Below, piece by piece: positions 1 to 42,063 of a stretch of 42,063 bases of DNA (its first letter is position 1; the number at the start of each line of letters is the position of its first letter). The notes beneath the pieces are model-generated. The model was not told the DNA's origin. It did not search any database and saw nothing but the letters and a program-made list of their open reading frames with translations. Position numbers and translations under genes: made by a program. Source of the DNA: Prevotella sp. (GTDB lineage Bacteria > Bacteroidota > Bacteroidia > Bacteroidales > Bacteroidaceae); NCBI GenBank assembly GCA_017556145.1, contig JAFZCU010000212.1, positions 1 to 42,063 on the forward strand. The letters run 5' to 3'.

Positions 1-295
1 ACTCGGTGACCTCTGGGATACGCATAATGCGACGAGTGAAGGCATCGGCCATATCGTGGTTGATCTGTTGGAGTTTGACTTTGCAGAAAACCAGAAGACC
101 ACGATCCAACTTCTCCGGATCGAGGATGGCCACATACTTCTTGATGAACCCTTTCTTTTCCAATCGTTTTTGACGTTCAAATACGGGTGTTGGGGTCAGA
201 TGGACGGCATCGGCCAGCTCTTTTGTGGTCAATTTCGCGTTTTTTTGCAGTGTTTTCAGGATCTGCAAGTCGGTTTCATCGAGTATTTCAGCCAT
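1..295 (-). CDS. Lrp/AsnC-family transcriptional regulator (partial, C-terminus outside window)
   Basis: The 98 visible codons start MAEILDETDLQIL and continue through an AsnC-type helix-turn-helix (TTKELADAVHLTPTPVFERQKRLEKKG, given here only as landmarks TTKELADAVHLT and VFERQKRLE) into the first strand of the ligand-binding RAM domain (LVFCKVKL). This order is diagnostic for the Lrp/AsnC family, which binds DNA as an oligomer and responds to amino acids. The rest of the RAM domain lies beyond base 1. The gene is divergent from the methionine/cysteine enzyme metY, so control of that gene and of itself is a natural guess, not shown. The ATG at 295 is chosen because the HTH starts right behind it and a -7 box (TAAATTTG) lies about 70 bases upstream. 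Confidence 0.9.
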   Translation of the reverse strand, partial: MAEILDETDLQILKTLQKNAKLTTKELADAVHLTPTPVFERQKRLEKKGFIKKYVAILDPEKLDRGLLVFCKVKLQQINHDMADAFTRRIMRIPEVTE

Positions 296-364
296 ATTTT
301 AGAGTTTTATTCTGTTTGAGAGGCTCATAAGGGCTCCAAATGGAAAGATTTTCTTTCTCGGCTG

Positions 365-431
365 CAAATTTAGGGATATTTTCTGAATTCTGCAAGAAAT
401 TTGGAAGATATTTCCAAAGTTCGTACCTTTG
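365..431. promoter_or_regulatory. Divergent promoters for the Lrp-type regulator and metY
   Basis: Rightward: TTTG at 400-403, 20 bases, then TACCTTTG at 424-431, a full match to the Bacteroidota consensus. It serves metY with a leader of about 60 bases ending in an AAAGAAAGGATAAGG-like ribosome site. Leftward: TAAATTTG on the minus strand at 372-365 with TTG at 395-393, 20 bases apart. Between them lies an imperfect palindrome GGAAGATATTTCC (403-415), a possible operator; that last part is speculation. Confidence 0.75.
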
Positions 432-498
432 CACCGTCGAAAGTAATAAATGACAGAATAAAATAATAACAATTTAAAATTAAAGAAAGGATAAGGTT

Positions 499-1788
499 AT
501 GAGTACAAAGAATTATCGTTTTGAGACTTTACAACTTCATGTAGGCCAGGAACAGGCTGACCCCGCAACCGACGCTCGCGCCGTGCCCATCTATCAGACC
601 ACGTCGTATGTGTTCCGTAATTCACAGCACGCTGCCGACCGTTTCGGCCTCCGCGATGCAGGTAATATCTATGGTCGTCTGACCAACTCCACACAGGGTG
701 TGTTCGAGGATCGCGTCGCAGCCCTCGAGGGTGGTGTGGCAGGTCTGGCTGTGGCCTCTGGTGCTGCTGCTATCACCTACGCACTACAGAACATTGCGCA
801 GGCAGGTGATCATATCGTAGCAGCCGATAACCTCTATGGCGGTTCCTACAACCTGATTACCCACACGCTGGCCACACAGGGAATCACGAATACCATTATT
901 AACGTGAACGACCTCGAAGCACTCGATGCCGCCATCCAACCCAACACAAAAGTAGTATATGCCGAGACCTTCGGCAACCCCAACTCCGACGTGCTCGACC
1001 TCGAAGGTGTTGCCGCTGTCGCCCACAAGCATGGTATCCCGTTCATCGTGGATAATACCTTCGGCACACCCTATCTGATCCGTCCGCTGGAGCATGGAGC
1101 CGATATCGTGGTACACTCCGCTACAAAGTTCCTCGGCGGTCATGGCACAAGCCTTGGTGGTGTCATCGTCGACGGTGGTAAGTTCGACTGGAAGGCCAAT
1201 CCCGACAAGTTCCCCACATTGGCCAAGCCCGATCCCTCTTATCATGGCATCGTGTTTGCCGATGCAGTAGGTGCTGCAGCATACGTTACCCGCATCCGTG
1301 CCGTCATCCTGCGTGATACTGGTGCTGCCATCTCTCCGTTCAACGCCTTCATCCTCTTGCAGGGTGTAGAGACCCTGAGTCTGCGTGTGGAGCGTCATGT
1401 GGAGAATGCACTGAAGGTTGTTGATTTCCTCGCAAAGCATCCGAAAGTGGCTGCCGTACATCACCCGGCCCTCGAGAGCCATCACGACCACGCCCTCTAC
1501 AAGAAGTACTATCCCAACGGCGGTGCCAGCATCTTTACCTTCGAGGTAAAGGGTGGTCAGGAAGAGGCCTGGAAGTTCATCGATGCCTTGCAGATTTTCT
1601 CGCTGCTGGCTAACGTGGCAGATGTGAAGAGCCTGGTGATTCATCCCTACACCACCACCCACTCTCAGCTTTCGCCTGAGGAACTGGCCGAACAGCACAT
1701 CACACCCGCAACCGTTCGTCTGAGCATCGGTACAGAGCATATCGACGACATCATCGACGACCTGAAGCAGGCACTCGACAAGATTTAA
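499..1788 (+). CDS. metY: O-acetylhomoserine sulfhydrylase (aminocarboxypropyltransferase), Cys/Met PLP enzyme
   Basis: 429 residues of the cystathionine gamma-synthase superfamily. The start (ETLQLHVGQEQADPATDARAVPIYQTTSY), the GAGD-like core and the PLP lysine motif HSATKFLGGHGT (Lys210) are the family pattern. The long form with an insertion after the lysine (GGKFDW, then a LAKPDPSYHG segment) fits MetY, which makes homocysteine from O-acetylhomoserine and sulfide, rather than the shorter MetB (about 380 residues). It is cytosolic and acts in methionine or cysteine synthesis. Translation starts at ATG 499 behind a purine-rich site. The neighbour across the promoter is an Lrp-type regulator. 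A large open frame on the opposite strand is a codon-bias shadow. Substrate preference between sulfide and cysteine cannot be read from sequence. Confidence 0.9.
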   Translation: MSTKNYRFETLQLHVGQEQADPATDARAVPIYQTTSYVFRNSQHAADRFGLRDAGNIYGRLTNSTQGVFEDRVAALEGGVAGLAVASGAAAITYALQNIAQAGDHIVAADNLYGGSYNLITHTLATQGITNTIINVNDLEALDAAIQPNTKVVYAETFGNPNSDVLDLEGVAAVAHKHGIPFIVDNTFGTPYLIRPLEHGADIVVHSATKFLGGHGTSLGGVIVDGGKFDWKANPDKFPTLAKPDPSYHGIVFADAVGAAAYVTRIRAVILRDTGAAISPFNAFILLQGVETLSLRVERHVENALKVVDFLAKHPKVAAVHHPALESHHDHALYKKYYPNGGASIFTFEVKGGQEEAWKFIDALQIFSLLANVADVKSLVIHPYTTTHSQLSPEELAEQHITPATVRLSIGTEHIDDIIDDLKQALDKI

Positions 1789-1790
1789 GG

Positions 1791-1868
1791 ACAACGGATT
1801 ACACGAATTACACGGATTATCTCATCATTTGCGTCCAGAAAATCCGTGTAATTCGTGTAATCCGTTGT
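1791..1868. repeat. Perfect 28-bp inverted repeat built from 9-base words; likely terminator of metY
   Basis: The left arm 1791-1818 and right arm 1841-1868 are perfect reverse complements over 28 bases around a 22-base loop. Each arm is itself repetitive (GGATTACAC, GAATTACAC, GGATT). The RNA would form a very stable stem just 2 bases after the metY stop. There is no U-run directly behind it, so it could be a terminator or an mRNA-stabilising stem. The right arm overlaps the -33 box of the next gene. Confidence 0.85.
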
Positions 1869-1895
1869 TAATACAAAAATTATTTCGTATTTTTG
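1865..1895 (+). promoter_or_regulatory. Promoter of the LuxR-type response regulator
   Basis: TTG at 1865-1867, 20 bases, then TATTTTTG at 1888-1895. The -33 box is embedded in the end of the 28-bp inverted repeat arm, so formation of the cruciform or changes in the repeat would touch this promoter. The start codon at 1915 leaves a leader of only about a dozen bases. Confidence 0.7.
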
Positions 1896-1914
1896 CACCA
1901 GAAAACCGACACAG

Positions 1915-2556
1915 ATGAGAAATTATATTATTGCCGACAATCAGGAACTGACGCGATTCGCGTTGGAGAGTCTTCTTCAGAAAGAAGAGGAAGAAAATGT
2001 GTATCGTGCTTATGACAGGGCAGGACTGGTGGCACTGCTTAAGGAGCATGAGAATGCTGTAGTGCTGCTCGACTATACGTTGTTTGACTTTGCCGACGAG
2101 GACCAGCTTTTGATTATCGCTGAGCGTTTCAGTCTGTCAGACTGGATTCTCATCAGCGATGAGCTCACCCCCCAGTTCATCCGCCGCGTGGTCTATTCTT
2201 CCCATCAGTTCAGCGTAGTGTTCAAGGACGGACCGCTAAGTGAGGTTCGTGAGGCTATCAATGCAGTAAACCGCCATACACGATATCTCAGCCAGAGGGC
2301 TTTGGAGACCATCATCACCCAGCAGCAGGAGGATGAGACACCCAGCATCCTGACGCAGACAGAGACGGAGATTGTGAAAGCCATCGCTCTGGGCAAGACC
2401 ACGAAGGAGATTGCCGCGGAGCGCTTCTCAAGTATCCACACCGTCACCACTCATCGCAAGAATATCTTCCGTAAACTGGGTATCAACACAGCGCACGAAG
2501 CGGTAAAATACGCGCTCCGTGCGGGGTTGATTGATCCTTCTGAATTCTATATTTAG
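1915..2556 (+). CDS. NarL/LuxR-type response regulator (REC + GerE helix-turn-helix)
   Basis: 213 residues. An N-terminal receiver domain (about 1-125) has the probable phospho-acceptor Asp53 in VVLLDYT and the conserved lysine Lys104 in VVFKDG. A C-terminal LuxR/GerE domain (about 145-213) carries LTQTETEIVKAIALGKTTKE and HTVTTHRKNIFRKLG. Such proteins act as phosphorylated dimers on DNA. No sensor kinase is adjacent, so this is an orphan regulator in the window. The acidic pocket at the N-terminus is weakly conserved (ADNQE in place of the usual DDH), so phosphorylation may be atypical. The 3' end overlaps the convergent SDR gene by 4 bases (stop codons interleaved). Confidence 0.88.
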   Translation: MRNYIIADNQELTRFALESLLQKEEEENVYRAYDRAGLVALLKEHENAVVLLDYTLFDFADEDQLLIIAERFSLSDWILISDELTPQFIRRVVYSSHQFSVVFKDGPLSEVREAINAVNRHTRYLSQRALETIITQQQEDETPSILTQTETEIVKAIALGKTTKEIAAERFSSIHTVTTHRKNIFRKLGINTAHEAVKYALRAGLIDPSEFYI

Positions 2557-3260
2557 TCTTCCTTGACAATCGGGTAGAGTTCGATGAACTCGCCCTGATG
2601 GTTCTGACCGTCGTTGATGAGCTCAGCCATCTTCTCGCCAACGGTTTCGATATCATGGAAACCAGGCAGTGCCATATTTCCGTTCAGGTCGGTGGTGGTG
2701 GGACCTGGGTGAACGGAGAAGACTTCCAACGGTGTGTTGCTCTGCTGCAACTCGATAGCCATCACACCCATCATCGCATTCTGGGCAGCCTTGCTGGCAA
2801 CGTAGGCCAGCGGATGCCAATAAGGACTGATTTCTGAGGGGACTGTCACATTGACGATACGACCTTCATTCTTGGTGAGCAGCGGCATCAGCGCCTTGGT
2901 GAGGGCAAAGGTGCCGATGAAGTTCACGTCGAGTGTTTCCTTAATCTCGCTGAGTTCTGTGTGCAGGCTGTCCACACTCATGTCGCCAGGGATGCCTGCA
3001 TTGTTTACGAGCAGAGTCAGTTCTGGATATTTTTCATTAATCTCCTTGACAGCCTGTTCGATGTTGGCGAGATCACGCAGTTCGATGTTCACCCAGCCCA
3101 GCACGTCGACACCTGCCGATTTAAGTTCGCCGATAGCCTTTTCTGCCCGCTCTTCATTGCGTGCGCCGATTATCACCTGCCATCCACTTTTTCCGAGGTG
3201 CTTGGCAATTCCGAATCCGATGCCTTTGTTGGCTCCTGTCACTAAAACAATCTTTTTCAT
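2553..3260 (-). CDS. Short-chain dehydrogenase/reductase (classical SDR)
   Basis: 235 residues with a Rossmann fold: glycine motif TGANKGIG (8-15), NNAG (86-89), and the catalytic pair Tyr153/Lys157 in LAYVASKAAQ. The HPGPTTTDL stretch after the active site is also typical. It should reduce or oxidise a carbonyl/alcohol substrate with NAD(P)H in the cytosol; arginine residues after the second strand (ARNEERAEK) suggest NADP(H). The usual serine 13 residues before the tyrosine is a valine (Val140) with Thr139 and Ser142 nearby, so the catalytic serine is displaced or replaced. Substrate unknown. It is divergent from sodB. Confidence 0.85.
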   Translation of the reverse strand: MKKIVLVTGANKGIGFGIAKHLGKSGWQVIIGARNEERAEKAIGELKSAGVDVLGWVNIELRDLANIEQAVKEINEKYPELTLLVNNAGIPGDMSVDSLHTELSEIKETLDVNFIGTFALTKALMPLLTKNEGRIVNVTVPSEISPYWHPLAYVASKAAQNAMMGVMAIELQQSNTPLEVFSVHPGPTTTDLNGNMALPGFHDIETVGEKMAELINDGQNHQGEFIELYPIVKED

Positions 3261-3296
3261 ACCTTATTTCTTTTTATCTACTTACTTTTTCCGCTG

Positions 3297-3398
3297 CAAA
3301 GGTACAAAGAAATACGGAAATGAAAATACCATGAGTGTGGTATTTTGCAAAAAGAACCGATTCTTTAGTTGCACATTCAGAAAAAAACACTATCTTTG
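3297..3398. promoter_or_regulatory. Divergent promoters for the SDR gene and sodB
   Basis: Leftward: TACCTTTG on the minus strand at 3304-3297, without a clear -33 box. Rightward: TTG at 3369-3371, 19 bases, TATCTTTG at 3391-3398, giving sodB a leader of about 20 bases. Confidence 0.65.
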
Positions 3399-3425
3399 TA
3401 GCCGAATATCTAAACCACATAAGTT

Positions 3426-4013
3426 ATGGAGAAGTTTGAATTGATGGTGTTGCCGTATGCGCCAGAGGCTTTGGAGCCGGTGATTAGCAAAGAGACGATT
3501 GGTTTCCATCATGGAAAGCATTTGGCTGGGTATGTAAACAATCTGAATGGACTGTTAGAGGGGAGCCCTTTGGCAGGACTGTCACTCGAGGAGATCGTGC
3601 TGAAGGCCGATGGTGGTATGCTGAATAATGCCGGACAGATTCTGAACCACAATCTGTATTTCGGACAATTCTGTGCCCCTAAAGCAGACAATCGTCCTAT
3701 TGGTAAGCTTGCAGAGGCCTTCAATAAGCAGTTCGGTTCATTCGAGGCCTTCAAAGACGAGTTCCAGAAAAAAGGCGCCACGCTGTTTGGCTCTGGTTGG
3801 GTATGGCTTTCTGCAGATGCTGAGGGTAAGCTCGTCATCACGCAGGAGCCGAATGCCGCCAACCCCATTCAGAAGAGTCTTAAACCCCTGCTAACGTTCG
3901 ACGTTTGGGAGCACGCCTATTATCTTGACTATCAGAACCGCCGTCCCGATCACCTTGCAGCCCTTTGGCAGATCATCGATTGGGAGGTCATCGAAAGCCG
4001 TTATGTCCTATAA
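3426..4013 (+). CDS. sodB: Superoxide dismutase, Fe/Mn family
   Basis: 195 residues, full length for bacterial Fe/Mn SOD. All four metal ligands are visible: His28 (FHHGKHLAGYV), His75 (QILNHNLYF), Asp159 and His163 (FDVWEHAYYLDY). The active-site glutamine is in the N-terminal domain position (Gln71 in NNAGQILNH), which is the FeSOD arrangement; relatives in Bacteroides and Porphyromonas can use either metal, so a cambialistic enzyme is possible. It converts superoxide to hydrogen peroxide and oxygen in the cytosol. No signal peptide. Clear promoter directly upstream. Confidence 0.95.
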   Translation: MEKFELMVLPYAPEALEPVISKETIGFHHGKHLAGYVNNLNGLLEGSPLAGLSLEEIVLKADGGMLNNAGQILNHNLYFGQFCAPKADNRPIGKLAEAFNKQFGSFEAFKDEFQKKGATLFGSGWVWLSADAEGKLVITQEPNAANPIQKSLKPLLTFDVWEHAYYLDYQNRRPDHLAALWQIIDWEVIESRYVL

Positions 4014-4055
4014 ATGAAATTTTGCACATAGTATAACCATTAAGAATTATAATTG

Positions 4056-4913
4056 ATGAAACAGTATTATCGTATTCTGGCTTATGTCGGAGGAAGCATC
4101 GCTTTGATTTTGATCCTTTTTGCCACCTGTTGCACAGTGGTTGATTCTGGTGAGGTAGGTATCCGTTTCCACAAATGGTCGCTCAATGAGCAAGACTATG
4201 GCGGTGTGGAAGGTACATGCAAAGGTTGGGTCTTTTATAATCCCATTACCACTAACGTCTTCACCTATCCCACGTTCACGCAGCGAAAGCAATATGAGAC
4301 CTTTTCCGTGAACGCCAAAGACGCTTCACTCTTTGAGATGGACCCCACCATCGCCTATCGGATCAATCCAGACAAGGCCTGTGACATCTTCACAAAATAC
4401 CGTGTGGGCGTGAAGGATCTGGAAGAAGGCTACATCCGCACTTGTATCTACGAGGCCTATCGTACCTGTGCCAACCAATACACCTCAGACTCGCTGATGT
4501 CGAACCGTGCCAACTTCGAGCGCGATGTCCGCAACCGTCTGGAGAAATCGCTGATGTCAGAAGGATTCCTCGTGGAGGAATTCACCAGTAAGATTACACC
4601 TCCCTCGTCGCTGTTGTCGATGATCGATGCCAAGAACACCGCCATCCAGAGTGCCCTAAAGGCAGAGAACGAGGTGAAAGAGGCTGAGGCCAACGCCAAA
4701 ATTGCCGTCGCCAAGGCCGAAGGTAATGCGAAAGCCATGAAAATCAAGGCTGATGCTGAGGCTTACTACAACCGCACCATCGCCGCATCGCTCTCACCAA
4801 TGATTGTCCAGGAAGATATGATCGAGAAGTGGGACGGCAAGATGCCTCAGATCATGAGTGGCAACGGCGGTATGATAATGGATATCTCGAAAGTGATAGG
4901 CAGCGGGAAATAA
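4056..4913 (+). CDS. SPFH/band 7 (prohibitin-like) membrane protein
   Basis: 285 residues from the ATG at 4056; a TTG one codon earlier is possible but less likely. One N-terminal membrane segment (about 8-25, LAYVGGSIALILILFA) ends in CC, then a band 7 domain (about 30-190: VVDSGEVGIRF, VNAKDASLFEMDPTIAYRI), then an alanine/glutamate/lysine-rich coiled coil (about 195-245, AENEVKEAEANAKIAVAKAE). SPFH proteins form large ring or cage assemblies that organise membrane patches and proteases. The gene follows sodB by about 40 bases and ends directly against the convergent MATE gene. Its exact role here is unknown; no NfeD partner is adjacent. Confidence 0.85.
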   Translation: MKQYYRILAYVGGSIALILILFATCCTVVDSGEVGIRFHKWSLNEQDYGGVEGTCKGWVFYNPITTNVFTYPTFTQRKQYETFSVNAKDASLFEMDPTIAYRINPDKACDIFTKYRVGVKDLEEGYIRTCIYEAYRTCANQYTSDSLMSNRANFERDVRNRLEKSLMSEGFLVEEFTSKITPPSSLLSMIDAKNTAIQSALKAENEVKEAEANAKIAVAKAEGNAKAMKIKADAEAYYNRTIAASLSPMIVQEDMIEKWDGKMPQIMSGNGGMIMDISKVIGSGK

Positions 4914-6215
4914 CTATCCCATCGATTTATTGAATTTCTGCCTATACCAAATCGTCTGCAGGATCCCCCGCATGGCGAGGTAGATGATTTGTGCTAACCA
5001 CAAGCCATGATTGCCTAACGCATCCTCTGACAACAGATAGACCGCAAAGAAGACAAGGGCGGAGAAGAACGAGGAGACGAGCATGCCACGGGTGGCCGTG
5101 AGGCCGATGAAGATGCCGTCCCAGATAAAGGCGACGCATCCCGCAGCCGGTATCAGCCAAGCCCACCAAAGGTATTCGCGGGAAGTTACGATTACCTGAG
5201 GCTCATCCGTCAACAGGGCAACGATCCAATGGCCACCAACTATATATAATAAGGTATAGACGGAAGTTACGATGAGCATCCACATCCAAAGTCTGCGCAG
5301 CGTTTCGCGGAAGGCAACACCATTGTGTGCTCCATAGGCCTTGCCACCCAGCGCTTCACCTGCATAAGCAAAGCCGTCCATGAAGTAAGAGAAGAAGAGG
5401 TAGAGTTGAATCAGTACTGTGTTTACAGAGAGAATCACCGCTCCTTGGCGGGCACCTGCAGAAGTAAAAAAGAGATTGACAGCCACAAGGCAGAGCGTAC
5501 GAAGGAAGATGTCGCGATTAACTGCGAAGAAATACCGGATATTCTCAAATAGCCTGTCTTTCCGGAAATGCCGGAATAACCGACTGTAATATCTAGCCAG
5601 CAGTCCCACTGCCATCAGCAGTCCTGCATATTGCGCAATGACCGTTCCCAATGCCACACCTTCGATCTTCATCCCAAAGCCATAGACAAGGGTGAGCGAA
5701 GCGAGGATATTCACTACATTCTGCATGATACTGATTACCATCGGAATACGTGTATTCTGCATACCGATATACCACCCCATCAGACTGAACAGGGCGAGCG
5801 AGGCTGGTGCTCCCCAAATTACTATATTATAATAGGTAGAGGCAAAAGGAGCAACGTCGGGCGTCGGCCCAATCAACCAGAACATCAGCCACTTGAGTGG
5901 CACTTGGAGTATGATCATCAACAATGCGATACCAAAGGCTATTGCCACCGAACGTACCAATAATCTTGTGACTTCTGTGAGATTCCTGCGCCCTAAGGCC
6001 TGGGCCGTTAATCCGCTGCTACCCATACGGAGGAATCCAAAAAGCCAATAAACGAGATTAAAGATCATCGAGCCCACCGCTACAGCGCCGATATAGACGG
6101 GACTTCCCATGTGGCCAACGATGGCTACGTCGATCATCCCAAGTAGCGGTACAGTGATGTTCGACACGATCGAAGGCAGGGCTATCTGCAGTATCTGGCG
6201 GTCTCGTTGGTTCAT
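4914..6215 (-). CDS. MATE-family multidrug/metabolite efflux transporter (DinF-like)
   Basis: 433 residues with about 12 hydrophobic segments in two homologous halves. The first helix region (IALPSIVSNITVPLLGMIDVAIVGHMGS) is the MATE signature, and the second half repeats the pattern (MDGFAYAGEALGGKAYGA). MATE proteins export cationic compounds or metabolites using Na+ or H+. An ATG at 6236 would add seven residues, but the -7 box (TAACTTTG, 6231-6224) lies inside that extension, so Met at 6215 is taken as the start, making the mRNA nearly leaderless. It is divergent from a sodium:solute symporter. Substrate cannot be assigned. Confidence 0.88.
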   Translation of the reverse strand: MNQRDRQILQIALPSIVSNITVPLLGMIDVAIVGHMGSPVYIGAVAVGSMIFNLVYWLFGFLRMGSSGLTAQALGRRNLTEVTRLLVRSVAIAFGIALLMIILQVPLKWLMFWLIGPTPDVAPFASTYYNIVIWGAPASLALFSLMGWYIGMQNTRIPMVISIMQNVVNILASLTLVYGFGMKIEGVALGTVIAQYAGLLMAVGLLARYYSRLFRHFRKDRLFENIRYFFAVNRDIFLRTLCLVAVNLFFTSAGARQGAVILSVNTVLIQLYLFFSYFMDGFAYAGEALGGKAYGAHNGVAFRETLRRLWMWMLIVTSVYTLLYIVGGHWIVALLTDEPQVIVTSREYLWWAWLIPAAGCVAFIWDGIFIGLTATRGMLVSSFFSALVFFAVYLLSEDALGNHGLWLAQIIYLAMRGILQTIWYRQKFNKSMG

Positions 6216-6220
6216 ATCGA

Positions 6221-6274
6221 CTGCAAAGTTAAGCATTTTTTTGGCGCGTGCAAAAATTTTGCTTAACTTTGCAG
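6221..6274. promoter_or_regulatory. Mirror-image divergent promoter for the MATE exporter and the SSS symporter
   Basis: A perfect 15-bp inverted repeat (6221-6235 and 6260-6274, CTGCAAAGTTAAGCA and its complement) carries both -7 boxes, each TAACTTTG. The -33 boxes are TTTG on the minus strand at 6254-6251 (19-base spacer) and TTG at 6241-6243 (20-base spacer), interleaved between them. Start codons at 6215 and 6281 lie only a few bases beyond the expected transcription starts on both sides. Confidence 0.85.
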
Positions 6275-6280
6275 CCTGTT

Positions 6281-7693
6281 ATGACGATACTCCTGATAGT
6301 CCTGGTCTATTTTGTCGTGCTTTTAGGCATCAGTCATCTGACGAGCCGCAAGGCCAATAACGATATGTTCTATCGTGCCAACCGCAAGGCCCCTTGGTAT
6401 ATGGTGGCTTTTGGCATGATTGGCGCCTCCATCTCTGGCGTCACCTTCGTATCTGTGCCTGGCATGGTGCTGACATCACAGATGACCTACTTGCAGATGT
6501 GTCTCGGCTTTATCGTGGGTTACCTCGTCATCGCCTTTGTGCTGCTGCCGCTCTATTACCGGCTTCAGCTGACAAGCATCTACACCTATTTAGGACAGCG
6601 TTTGGGCAACCGTTCTTATCTGACGGGGGCATGGTTTTTCCTGCTATCGAAGATGGTGGGTGCATCAGTCAGGTTTTACGTGGTTTGTATCATCCTCCAG
6701 CAGTTTGTGTTCGATCCGGCAGGCATTCCTTTCATCGTGAATTTGGTGGGTATGGTACTGTTGATATGGCTCTATACCCGTCGAGGCGGTATCGGAACGT
6801 TAGTGTTTACGGATTCTTTCCAGACGGTGTGTTTGTTTACGGCACTGGTGCTCATCATTTTCGAAGTCATAGGACATCTTAACTTTTCTGTTGGCGAGGC
6901 TGTCAGCGCCATTGCCGACAGCAAGATGAGCCGTATCTTCGTTTTCAACGACTGGGTGTCGCCACATCATTTCTGGAAACAGTTTCTGAGCGGTGCCTTC
7001 ATCGCCATTGTGATGACGGGACTCGACCAGGACATGATGCAGAAGAACCTGACCTGTAAGACCTTGAAGGATGCCCAAAAGGATATGTGTACATACGGTG
7101 TTGCTTTTGTACCTGCCAACCTGCTCTTTCTCTCATTAGGTGTGCTGCTGTCAATGGTATTCGGTACAGAACTGAAAGGAGATGAACTGCTCCCCACCTT
7201 CGTTCAAGGCACCAGTACTATTTACCTGTTCGTTCTTGGTATTGTGGCAGCCTCGTTCTCAAGTGCCGACTCTGCCTTGACATCGCTCACCACTTGCTAC
7301 TGTGTCGATATCCGTCGGAAGCAAGACAATGAATTACTGAGAAAGCGCATCCACGTCGTGATGTGTTTCATCTTCATCTTGTTTATCCTTCTGTTCAGGG
7401 CTGTCAACTCCACGTCGCTCATCGATGCTGTTTATATCCTTGCATCCTATACCTATGGTCCGTTGCTGGGGCTCTTTACCTTCGGACTTTTTACAAGATG
7501 GCAACCCATCGACAGATTAGTGCCCTATATCTGCGTGGCATCTCCCCTAATCTGCTATGCCCTCGACACTGCTGTAGGATACATTTGGAATTATCATTTT
7601 GGCTATGAACTGCTGATGCTCAACGGCCTGCTCACCTTTGTCGGGCTATGGCTGACATCGGTAAAAGATGTCCGAAAAAGACAAATTCCGTAG
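6281..7693 (+). CDS. Sodium:solute symporter (SSS family)
   Basis: 470 residues with about 13 membrane helices. Landmarks are the unwound first helix (GMIGASISGVTFVSVPGMV) and the Na+-site helix (VAASFSSADSALTSLTTC), both typical of the SSS fold; the family couples uptake of sugars, amino acids, carboxylates or vitamins to Na+ entry. A GTG at 6248 would extend the frame by 11 codons, but it lies upstream of the -7 box at 6264-6271, so the ATG at 6281 is chosen. It is followed by the xylanase gene after about 100 bases, which has its own promoter, so a joint role in sugar uptake is only a guess. Confidence 0.88.
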   Translation: MTILLIVLVYFVVLLGISHLTSRKANNDMFYRANRKAPWYMVAFGMIGASISGVTFVSVPGMVLTSQMTYLQMCLGFIVGYLVIAFVLLPLYYRLQLTSIYTYLGQRLGNRSYLTGAWFFLLSKMVGASVRFYVVCIILQQFVFDPAGIPFIVNLVGMVLLIWLYTRRGGIGTLVFTDSFQTVCLFTALVLIIFEVIGHLNFSVGEAVSAIADSKMSRIFVFNDWVSPHHFWKQFLSGAFIAIVMTGLDQDMMQKNLTCKTLKDAQKDMCTYGVAFVPANLLFLSLGVLLSMVFGTELKGDELLPTFVQGTSTIYLFVLGIVAASFSSADSALTSLTTCYCVDIRRKQDNELLRKRIHVVMCFIFILFILLFRAVNSTSLIDAVYILASYTYGPLLGLFTFGLFTRWQPIDRLVPYICVASPLICYALDTAVGYIWNYHFGYELLMLNGLLTFVGLWLTSVKDVRKRQIP

Positions 7694-7754
7694 TAAAAGT
7701 TCTGTTAAATTACAAATTGAATCATAAAACAAGCCGTAATTCTATTTTTTTTAT

Positions 7755-7762
7755 TATCTTTG
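7755..7762 (+). promoter_or_regulatory. -7 box of the xylanase promoter
   Basis: TATCTTTG about 33 bases before the xylanase ATG; no convincing -33 box at the right distance. It separates the xylanase from the upstream symporter and rules out the upstream extension of the reading frame. Confidence 0.55.
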
Positions 7763-7794
7763 CAGCGAAAAATAAAACCATAGATAATATAACA

Positions 7795-10401
7795 ATGAAA
7801 ACTATTCTTAAAAAAACTATCATTACGTGTGCTGCTGGTCTCTTTACGATGACCGCTTATGCACAATTGTCAACCAATCCTGACAAGTTTTTGGGTAACA
7901 TTACGACAAGCTATCAAGTACGCTCAGATTTTTCTTCACTTTGGAACCAGATTACTTGTGAGAACGAATCTAAGTGGGATGCCATTGAACCCCAACGAGG
8001 CAACTTTACCTTTGGTAATTCCGATAGGGCGGCCAACTATGCTAAGCAACATGGTTTTCCTTTCAAATATCATACCCTGATCTGGGGCGGCCAATATCCT
8101 TCGTGGATGAACAATCTTTCCTTAGTAGAACAGAGTAAGGCCCTTGAAGAGTATTTTGACGCTGTGAGCCAACATTATCCTGATATCGATATGATTGACG
8201 TGGTGAACGAGGCTGTCCCGGGTCACAATCCGGCACCCTACAAGGCTGCCTTGGGCGGTGATGGAAAAACGGGCTACGACTGGATTATCAGAGCTTTCGA
8301 GATGGCCCATGAACGATGGCCAAACACAATTTTAATCTATAACGACTACAATTCTATCCGCTGGCAAAAAGATCAGTTTATTACGCTTGTCTCAACATTG
8401 CGTAATGCTGGTGCGCCAGTTGACGCTTATGGATTACAGAGCCACGAATTAACGGATATTAGCCTTCAAGACTGTACAAATGCGTTAAAGGATCTTGACG
8501 ATAAGCTTAAAATGCCTATGTACAGCACGGAGTTTGACATCGGCACAGCAGACGACCAACAGCAATTAAAACAATATAAGAACCTTATTCCCCTGCTTTG
8601 GGAAAAAGATTATTGTGCAGGCATCACGCTCTGGGGCTATATTTACGGTGCCACTTGGACAACAGACGGAAACTCTGGTCTTATCAAAAATGGCAAGGAT
8701 CGTCCTGCAATGACATGGCTTCGTGAATATATGGCTTCTGATGCCGCCAAGAACGCCAAGAGTCCTTTTCCTGGTATGAAGAGACGCATGGGTGTGTTTG
8801 TGACGCCATTGGAACAGAAAATTGTCAAAGGCGATGTCCTGCCTATCAAGGTGCGTACTTTTATCACCGATGCTTATAAAGCAGAAAAAGAAGACATTGC
8901 CATCGAAAAGGTGGAGCTATATTGCGGTTCTGACCTAATTGCTTCAATGACAGAGGAACCCTATGTGACAGAATACACCACCACGACTACTGGCAAGCAA
9001 GAATTTAAAGCCATCGTTTACATGAACGATGGAAAGACCTATGAGCGTTACGCCAGCGTCACTGTACTCAATTCTACAGCAAAACGCGAACCCTATAACG
9101 GGACTGCATCTGTACTGCCTGGCACGATCATTGTGGGAGAATATGATAATGGCGCCTCAGGGGTAACATACAACAAAGCCTCACGCAATGCGACTTCAAC
9201 TACTCAAGATGGTGGATGGATGGAGTATTCTGTTGATGTGAAAGAAGACGGACTCTACTCCTTCGATGCTGAAGTTGCTTCAACAAAGAGTGGCTGTACC
9301 TTCCATTTGTCAGAGTATTCTCTCGACGGTCTGCAGTTCTTAACTGATATGATAGAAGTTCCCAAGACAAGCAGCAATACAGACTTTCAGACGATGCATT
9401 TTGCCCTTAAAAAAGAGCTGACAGCTGGACGTCACAGGCTCTGCCTGAATATCGACAAGGGTGGCTTCTATATCAAGAGTCTCACCTTCCACAAAGATAG
9501 TCAGGACGAAAATATAGAGGTTAGTTTCTCTGAAGACAGTCCTGTGGCCATTCTTGGAGGCGAGAAAGCCACCATCACAGTGAATGCATCTTCGAAGACC
9601 AGTACTATTGCCAATGTAAAGGTGTATGTGAACAATCTGCTGATAGCCACACTGACTGAGGCACCTTACACCATAGAATATGAACCCGCTGAGCAAGGCC
9701 GTTATACCGTTGTGGCCATCGCTACTGATGTTAATGGTATGTCAAAGACGGCAACATATACCCTGAATGTCAATCCTAAGCGTGAGCCGTTTGCCAAGAC
9801 AGGAGCCTTCTCTATTCCTGGAACAGTGCAGATGGAGTTCTACGATAAGGGAGGCGAAAGTGCTGCTTATCATGATAATGATCCGGAGAATCAGGGTGAT
9901 GCAAATTACCGTTCCTCAGATGGTGTGGATATCGTTAATGGTAATGGTGGCAAAGCCATCGGTTATACGAATACTGGCGAGTGGGTGGAATACACGGTCA
10001 ATGTTAAAGAAGCAGGTACATACGACTATAAGGCCACTGTTTCTTCGGGCACCACAAATTCCGGTTTCTCCATCAACTTGAATGAAAACGGTAAGATCAC
10101 AAAGCTGGCGGATGTCAAAGTTCCGCAGACTGGCAGTAATGACTGGGGTACCTATACGACTGTATCGGGAACCTTCAGCCAACCTTTGGCAGCTGGCGAA
10201 CAGATTCTTCGTCTCACAATCACTGGATCCAGTTGTAACATCGACAAGATTCAATTCAGTATAAATACATCAGGCATCAATGGTGTGACAACCGATGAGT
10301 CGTCGTCTGATGATGCACTTTACAACCTCTCTGGCCAGAAGGTGAATGCCAACTATAAGGGCATCGTCATCCAGCGTAACAAGAAACGGTTGAGCAAATA
10401 A
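7795..10401 (+). CDS. Secreted GH10 endo-1,4-beta-xylanase with Ig-like and CBM6-type modules
   Basis: 868 residues. Signal peptide 1-23 (cleavage after AYA). GH10 catalytic domain about 25-318 with acid/base Glu139 (DVVNEA), nucleophile Glu246 (YSTEFDI), and substrate-site motifs [12 protein letters not shown] and HTLIW. Then an Ig-like domain (about 330-427), a carbohydrate-binding-like domain (430-565), a second Ig-like domain (572-660), and a CBM6 (661-822) with the signature [20 protein letters not shown]. The last 30 residues ([18 protein letters not shown]) are the strand-rich tail common on secreted proteins of this lineage. It should cleave xylan backbones outside the cell. The frame is open 49 codons upstream, but the ATG at 7795 is fixed by the signal peptide and the promoter. 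Catalytic residues are intact. Confidence 0.95.
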
Positions 10402-10426
10402 GTTGCCTGAAAATATATATTTAGGA

Positions 10427-12493
10427 ATGGAGAACAAGACTTTTAAGCGTACGACAGTGACGTCGGCGCTGCCCTATGCGAATGGCGGCGTACATATCGG
10501 CCACTTGGCCGGTGTGTATGTGCCCGCTGATATCTATGTGCGCTATCTGAGACTGAAGAAGCGCGAGGTGCTGTTTATCGGAGGTTCTGACGAGCACGGT
10601 GTACCCATTACAGTGCGTGCCCGCAAGGAAGGTATCACACCTCAGGATGTAGTCGACCGCTATCATAAGATGATTAAGGACTCTTTCGAGGAGTTCGGTA
10701 TCTCATTTGATATCTACAGCCGCACTACCAGCGAGACACACCATAAGTTTGCAGCCGAATGGTTTAAGAAGCTCTATGACGAGGGCAAACTGACAGAGGA
10801 AACAACTGAGCAGCTCTATGACGAGGAGGCAAAGCAGTTCTTGGCAGACCGCTACGTTACAGGAGAATGCCCTCATTGCCACAACGAAGGAGCCTACGGT
10901 GATCAGTGCGAGAAGTGCGGACGCGACCTTTCGCCTACAGAGTTGATTAATCCGAAGTCAACCATCTCTGGTTCTACGCCAGTACTGAAGAAAACCAAGA
11001 ACTGGTATCTGCCTCTGAACGAGTATCAGGATTGGCTGAAGCAGTGGATTCTCGAGGAGCATAAGGAATGGCGCCCGAATGTTTATGGACAGTGTAAGTC
11101 TTGGCTTGACATGGACCTCCAACCCCGAGCAATGACACGCGACTTGGACTGGGGTATTCCTGTGCCCGTGCAGGATGCAGAGGGCAAAGTACTCTATGTG
11201 TGGTTTGATGCCCCTATCGGTTATGTGTCGAATACGGTCGAGTTGTGCCAGAAAGAGCCCGAGAAATGGGGCAACTGGGAGAAATGGTGGCAGGATGAGG
11301 ATACACGTCTGGTACACTTCATTGGCAAGGACAACATCGTGTTCCACTGCATCATCTTCCCTGTCATGATGAAAGCCCACGGTAAGTATATCATGCCTGA
11401 TAACGTGCCAGCTAACGAGTTTCTGAATCTCGAGAATGACAAGATTTCTACTTCTCGCAACTGGGCCGTATGGCTCCATGAGTATTTGGTAGATATGCCA
11501 GGCAAGCAGGATGTCCTACGTTATGTATTGACAGCTAATGCGCCTGAGACCAAGGACAACAACTTTACCTGGAAGGACTTTCAGGATCGCAATAACAACG
11601 AACTCGTGGCTGTTTATGGCAACTTCGTGAATCGTGCCCTCCAGCTCACCAAAAAATACTGGAATGGTGTGGTACCTGCTTGTGGCGAACTTCTCGACGT
11701 CGATAAGTCTGCTCTTGAGGAATTCAAGGATGTCAAAGAGAAAGTGGAGGCGCTGCTGGAGCAGTTCAAGTTCCGCGATGCGCAGTTCGAGGCGATGAAC
11801 CTGGCCCGTATCGGTAACCGCTATATCACAGAGTGTGAGCCTTGGAAGGTTTGGAAAACTGATCCCAAGCGGTGTGAGACCATCCTGAATATCTGCTTGC
11901 AGTTGACAGCCAATCTTGCCATAGCCTTCGAGCCATTCCTGCCATTCAGCAGTAAAAAGCTTCGTGAGATGCTCAATATCGACAGCTTTGAGTGGGAACA
12001 GCTGGGTAGCACAGATCTGCTGAAAGCCGGCCACCAGTTAGGTGAGCCTGCTCTGCTCTTCGAGAAGATCGAGGACGATGTGATTCAGAAACAGCTCGAC
12101 AAGCTCGCTGCTACAAAGAAGGCCAACGAGGCAGCTGCTTACAAGGCTGCCCCCATTAAGGATACGGTAAGTTTCGAGGATTTTGAGAAACTTGATATTC
12201 GTGTCGGTCTGGTAAAGGATTGCCAGAAAGTGAAGAAGAGCAAGAAGCTCCTTCAGTTCACCATCGACGATGGCTCAGGTACTGATCGTACCATCTGTTC
12301 TGGTATCGCAGCCTTCTATGAGAACCCAGAGGAACTGATTGGCAAGCGCATCCTCTTTGTAGCTAACTTTGCTCCTCGCCAGATGATGGGCATCGAGAGT
12401 CAGGGTATGATTCTCAGTGCGGTCGATGCCGACGAGAGTCTCAGTGTGGTTACAACGACGAAGGATGTCAAGCCTGGCAGTCAGGTGGGGTAA
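10427..12493 (+). CDS. metG: Methionyl-tRNA synthetase with C-terminal tRNA-binding domain
   Basis: 688 residues. Class I signature HIGH at 23-26 ([11 protein letters not shown]), a zinc knuckle with Cys148, Cys151, Cys161 and Cys164 (CPHC...CEKC), and a KMSKS-equivalent that reads KISTS (339-343). The anticodon-binding helical domain follows, then a lysine/alanine linker and an OB-fold tRNA-binding domain (about 582-688, [11 protein letters not shown]...) as in E. coli MetG. It charges tRNA-Met in the cytosol. The ATG at 10427 is preceded by TTAGGA; a TTG at 10403 would add eight odd residues. It follows the xylanase by 25 bases without a visible promoter. Its last 26 bases overlap the convergent fusion gene. 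Confidence 0.95.
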
Positions 12494-14306
12494 CAAGGAG
12501 TCTTAAAGCCTTCACCAAACGCGTATTGTCTTCGTGATTACGAACGGCAATACGCATATATTGGCGATGTGGATCCAGACCTGGTTTCAGACTGCAATCG
12601 CGCGTCAGGATATTATGCTGGCGCAGCATATAGATCACAATCCCATTGGCGGTATAGGGAGGCAGCACCTCGCAGAGGAAGTAATTGGCCTGTGACGGCA
12701 TCACACGAAGGAAAGAAATCGTACGCAGTTGTTGTTCGAAATCAGCTCGTTCAGTAACAAACTTCTCACAGGCTTTTTGGTAATCTTTCTCATGCTTGTT
12801 GTAGATCTGCATAAAGAACTCAGCGAAGGAGTTTAGGTTCCAGATAGACGCCTCCTTCTTGATACGCGCTATCAGTTCCTTATCAGCAGAGGCGAGGATA
12901 CCTAAGCGCAGACCTGGCACACCATAACTCTTGGAGATACTCTTCATCACAGCCATGTGGGGATAAGCCTCCAAAGTTTCGTCAGAAAGCAGTGAACTTG
13001 TTGCATAGTCTGTACAGAAGTCAACGAAACTCTCATCAACCACCAAGCGGATACCTTGCTCTTCGCACCAGGCAGAGAGTCTCAGTACGTCTGTCTTGGA
13101 AATGAAATTGCCAGAGGGGTTGTCTGGATTGATAAGCATCAGTTGGCCAATACCTTTGCCGGCAAAGAATGCCATCAGATTATCAACTGTATAGCGGTAG
13201 TCTTCATTCTGTGGAACAAACGTCACCTGACAGTCTTTGTCGTAGCGGTTAGGATATTCCTCAAACGTTGGGCGTATGAAACCAATCTTACCTTTAGTAT
13301 CCTCCATCAGGATTTTAATGAGTTCTGCAGCGCCGTTACCAGGCACGATATATGGTTCGCTCACGCCAAAGCACTTGCTGGCAATCAGCGTGTTCACCTT
13401 CATTCCAGAGGGATATTCCGTGAGCAGGGTATCAAAATTATGGCGCAGTTCGTCCTTCATCCGTTTGGAGGGGAAGAAAGGATTCACCAGATAGCAGAAA
13501 TCCAGCATCTGTGGGAAGCGCCAGAAACCACCATAGCGTCCATAATACTTCCGCAAGACATCCTGGTCGTTGGCAAAAATTGCCTCAGCAATATCGAGAT
13601 CCTGTTTGTCATCGATCTCATACCACCGCTCCCGACCTATTGGCAGGGCCTTCATATTGTGACTGTCGAGCATAGAGATGATACGCAGCACGTTCTCGTA
13701 ATACTCATTGTTGCCAACTGCTTTCGTATAGGCATCGAGGAAAGGCACGTATTTTTGCTGCAGAAACGCCTGACTGAATTTATAGATATTGACGGTCTTG
13801 TAATAACTGTCGACATCAGCATAGTCGAAGGCCTCTTTCGAAATGAAGTTCACGATATGCTGCTCTTCATCAAGGCGCACCATCGTCCCGTCCATCCACG
13901 ACTCATATTTGGCCACAAGCGCCAGATTGGGATAGGGATTTTCAAGAATCATCGGGAACAGACGGTCGCTGAAGATGAGGTCGCTCTCTATCAAGAGGGT
14001 GTCATCTTCCTGCAACTGCTCTTTTACCATCGAGAGCGAATAGATATTGTTGGTCTTGTCGTAGATGGGGTTTTCGGCATACTCGATCTTCAGCTGCTCA
14101 TCGTAGCGATGGCCGATATAGTCTATCAGTTTCTGTCCCTGATGGCCCACCACAATGATGACACGGTTGAGTGAGAGACCCGACAACTGTCCGAGCAAAC
14201 GGTCTATCAGTCGCACGCCGTTCACGGGGACCATACATTTGGTATTCTCCTTTGTCAGTTCTCCGAGTCTGCGGCCCATTCCTGCCGCTAAGATGATTGC
14301 TTGCAT
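12468..14306 (-). CDS. Fusion of a LicC-like nucleotidyltransferase and a CobD/HisC-like PLP enzyme
   Basis: 612 residues, two enzymes in one chain. Residues 1-245 are a nucleotidyltransferase with [20 protein letters not shown] and ESDLIF, close to the choline-phosphate cytidylyltransferase type. Residues about 265-605 are a fold-type I PLP enzyme: NPDNPSG (393-399), Asp424, PLP lysine Lys459 in [14 protein letters not shown], and phosphate-binding Arg467. [12 protein letters not shown] resembles threonine-phosphate decarboxylase CobD more than a typical aminotransferase. It lies 21 bases downstream of licD in one operon. Inference: the chain makes and CTP-activates a small phospho-amine (for example ethanolamine phosphate from phosphoserine, or a phosphonate) that LicD attaches to a glycan. 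Simple aminotransferase activity remains possible. Confidence 0.82.
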
Positions 14307-14327
14307 ATGATTGGTGTTATAGTTTCT

Positions 14328-15110
14328 TTATAAAATGTAGGCCTCGAACTGATGGGTTACCCGCTCCTCAGGAGGAGGCAGTGTCATATAGTCACCATAA
14401 GTTCGCTCCAGATAGTCGTGATAGCCTACCATAGTCTTGTACATCTTTCCCTCGAACTCGATATCGACAGATGAGGCGATATCCTCAGCAGGGAAACAGC
14501 CTTTCAGTTTCGGTCCCGCCTCAGTCATGTTACATACCGTCTTGGTAGGATGTGTTAAAATGATAAGGCTCCTGATCCTGCCCTCTATCTGTCTGACAGA
14601 CAGAGGCCAGTGCTTATAGACCCAATAGGCCAACCGCGATTGCAAAGGATTGCTTTTCGAAATCTTGCAGCGGCGAATCTTGTACAGCAGTTTCTTTTTC
14701 TTGAAAACCTGCTCACGCTCTTTTGGGTCATCTGATACGTAATCCACAGGGAAGATGTCCATATAAACCCCAATCTGATAACCCTCCGTTTCTTTCTCCA
14801 CCATCAGGGTTTGCTGGTCAACCACCTTGGCAAATGTATAATAATAATGGGGTTCTGTCTGTGGGTTGATAACACGATAGCGACCAGTCTCATCGCAATA
14901 CGTCTGAAGGAATTGCTCATAATCCTTCCGAGGCATATAAATGTCGATATCGTCATCCCAGGGGATGTACCCCTTGTGACGGACGGCACCTATCAACGTT
15001 CCGCTCGAAAGGAAATAGGTCAATCCGTGTGCCTCGCAGAATCGGTGCACATTGTCCAGAATACCTATCTGGATTCCGCGTAACTGGTTAATATCTGTTA
15101 TCTGTTTCAT
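14328..15110 (-). CDS. LicD-family phosphotransferase
   Basis: 260 residues. The LicD core is clear: SSGTLIGAVRHKGYIPWDDDIDIYM, where the DDDID aspartates belong to the nucleotidyltransferase-like metal site, then VYMDIFPVDYV. Family members transfer phosphocholine or a related phospho-alcohol from a CDP carrier to cell-surface glycans. The downstream fusion gene probably supplies the activated donor. A start at 15170 would place the promoter's -7 box inside the gene, so ATG 15110 is used; the mRNA then has almost no leader. Divergent from the flippase gene. The acceptor glycan is unknown. Confidence 0.88.
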   Translation of the reverse strand: MKQITDINQLRGIQIGILDNVHRFCEAHGLTYFLSSGTLIGAVRHKGYIPWDDDIDIYMPRKDYEQFLQTYCDETGRYRVINPQTEPHYYYTFAKVVDQQTLMVEKETEGYQIGVYMDIFPVDYVSDDPKEREQVFKKKKLLYKIRRCKISKSNPLQSRLAYWVYKHWPLSVRQIEGRIRSLIILTHPTKTVCNMTEAGPKLKGCFPAEDIASSVDIEFEGKMYKTMVGYHDYLERTYGDYMTLPPPEERVTHQFEAYIL

Positions 15111-15111
15111 T

Positions 15112-15174
15112 CTGCGTGCAAATTTACTCAATTTGTTTGGAACATCAAACAAAAAGTAGTATTTTTGCACGCAG
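15112..15174. promoter_or_regulatory. Mirror-image divergent promoter for licD and the flippase gene
   Basis: An 11-bp inverted repeat (CTGCGTGCAAA at 15112-15122, its complement at 15164-15174) overlaps both -7 boxes: TAAATTTG on the minus strand (15126-15119) and TATTTTTG (15160-15167). -33 boxes: TTTG on the minus strand at 15149-15146 (19-base spacer) and TTTG at 15136-15139 (20-base spacer). Start codons at 15110 and 15177 lie just past the -7 boxes, so both mRNAs should be almost leaderless. Confidence 0.85.
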
Positions 15175-15176
15175 AT

Positions 15177-16613
15177 ATGGAGAATTTAAAGGATAAGACG
15201 GCCAAAGGCATTGCTTGGGGAGCCATCAACAATGGTGCTACTCAAGTGCTGAATCTCGTGTTTGGCATCTTTTTGGGACGTTTGCTTTCTACAGATGATT
15301 ATGGTATCTTAGCCTTAATAACCATTTTTACCCTCTTGGCAGGATGTCTTCAGGCCGCAGGCTTTTCCCAGGCTTTAGCCAATCTTAAGACGCCCACTCA
15401 GCGTGATTATAACGCTGTGGCGTGGTTTAACATTCTGGCAGGTATCTCCATGTATGTCTTGCTATTCTTCTGTGCGCCTTTGATTGCCCGATTCTTCGAT
15501 CAGCCATTGCTGACAGATGTTTCCCGTCTGGCTTTTCTTACGATACCTATCTCTGCCATAGGAATCGTGCCTAATGCCAAATTGTGGATAGAGTTGCGCA
15601 ATCGTGAACTGGCCATTGCTGCCATCGTTGCCCTACTCACCTCCGGATGTTGTGGCGTATGGATGGCTTGGAATGGCTGGGGATATTGGAGTCTGGCCTG
15701 GCAACAGGTTATCTATATTATTGTTGCCACCATCATCAAGTATTACTATACTCACTGGATACCTACATTGCCCGTTGATTTCAAGCCTATTCGCAGCATG
15801 TTCCGCTTCTCGTCGAAAATGCTGATCACAAACATGCTGACGGTTATAAGCCAGAATGTGCTAACGTTTATCTTTGGTAAATTATTACCAATCTCGACTG
15901 TTGGTCTTTTCACACAGGCCAACAAGTGGAACACCATGGGCAGTTCTTTTGTTTCCAATACGATGGCACAAGTGGCCCAACCCGTTCTGGCCAGCATCAA
16001 CGACGAGGAAAACCGTCAGGAGCGTGTCTTCCGAAAGATGCTGCGATTTACCTCGTTCCTGTCGTTTCCACTGATGATAGGATTGGCATTGGTAGCCTAT
16101 GAATTCATTATGTTAACAATAGGTCCCACCTGGGAGCGATGCGTTCCTCTCCTTCAGATACTCTGTATCGGAGGAGCATTCCTCCCCTTGCATACGCTTT
16201 ATCAGAATTTCATTATCAGCCGTGGCAGGTCCGATCTTTATCTCTGGATGGTAAGTTTGCAGATTATACTTCAAATTGGTATTACGCTCAGTTTGTCCTC
16301 ACAGGGTATAACCATCATGGTGGCAGCTTTTTCGATACTTAACATCCTTTTCACGTTGTGCTGGCATTTCGCTATGAGACGAGTTCATCCGTTGGCAACA
16401 TCTGAAGCATTGAAGGATACCATACCATTTGCCCTGATTGCAGCCTTTTGTATGATAGTAACCCATTATGCCACGCTTTGGGCTGATATGCTCTGGTTGA
16501 GGCTCTGCCTGCGAATCATCATGGCAGCAGTTCTATACCTCGGCATTATGAAGCTGCTTCATGTCAAAACACTGGAAGAGTGTCTTTCTTTCATAAAGAA
16601 GCGTTTTTTATAG
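15177..16613 (+). CDS. Polysaccharide flippase, Wzx/WzxC type
   Basis: 478 residues with about 12-14 membrane helices. The start KTAKGIAWGAINNGATQVLNLVFGIFLGRLLS followed by DYGILALITIF is the pattern of WzxC/MOP-superfamily flippases, which move lipid-linked glycan units across the inner membrane. Start ATG 15177 follows the -7 box at 15160-15167 by 9 bases; a TTG 12 bases earlier is inside the promoter. Together with licD, the fusion enzyme, GT2 and the acyltransferase it suggests a surface glycan assembly region, though no polymerase is recognised here. Its 3' end overlaps the convergent GT2 gene by 55 bases. Confidence 0.88.
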   Translation: MENLKDKTAKGIAWGAINNGATQVLNLVFGIFLGRLLSTDDYGILALITIFTLLAGCLQAAGFSQALANLKTPTQRDYNAVAWFNILAGISMYVLLFFCAPLIARFFDQPLLTDVSRLAFLTIPISAIGIVPNAKLWIELRNRELAIAAIVALLTSGCCGVWMAWNGWGYWSLAWQQVIYIIVATIIKYYYTHWIPTLPVDFKPIRSMFRFSSKMLITNMLTVISQNVLTFIFGKLLPISTVGLFTQANKWNTMGSSFVSNTMAQVAQPVLASINDEENRQERVFRKMLRFTSFLSFPLMIGLALVAYEFIMLTIGPTWERCVPLLQILCIGGAFLPLHTLYQNFIISRGRSDLYLWMVSLQIILQIGITLSLSSQGITIMVAAFSILNILFTLCWHFAMRRVHPLATSEALKDTIPFALIAAFCMIVTHYATLWADMLWLRLCLRIIMAAVLYLGIMKLLHVKTLEECLSFIKKRFL

Positions 16614-17551
16614 AACCATTTGGTTGAAAGGAACGCAAATCTCAGAAGCGCGGTTGTCTTCTTGTGGGCAAACAAACCATGCAAGATACGGAAGAGCAGA
16701 TGTTGTGGCTTATAGGAAAGAACCTCTGTAATATCTCTTTTTGTAAATCCTGCTTTAAGAGCCTGATGATAGGCATTAAGCATTCCGATTTCCATCGCAA
16801 AAAGGTAATTGTCTTTCAAATCGTTTTTTTTGAAATAGACCCATAATTCCTGGTTTGCCTTCAGCAGTGACAACACATGCTTTGCAGAAAGATGGTTCGC
16901 AAAGGTACTGGCCGATGAGTCATCCCTATAATAATAGGTAATGTCTTCTATATTTGAAATGCTATTTGCTGCATGAATGAGTCTTGGTGTAAGCGCCAGA
17001 TCCTCCGCCATATTGATGTCCTCCACAGAAGAGATTTCATGTTCAGTATACAGGTTCCTGCGTATGAGCCGTGCCCAGATATGAGGCAATAGGGTGTTTT
17101 GAATCAGCATCAGTTTCAAACAACCATCCTTGTCGAAGTGTGGCTCCCGGTGGGCAATCATTGTCCCGTCCTCGAATAGCGACGCATATGAACTTGATAT
17201 GATATCCGCCCCTGTCTCTTGTTGTTTGGCAACCAGTTTCTCTACGGCATCCAACGCCAGATAATCATCACTGTCGACATTCATGATGAAATCACCGGTA
17301 GCTGCCTCAAAAGCCGTTTTACGTGCTGCCCCCAACCCTCTATTGTGTTCGTGATGAATGATGTTGACCTGGTTTTGTCTTTGAGGATAGTTTGCCAGAA
17401 CATGCTGAAGAACTGTTACACTATTATCCGGGGTGCAGTCGTCAACGAAGATATATTCAATATCATTGTACGTTTGCTCAAAAAGGGTTTCTGCACATTG
17501 TGAAATGTACTTCTCAACACCATATATAGGAACTAATATTGATATCTTCAT
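16559..17551 (-). CDS. Glycosyltransferase family 2
   Basis: 330 residues. GT-A fold: MKISILVPIYGVEKYISQC, the first Asp pair in IFVDDCTPDNS, NRGLGAARKTAFE, and the metal-binding NVDSDDYL (DxD). ED at 193-194 (NMAEDLALTPRL) is the likely catalytic base region. It transfers a sugar from a nucleotide donor to a growing glycan at the inner face of the membrane; the sugar is unknown. Last gene of the yicC operon, 12 bases after the HAD fusion gene. The final 55 bases run into the convergent flippase gene, adding a basic tail (KKRFFMKERHSSSVLT). Confidence 0.9.
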   Translation of the reverse strand: MKISILVPIYGVEKYISQCAETLFEQTYNDIEYIFVDDCTPDNSVTVLQHVLANYPQRQNQVNIIHHEHNRGLGAARKTAFEAATGDFIMNVDSDDYLALDAVEKLVAKQQETGADIISSSYASLFEDGTMIAHREPHFDKDGCLKLMLIQNTLLPHIWARLIRRNLYTEHEISSVEDINMAEDLALTPRLIHAANSISNIEDITYYYRDDSSASTFANHLSAKHVLSLLKANQELWVYFKKNDLKDNYLFAMEIGMLNAYHQALKAGFTKRDITEVLSYKPQHLLFRILHGLFAHKKTTALLRFAFLSTKWFYKKRFFMKERHSSSVLT

Positions 17552-17563
17552 AGACTTATAAAA

Positions 17564-19609
17564 TCAACAGTTAATAAACAACCAGCCATTCCACCCCAGC
17601 AGGAAAACTGCCAGCAAGGCTACGACGACTCTGAGCGGCAGATGCCATTTCGAGCTGGCAGACTTCAGGGCGTAGGCCATAGAGAGGGGGATGACAAACA
17701 ACCAGTGGGGGCCCATGATGTAGACTTCGTTGAGACCAAAGCCTAATCCCAAGTGCAGAGCCATGTCGAAGGCAAAACACGACAATATCAGCCACAGGAA
17801 TCGCTCTTTGCGCCCCATCCAGATGCCTATCAGGAATAAACCGACAATCAGTGCTTCAACCACGTAGTTGATGATATAGCGATATTCCACTACCACAGGA
17901 CGGCTTTTCAACGTATCGTCAAGCAGATAGTCCTGATGCAGTTGGATGGTCTCACCAAACAGATTATGAACCACTGCCTCCCAGCGGTCTGTCGACACAT
18001 CCGTCCACTTCATGAATCCCTCTTTGGCAATCGGTGTGCCTGCATGGGCATTCCAGGGATCCTTCATATTCTTCTCATGCACATCCCAGATATGCTTTCG
18101 GTACAGTTTGCGCCCACCTTGGATTATCAAGGCCGAATCCGTCTCTCCACTCTGTTCGGCATACAGTTTGATGAACTTCTCAAGGTCAGCCCGCTGTTGG
18201 GCTTTTTTCTGGACTTCTGCTGCCTTTTCCTGGGGCAATATATATTCCTGGTATTCCCATTTGCAGAACATCCACATCAGGGCTGCCGGCAGGACAACCC
18301 CCAACAACAGATATTTGGGACGGAAGAATCGCCACTTATTGGTGAACAGGGCTGCCAGATATACCTTCACACCATTGCTAAGAGTGACACCAGCTGTGAT
18401 TACAAACAAGAGGACTGTTTGCCAGATGCTGAGGCGTTGATCCTTGTTGATGGCTCTTCCGCAGATATATAAGGTGAGCAATAACAGCATCTGCGACATC
18501 ACGAAATGATCAGGCACAACGAGTCCTACCATCGTAAAGGCAAACCCAAAGAACATCGCATTCAGAATGATACCGTCGGTTTCTTTCAGGCCTATCACCT
18601 CTACCAGAATACGACGCATAAAGATATAGGAATAGAAACCACAGAACACCAATAGCAAGCCTACGAGGTATTGCACCAGATTCAAACCCGTCAGTTCTAT
18701 AAGACACGTGTTCAACAGGTATGGAATCCACATCATAAAGGCGAGCAACGGATGGCGATAGACGTTGTAACCCTGATACCAATTGGTAACAGTAGAATAG
18801 GTGATGGGATCGTAGCCGGATATCTTGAACTGAAGGATAAACTCCTTATAGTCATCAGGCATGATACCCACAAACTGGGGGTATTTGCTGATTAACACCA
18901 GATTCAGCAGCACTATCAGTATGAGTACGATGATTGCCTGTATCTTTTCAGAGGGTTTTATCCTAAACAGATTCGGTTGCCTGAACGGCTTATAATACGA
19001 CTGATCCGCAAAGCCAAGGAGCTCTTTATCGCCTCGGCTGTCGCCATAGGCGGTAAGATGATAATCCTGACGATGGGGGAAGAGCGCTTGTATGCGATTC
19101 ACTTTCTCCTCGCCATAGCAGTTCTTCGTGAGGAAACGGCCAGTCAGAAGGCCCTCCTCCACCTCGATCTGCGTTCCAATAACCCGTAAGCTCCTGTCTC
19201 CTGTCTCCTGACTCCTGTCTCCTGACTCCTGTCTCCTGACTCCTTCAAAAAATAGCTGTACCCAGTTGTCGATGGAGGCGCTGACAATAAGCACCTCGGC
19301 TCCATCGGCTTGGGCTTGCCTTAGCGTCTTTATGCCCTGCGGACGGAGCAGATGCTGATTGTCTTTTGCAAACCGCTGACAGAGGTCATCAAAAGCCTCC
19401 AATGTCATACCCCTGAAAAAATAGGAAAACACCTTCTGCTTTGCCTGATAGTTGGGATAGAGACGCAGTTTCATCAGCACCAGCAACGGGGCATATCGCA
19501 CGAATCCCTTAACAAAGGCCCAGAACCCACAGGCATAGCGGATAAACGCTATGAAAGAGTCCCTGGTGGTCAGTGTTCCGTCGAAATCAAAGGCAACGAT
19601 CTTTCTCAT
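17564..19609 (-). CDS. Fusion of a HAD-IB phosphatase domain and a GT-C-like multi-spanning membrane domain
   Basis: 681 residues. Residues 1-210 are a HAD-IB hydrolase: motif I DFDGTLT (Asp8, Asp10), motif II serine (VLIVSAS, Ser110), motif III/IV Lys169 and GDSRGD (Asp190, Asp194). Residues about 222-681 hold 9-11 membrane helices with an early acidic loop (MPDDYKEF) and NVYRHPLLAFMMW, a layout like GT-C glycosyltransferases using polyprenyl-linked sugars (resembling DUF6080 proteins). Inference: the phosphatase and transferase act on linked steps of lipid-linked glycan metabolism. An AGGAGWC heptamer array encodes residues 125-140 (RRQESGDRSQETGDRS) in the HAD domain after motif II. The start overlaps the acyltransferase stop by 4 bases. 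Confidence 0.75.
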   Translation of the reverse strand: MRKIVAFDFDGTLTTRDSFIAFIRYACGFWAFVKGFVRYAPLLVLMKLRLYPNYQAKQKVFSYFFRGMTLEAFDDLCQRFAKDNQHLLRPQGIKTLRQAQADGAEVLIVSASIDNWVQLFFEGVRRQESGDRSQETGDRSLRVIGTQIEVEEGLLTGRFLTKNCYGEEKVNRIQALFPHRQDYHLTAYGDSRGDKELLGFADQSYYKPFRQPNLFRIKPSEKIQAIIVLILIVLLNLVLISKYPQFVGIMPDDYKEFILQFKISGYDPITYSTVTNWYQGYNVYRHPLLAFMMWIPYLLNTCLIELTGLNLVQYLVGLLLVFCGFYSYIFMRRILVEVIGLKETDGIILNAMFFGFAFTMVGLVVPDHFVMSQMLLLLTLYICGRAINKDQRLSIWQTVLLFVITAGVTLSNGVKVYLAALFTNKWRFFRPKYLLLGVVLPAALMWMFCKWEYQEYILPQEKAAEVQKKAQQRADLEKFIKLYAEQSGETDSALIIQGGRKLYRKHIWDVHEKNMKDPWNAHAGTPIAKEGFMKWTDVSTDRWEAVVHNLFGETIQLHQDYLLDDTLKSRPVVVEYRYIINYVVEALIVGLFLIGIWMGRKERFLWLILSCFAFDMALHLGLGFGLNEVYIMGPHWLFVIPLSMAYALKSASSKWHLPLRVVVALLAVFLLGWNGWLFINC
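19191..19244 (-). repeat. AGGAGWC heptamer array inside the HAD/GT-C fusion gene
   Basis: Seven complete 7-base units plus a partial one, alternating AGGAGAC and AGGAGTC on the sense strand. It is in frame and codes for charged, polar residues. A change of one or two units would shift the frame and truncate the protein before motif III and the membrane domain. Confidence 0.9.
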
Positions 19610-20682
19610 AGCTTCGGACTTGGTATTTTATGGATTAACTTCATGAACAGCCACGAGAGGAAGACGGTGGCCACCACATAGAGCAGCAGACCTGCATACT
19701 GGTCTTGTTGATAATACGGTCGCACAAAGACTTTACGCACGATGGGATGAACCACGAAGATGGCGGCAGAGATACCACCCAGCCAAACGATATAGGGGGA
19801 TAGCTTTTGAGGCGTCAGCTTCACCAGTGCAATGGTACCCCAGATAATCAGGGCTGGAACGAACAGCCAACAGACAAAATCGGTACTGGCGTAGAAAATG
19901 CCAGCCACCGCCACAAGCAGACTCAATAGCCATATGAATAGCTGGTGCTTACCCGTAGGCACCTTCCAGTCTTTTGCGACACCTTGTTCGTAGCGTGCCT
20001 GCAGCAGACCTATGCCAAAGGGCAGCATGCCACCTACGAAATTATAGCGCAGCCGCTCCAGCGCCACCATATCGTTTTCAACACAGACTTGCCAAGCTCC
20101 GAACACCACAATACAAATGGCAACCACACCCCAATGCCGCCAGCGGTAGAACACCAGACGGTATAAGATGTACATCTGAAGGGTGATGCTGAAATACCAA
20201 TAGGGCCCAGGCCACACCACCTTCGAGGGATTTTCGAAGAAGTTGGCGAACATACCCAGCATAGCCACCACTTCTGTCCACAGATACCTGTGCATATTGG
20301 GTGTGATAGCGTCGAGCAAGATAAAGGCTACAAATCCCACGATGAAGATACGGAACAGTTTCAGGTAACTATAGCGTATGAATCGCCAGATACCCACCTC
20401 AGGGAGGTCTCCCTGTTCGTACTTCTTCACCAGTCCGTAGCCGCTGAGAAAGAGGAAGACGGGTACACCATAGTGTCCGAAGAAAGAAAGCAGGTGCATC
20501 GGCAGCAGTTCATCGGGATGTTGCACTACCTGCCACAACTGGTCCCATTTCTCATATTGCCAGGTGTACTCATTTTCCCTGACAATGCCCTTCAGCCAAT
20601 GGGTATAGTTGTGCAGCATGATGGCGAGGATGGCTATTCCCCTCATCGCCGTACATTCCTTCCGTGTCAGCAGTTCCTTCAT
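19606..20682 (-). CDS. Acyltransferase family 3 membrane protein
   Basis: 358 residues, about 10 membrane helices. The N-terminus RKECTAMRGIAILAIMLHNYTHW has the AT3 arginine and the conserved histidine of the second motif region; FFGHYGVPVFLFLSGYGL is the next family signature. AT3 proteins O-acylate (mostly O-acetylate) surface polysaccharides, lipid A or peptidoglycan. It sits between the phosphoethanolamine transferase and the HAD/GT-C gene, overlapping both by 4 bases, so they are translationally coupled. Target glycan unknown. Confidence 0.88.
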   Translation of the reverse strand: MKELLTRKECTAMRGIAILAIMLHNYTHWLKGIVRENEYTWQYEKWDQLWQVVQHPDELLPMHLLSFFGHYGVPVFLFLSGYGLVKKYEQGDLPEVGIWRFIRYSYLKLFRIFIVGFVAFILLDAITPNMHRYLWTEVVAMLGMFANFFENPSKVVWPGPYWYFSITLQMYILYRLVFYRWRHWGVVAICIVVFGAWQVCVENDMVALERLRYNFVGGMLPFGIGLLQARYEQGVAKDWKVPTGKHQLFIWLLSLLVAVAGIFYASTDFVCWLFVPALIIWGTIALVKLTPQKLSPYIVWLGGISAAIFVVHPIVRKVFVRPYYQQDQYAGLLLYVVATVFLSWLFMKLIHKIPSPKL

Positions 20683-22529
20683 TTCTTCAGCGAATTATAA
20701 TCTGTTTCCCCCTTCAATATTCGAGGCCGTTTCACATCGTATGCAGGACTGATGACATTCAGTTCCTCACGGTAAAGCGGGGTGGAGATGCCTCCGAGAT
20801 AGAGCAGGAAGTGAGGCAGGACATCCGTCATCATAGGACGGTCCTTTGCAGTTTGAATCGCCTGCCAGCCATAGGGATGGTTCTCACGATATTTTGGCGA
20901 ACCCCAGATCCAGAAAGGAATCTCCATCTCATTGCGCGCCAGCCGATAGTCAATCTTGGCAGCGTGCAGGCGACCATAGATATAGGGTTTGTCATCAAAG
21001 ATCTCTTCGCCATGATCAGGCATATAGATGACCACGGCATCCTCTTCAATAAAGCGCCGGGTGATGGCATATACGATGGAATCGTTGTACCGCAGCGAAT
21101 TGTCGTATTCCGACAGCAACTGCAATTGTCTGGCCGTCAGTTCCGGACGCTGATACATGTCAGGCGTAAAGTATGTCTGCGTCTTCTGCGGATAGCGTGA
21201 CTGATAGTCCACGTGCGACCCCATGAGATGCAGAATCACCAACTCTCCTTCTCTCCTTACTCCTTCTCTCCTTACTCCTTCACTCCTGTTTTTCAGCGCA
21301 TCATACTCCTTCAGCACGCCGTCATCGAAACGATGCAGACGGGTGTTGCGGGTATCAAACTGCGATTGGCTCAATCTCGGGATATTCAGGAAGAACCCGC
21401 CACTGAAATCATAGAACTTCTCCTTGGCCTTCGACTGAAACTGGTTGGTGATAAACGTCACGTGGTAACCGGCCTTGCGGAACACCTCAGGAAAGAGGGG
21501 CTGGTCGCACCATTCGCCTTCATCGCCGACGGCATACAGCGACATCACATCCTTGAAGACGAAACTCGTCAGATTCCAAGGTGCCACCACATCTGTAAAG
21601 GCCACCAGGCTACCTTCGGCAGCCAGTTCCATCTCACGTGGTGTCGTCGCCCTCTGATAGCCATACAGCTGGGAATGGTACTTGTTATAGCTTTCTCCAA
21701 TAATCAGAACGATGTTGGGCACTCGGTACGAGCAGCTGTCCACCACCACCTTATCGTGTGCCGCCATCAGTTGGTCTATCTGGTGCGAAGCCAAATGATT
21801 GGCATAGATGCCGAAAGCCATCCGATAGATGGGGATATATAGATTGGCACAATCCTTCCGGGTCAGTTCGTGTTCCACCTGTCCGATGGTATCGTTGGCA
21901 AACAGGCGCTGCATCGCCACTTTATTATCCCAGCATTGATTGTAGGAATCAATCAGCAGCCACGCCACCACACCCCCCAGAAGGGCCTTGCCAACATCAA
22001 GCACCAGCGGATTGACCTTTGGCATAATCATCCGCATGCGTAGCTTGGCCAGTACGTTACGCAGGATAGTCCACAGAATATGAACCAACATCAGCAGCAG
22101 AATCCAGCCTACGTGTGTGTGGATAATGTCCCAGTTCAGATAGGAGGCCAGAAATTCTTGTGATTCCCGCTGGTTGGTCTCACCCATCAGCATCAGCATC
22201 GTTGGCGTCAGTGTCGATTCGAACTTCACGTAGCAGAACATATCCACCAAAGCAACGCCATACAGTACGATATAGAGCAGAACCCTGACCCAATAGCGCA
22301 CTTTCTGAGGAATCAGAGTCAGAACGACACAAACAGCATAGATGTCAAGGAATAGTTCTGGGGCCGACAGCTCATAGGGTTTGGCGCCTTTCAGGTGTAG
22401 GGTAATCTCCAGTTGTGTACAGATCCATCCCAGCGCGAACATAAACACGAAGAATGCGCCGTTCTTCTGAATAGGCGTAAAGAGATACCCTATCCACTTC
22501 AAGGGATTGATATGTTTCTTACCTCTCAC
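20679..22529 (-). CDS. Phosphoethanolamine transferase (EptA/CptA-like, sulfatase fold)
   Basis: 616 residues. Four or five N-terminal membrane helices (to about 205), then a periplasmic alkaline-phosphatase-like domain. Nucleophile region NIVLIIGESYNKYHSQLYGYQRATTP has Ser280 where E. coli EptA has threonine; HLMGSHVDY (His439) and PDHGEEIFD provide zinc and substrate ligands. It should move phosphoethanolamine from phosphatidylethanolamine to lipid A core or another glycan. The GTG start at 22529 overlaps the nadD stop (GTGA) and lies inside a GAGGTRA repeat. Residues about 416-429 (SEGVRREGVRREGE) come from an in-frame purine-rich repeat just before the conserved HLMGSH segment. Donor and acceptor not proven. 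Confidence 0.85.
   Translation of the reverse strand: MRGKKHINPLKWIGYLFTPIQKNGAFFVFMFALGWICTQLEITLHLKGAKPYELSAPELFLDIYAVCVVLTLIPQKVRYWVRVLLYIVLYGVALVDMFCYVKFESTLTPTMLMLMGETNQRESQEFLASYLNWDIIHTHVGWILLLMLVHILWTILRNVLAKLRMRMIMPKVNPLVLDVGKALLGGVVAWLLIDSYNQCWDNKVAMQRLFANDTIGQVEHELTRKDCANLYIPIYRMAFGIYANHLASHQIDQLMAAHDKVVVDSCSYRVPNIVLIIGESYNKYHSQLYGYQRATTPREMELAAEGSLVAFTDVVAPWNLTSFVFKDVMSLYAVGDEGEWCDQPLFPEVFRKAGYHVTFITNQFQSKAKEKFYDFSGGFFLNIPRLSQSQFDTRNTRLHRFDDGVLKEYDALKNRSEGVRREGVRREGELVILHLMGSHVDYQSRYPQKTQTYFTPDMYQRPELTARQLQLLSEYDNSLRYNDSIVYAITRRFIEEDAVVIYMPDHGEEIFDDKPYIYGRLHAAKIDYRLARNEMEIPFWIWGSPKYRENHPYGWQAIQTAKDRPMMTDVLPHFLLYLGGISTPLYREELNVISPAYDVKRPRILKGETDYNSLKK
21243..21288 (-). repeat. GGAGTAA/GGAGAGAA tandem array inside the phosphoethanolamine transferase gene
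   Basis: About three alternating 7- and 8-base units (15-base period, five codons) on the sense strand, encoding SEGVRREGVRREG. The same words fill intercistronic gaps before gmk and argH and occur in mntP. Confidence 0.88.
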
Positions 22530-22546
22530 CTCTTACCTCTCACCTC
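22519..22546 (-). repeat. Four GAGGTRA heptamers across the nadD/phosphoethanolamine transferase junction
   Basis: Exactly four 7-base units (GAGGTGA and GAGGTAA alternating on the minus strand). The array encodes the last residues of NadD (LEVRGKR), the overlapping stop/start GTGA, and the first residues of the next protein (MRGK). It also gives a purine-rich, ribosome-site-like stretch before the GTG. Confidence 0.88.
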
Positions 22547-23077
22547 TAAATACAGCCTTTTCTCTTTGATAAAGTCTGCCACAACTCCAGGCACCAGCCT
22601 GCGGATGCCCTTGCCCGCCTTGATACGCTCCCGAATCTCCGTGCTGCTGATATCAATAAAACCAGGCTCGCCAGGCGTCCTGTCGTAGACGAAGATCTGA
22701 TAGTTGGCAGCAATATCCTCATGGTGGTACCAACGGTCGAAGAGCGCCCAGTTATCACCACCCATCAGCAGCACGAACTCACGGTCAGGGTAATCTTTTG
22801 AGAGATGTTGCAGCGTATTCCAGGTATAAGAAGGTTTCGGCAGATGCATCTCGTAGTCGGAGGCCACGATGCCCTCCACGCCTTCGAGGGCCATACGCGC
22901 CATCTCCATACGGAGGTTGTCATCGAGCAGATCAGCCGACTGCTTCAGGGGATTCTGGGGCGACACCATCAGCCATACCTCATCGAGCCCAGCCCGCTTC
23001 CGCAGTTGCTGTGCCAGAGAGATATGTCCCTTGTGTATGGGATTAAACGACCCCCCGAATATCCCCGTCCGAATCAT
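22526..23077 (-). CDS. nadD: Nicotinate-nucleotide adenylyltransferase
   Basis: 183 residues. Nucleotidyltransferase signature GSFNPIHKGH (near residues 10-19) and ISSTEIRERIKAG near the end are family hallmarks. It converts nicotinate mononucleotide and ATP to deamido-NAD in the cytosol. The start overlaps the gmk stop by 4 bases; the stop overlaps the next start. Its C-terminal LEVRGKR is encoded by the junction repeat and is unlikely to be essential. Confidence 0.94.
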   Translation of the reverse strand: MIRTGIFGGSFNPIHKGHISLAQQLRKRAGLDEVWLMVSPQNPLKQSADLLDDNLRMEMARMALEGVEGIVASDYEMHLPKPSYTWNTLQHLSKDYPDREFVLLMGGDNWALFDRWYHHEDIAANYQIFVYDRTPGEPGFIDISSTEIRERIKAGKGIRRLVPGVVADFIKEKRLYLEVRGKR

Positions 23078-23643
23078 AAAAAACTTTTCAACAGTTCCAA
23101 GGCATCCTGCTCTGCCTGAGCGAGATCATCGTTGACCACAATCTTGTCAAACTTGTCTGCGAAAGTCAGTTCAAACTCAGCCCTTGCGATGCGCTGGTCT
23201 ATCACCTCCGGGGCATCCGTACCGCGACCCTCCAGACGCTTGCGTAGTTCGGCAATCGAAGGGGGTTGGATAAACACGCTCATCGCTTCGTCGCCATAAT
23301 ACTTCTTGATGTTCACACCACCCTTCACGTCAACGTCGAACACCACATTCTGTCCGGCCTCCAACTGACGTTCCACCTGAGCCTTCAGCGTACCATAGAA
23401 GCGACCTTCATACACCTCTTCATACTCTAAGAACTCATCGTTCTCTATCCTTTGGCGAAACTCCTCTGGTGTCAGGAAGAAATACTCCACACCATTCTGC
23501 TCCGTACCCCTTGGCGGCCTCGACGTGCAGGATATCGAAAATGCCAGGTTCAACTCCGGATGCTCCTTCATCAGCCATCCGATAATCGTCGACTTTCCCG
23601 TTCCACTCGGCGCACTGATAATAATCAACTTCCCTCTACTCAT
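23074..23643 (-). CDS. gmk: Guanylate kinase
   Basis: 189 residues, full length. P-loop SAPSGTGKST (10-19), GMP-binding CTSRPPRGTEQNGVEYFF, and DVDVKGGVNIKK are all present. It phosphorylates GMP/dGMP with ATP in the cytosol. The ATG is preceded by one base-for-base repeat array ending GGAG directly at the start codon, so the array serves as the ribosome-binding region. Second gene of the yicC operon, the common yicC-gmk pairing in bacteria. Confidence 0.96.
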   Translation of the reverse strand: MSRGKLIIISAPSGTGKSTIIGWLMKEHPELNLAFSISCTSRPPRGTEQNGVEYFFLTPEEFRQRIENDEFLEYEEVYEGRFYGTLKAQVERQLEAGQNVVFDVDVKGGVNIKKYYGDEAMSVFIQPPSIAELRKRLEGRGTDAPEVIDQRIARAEFELTFADKFDKIVVNDDLAQAEQDALELLKSFL

Positions 23644-23679
23644 CTCCTTACTCCTTCTCTCCTTACTCCTTCTCTCCTT
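23644..23679 (-). repeat. GGAGTAA/GGAGAGAA array filling the yicC-gmk junction
   Basis: The whole gap between the yicC stop and the gmk ATG consists of alternating GGAGAGAA and GGAGTAA words on the sense strand, ending GGAG next to the ATG. It offers five overlapping AAGGAG-like ribosome sites in 36 bases. Confidence 0.9.
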
Positions 23680-24554
23680 TACAACGCATTCAGCACCTGT
23701 TCCTTGATCTGTTCCAGTTCGTCCTTCATCTTCACCACGATGTTCTGCATCTCGGCCTGATTACTCTTCGAGCCCGTCGTATTGATCTCACGTCCCATCT
23801 CCTGGGCGATGAATCCCAGTTTCTTACCCTGTCCCGCAGGCTCTGCCATCGTCTCGCGGAAATACTTCAGATGGTTGGCCAGGCGTTGTTTCTCCTCACT
23901 GATGTCGAGCTTCTCGATATAGTAGATCAGCTCCTGTTCCAGGCGATTCTTGTCATATTCCACGTCCGGAATCTGCTTCAGCCCGCCCTCGATCCTGGCC
24001 TTGATCTTCTCCACGCGTCCCTTTTCGTAGGGCTCGATGTCTGCCAGCAGCTGGGCGATGTTATCAATCTTCTCCGTGAATTTCTTCTCAAGGGCAGCAC
24101 CCTCCTGTTTGCGGAAGTCCACCAGACTCTTCAGCGCGTCTGCCACAGCGCCTTTTACGATGGCCCACTCCGTCTCTTCGAGTGTCTCCACGTCTGTCTT
24201 CGTCAGCACATCCGGCATACGGGTCAGCGTAAACATCCAGTCTTCCGGTTCAGGAATGCCCACCTTCTGGGCCACGTCCTTCAGCTGGTGGTAATAGTTC
24301 TCCACAAGCGCCGCGTTCACGGGTGTCGCATCCACCATGCTCTCCTTCTCTATCCACACGCTCATATCCACTTTCCCGCGGATCAGGGCCTCTGCCACCA
24401 TTGCCCTGCACTCCATCTCCTTTTCACGATAAAGGGGGGCGATGCGTGTCTGTAAGTCGAGCTGCTTCGAGTTCAGCGACTTGATTTCCACATGAATTTT
24501 CTTGTCCTTGTAAGCCACGACAACATTGCCGTAACCTGTCATTGATTGTATCAT
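23679..24554 (-). CDS. yicC: YicC/YloC-family endoribonuclease-like protein
   Basis: 291 residues. The family start MTGYGNVVVAYKDKKIHVEIKSLNSKQLDL, the middle KKFTEKIDNIAQLL and the C-terminal EMGREINTTGSKSNQAEMQNIVVKMKDELE are the characteristic conserved blocks (YicC_N and DUF1732). E. coli YicC has been linked to RNA degradation. The protein is cytosolic. It heads an operon with gmk and nadD and envelope genes. An internal ATG at 24542 (MTGYGN) is an equally good start by conservation. Confidence 0.92.
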   Translation of the reverse strand: MIQSMTGYGNVVVAYKDKKIHVEIKSLNSKQLDLQTRIAPLYREKEMECRAMVAEALIRGKVDMSVWIEKESMVDATPVNAALVENYYHQLKDVAQKVGIPEPEDWMFTLTRMPDVLTKTDVETLEETEWAIVKGAVADALKSLVDFRKQEGAALEKKFTEKIDNIAQLLADIEPYEKGRVEKIKARIEGGLKQIPDVEYDKNRLEQELIYYIEKLDISEEKQRLANHLKYFRETMAEPAGQGKKLGFIAQEMGREINTTGSKSNQAEMQNIVVKMKDELEQIKEQVLNAL

Positions 24555-24583
24555 ATCTTGCGTACCTATTTATATTTTGGGGA

Positions 24584-24591
24584 CAAAGGTA
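24584..24591 (-). promoter_or_regulatory. -7 box of the yicC operon promoter
   Basis: TACCTTTG on the minus strand, about 30 bases before the yicC start; TTCG at 24614-24611 sits at the -33 distance (19-base spacer). It would drive yicC through GT2. Confidence 0.6.
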
Positions 24592-24727
24592 GTATAAAAT
24601 TTCGATTAAGCGAAGAGAATTCAAATATATTTGCATTCTTGAGCGTGAGAAATTTATCTAATTCAAGCGAAAAACCAAATAAAACATAAAAAAAGCGACA
24701 GAATCTGTAAGTAAAAAGGTAAAGCAA

Positions 24728-24755
24728 AAAAATATTGTAACCTACTAAAGGTTAC
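24728..24755 (-). terminator. Candidate intrinsic terminator for the upstream minus-strand genes
   Basis: On the minus strand GTAACCT, a 5-base loop and AGGTTAC (24755-24737) are followed by AATATTTTTTT. The stem is short (7 bp), 210 bases beyond the stop at 24966, so the assignment is tentative. Confidence 0.45.
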
Positions 24756-24815
24756 TTTCATACCTGCAAAAAGGTAGAAAGCGCCTAACAAAAAGGATGG
24801 AATGTACGGAGTATA

Positions 24816-24899
24816 GTTAAAATTCTGTCGGTGTTTGTTAAAACTGCGACAGTGTTTATTTAAATCACGACGGTATTTGATAAAATCATGTCAGGATTT
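24816..24899. repeat. Four tandem 21-bp degenerate repeats
   Basis: Units at 24816-24836, 24837-24857, 24858-24878 and 24879-24899 start with (G/A)TTAAAA-like bases and end in TTT. T3, A5-A7, G12, C14, G16 and T19-T21 are identical in all four; the core is YGWCRG. The period equals two helical turns, so each unit faces the same side. It may be a cooperative binding array. Confidence 0.75.
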
Positions 24900-24965
24900 T
24901 ATATTTTCCGGAGGCTAGATTATTATTGTAATAGGGATTCTATTGTTATAACGAGAATTAAGAGC

Positions 24966-25508
24966 CTATTCCCAAACCTTCCATTTGTCGATTTCCTGAA
25001 GGAGGCGAGTGACGGCTTGTTCGCAATCTTCAGGATAGGTCAATGACTGCACAAACCAGAGTTTGCGGTGCTGTACGAATTTGGCGTGGTATCGACGACC
25101 TGCAATCTGTCCGCTATCCGTGTGAAGCGAGCCAGAAAGAATAAAGTAACCATCGCCTTTGATTTGCTCTGTGGCATGAAGGTCGGAGGCATATTTCTGC
25201 ATGGCCTTTTCAACGGAGAGTGAGTCAGGATTAGGCTCCACAAAAGCATTCTGCACGATCTCAGTACTATCCAGCCAGAAACTGAAGCGACAACAACCTT
25301 TATCCATCAACGAGTCATCTGTCTGCTCGAAGAACTTCGGATACCGGATAGTATAGTCATAGTCGTCGTCACAGTATTCATTCATCTGCGTGAGCCTCAT
25401 TGCCCGCTCCAGTTTCTCAGGCAGAGGCTTGTCGTCTTGACGATAGACAGACAGAATGGCCATCACTATGATAAAGCCTAAAACCAAAGGTAATAAGAAT
25501 TTTCTCAT
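24966..25508 (-). CDS. Small membrane-anchored protein of unknown function
   Basis: 180 residues. One N-terminal hydrophobic segment (about 5-22, LPLVLGFIIVMAILSV) without a lipobox, then a soluble domain probably facing the periplasm, with many acidic and aromatic residues (YCDDDYDYTIRYPKFFEQ) and a C-C pair at GCCRFSFW. I do not recognise the family; the shape (anchor plus a small alpha/beta domain with FILSGSLHTDSG and YHAKFVQHRKLWFVQSLTYP) is like small proteins that bind a larger envelope partner. The ATG lies 2 bases after the receptor stop, so the two genes are cotranscribed and probably function together. Confidence 0.7.
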   Translation of the reverse strand: MRKFLLPLVLGFIIVMAILSVYRQDDKPLPEKLERAMRLTQMNEYCDDDYDYTIRYPKFFEQTDDSLMDKGCCRFSFWLDSTEIVQNAFVEPNPDSLSVEKAMQKYASDLHATEQIKGDGYFILSGSLHTDSGQIAGRRYHAKFVQHRKLWFVQSLTYPEDCEQAVTRLLQEIDKWKVWE

Positions 25509-25510
25509 GT

Positions 25511-27556
25511 TTATTTGCTTTGCAGAATGCCAGTATCAGAATCCTTGTGGTTCATGGTTCGATGGATATCACGATACTTACGGCCAGAAGAGAGCGACCA
25601 CGAGAGATTGAGAGTTATCATGTTGCCATAATCACGATTGTGCTGCGATACCTCTTTATGAACATAACGATTGAGCACTTCCGTCTTGTTCGTCAACGGG
25701 TGCTGACTAAACGGATGCTGGGCATAGAGGGAGATGCTGAGGACATCGCTCATACGATAAGATGCCGTGAAGTACCAGGCAGGTGTCTGATGACCGCGGT
25801 GCTCGCCTTCCATGAAGTTCCAACCATTATCCGCATAAGCTGTCAGCGTCCACTTGCCAAGATAGGCTTCGAGGCTGGCTCCACCATTGAAGGCAGTATA
25901 GGTATGATAGTAGTCGTTGGTAAAGTTGAAGAAACGATAGATGCCACCATAAAGAGTTGCGGACAGCTTTTCCGGTACGATGTCCCAACGGTTGTCACTT
26001 TGGATGTAAAAGAAACTGCACTCATTATCGTTGTTGTCCTGCGTCTGATAGAAATGTCCGTCCTGACGAAAGTATTTCTCCATGTTACAATCTTGGTTCA
26101 TACGGTAATAGCCTTGCAATTCGGTTGTTACCCGATTTGTGGAGTATGTCAGTCGAAGGTCGTGGCTGATGACACAGTTTGGATGAACGTCTGGATTACC
26201 CACCAAGGTCTCGAAAGCATTTTGCTTGATGCTCACATCGCTGACGAAGGCAATTTGCGAAACATGCTGTGACACCTCGAAGTCGTATTTCAGTTTCAGA
26301 CCTTTTGCCAATGGGTAACTGAGAGTCATTTTGGGACGGAAAAGCCAGAAACGGTGATGGCTATCGTCCTGACGGAAATAATAGTGGCTGACGCCAAGGC
26401 CACCCATATAGCCCAAACTGCCGAGATAACCTTTCAGCTGCGAGAAGAGATAAACACAGGATGATCGCATCGCGTTATTGGCATTGGCATCGCCCGTATA
26501 TTCATTATGATAATATTTCTGGGCATACTGTACGCCGCTCGACCAGGTGAACTGCTTCAGACTGTTTTCATAGATAGCCTCGCTCCAGAGTGAATAGGTT
26601 TTGCCTTTTACTGCATAATGGTAATCACCATCCTCGTTACGCTCCGTATCATTGTCTGTCGTGATGTAGGTGCCAACAGCATTAGCTGTCAAGGATTGAT
26701 GATGAGCGAAGTTGCGATGGAAATAAAGATCGAGTACAGGGGAGGATGTTTGCGAGGAAGCGCTATTGTCGTAGATGCCATTGCCTGTCTGCATTTTGGA
26801 AAAGTTGCGATGTGGTTGAATATCACGCTGTGCCATCAACTTCGACTGGAAAACATAGTCGGAATCACTCAGACTATAGATCAGTTGTGCATTGTGACTC
26901 AGGCTTTTATTCTGGCCCTCTAACTGCTGGCGGTGAATGGTATGCACCTCGCCAGATTCCATTTTGTAGGTGGCTTGCTCATCGTTTTGCAGCCCTTTGA
27001 AGTTATGATAGTCGAGCGAATAACTGAGTCCGAACTCACTCTTCCCGTGATTCACCTTGCCAAAGAATGTCTCATCACCGTTAACGGTAGTGAGGGTATT
27101 CGTCAGGTCTGCTCCTACCACATAGCCGCTCACGGGTTTTTTCACAATGATGTTCACCACATAGGCAATCCCCTCGCCATAGCGAAGTCCTGGATTGTCG
27201 AAATACTCTATCCGCTGAACGGCTTTGACATCTAACGACAATAAATCCTGTTGCGAAGCTACGATATCGTTGATACGTATCTGAACACTTCCTGAATTGC
27301 TCAGTGCGGTAATGGTGTGCATTATGGGATCGACACGAAGATGGGGCAGTGTGAGTTTTGCCAACAGCGAATAGCCGTTAGTGGATGCTTCCAGTTGCTG
27401 ATGGGTCGGATACAGCCATTGTCCGTCTGTCCGCTGTATGGCGCGAGCCCCCTTAACCGTTACCTCTTTTAATTCCACTTCCTTGGCGTCGCTCTTGTCT
27501 TGCGCAGTAGCGGATAGTACCGTTATCAGCAATAACAAAAAAAGAAATCTCTTCAT
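25511..27556 (-). CDS. TonB-dependent-receptor-like outer membrane beta-barrel protein
   Basis: 681 residues. Signal peptide MKRFLFLLLLITVLSATAQ, then a plug-like domain (about 25-130: VELKEVTVKGARAIQRTDGQ, VQIRINDIVA, VQRIEYFDNPGLRYGEG) and a long barrel of alternating strands with many aromatic residues ending at LSISLYAQHPF and LNLSWSLSSGRKY. This fits the outer-membrane beta-barrel family related to TonB receptors but without a SusD partner. The start at 27556 is set because the -7 box (27580-27573) lies inside the longer open frame. It is probably controlled by the adjacent membrane regulator through the TGTCAG sites. Ligand unknown. Confidence 0.85.
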   Translation of the reverse strand: MKRFLFLLLLITVLSATAQDKSDAKEVELKEVTVKGARAIQRTDGQWLYPTHQQLEASTNGYSLLAKLTLPHLRVDPIMHTITALSNSGSVQIRINDIVASQQDLLSLDVKAVQRIEYFDNPGLRYGEGIAYVVNIIVKKPVSGYVVGADLTNTLTTVNGDETFFGKVNHGKSEFGLSYSLDYHNFKGLQNDEQATYKMESGEVHTIHRQQLEGQNKSLSHNAQLIYSLSDSDYVFQSKLMAQRDIQPHRNFSKMQTGNGIYDNSASSQTSSPVLDLYFHRNFAHHQSLTANAVGTYITTDNDTERNEDGDYHYAVKGKTYSLWSEAIYENSLKQFTWSSGVQYAQKYYHNEYTGDANANNAMRSSCVYLFSQLKGYLGSLGYMGGLGVSHYYFRQDDSHHRFWLFRPKMTLSYPLAKGLKLKYDFEVSQHVSQIAFVSDVSIKQNAFETLVGNPDVHPNCVISHDLRLTYSTNRVTTELQGYYRMNQDCNMEKYFRQDGHFYQTQDNNDNECSFFYIQSDNRWDIVPEKLSATLYGGIYRFFNFTNDYYHTYTAFNGGASLEAYLGKWTLTAYADNGWNFMEGEHRGHQTPAWYFTASYRMSDVLSISLYAQHPFSQHPLTNKTEVLNRYVHKEVSQHNRDYGNMITLNLSWSLSSGRKYRDIHRTMNHKDSDTGILQSK

Positions 27557-27572
27557 ACTTGCTTTTTTGCTG

Positions 27573-27604
27573 CAAAGGTATGAAGAGATTATTTTTTTGG
27601 CGAA
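27573..27604 (-). promoter_or_regulatory. Promoter of the barrel receptor operon
   Basis: TACCTTTG on the minus strand at 27580-27573, with TTCG at 27604-27601 at the -33 position (20-base spacer), a poor -33 box of the kind that usually needs an activator. Leader about 10 bases. Confidence 0.65.
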
Positions 27605-27612
27605 TTTATTGC

Positions 27613-27640
27613 CTGACATTTGTCTGACAATTCGCTGACA
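27613..27640 (-). promoter_or_regulatory. Three TGTCAG direct repeats with 11-bp spacing upstream of the receptor promoter
   Basis: On the minus strand TGTCAG occurs at 27640-27635, 27629-27624 and 27618-27613, each 11 bases apart, ending about 9 bases upstream of the -33 position. This is the geometry of OmpR/PhoB-type tandem half-sites (PhoB box CTGTCAT, 11-bp period). The neighbouring gene encodes a winged-helix protein of that class. Confidence 0.75.
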
Positions 27641-27649
27641 GATACTTAA

Positions 27650-28336
27650 CTATCTGATTTTTAGCTCATAAGCCTTTCCTCTGTCTGCTTCGATTTTCAG
27701 GTTGGAATGCTGCTCAACGATGGGCTTCAGCCTACGGATGAGGGTATAGAGCGTCTCGCTGGCATCGGGTTTCTTTGGCCAGAGCGCATCGCAGATGTCT
27801 GTCTTCGAGAGTGTATGGTTGGGGGCTCGGAAGAAGAGTTCCATCAGTTGTTGCTGCATGGGTGTAAGCTTGACGTGCTGACCTTCTGCATCGAAAAAAC
27901 GTGCTTCTGATTCGGAATAGCGCAAACCGCCATAATGAGGCTGGCTTGCCAACAATGGCATTTCCTGTTTGCGTCGGAAGAAACAGAAGACAGCCCAAAG
28001 CATTGCCAACATCCAAAGCGCCAAAGCTGGTCGTTGCTCCGACATCGAGAATATGGTAGCTATCGAGCACTTGGCTTCACAGCGGAAGCCCTTCTGTCTG
28101 GTGTCGACTGCCAACATTGCATGTCCACGCAACTGCTCCAATTGCAGATGGCTGTTGAACACCCGGATTGTGTCAGCACTGATCACGTCGCTCTGTTGTT
28201 CATCGAGGGCTAAGGCCAATGCCTGACTCATATCGTCCTCCACCAATCGCTCCGTAGCACTGTAGCTGCTGAAACTTGTCAGTCCTGATGCTGCTATGAG
28301 CACCAAGAACACGATGACCGCATATTTCTGTTTCAT
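27650..28336 (-). CDS. Membrane-spanning one-component regulator with C-terminal OmpR/PhoB-type winged helix
   Basis: 228 residues. TM1 at about 5-25, a periplasmic segment (about 26-102) with Cys86 and Cys90 (FRCEAKC), TM2 at about 103-120 (PALALWMLAMLWAVFCFF) followed by RRK, and a C-terminal winged helix (about 138-227: LTPMQQQLMELFFRAPNHTLSK, SETLYTLIRRLKP, GKAYEL). The DNA-binding domain is thus at the opposite end from ToxR/CadC, with the sensor part N-terminal. It probably senses an envelope signal and activates the receptor operon next door, whose promoter has 11-bp direct repeats. Start ATG 28336 is chosen because the TATCTTTG box (28364-28357) falls inside the longer frame. Confidence 0.82.
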   Translation of the reverse strand: MKQKYAVIVFLVLIAASGLTSFSSYSATERLVEDDMSQALALALDEQQSDVISADTIRVFNSHLQLEQLRGHAMLAVDTRQKGFRCEAKCSIATIFSMSEQRPALALWMLAMLWAVFCFFRRKQEMPLLASQPHYGGLRYSESEARFFDAEGQHVKLTPMQQQLMELFFRAPNHTLSKTDICDALWPKKPDASETLYTLIRRLKPIVEQHSNLKIEADRGKAYELKIR

Positions 28337-28356
28337 ATTCTTTGTCAATTTGGCTG

Positions 28357-28364
28357 CAAAGATA
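28357..28364 (-). promoter_or_regulatory. -7 box of the membrane regulator gene
   Basis: TATCTTTG on the minus strand, about 20 bases before the ATG. No clear -33 box; the terminator hairpin of the upstream alpha-galactosidase occupies that place. Confidence 0.55.
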
Positions 28365-28376
28365 CTCCTTTTTACG

Positions 28377-28405
28377 AAAAAAGGCTGCATGACGCAACCT
28401 TTTTT
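28377..28405 (-). terminator. Intrinsic terminator after the alpha-galactosidase gene
   Basis: AAAAAAGG, mismatch, TGC, 5-base loop, GCA, mismatch, CCTTTTTT (28377-28405), 24 bases beyond the GH36 stop. Symmetric A and T runs mean it could work in either direction. Confidence 0.75.
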
Positions 28406-28428
28406 AATGTTTATTCTGCTTTTATGGT

Positions 28429-30612
28429 TTATTCAGCCTCGAGCAGGAGGACGCGACTGGACCAGTCGTTCTTCTTCGACCATTCGGGCTCGTTGCGGTA
28501 GGGCATTTCGAGACCGTGATTCATGAGATAGGCACCGCTGAAGGTCTTGCCTTCGATGTCCATCGGCTTGAGGTCGATGCGGTTGAGCTCGTGGATCTTA
28601 TAGTTCTTCGAGGCATCGAGACCAGCCATCTTGACGCGCGGCAGATGCTCGTTCTGGAACGACTCCGTCTTCCACCAGAAGAAGACAGACTTCGACTTCT
28701 GCTCGTTGACATACATGAGGGAAGCGAGGCCTACCTTGTCGTAAGGCGAGACGAGACGATAGAGGTCGCCAAACTGCACGATGGGGCGTATCTGCTTATA
28801 TTCGGCGATGGCCTTGCGGCAGAGCGCCTTTTCGTCTTCGCTCATGTTCTTAGGTTGGATCTCCATACCTAAGCGTCCGCTCATGGCCACATCGATGCGA
28901 TACTTCATAGCGGTGGTGCGGAAGACGGTGTGGTTGGGGGTTGCAGAGATGTGCGAAGCCATCGCGATGGCAGGGAAGAAATAGCTGGTACCCCACTGCA
29001 TATAGATGCGCTGGAGGGCGTCGGTATTGTCGCTGACCCAGAACTCATCGAAATAGGGCAGCACACCCCAGTTGGCACGTCCGCCACCAGAGGCACAGGC
29101 CTGGATGGTAAGGTCGGGATACTTGGCACGGACACGCTGGCAGGTCTTCTCCAAACCGCGATGATACTCGATATTGAGGTGGCTCTGGTCGTTCATGGTC
29201 AGGTACTGCGAGCCATGATTCAGAATCGGCATATTGGCATCCCACTTGATATAGTCGATCTCAGGATATTTGGTCATCAGGTTGTCGACGACACTGAACA
29301 CGAAGTCCTGTACCTTCGGATTGCTCATGTCGAGCACGAGCTGGGTGCCGCCACGACCTTGTACGGCCTCGCGCTTAGGCGCTTTGACAATCCAGTCAGG
29401 ATGCTGTTCGTAGAGTTCTGAGACGGAGTTGGTCATCTCCGGCTCAATCCAGATACCGAACTTGATGCCGTGTTTCTTGGCATCACGAAGGAGACCTTCA
29501 ATGCCCTCTGGCAGCTTGTTCTTGTCGACCACCCAGTCGCCAAGAGAAGAATTGTCCGTCTTGCGGGGGTATTTGTCGCCAAACCAGCCATCGTCCATCA
29601 CGAAGAGCTCGCCACCCATCGAGGCGATGTCGCCCATCATCTGGTCCATACCCTGCTGATTGATGTCGAAATAGACGCCCTCCCACGAGTTGAGCAGGAT
29701 CTTACGCTCCTTGTCGCCATGCATGAGCATATACTTACGGCCCCACTTATGAAAATTCCGGGAGATGCCGGACAAGCCGGATTGTGAGAAGCTGAGGGCG
29801 ACCTTAGGCGTAACGAAGGTCTCGCCCTTTTTGAGGTGATACTCAGAGTTGTCGGGATTGATGCCTGCGAAGAAATAGTGGTATTCCGTATCGTCGGTAT
29901 CGATCTTGATTTGGAAATTTCCTGAATAGCAGAGGGCAGCGCCGATCACATCGCCCGTGTTTTCCTGACCTTTGCCATCGAGCGAGAACATCACCTCTGC
30001 ATGGTCTGTGTGCGAGTTGCGCGTACCGTCTTTATTCTTAATGACCTTTTCGCCAGGCAGGATAGGCTCTTCCACCAATCGGGCCTCGTTGGCCCAGGAA
30101 CCGTAGAAATGCGAGAGCCACACATTGCCACGACGAATGGGCAGCGCAATGGAGGCAAACTGCGTCAGCGTGACGGGTTTGGCCTCGCCGTTGCTGATTT
30201 CCGCCCAGGTCTCTATCATATCCTCGTCCTGATAGGCTTTATAGCAGAGGGCGATGGTGGTCGGATAAATCGGATCACTCAGAATAATCCGAATCATATC
30301 ACCCTGTGTCTGCATATCTGTGACATACACGGCTGTCGATAGGTTGCCATCCGCATGTTTCATGGCGAGGGCAGCCTCAGCCGGACAGTTCATACCATAG
30401 GCGGGATAGGCATCCATACGGCCATTACGAGGCATCTGCAGATGCTGGAGGTCGTAGTCGCTGAGCTTTGCACCATAATAGACATACTGTGGCTGTTTGC
30501 CGTTTTCCACTTCGAGCACCATTGTGGTGTGCTTCGTCTGAATGGTCACCTGCTTGGCCTGCATCGACACCGACACAGCCAGTAGCATTCCGAGAATCAA
30601 TGATTTCTTCAT
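28429..30612 (-). CDS. Alpha-galactosidase, GH36
   Basis: 727 residues. Signal peptide about 1-19 (cleavage near MQA-K), an N-terminal beta-supersandwich domain, then the catalytic barrel with DDGWFGDKYPRKTDNSSLGDW, IEPEMTN, nucleophile Asp458 (YIKWDAN) and acid/base Asp528 (WVSDNTD); the CASGGGR motif is also present. It removes terminal alpha-1,6-galactose from raffinose-type sugars or galactomannan, most likely in the periplasm. It has its own promoter within the heptamer cassette shared with mntP. No transporter or other glycosidase is adjacent. Confidence 0.93.
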   Translation of the reverse strand: MKKSLILGMLLAVSVSMQAKQVTIQTKHTTMVLEVENGKQPQYVYYGAKLSDYDLQHLQMPRNGRMDAYPAYGMNCPAEAALAMKHADGNLSTAVYVTDMQTQGDMIRIILSDPIYPTTIALCYKAYQDEDMIETWAEISNGEAKPVTLTQFASIALPIRRGNVWLSHFYGSWANEARLVEEPILPGEKVIKNKDGTRNSHTDHAEVMFSLDGKGQENTGDVIGAALCYSGNFQIKIDTDDTEYHYFFAGINPDNSEYHLKKGETFVTPKVALSFSQSGLSGISRNFHKWGRKYMLMHGDKERKILLNSWEGVYFDINQQGMDQMMGDIASMGGELFVMDDGWFGDKYPRKTDNSSLGDWVVDKNKLPEGIEGLLRDAKKHGIKFGIWIEPEMTNSVSELYEQHPDWIVKAPKREAVQGRGGTQLVLDMSNPKVQDFVFSVVDNLMTKYPEIDYIKWDANMPILNHGSQYLTMNDQSHLNIEYHRGLEKTCQRVRAKYPDLTIQACASGGGRANWGVLPYFDEFWVSDNTDALQRIYMQWGTSYFFPAIAMASHISATPNHTVFRTTAMKYRIDVAMSGRLGMEIQPKNMSEDEKALCRKAIAEYKQIRPIVQFGDLYRLVSPYDKVGLASLMYVNEQKSKSVFFWWKTESFQNEHLPRVKMAGLDASKNYKIHELNRIDLKPMDIEGKTFSGAYLMNHGLEMPYRNEPEWSKKNDWSSRVLLLEAE

Positions 30613-30633
30613 ATTGCGTAGTTTTGGTTTATT

Positions 30634-30697
30634 GGTGCAAAGATACGAAAAAGTTTATAGTTTATTGTTTATAGTTTATAGTTTTTTTGTAATTTTG
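30634..30697. promoter_or_regulatory. Bidirectional promoter cassette with GTTTATA heptamers (GH36 and mntP), copy A
   Basis: Leftward -7 box TATCTTTG (minus, 30645-30638), rightward -7 box TAATTTTG (30690-30697), and between them four GTTTATA/GTTTATT heptamers (30653-30680) flanked by A5 and T7 runs. Nearly identical to the segment 41783-41721 read on the minus strand. Confidence 0.85.
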
Positions 30698-30733
30698 CGG
30701 CCAAAATATAAGAATCAGGCAAAGGAATATTAT

Positions 30734-31348
30734 ATGAGTCTACTGGATATCATCCTTTTAGCGATTGCTTTGGCGATGGACTGCTTTACGGTTTCCATTG
30801 TCAGCGGGGTGATTTTGATGAAGGAGAGAAGGAGAGAAGGAGTAAGGAGAGAAGGAGACAGGAGTCAGGAGACAGGAGGTATCCTGCGGATGGCGTTCCT
30901 CTTCGGCTTTTTCCAGGCTTTAATGCCGTTGTTGGGCTGGTTAGGCATCAGTCATTTCCAATCGTATATGGAAGCCTACGACCACTGGATAGCCTTCTTG
31001 ATGCTCGCGTTCATCGGCGGCAAGATGATCAAGGAGAGTTTCGGACCAGAAGAGGAACAGCATTTCAATCCCAGTAGGCTTCGCACCCAACTGCTCTTGG
31101 CCATTGCCACCAGCATTGATGCCTTAGCTATTGGTATTTCCTTTGCCTGTACGGGGTTTACGGAACTGTCCCAACTCACCATGCCCTTGTTGATCATTGG
31201 CATCGTGTCGTTTCTTTTCAGCATCATCGGTTATCACTTGGGCCGTCGCTTCGGAAAGACGATAACCCGTCGCATGAAACCAGAATTATTGGGAGGCGTC
31301 ATCCTCATCCTGATTGGTGTAAAGATTCTTATTACACACCTTTTCTGA
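30734..31348 (+). CDS. mntP: Manganese efflux pump MntP, with a repeat-encoded cytoplasmic or periplasmic loop
   Basis: 204 residues, six membrane helices. First helix motif ALAMDCFTVSIVSG and fourth-helix motif ATSIDALAIGISFA carry the paired aspartates needed for Mn2+ export. Residues about 30-49 (KERRREGVRREGDRSQETGG) between helices 1 and 2 are encoded by two fused repeat families (GGAGAGAA/GGAGTAA, then AGGAGWC). The loop is longer and more charged than usual in MntP. ATG 30734 follows AAAGGAATATT; upstream in-frame codons precede the promoter and are excluded. No yybP-type manganese riboswitch fits in the 36-base leader. It abuts the convergent PAP2 gene with no gap. Confidence 0.9.
   Translation: MSLLDIILLAIALAMDCFTVSIVSGVILMKERRREGVRREGDRSQETGGILRMAFLFGFFQALMPLLGWLGISHFQSYMEAYDHWIAFLMLAFIGGKMIKESFGPEEEQHFNPSRLRTQLLLAIATSIDALAIGISFACTGFTELSQLTMPLLIIGIVSFLFSIIGYHLGRRFGKTITRRMKPELLGGVILILIGVKILITHLF
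30821..30879 (+). repeat. Composite GGAGAGAA/GGAGTAA and AGGAGWC array inside mntP
   Basis: Units read GGAGAGAA twice, GGAGTAA, GGAGAGAA, then GGAGACA, GGAGTCA, GGAGACA. The two word families seen separately elsewhere are joined here in one in-frame tract. Confidence 0.9.
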
Positions 31349-31927
31349 CTACCAACGGAGGACGAAGTCGATCGAGTTTCCCGTAAAGGCAAGCGTGGCG
31401 TTTTGACGGGGGAAAAGACGGTCGGTGACATAGTAGGTGAGTTCGGTGGAGAGGAAACCGATGGCGGCACCTGCACAGGCATCATACCAATGGTGACGAT
31501 CACGACACACACGATCGACCGCTGTGAAAGTCGCAACACCATAGCCCGCGACAGATATCCAAGGTGACAAATGTCCGAATTCTTTATGTAACACAGTAGC
31601 CCCAGCAAAGGCGAAAGCAGAATGCCCAGAGGGGAACGAGCGGTTGTCGCTATCGTCAGGGCGCCACTCATGGATGGAGTGTTTCAAAGTATAGGCAATA
31701 CCAGCCGAGACCGCCCAAGAACCTGCCGTTGCCACCAGCAGCTGCGGCCATTCGTCACGACTCTCCACCCCGCAGGCTTTCAGTGTCAGTACGGAGGCAT
31801 AGGGCACATACTGCAATACATCGTCGAGATGGTCGCTATGCCGTTGCTGCGCGGAAGCTGTGAGTAGTGAACAGTGAATAGCGAATAGGAACGCTATCAC
31901 TCTGATATATGGCCTTGTTTTTATCAT
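31349..31927 (-). CDS. PAP2-family phosphatase (secreted/periplasmic)
   Basis: 192 residues with signal peptide MIKTRPYIRVIAFLFAIHCSLLTASA. PAP2 motifs are in order: K-x6-RP-like (KHSIHEWRP), PSGHSAF, and R-x5-H-x3-D (RVCRDRHHWYDACAG). Such enzymes remove phosphate from lipid phosphates, including undecaprenyl pyrophosphate, at the outer face of the inner membrane. The signal-peptide core is encoded by 7-base words (31859-31886). Start ATG 31927 sits just behind the TAACTTTG box (31943-31936), so an upstream frame opening at 31990 is rejected. Divergent from the B12 operon. Confidence 0.85.
   Translation of the reverse strand: MIKTRPYIRVIAFLFAIHCSLLTASAQQRHSDHLDDVLQYVPYASVLTLKACGVESRDEWPQLLVATAGSWAVSAGIAYTLKHSIHEWRPDDSDNRSFPSGHSAFAFAGATVLHKEFGHLSPWISVAGYGVATFTAVDRVCRDRHHWYDACAGAAIGFLSTELTYYVTDRLFPRQNATLAFTGNSIDFVLRW
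31859..31886 (-). repeat. Degenerate 7-base words encoding the PAP2 signal peptide
   Basis: On the plus strand AGTGAAC, AGTGAAT, AGCGAAT follow each other at 31866-31886 after TGTGAGT. In the PAP2 frame they encode FAIHCSLL. Related to the TTTTCAC family near 31970. Confidence 0.55.
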
Positions 31928-31935
31928 TTCAGCTG

Positions 31936-32014
31936 CAAAGTTACGAAAAAATACAAAGCGGCAGCAAATTTTTCGCTTTTCACTTTTCATTTTTACCTTT
32001 TTTTGCTATCTTTG
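31936..32014. promoter_or_regulatory. Divergent promoters for PAP2 and the B12 operon with a TTTTCAC-type heptamer spacer
   Basis: Leftward: TAACTTTG (minus, 31943-31936) with TTTG at 31968-31965, 21 bases apart. Rightward: TATCTTTG at 32007-32014. Directly before it are five 7-base words TTTTCGC, TTTTCAC, TTTTCAT, TTTTACC, TTTTTTT (31970-32004). The ends resemble the 30634 and 41721 cassettes although the heptamers differ. Confidence 0.8.
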
Positions 32015-32020
32015 CACCCG

Positions 32021-32178
32021 TAATCGGTTCACCCTTTGGGTGAGGAGAGAGGGAATCAGGTGAAAATCCTGAGCAGTCCCGCTGCTGTGAGTCGTCCTTT
32101 ACGGCGCAAGCTTGAAGTCACTGAGATTATCGGGAAGACGTTTGCTGCCAGACGACAAGTCAGAAGACCTGCCGATGA
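32021..32178 (+). ncRNA. Cobalamin (AdoCbl-type) riboswitch
   Basis: Conserved blocks in order: GGTTCACC, GAGGGAATCAGGTGAAAATC, CCGCTGCTGTGAG, GTCACTGAG, GGGAAGACG, and the B12 box AGTCAGAAGACCTGCCGA (32158-32175). AATCGG at the 5' end pairs with CCGATG at the 3' end to close P1. It lies in the leader of a B12 uptake operon, where cobalamin binding should repress expression. Confidence 0.94.
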
Positions 32179-32191
32179 GCCATAGTCGTTT

Positions 32192-32220
32192 GTCTGCCTC
32201 TGGGGTTAGGCGGCAAGGAG
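32192..32220 (+). promoter_or_regulatory. Expression-platform hairpin and ribosome-binding region of btuB
   Basis: TCTGCCT, a loop CTGGGGTT, and AGGCGGCA can form a stem just before AAGGAG (32215-32220). Its loop could make the kissing contact that cobalamin riboswitches use to hide a ribosome site. The start codon is a GTG 18 bases further on; a second purine run lies closer. Confidence 0.55.
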
Positions 32221-32238
32221 AGAAGGGAAAAGAGAATA

Positions 32239-34451
<2,213 letters not shown>

Positions 34452-34455
<4 letters not shown>

Positions 34456-35633
34456 AAAGATGGATGCTCTACATATGGCCCTTGCTGATGCTTACCGCCT
34501 GTCGTAACGATGTGATGGTGGTGCCGATGGAGGATATCGATACGGGAGGCAAGACCGTTATGAGCGAGATTGTGGGCATGTATCTGCTGAACGAGGGGAA
34601 CATGGGCTCGAACAAGTCCTCCTTGGATTATCTCGACCTCTCTGCCAGCGGCTCTACCGTCCACTATCTGCGCAACATCTATTCTGAGCGTAATCCCACG
34701 ACTGTGATGATGTTGGGCGATGTGGGTAATGACTGTCAGATCTACGGCTCACGCCTATGGCTGGTCATCAACTGTTCCAACAAGGTAGAGGTGGCTCGTG
34801 CGGAGGATGCTGTGAGGATAGGCAAGGTTGACATCCCCAATTGCCGTTATGTAGCGTTCAAGGACGGGTATGCCTATGTTTCATCGTATGTGGGCTCTGT
34901 TTATGGAGTCGGGAGTCAGGAGACAGGAGACAGTAGTAGTCCGTTGGGTAGCGTGTATAAGGTCGACACCCTCAGCCTCACAAAGGTGGATTCCTGTGCG
35001 GTGGGTTATCAGCCAGAGGAAGTTGTCATCCTCGATAACCAGCTCTTTGTTGCCAACAGTGGCGGCTATCAGGGAATGACGGGTCAGGGTTATGAGAGTA
35101 CGGTGAGTGTGGTGGACCTGAACACCATGCAGGAGACGGACAAGATAGAAGTGGCCCCCAATCTGCATCGCCTCAGGGCTGACAAGTATGGTCAGCTGTG
35201 GGTGACATCCAGAGGCAACTACATGGATCATAAATCATCCATTTACTGGCTGGTGAAGGATGCGACAGGCAGGATGACGGTGGGTGGCCATCTGAATCAA
35301 CCCGTGAGCGATCTCTGCATCGTGGGCGACTCCCTTTATTTCTATGGCAGTCAGTGGAGTGAGGTGACGATGACGAATACCGTTACCTATGGCATCATCA
35401 ATGTACGCACCCATGAGATTGTCAGCACCTCGCTTTCTGATGCGCCAGAGATCGGCAAGATCCGTATGCCATACGGTATCATCGTAAATCCCATCCATCG
35501 CGATTTCTACCTGATGGATGCCAAGAACTATGTTTCCAGTGGTGAACTGCTGCATTTCCTGCCTGATGGTACCTTCGACTGGAAGGTCAAGACGGGTGAT
35601 ATCCCTGCCCACGCAGCATTTTTAAAAAAGTAA
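34452..35633 (+). CDS. btuG: BtuG-like cobamide-binding surface lipoprotein (YncE-type beta-propeller)
   Basis: 393 residues. Lipoprotein signal with lipobox LMLTAC (Cys17), then a seven-bladed YVTN-like propeller with repeated blades such as VDIPNCRYVAFKDGYAYVSS, PEEVVILDNQLFVANSGG and STVSVVDLNTM. In Bacteroides the equivalent gene next to btuB is BtuG, which caps the receptor and captures B12 at the cell surface. The ATG overlaps the btuB stop by 4 bases. Residues about 152-160 (GVGSQETGD) come from a short AGGAGWC array in a loop. The symbol rests on context and fold. Confidence 0.85.
34904..34931 (+). repeat. Short AGGAGWC array in the btuG-like gene
   Basis: TGGAGTC, GGGAGTC, AGGAGAC, AGGAGAC: four units, two perfect, in frame (GVGSQETGD), followed by AGTAGTAG. 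Confidence 0.8.
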
Positions 35634-35651
35634 AAAGGTAAAAAAGTAAAA
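35624..35651 (+). repeat. GTAAAAAG words across the btuG stop and the next start
   Basis: About three 7-8-base words (AAAAAGT, AAAAAGGT, AAAAAAGT) covering the stop codon and the full 19-base intercistronic gap. Complementary to the tract at 35704-35738. Confidence 0.75.
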
Positions 35652-35652
35652 T

Positions 35653-36807
35653 ATGAAACAGGCTATAATTATATGTGAGAGAATAATTTTAAAGGCGAAA
35701 TGGTTTTTACCCTTTTACCTTTTTACCTTTTTACCTTTAAATGCCCAGCGGATGGACAATGTGCCAGAGCATTCGAAATACATTCAGGCGGTTGATGAAT
35801 ACCGTCCTGCACCAGGACAGAATGTGAACGACATCCCGGAATATGAGGAGGGCGATACAGAGATTACGATGGCACAGAAGTGCACAGAGCGGATTGCTGG
35901 TGACTATAAGAATACCCATCTCATTTCCTTGGGTGGCTGGGGTGGCTATGTTACCTTCCACTTTGACCACTCCATCGCCAATATCCCTGGTCAGCGCGAT
36001 TTTGCCATCTGGGGCAATGCCTATCAGGAACAGACTAATCAGGTGTTTGGTGGCATGAACGAAGCAGGAATCGTGATGGTGTCGAAAGATACAAACGGCA
36101 ACGGACTGCCTGACGACCCTTGGTATGAGATCAGTGGCAGCTGTGATGTGGACAGCATCGGCAAGGTAATCTATAACTATGAGGTGACCTATCAGCGCAA
36201 CCCCATGGGCATTATTCCTTGGATAGACAATCAGGGTCATAGTGGCACGATAGAACGCATCAATCAGTGGCATCCACAGGAGTATTATCCCGAATGGCTA
36301 CCTGACGGACTCACCTTCCGAGGCACACGACTGCCCGATAATATGATAGACCTCACAGAAACCGTTGAGCGAACATGGAGTCAGTGGTACTTTGTGCTTG
36401 TAGGCTTTCGCTATGGCTATGTTGATAACCTTGCAAACTGGACAGACAAGGCGGATGCTAACTCATGGAACTATGAAGGATGTGGTATCGATATCTCATG
36501 GGCTGTAGACGAGAACCGTCAATCTGTCAACCTCGACTTCATCGACTTCGTGAGGGTGTATACAGGCCTGAACCAGAAATGTCCTGCTCCCAACTGGTGG
36601 GGAGAGACATCGACGGAAATCCAGTGTGCAGAGGATCTTCACCTCGATGCCTCGCTTGATGCCATTCGCCAAGCCACAGCAATCAAGGCAATGGACAATG
36701 GACCATTGATAATGGATAATTATATCTACGATCTTCTGGGCCGTAAGATATCACCAAGGCAGAAGGGCATTTATATACAAAACGGAAAGAAAATAACCAT
36801 TCAATAA
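35653..36807 (+). CDS. Secreted surface protein of the B12 operon, unknown function
   Basis: 384 residues. N-terminal signal peptide with hydrophobic core FLPFYLFTFLPL ending NAQ. The mature part has GGWGGYVTFHFDHSI, a calcium-loop-like DTNGNGLPDD and several aromatic-rich strands, as in the cell-surface proteins that sit between btuG and DUF4465 genes in Bacteroides B12 loci. The last 25 residues (YDLLGRKISPRQKGIYIQ) are the same tail type as on the xylanase, probably for secretion or anchoring. The signal core is encoded by TTTTTACC repeats, and a heptamer tract encodes the linker before the tail. A cobamide-binding role is inferred from context only. Confidence 0.78.
   Translation: MKQAIIICERIILKAKWFLPFYLFTFLPLNAQRMDNVPEHSKYIQAVDEYRPAPGQNVNDIPEYEEGDTEITMAQKCTERIAGDYKNTHLISLGGWGGYVTFHFDHSIANIPGQRDFAIWGNAYQEQTNQVFGGMNEAGIVMVSKDTNGNGLPDDPWYEISGSCDVDSIGKVIYNYEVTYQRNPMGIIPWIDNQGHSGTIERINQWHPQEYYPEWLPDGLTFRGTRLPDNMIDLTETVERTWSQWYFVLVGFRYGYVDNLANWTDKADANSWNYEGCGIDISWAVDENRQSVNLDFIDFVRVYTGLNQKCPAPNWWGETSTEIQCAEDLHLDASLDAIRQATAIKAMDNGPLIMDNYIYDLLGRKISPRQKGIYIQNGKKITIQ
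35704..35738 (+). repeat. TTTTTACC octamer array encoding the signal-peptide core
   Basis: Four 7-8-base units (CTTTTACC, TTTTTACC type) encode FLPFYLFTFLPL. Bases 35713-35727 pair with 35637-35651 at 14 of 15 positions, so the mRNA could fold into a stem enclosing the start codon. Confidence 0.82.
36690..36717 (+). repeat. AATGGAY heptamers in the linker before the C-terminal tail
   Basis: AATGGAC twice, CATTGAT, AATGGAT: four 7-base words in frame (AMDNGPLIMDN), directly before the YDLLGRK tail. Confidence 0.75.
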
Positions 36808-36836
36808 ACATGTTTCACTTTAAAACAAAAAGCATC

Positions 36837-37607
36837 ATGAAAACAAAACGTATTTTATCAATCGCAGCCATCGCATGTGGCATCGTTATGTCAATGACAT
36901 CTTGTGGTTCTGGTGACACCCCCGTCTACAAGCAGACAGCAATTATCAGCTTCGAAGGTGCTGCGCTCAACTATGACGGTTACTGGTGTGGCAACGAAAA
37001 CGGAACGGCTTTTGACAACTGGGGCGCTACGGGCTTTGCTTGCAGCTACACTGAGGAAGGTGTTGTCTTCCCAGTCAACTACACACCCGCTTGGGGCAGC
37101 TGGTCAGGCTTTGCCGTTTCCAGCCGTACAGCTAAGACCTATAATTCTGCGACAATGACACCCGATCAGTTCAACAGTATTGCTGGTGGAGCCAAGTCTG
37201 GCAGAAAATACTGCATCGTACAGACCTATGGTGAAACACTCGACTTTGGAAGAAGCGTGACGCTGAAGGGTTTCTGGTTTACCAATACAGCATGGGTTGT
37301 TGACGCCATTCTGCATGGCGACGGCATGACGCCTGGCAAATTCGAGGCTGACGACTGGTTCAAATGCATTATCTATCCCATTCCTGCCGAGGAAGGTGTA
37401 TTGAGTGGTGCCCGTTATGAAATCGATCTTGCTAAAGACGGCGACTACGTGAAGGATTGGCAGTACTGCGACCTGAGTAAAGTTGATGCCTTCAAGAACA
37501 TCAAAGGTCTGTCGTTTGCTTTCGAAGGTACCAAGAAGAACGATTATGGCGTGACAACACCTGCTTATATCTGTGTTGATGATATTGCAATTGAGTTCAA
37601 GTATTAA
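36837..37607 (+). CDS. DUF4465-like surface lipoprotein of the B12 operon (BtuH candidate)
   Basis: 256 residues. Lipoprotein signal with lipobox SMTSC (Cys23) followed by GSGD. The mature domain (FEGAALNYDGYWCGNENG, WGSWSGFAVSSRT, YCIVQTYGE, GFWFTNTAWV, YICVDDIAIEF) is the jelly-roll pattern I associate with DUF4465. Proteins at this place in Bacteroides B12 operons include cobamide-binding surface lipoproteins (BtuH type), which would make it an extra capture protein for BtuB/BtuG. ATG 36837 is preferred over 36810 because the lipoprotein signal starts there. The family name is from memory of the pattern, not a search. Confidence 0.75.
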   Translation: MKTKRILSIAAIACGIVMSMTSCGSGDTPVYKQTAIISFEGAALNYDGYWCGNENGTAFDNWGATGFACSYTEEGVVFPVNYTPAWGSWSGFAVSSRTAKTYNSATMTPDQFNSIAGGAKSGRKYCIVQTYGETLDFGRSVTLKGFWFTNTAWVVDAILHGDGMTPGKFEADDWFKCIIYPIPAEEGVLSGARYEIDLAKDGDYVKDWQYCDLSKVDAFKNIKGLSFAFEGTKKNDYGVTTPAYICVDDIAIEFKY

Positions 37608-38718
37608 AAAGACGGGCTTAGGTATAAGCCTCATCATATTACTCTTCTCCTGCGGAGGCGGCAAGACAGCCCCTTCGCAGGCGGAGGGTGATACGCTTGC
37701 TTTCAAGTACGCCACACAGCTCAGTGTGGTGCGCTATGATGGTTATACAGTAGCAACCCTGAAGAACCCCTGGAAGGAAGGCATGACCCTGCACCAGTAT
37801 GTGCTGGTGCCTGCCGATGCTGCTGAGATGCCTGCGGACATCCCCCAAGGCACGATTATCCGTACCCCCCTCAGTCGCTCGATGATTTTTTCAACCGTTC
37901 ACTGCGCCATGCTGATGGACTTTGGCAAGCAGGACTGCATTGCGGGTGTGGCCGATTTGAAATACATCAAGATTCCCTGGATTCAGCAACAAGTGCGACA
38001 AGGCAGGATCAGCGATGTGGGTGATGGCTTGAGTCCTGTCGTCGAGAAGATCATCGACCAACGACCTGACGCCCTGTTCCTCTCACCTTTCGAAAACAGT
38101 GGTGGCTATGGCAAGCTCGAGGATATCAATATCCCCATCGTGGAGTGTGCGGAATACATGGAATCTACACCCTTAGGCCGTGCCGAGTGGCTGCGCTTCT
38201 ATGGCATGCTCTTTGGCTGCGAACAGAAGGCTGACAGCCTGTTTGATGCCATCGATAAGAACTACAACACGCTCAAGGCCCTCGCCAAGAATAACTCACA
38301 AAAGGTGTTGCTCGACAAAATCACTGGTAGTGTCTGGTATGTGCCTGGCGGCAAGAGCACCATCGGCCAGATGATTCAGGATGCTGGTGGCAACAACCCC
38401 TGGGCAGGCGATGAGCACAGTGGTTCTGTATCCTTACCTTTCGAGGCTGTGCTCGAGAAAGCCGGCGAAGCCGACATCTGGCTCTTCCGTTATAGCAGCG
38501 ACCATGATATTACCTACGACGAACTGCGCACTGAGCATCACGGCTACAACCAGTTTAAGGCTTTTCGCAATCAGCAGGTCTACGGTTGCAATGTCGAGCT
38601 GAGTCCTTTCTACGAAGAGACGCCTTTTCATCCTGACTGGTTGCTCAACGATTTTATCCGCATCTTGCACCCGGAGCTGGACAGCCTTGCTCCACTGCGA
38701 TATTACAAAAAACTTTAG
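37579..38718 (+). CDS. btuF: Cobamide-binding ABC transporter substrate-binding lipoprotein
   Basis: 379 residues. Hydrophobic leader with lipobox LLFSCGGG, then a two-lobed periplasmic binding protein: RTPLSRSMIFSTVHCAML, DVGDGLSPVVEKIIDQRPDALFLSPF, connecting helix, VWYVPGGKSTIGQMIQDAGGNNPW. This is the class III (FecB/BtuF) fold. It would pass cobamides from BtuB to a BtuCD importer in the inner membrane. The start overlaps the previous gene by 29 bases (ATG 37579; a GTG at 37573 is possible). No btuC or btuD follows; the next gene is on the other strand. Confidence 0.88.
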   Translation: MILQLSSSIKKTGLGISLIILLFSCGGGKTAPSQAEGDTLAFKYATQLSVVRYDGYTVATLKNPWKEGMTLHQYVLVPADAAEMPADIPQGTIIRTPLSRSMIFSTVHCAMLMDFGKQDCIAGVADLKYIKIPWIQQQVRQGRISDVGDGLSPVVEKIIDQRPDALFLSPFENSGGYGKLEDINIPIVECAEYMESTPLGRAEWLRFYGMLFGCEQKADSLFDAIDKNYNTLKALAKNNSQKVLLDKITGSVWYVPGGKSTIGQMIQDAGGNNPWAGDEHSGSVSLPFEAVLEKAGEADIWLFRYSSDHDITYDELRTEHHGYNQFKAFRNQQVYGCNVELSPFYEETPFHPDWLLNDFIRILHPELDSLAPLRYYKKL

Positions 38719-38730
38719 GAATACGACTAC

Positions 38731-39273
38731 TTAGTTCCAGGCGCGAAGGATGGAACCGTCGAACGAACAGTAGTAACGCATCAGCGATGAGCCCTGATCA
38801 CCTTTGCTTATGGCTCCCGTTTCCAATTCGTACGTACGTTGGCAGCGGGAGCAAATCACTTGTTGGCGATTTCCAGTCCAGTTCATGGCCTGCAGGCTGC
38901 TGCAGTTTGGACAGGCACGATCGTATGCCCAAAGACCGTTGAAATTGGTGGTGCCGATAAAGAGTCCGATGCTGTTGCTGGCACCAAGCACGTAGCTGGA
39001 ATAGTTCTCGAGGTCGCTGCTGATGATGTTGTCTTCCTGTGGCGTCTTCTCATCGTTGCTATTCACATAGACATGACGGACACTGGTCTTTCCGTCGCCC
39101 TTGGTCGTCACATAGACATAAGTACCTGGATTCTGCGCAGCGGCAAAGAGCAGGCTGGTGGCGTGGTCCCTGTAACTGAAGACAAAGCGACAGACGTATT
39201 TCCTGCTCACAGGTGCCTCCGCCTCGCACGCCGTCAACCATACCCCCAACAACAAGATCAGTAATCGTCTCAT
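38731..39273 (-). CDS. Lipoprotein with a C-terminal CxxC zinc-ribbon/Rieske-like domain
   Basis: 180 residues. Signal with lipobox WLTAC (Cys16). The middle part (VCRFVFSYRDHATSLLFAAAQNPGTYVYV) has no family I know. The C-terminal half carries CPNC and CSRC pairs (YDRACPNC ... VICSRCQRTYELETGAISKG), 18-20 residues apart, like a zinc ribbon or a Rieske fold in which histidines are replaced by cysteines; a four-cysteine metal site is likely. Its ATG overlaps the argH stop by 4 bases, so it is the last gene of the pyrE-argH operon. Function unknown. Confidence 0.75.
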   Translation of the reverse strand: MRRLLILLLGVWLTACEAEAPVSRKYVCRFVFSYRDHATSLLFAAAQNPGTYVYVTTKGDGKTSVRHVYVNSNDEKTPQEDNIISSDLENYSSYVLGASNSIGLFIGTTNFNGLWAYDRACPNCSSLQAMNWTGNRQQVICSRCQRTYELETGAISKGDQGSSLMRYYCSFDGSILRAWN

Positions 39274-40601
39274 CCGATGAGTTTTTTCTCTGCCTCAGTC
39301 ATGCGCTCGAAATGGAAGCCGTCGAACGTCTGCTGCATCAAGGCCTGAATCTGATCATTGCAGAGATTACCGATAGAGCCTTCGTGGGTGTGGTGGATGT
39401 TGTGAGAAGCCTTGAAGTTGCCGGCTTCGATGTCGAGCCCTACCTTTTTATAGGCATCACGGAAGGGCATGCCGCTGGCAGCAAGACGGTTCACCTCCTC
39501 GACGCTGAACATCGGATCGTACATCGGATTATCGAGGATGTGCTCATTCACCTCTATCTTATTAATAATGTAGGCCGCCATCTGCAGACAGTCCTTCAGC
39601 TCGCCAAAAGCCGGCAGGAAGACTTCCTTGATAATCTGCAGGTCACGGAAATAGCCCACGGGCAGGTTGTTCATGATGAGTGTCACCTGCTGAGGCAGAG
39701 ACTGGAGTTTGTTGCATTTCGCACGAATCAGCTCGAACACATCGGGATTCTTCTTATGCGGCATGATCGATGAGCCGGTGGTACACTCCTTGGGGAGTTT
39801 CACAAATGAGAAATTCTGTGAGTTAAACAGACAGGCATCGAAGGCCATCTTGGCGATGGTACCGGCAATGGTGGCTATGGCAAAACCCACGTTACGCTCC
39901 ATCTTGCCTCTACCCATCTGGGCATATACCACGTTGTAATCCATCGAATCGAAACCCAGCAACTCTGTGGTCATCGTGCGGTTCAGGGGGAACGACGAGC
40001 CATAGCCGGCAGCCGAGCCCAAAGGATTGCGGTTGGTCATCTTATAGGCGGCTTGCAGGAAGAGCATATCATCCGTCAGACTCTCTGCATAGGCGCCAAA
40101 CCAAAGTCCAAACGAAGAGGGCATCGCAATCTGCAGATGGGTGTAGCCTGGCATCAGCACATCCTTATACTGATTGCTCTTCTGGATGAGTTCATCGAAG
40201 AGAATTTTCACCTCATCGGCAATCCCCTTCAACTCATGACGGGTGAAGAGTTTGAGATCGACGAGCACCTGGTCGTTGCGCGAACGGCCCGAGTGGATCT
40301 TCTTGCCCATATCCCCCAGTTTGCGGGTGAGCAGCATCTCCACCTGGGAATGCACATCCTCGACATCGTCCTCGATGATGAACTCACCGCGTTCTGCCAA
40401 GTGATAGATATTCTTCAACTCTGCCAGCAGTGCCTTCAGTTCGTCTTTCTCCAACAGTCCGATGCTTTCGAGCATGGTAATGTGGGCCATCGAACCCAGC
40501 ACGTCGTACTTTGCCAGATAGAGGTCCATCTCGCGGTCTCTGCCCACCGTAAACCGCTCTATCTCCTTATTGATTTCAAAGTTCTTCTCCCAAAGCTTCA
40601 T
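39270..40601 (-). CDS. argH: Argininosuccinate lyase
   Basis: 443 residues. Fumarase/aspartase superfamily signature GSSIMPHKKNPD with the catalytic serine loop, HSGRSRNDQV near the N-terminus and YTHLQIAMPSSFG with the active-site histidine. It splits argininosuccinate into arginine and fumarate in the cytosol. The usual full-length family protein is about 460 residues, so this is complete. The ATG is preceded directly by GGAG of a repeat array that fills the gap from the SRPBCC gene. Confidence 0.95.
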   Translation of the reverse strand: MKLWEKNFEINKEIERFTVGRDREMDLYLAKYDVLGSMAHITMLESIGLLEKDELKALLAELKNIYHLAERGEFIIEDDVEDVHSQVEMLLTRKLGDMGKKIHSGRSRNDQVLVDLKLFTRHELKGIADEVKILFDELIQKSNQYKDVLMPGYTHLQIAMPSSFGLWFGAYAESLTDDMLFLQAAYKMTNRNPLGSAAGYGSSFPLNRTMTTELLGFDSMDYNVVYAQMGRGKMERNVGFAIATIAGTIAKMAFDACLFNSQNFSFVKLPKECTTGSSIMPHKKNPDVFELIRAKCNKLQSLPQQVTLIMNNLPVGYFRDLQIIKEVFLPAFGELKDCLQMAAYIINKIEVNEHILDNPMYDPMFSVEEVNRLAASGMPFRDAYKKVGLDIEAGNFKASHNIHHTHEGSIGNLCNDQIQALMQQTFDGFHFERMTEAEKKLIG

Positions 40602-40630
40602 CTCCTTCTCTCCTTACTCCTTCTCTCCTA
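40602..40630 (-). repeat. GGAGAGAA/GGAGTAA array filling the SRPBCC-argH junction
   Basis: On the minus strand the SRPBCC stop TAG runs straight into GGAGAGAA, GGAGTAA, GGAGAGAA, GGAG and then the argH ATG. The tract matches the yicC-gmk junction array nearly base for base. Confidence 0.9.
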
Positions 40631-41059
40631 AACATAATGTACTTGTGCAAGGGCATCGGCAATCTTCTCGACACCTTCCTGCAGGGGTTTCTCCACCATC
40701 GCTTTGATGAAAGGATTAAGTTCGGCCTTCAAAGTCACCTTCATCTTCGAGTTCAACTCATCGACAGGCAGGACCTGAATCCAGACGTTGAAGGGTACAG
40801 GCGACTGCACCGTCTCGAACTTCACACACTTGGGCTCCTCGCGGTCGCAGATACGGAGTTTCAATTCTCCCACGGGAGCGACGTTGAGGCTTACGGTATT
40901 TTCATCGTACTTAAAGTCGTTGACCTTGTCCTCAGGCACACGATCCTGTACTTTCTCAAGGTTGCGCAGGTCGCTGATGTTGTCATACACAGCCTGCTGA
41001 GGGTAGGGAATCTGCTTCACACTACTCTCGAATTTGCTCTCACTTCCGAATAATCCCAT
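40628..41059 (-). CDS. SRPBCC-family (START-like) small protein
   Basis: 143 residues, no signal peptide. Pattern of a polyketide cyclase/START-like fold: N-terminal strand FESSVKQIPYPQQAVYDNISDLRNLEKV, VSLNVAPVGELKLRICDREEPKCVKFE, then LKAELNPFIKAMVEKPLQEGVEKIADAL as the long C-terminal helix. Such folds bind hydrophobic ligands; the ligand is unknown. It sits 6 bases after pyrE and runs into argH through a repeat. Confidence 0.78.
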   Translation of the reverse strand: MGLFGSESKFESSVKQIPYPQQAVYDNISDLRNLEKVQDRVPEDKVNDFKYDENTVSLNVAPVGELKLRICDREEPKCVKFETVQSPVPFNVWIQVLPVDELNSKMKVTLKAELNPFIKAMVEKPLQEGVEKIADALAQVHYV

Positions 41060-41065
41060 AATCGT

Positions 41066-41698
41066 TCAAATTTGTTTCCAGGTTTCTGGGCTCTTGCGCC
41101 ATTCGGCAAGCACAGCCTTGTCTTCTTCCTTGATATAACCGGTCTTGGCGGCCTCTTCGACCACCGCCTCATAGTTGCTCAGGGTGATGAGTTTCACACC
41201 AGCCTCCTCAAATGCCTTCTCCGCAACGGGGAAACCATAGGTGAACGATGCTACCATACCCACCACCTCGACACCGTATTCGCGTAAGGCAGCTACAGCC
41301 TTCAGCGACGAACCGCCTGTAGAGATCAAATCCTCAACGACGACCACTTTGGCGCCCTTCTCAATCTCGCCTTCTATCTGATTACCCATGCCATGATCTT
41401 TCGGCTTCGGACGCACATACGAGAAAGGCAGTCCCAGCTGATCGGCCACGAGCGCACCCTGTGCGATAGCTCCTGTTGCGACACCGGCCACAGCCTCAGC
41501 CTCAGGGAAATGCTCCTGGATGGCGTGGCAGAGCTCAAGTTTCACAAACGAGCGAACATCACTATACGAGAGTGTCTTGCGGTTGTCAGTATAGATGGGT
41601 GATTTCCAGCCTGAGGCCCATGTAAACGGGTCGTTGGGCTGCAACTTGATGGCCTTGATATCCATCAGTTTTCGTGCTAATTGATGCTTGATATCCAT
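41066..41698 (-). CDS. pyrE: Orotate phosphoribosyltransferase
   Basis: 210 residues. PRPP-binding loop VVVVEDLISTGGSSLKA and the family N-terminus LMDIKAIKLQPNDPFTWASGWKSPIYTDNRKTLSY are unmistakable. It joins orotate and PRPP to OMP in pyrimidine synthesis in the cytosol. The frame is open to 41746, but the -7 box (TACCTTTG, 41728-41721) lies within that part, so ATG 41698 is used. First gene of an operon with the SRPBCC, argH and zinc-ribbon genes. Confidence 0.95.
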   Translation of the reverse strand: MDIKHQLARKLMDIKAIKLQPNDPFTWASGWKSPIYTDNRKTLSYSDVRSFVKLELCHAIQEHFPEAEAVAGVATGAIAQGALVADQLGLPFSYVRPKPKDHGMGNQIEGEIEKGAKVVVVEDLISTGGSSLKAVAALREYGVEVVGMVASFTYGFPVAEKAFEEAGVKLITLSNYEAVVEEAAKTGYIKEEDKAVLAEWRKSPETWKQI

Positions 41699-41720
41699 AA
41701 GTGAATGAATTATTTGCGTG

Positions 41721-41783
41721 CAAAGGTACAAAAAAACTATAAACAATCAACAATAAACTATAAACTTTTTGTATCTTTGCACC
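41721..41783. promoter_or_regulatory. Bidirectional promoter cassette with heptamers (pyrE and esterase), copy B
   Basis: Leftward -7 box TACCTTTG (minus, 41728-41721) with TTG at 41750-41748 (19-base spacer) inside the repeat; rightward -7 box TATCTTTG (41772-41779). The core on the plus strand is AACTATA, AACAATC, AACAATA, AACTATA, AACTTTT. Read on the minus strand it matches copy A (30634-30697) with a few mismatches and one single-base gap. Confidence 0.85.
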
Positions 41784-41817
41784 CAGAATAGATAACCATA
41801 ACTTATTATTAGCAATT

Positions 41818-42063
41818 ATGAAGAAAGTTTTGTTTTTAGCAACGTTGTTCTGTGCAGCACTGACGGTGCAGGCGCAGAGACCACAGATGATGCGGATGGC
41901 AGAGCCCGGACTCACCGACCAGACCGCCCGAAAGTTCACCCTCGACCTAACTGACGACGGCAAAGCACAGATGGTGTGTTTCCTGCCGACAACCCCCTCA
42001 GGCAAAGCCATCGTAGGTGTGCCTGGTGGTGGCTACTCCGTACTCTCAAACACCCACGAGGGC
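41818..42063 (+). CDS. Secreted alpha/beta-hydrolase esterase (partial, C-terminus outside window)
   Basis: 82 codons visible. Signal peptide MKKVLFLATLFCAALTVQA-Q, a basic stretch, then VCFLPTTPSGKAIVGVPGGGYSVLSNTHEG. The GVPGGGYS motif is the oxyanion-hole strand-turn of alpha/beta hydrolases of the acetyl-xylan-esterase type (CPGGGY family). The serine nucleophile and the rest of the triad lie beyond the window. It would act outside the inner membrane on acetylated glycans; that is inference. Confidence 0.8.
   Translation, partial: MKKVLFLATLFCAALTVQAQRPQMMRMAEPGLTDQTARKFTLDLTDDGKAQMVCFLPTTPSGKAIVGVPGGGYSVLSNTHEG

Follow-up and report, generated by a model that had tools for sequence, protein, structure and literature searches.

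Heptameric simple sequence repeats have been described with the word GGGAATC in Xanthomonas, GGGGAYT in Nostoc and TAACTGA in Beggiatoaceae and some Bacteroidetes (PMC4692102, PMC4679880), and other heptamer repeats as well as larger heptamer assemblages are described from intergenic regions of some Bacteroidetes (PMC4679880), as given in excerpts of these papers. In the same excerpts the units have seven bases, occur patchily among relatives, frequently lie between genes and close to start codons, and come as one or a few words per genome. The arrays of Prevotella share all but the last of these properties; they use many words, and they also differ in having a polar tail and convergent pairs, in lying within housekeeping genes and signal peptides, and in carrying varying words at orthologous sites. 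As in cyanobacterial STRRs, seven-base units run head to tail, are perfect or near-perfect and exceed chance; the arrays are not, however, independent single arrays devoid of further architecture, even if many of them are single and tail-less. The window studied here is a whole stretch of 42,063 nucleotides from Prevotella sp. (contig JAFZCU010000212.1), for which a preliminary description had named the cyanobacterial STRRs as nearest parallel. The parallel is a true one, but MITE-like or REPIN-like elements and the heptamer assemblages of Bacteroidetes (PMC4679880, in excerpt) were found to be closer. Literature titles and abstract openings (outside subscription journals and preprints) held no report of heptamer arrays in Prevotella, of paired heptamer arrays or of signal peptides made of arrays.

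Porphyromonas gingivalis belongs to the same order as Prevotella, and REPINs, which have arms of fixed sequence and a RAYT transposase, are similar in size to the paired arrays. The BrickBuilt MITE of P. gingivalis (PMC4596501) also has tandem units, here of 23 bases, with a leader, a tail and small inverted repeats as ends. In the excerpted description it has one unit type and is always intergenic, whereas Prevotella units are mostly of 7-9 bases and belong to many words, it is the arrays that make up the inverted arms, and 74 of the 150 arrays sampled from the window's own genome, or about half, lie in called open reading frames (by a simple ORF caller, which took 92% of the sample as coding). 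Conserved terminal inverted repeats, as in MITEs, were not found either; the inverted arms are mutual and their sequence varies by copy and species. REPINs and GTAG-tagged REP palindromes (PMC3116915, PMC3733652, both in excerpt) likewise form an inverted pair of short dispersed motifs, but the array arms have no fixed sequence and Y1 did not track the arrays in the few genomes compared. The GTAG-type palindrome was observed as a separate module inside some arrays (7 places in the window's genome at one mismatch or fewer), and the arms of the paired arrays examined carried none. Borg tandem repeats (PMC9879509) are likewise fast-evolving, both intergenic and in open reading frames, and of independent origin; the excerpted text mentions neither a fixed unit length of about 7 nor paired inverted arms.

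Arrays of short words in the window and its genome

All sixteen arrays of the preliminary description were recovered as rows of Tandem Repeats Finder (score at least 30; periods 7, 8, 14, 15 or 23). Further rows were found at 32223, at 15092 (weak) and as a nine-base inverted pair at 1794/1841. The arrays are listed below with their strands.

1794..1819 (+): nine-base array serving as first arm of an inverted pair, directly after gene 499-1788
1841..1865 (-): second arm of this pair, partner of 1794..1819
19191..19244 (-): AGGAGWC array, purine-sense, inside the HAD/DUF6080 gene (17564-19609, -)
21243..21287 (-): AAGGAG 7+8 array inside the sulfatase gene (20679-22529, -)
22517..22547 (-): GAGGTRA array spanning the junction of genes 22526-23077 and 20679-22529
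23643..23680 (-): AAGGAG 7+8 array filling the yicC/gmk junction
30652..30684 (+): GTTTATA array with a presumed promoter-like -7 box on either side
30820..30878 (+): AAGGAG array running into an AGGAGWC array, within the MntP gene
31860..31888 (+): GTGAANA array; read on the - strand, it falls in the PAP2 gene 31349-31990, in the signal-peptide-like part
31970..31994 (-): partner arm of the GTGAANA array, where the called PAP2 ORF begins, followed by the ATTTGCTGCCGC tail
32223..32252 (+): GTGAAAA array with tail AATTGCTACCGC, at the TonB receptor gene start (site D)
32728..32929 (+): AGGAGWC array of 29 copies, in the linker that follows the TonB plug domain (site B)
34322..34351 (+): GTTTAKA array close to where the TonB gene ends
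34905..34937 (+): GGAGTCA array within the DUF5074 gene
35623..35651 (+): GTAAAAAR array forming the purine arm, on the upstream side, of the signal-peptide hairpin (site A)
35652..35704 (+): core between the site-A arms, with start codon and n-region
35705..35738 (+): TTTTTACC array, downstream pyrimidine arm encoding FLPFYLFTFLPL (site A)
36689..36720 (+): AATGGAY array, accompanied by a local inverted copy, close to the 3' end of gene 35653-36807
40596..40629 (-): AAGGAG 7+8 array taking up the junction between genes 39270-40601 and 40628-41059
41734..41766 (+): GTTTATA-type array flanked by two presumed promoter-like -7 boxes

The boxes flanking the arrays at 30652..30684 and 41734..41766 are taken to be promoter-like from the box consensus.

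Twelve exact period-7 runs (at least 10 matches) were found in the window, within four arrays and nine of them inside the 32728 array. Simulated sequences, 50 per model order, had a mean of 0.0 (order-1) and 0.06 (order-5). Other periods gave 2 (period 8), 4 (period 15), 0 (period 5) and 1 (period 6). In 624,951 bp of the same genome, made up of the window and 40 stretches, period 7 led with 99 arrays, followed by period 9 with 39 (words and codon repeats taken together), 8 with 25, 15 with 22, 21 with 12, 14 with 7, 10 with 4, 12 with 3, 11 with 2 and 6 with 1; periods 5 and 13 had none. Two order-3 simulations of this sample gave no period-7 array and a mean of 12.5 arrays over all periods, such large-sample simulations being few (one in one comparison, two or three per group in another). 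Words already found there had guided the choice of contig for 25 of the 40 stretches and for some of those from relatives; the remaining 15 own-genome stretches (144,946 bp) had 17 period-7 arrays. The proposed excess of period 7 over simulated sequence is borne out in both the window and the 625-kb sample, and unit length 7 leads across many different words. The heptamer-type arrays are thereby confirmed as real.

It is hardly credible that assembly or binning made them. The window's genome is indeed in 242 contigs, 83% complete with 5% contamination, but the arrays sit in open reading frames and recur across many independent records, among them Prevotella sp. P6B1 (L185, a record not titled MAG), where arms match at the gene-start sites A and C. 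The array-bearing genomes form a group of Prevotella, many from rumen.

Homologues were found to lack the arrays at the sites compared, LigA included, a point that the preliminary description had raised for checking. As an example, nine residues at the sulfatase array are missing in both homologues that align through the site, and at the yicC/gmk junction four of seven relatives have no array while three have other hairpin words. In LigA the array forms a block-like insertion relative to homologues; no target-site duplication was seen by eye at its junction, where the nearest relative compared (78.5% protein identity) is too distant for a base-exact empty site. The arrays of MiaB and MurB alter protein length little relative to solved structures, which counts against the hairpin cassettes proposed below. 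No relatives of the window's TonB receptor were found in viral contigs.

Shared words, polar tails and convergent pairs

The same few words were found at many unlinked loci of the own-genome sample. The words are not made locally. Word sharing within genomes was 73/630 against 912/13,060, and was as high in 2 of 300 permutations; this count and that of pairs in orthologous loci cover 43 of the 80 fetched loci (L166-L207 and L225). AGGAGWC, which is open in every forward frame, lies mostly inside genes and pyrimidine-sense arrays lie in signal peptides, while words with a stop codon, GTTTATAG for example, are mainly intergenic.

At one end, 20-39% of arrays are followed by a tail that does not depend on the word, GAWTAC or GAWTAG, which is rare at the other end. 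Counted as GA[AT][AT]A[CG] at the 3' versus the other end, it was found in 31 versus 5 of 150 arrays (random 6.5), and in three further sets in 18 versus 0 of 46 (random 2.3), 9 versus 1 of 38 (random 1.7) and 9 versus 1 of 44 (random 2.0). Many arrays are polar, with the tail marking one end; the majority are tail-less, and this too counts against the cassettes. A single long flank common to all arrays was sought and not found, only the short tail recurring across word families. GTGAANA arrays are accompanied by ATTTGCTDCCGC.

Plain replication slippage with a preferred 7-base step would have each array grow in place from a local 7-mer. The step has been linked to polymerase contacts, reportedly by Mrazek in 2007. 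This polymerase-contact idea appears in the excerpts of two papers on heptamer repeats (PMC4692102, PMC4679880). Period 7 comes first with 8, 9, 14 and 15 after it, and the number of units differs between loci L178 and L180 despite their common core, both as slippage would have it. We nevertheless consider it quite unlikely, for local growth does not give the same few words at many unlinked loci and leaves unexplained the word-independent tail, the convergent pairs and the matched arms of different words at one orthologous site. In our view slippage is refuted as a full account; it remains one step and may set the unit length.

Among the 43 orthologous loci, which are not independent, 29 pairs were convergent, none divergent, 3 ambiguous and 4 direct, with convergent gaps of 32-101 bp (median 59). 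Paired arrays are a minority in the window's genome, where 12 inverted pairs and 1 direct pair were found among 150 merged arrays. All ten genome groups gave 27 inverted and 51 direct pairs, with 37 of the direct ones in G009 (mostly L057) and 12 in G006; we tentatively read the latter two sets as interrupted arrays. Convergent pairs of like geometry occur within the LigA and TrmH genes. Similar cores with different words were observed in three L076 leaders and in G006 and G009.

A non-autonomous mobile element of the MITE or REPIN kind would account for these dispersed cores, with the arrays as terminal inverted repeats, the core as body and a putative transposase. The unit of about 100-150 bp, its fixed orientation, the block-like insertion in LigA and the patchy presence among relatives all agree with this, yet we find it unlikely. 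The sequence of the ends is not fixed, many arrays stand alone, the cores found at gene starts are n-regions specific to each gene, and words vary at a fixed site, unlike in a transposon. The LigA junction described above and the lack of a Y1 match in array-rich G008 may also weigh against it. The absence of a mobile-element gene nearby was upheld to the extent that no transposase family matched among the 20 scanned proteins between 17.5 and 41.7 kb.

Two enzymes were tried as writers of the arrays and rejected. Reverse transcriptase (PF00078) was found in G002 (partial) and G003, whose 20-kb samples have no period-7 array, and was unmatched in G008, which has 6 period-7 arrays in 13.5 kb; the Y1 domain occurs once in the window's genome and had no match in G008. 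Neither tracked array density in the few genomes compared, and no enzyme or intermediate for array writing was found. We count as established the shared vocabulary, the polarity of a share of the arrays, convergent pairing and absence from homologues at several sites.

Array pairs at orthologous gene starts

At three gene starts (sites A, C and D) the first arm is placed at the start or ahead of it, and the second codes for the hydrophobic core of the signal peptide. Orthologous sites of sister species, compared with one genome per species, often carry different words, with families assigned by eye at sites A and B and left unlabelled for four site-B inserts (L167, L186, L193, L202) and ten site-A rows of the 44-row tree. 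At all three gene starts, the arms match better within than between genomes. The match at site A was 18.9 for self and 10.8 for cross (0 of 20,000 permutations); 22 of the 32 long alleles scored at least 19 and 10 scored 13 or less, while the 11 native alleles scored 6-8. For 7 of the 32 the own partner came first and for 22 it was among the best five, first place being seldom because words are common to several genomes, and the arms of one site-A allele are not unit-for-unit copies of each other. The within-genome match at sites C and D was reached in 0 of 5,000 permutations each; alleles scoring at least 15 numbered 11 of 43 and 7 of 43 respectively, and the window's own score was 6 at site C, where its allele is native, and 8 at site D, where its arms do not match. 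The use of arrays as signal-peptide cores, the different words at orthologous sites and the match of an arm to its own partner are likewise counted as established.

At site B, 53 of 81 loci have 9 bp in the TonB linker, where the window holds its 29-copy array. Sister species carry other words near the end of the TonB gene, at the place of the 34322 array, and some have the same GGAGTCA word near the place of the 34905 array in the DUF5074 gene. Loci L190 and L191 differ at site A inside a stretch of about 85% identity, and therefore allele exchange may explain some changes; word changes counted on the TonB gene tree exceed the number of events wherever neighbouring regions have recombined.

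The matched arms could instead be kept by selection for a hairpin in the RNA. If the mRNA folded into a hairpin where translation starts, as a regulatory switch or stabiliser, this would let words drift while pairing is kept, and the matched arms at three gene starts would follow. Predicted 5' hairpins in three of six folded regions also agree with this (z -3.4, -6.2 and -8.2; the other three gave -2.2, -1.8 and -0.6, the last region being shortened by the chosen ends). However, weakly matched alleles are common, with 21 of 43 scoring under 19 at site A (11 of them native) and, under 15, 32 of 43 at site C and 36 of 43 at site D, and whole words change rather than single compensated bases. Furthermore, the LigA and TrmH pairs lie inside genes, so that a start-codon hairpin has no role there. 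We regard such selection as an improbable explanation. Rfam at gathering thresholds gave only a cobalamin riboswitch in the window.

Proposed mechanism and implications

The preliminary description had pointed to one copying process that is blind to sequence and fixed on length. The lead of length 7 holds, but the process is insufficient, as it could not alone give the shared vocabulary, the polar tail, convergent pairing at about 60 bp and matched arms with different words. Our own preference, held tentatively and at somewhat less than even confidence, is that many arrays are not isolated microsatellites but parts of dispersed hairpin cassettes made by hairpin-templated synthesis and filtered by site tolerance. 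In such a cassette, words of 7-9 bases would form an array that often has GAWTAC or GAWTAG as its end and that in some cases faces a reverse-complement array across a core of about 30-100 bp. In favour of it are the convergent pairing, the arms that match their own partner, the polar tail, the insertions in LigA and the TonB linker, the similar cores with different words, the pairs inside genes and the word sharing within genomes. Against it are the missing enzyme or intermediate, the poorly matched alleles, the low rank of many own partners, the arms that are not unit-for-unit copies, the minority share of paired arrays, the direct pairs and the possible allele exchange. We infer that copies would arise when synthesis switches template on a single strand that has folded, as might occur in a gap at the fork. 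Copying of one arm from the other would put one word in both arms, and any new word likewise. Units of about 7-9 bases may multiply within an arm by slippage, recombination may spread words and cores within and between genomes, and selection would filter by site (coding frame, signal peptide or intergenic).

Native and different-word alleles at orthologous sites are a natural record of events and make the heptamer puzzle testable. Coding sequence, hydrophobic signal-peptide cores included, is built from tandem DNA words in these genomes, and their intergenic hairpins are not safely read as conserved regulatory RNA. A further reading, possible though doubtful, is word-agnostic hairpin writing in rumen-type Prevotella, with matched pairs of 7-9-base arrays at near-fixed spacing, both arms rewritten in one step, and cassettes that double as interchangeable signal peptides. 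If this is true, secretion signals of unrelated genes would be re-made from stuttered DNA words, and the architecture would be inherited while the sequence is not.

Abundance and distribution of the arrays

Tandem arrays with a seven-base period were found to be over-represented in this genome (G000), the test that the preliminary description had proposed, with 99 in a sample of 624,951 bp and 0 in two order-3 simulations of it. Each of the sixteen arrays it had listed in the window was recovered by Tandem Repeats Finder, and the twelve exact period-7 runs of the window are confined to four arrays; simulated sequences yielded 0.0 and 0.06 such runs. Period 9 was the second commonest in the sample (39 arrays, DNA words and codon repeats unsorted), followed by periods 8 (25) and 15 (22); periods 5, 6, 10, 11 and 13 gave 0, 1, 4, 2 and 0 arrays. 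The 15 own-genome stretches that were not chosen for words (144,946 bp) hold 17 period-7 arrays.

The source genome is of the Prevotella type, judging from the names Prevotella, Prevotellaceae, Xylanibacter and Hoylesella on the top-ranking 80 among 497 TonB receptor relatives; one of these is merely an 'uncultured bacterium', and ruminant stomachs occur in many of the 80 titles. Period-7 density in the genus is patchy, with array-rich samples (G006, G009, G031) and sparser ones (G004, G007, G013) among the compared genomes, and 16 additional genomes gave 0-6 arrays each (5-40 kb sampled per genome). Nine stretches (128,517 bp), one for each of nine further families in the order, hold two, against 0.33 simulated.

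Table. Period-7 arrays, tails and neighbouring pairs by genome sample
Genome; period-7 arrays/bp; tail at 3' end; tail at opposite end; tail at random places; inverted/direct pairs
G000; 99/624,951; 31/150; 5; 6.5; see text
G006; 42/159,735; 18/46; 0; 2.3; 8/12
G031; 23/111,945; 9/38; 1; 1.7; 4/0
G009; 41/120,000; 9/44; 1; 2.0; 2/37
G007; 5/59,742; 0/7; 0; 0.3; –
G004; 1/40,000; 1/8; 0; 0.3; 1/1
G013; 2/24,223; –; –; –; –
G002; 0/20,000; –; –; –; –
G003; 0/20,000; –; –; –; –

Three copies of GGAGWC in tandem occur at 164 places in the own genome (overlapping ones counted) and, among 60 genomes including this one, elsewhere only in G013 (3 places) and G031 (9). Further word families are GTTTADA, GTGAANA, GAGGTRA, GTAAAAAR, AAGGAG(AG/T), ATTGAYA and GTTGANA, and the word sets of other species in the genus overlap with this one but are not identical. 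A tail, defined as GA[AT][AT]A[CG] within 26 bases past the 3' end of the array on the purine-rich strand, is carried by between one and two fifths of all arrays in array-rich genomes, as follows from the 3'-end counts in the table. GTGAANA arrays have a tail of their own, ATTTGCTDCCGC, and six of its seven matches in the G000 sample and all three in G031 come after such arrays.

Other repeats were also observed:
L073 about 17784-17819, L025 and L111 (G000), L041, L052 and other loci: GTAG-type palindromic module AAAGGCTACGGGTAGGCGAGCRNAGCTCGGGAATG
L053 1605-1682 (G003): period-22 array
L043 17753-17878 (G006): period-22 array
The GTAG-type module is found in 25 of 150 same-genus genomes, coding sequence included; it has seven places in G000, and three of the four examined lie inside AGGAGTC arrays. 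The period-22 arrays, in which a conserved motif of 12-14 bases (for example the palindrome TCACCATGGTGA) is joined to a variable remainder, look like a second, distinct repeat phenomenon. Intergenic mosaics at L081 and L056 (G009) show a recurring order of GATTGCGGAAAT-like words, the TTGTCATCTGCGATGACA palindrome, heptamer arrays and ACTTGTCT words.

Arrays within genes and at gene starts

Homologues lack the arrays at several sites. In the sulfatase gene nine residues at the array are missing from two homologues. The LigA insert of G000 consists of an array, a spacer and an inverted array, and occupies 42-46 residues where 0-18 bp separate the matched halves in eight of 13 relatives (G001, G004, G005, G006, G008, G036, G037 and G039); of the others, one is divided over contigs and four match at only ~30% identity. 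The loop measures 3-10 residues in five of these relatives, counted manually, against 46 in G000. In the solved ligase 2owo a gap of 5 residues separates the two matched stretches, where G000 has 48. AGGAGWC arrays also occur in genes matching solved MurB, MiaB, FolK and TrmH-type structures. The unaligned stretch in FolK has 20 residues against 4, whereas the net length change in MurB and MiaB is small and some arrays therefore add little length. Other AGGAGWC-bearing genes we take, from their motifs, to be MutS2, RluD and KdtA; the presumed MutS2-like gene (L013 2306-4933, G000) holds two such arrays.

Orientation is consistent with coding tolerance: AGGAGWC within genes is purine-sense in 22 cases and pyrimidine-sense in 3, and G000 arrays of any word at most 110 bp from a start are pyrimidine-sense in 18 and purine-sense in 2. 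Many of the pyrimidine-sense arrays near starts are translated into a hydrophobic run of signal-peptide type, such as FLPFYLFTFLPL of window gene 35653. Contig C196 of G000 (L076 3400-9120) holds three neighbouring genes that share a near-identical leader start, MKTN(I/K)Y...V(I/L)(A/V)GV, followed by three different words, although the proteins appear unrelated by eye.

For six near-start arrays of G000 and one of G031, nine or more complementary 7-mers lie upstream, and predicted folding of six such 5' regions gave z values of -3.4, -6.2, -8.2, -0.6, -1.8 and -2.2. An alternative explanation of such pairing is that RNA hairpins are selected for at gene starts; the pairs inside genes and the commonness of unpaired alleles argue against this as the sole cause.

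Inverted pairs and orthologous sites

Neighbouring same-word pairs in the own-genome sample are inverted in 12 of 13 cases. Across 43 orthologous loci, 29 pairs are inverted and convergent (gap 32-101 bp, median 59), none divergent, three ambiguous and four direct, and 18 more neighbouring pairs have no common words. We read the direct pairs of G006, G004 and G009 (table) as interrupted arrays. Similar cores with different words were seen in G006, in G009 and in the three L076 genes of G000. A nine-base-word inverted pair (window 1794-1865), directly 3' of gene 499-1788, resembles a terminator hairpin.

Four sites were followed:
Site A: start of gene 35653
Site B: linker after the TonB plug domain
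Site C: a further gene start
Site D: start of the TonB receptor gene, window 32239-34455
Upstream of the receptor gene lies a cobalamin riboswitch (window 32008-32190, forward strand; RF00174, 97 bits).
From the position of the riboswitch, the receptor is probably a corrinoid (BtuB-like) one.

At site A, 43 of 81 loci kept both neighbours and 70% identity or more. Eleven are native, with a short 71-bp leader lacking pairing arms (scores 6-8); the arms of the 32 longer alleles match at 19 or more in 22, which represent eight word families assigned by eye, and at 5-13 in the other ten. Arms match their own partner better than those of other loci (mean 18.9 against 10.8; 0 of 20,000 permutations), and the own partner ranks in the top five of 32 for 22 alleles. 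The same was observed at site C (10.65 against 6.68; at least 15 in 11 of 43) and site D (9.4 against 7.45; at least 15 in seven of 43), each with 0 of 5,000 permutations; the window itself carries a native allele at site C, and its arms at site D do not match. The site B linker is exactly 9 bp in 53 of 81 loci, shorter in seven and at least 20 bp in 21, and 17 of these long inserts belong to five word families, all at one place.

The minimum number of state changes on the TonB DNA tree is 21 at site A (34 labelled rows) and 13 at site B (40 rows). Loci L197 and L225 share ~95% identity over long stretches, and their words and cores differ at sites A and C; the site C flanks are ~90% identical and the gene 3' of site A is more diverged. 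Between L190 and L191 identity falls to ~85% around site A, and allele exchange may therefore be the source of some word changes. Different sites share words in 73 of 630 within-genome against 912 of 13,060 between-genome comparisons (43 orthologous loci), an excess matched by permuted labels in 2 of 300.

Origin of the matching arms

The literature already describes heptamer repeats, mobile REP pairs in inverted orientation and, in the Bacteroidales, a MITE built with tandem units. A search of titles and abstract openings turned up no account that joins a large set of words with matched arms in pairs, word differences between orthologous sites and a role in signal peptides. The preliminary description proposed copying that is fixed on length and blind to sequence. 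Slippage of ~7-9 bases, a published idea for heptamers (PMC4692102, PMC4679880), could set the unit length, but the agreement of the two arms is left unexplained by it. A transposase behind the paired arrays would be one alternative. We infer instead that a folded single strand may be copied within itself, which would give matching arms and the convergent geometry and would allow a new word to arise in both arms.
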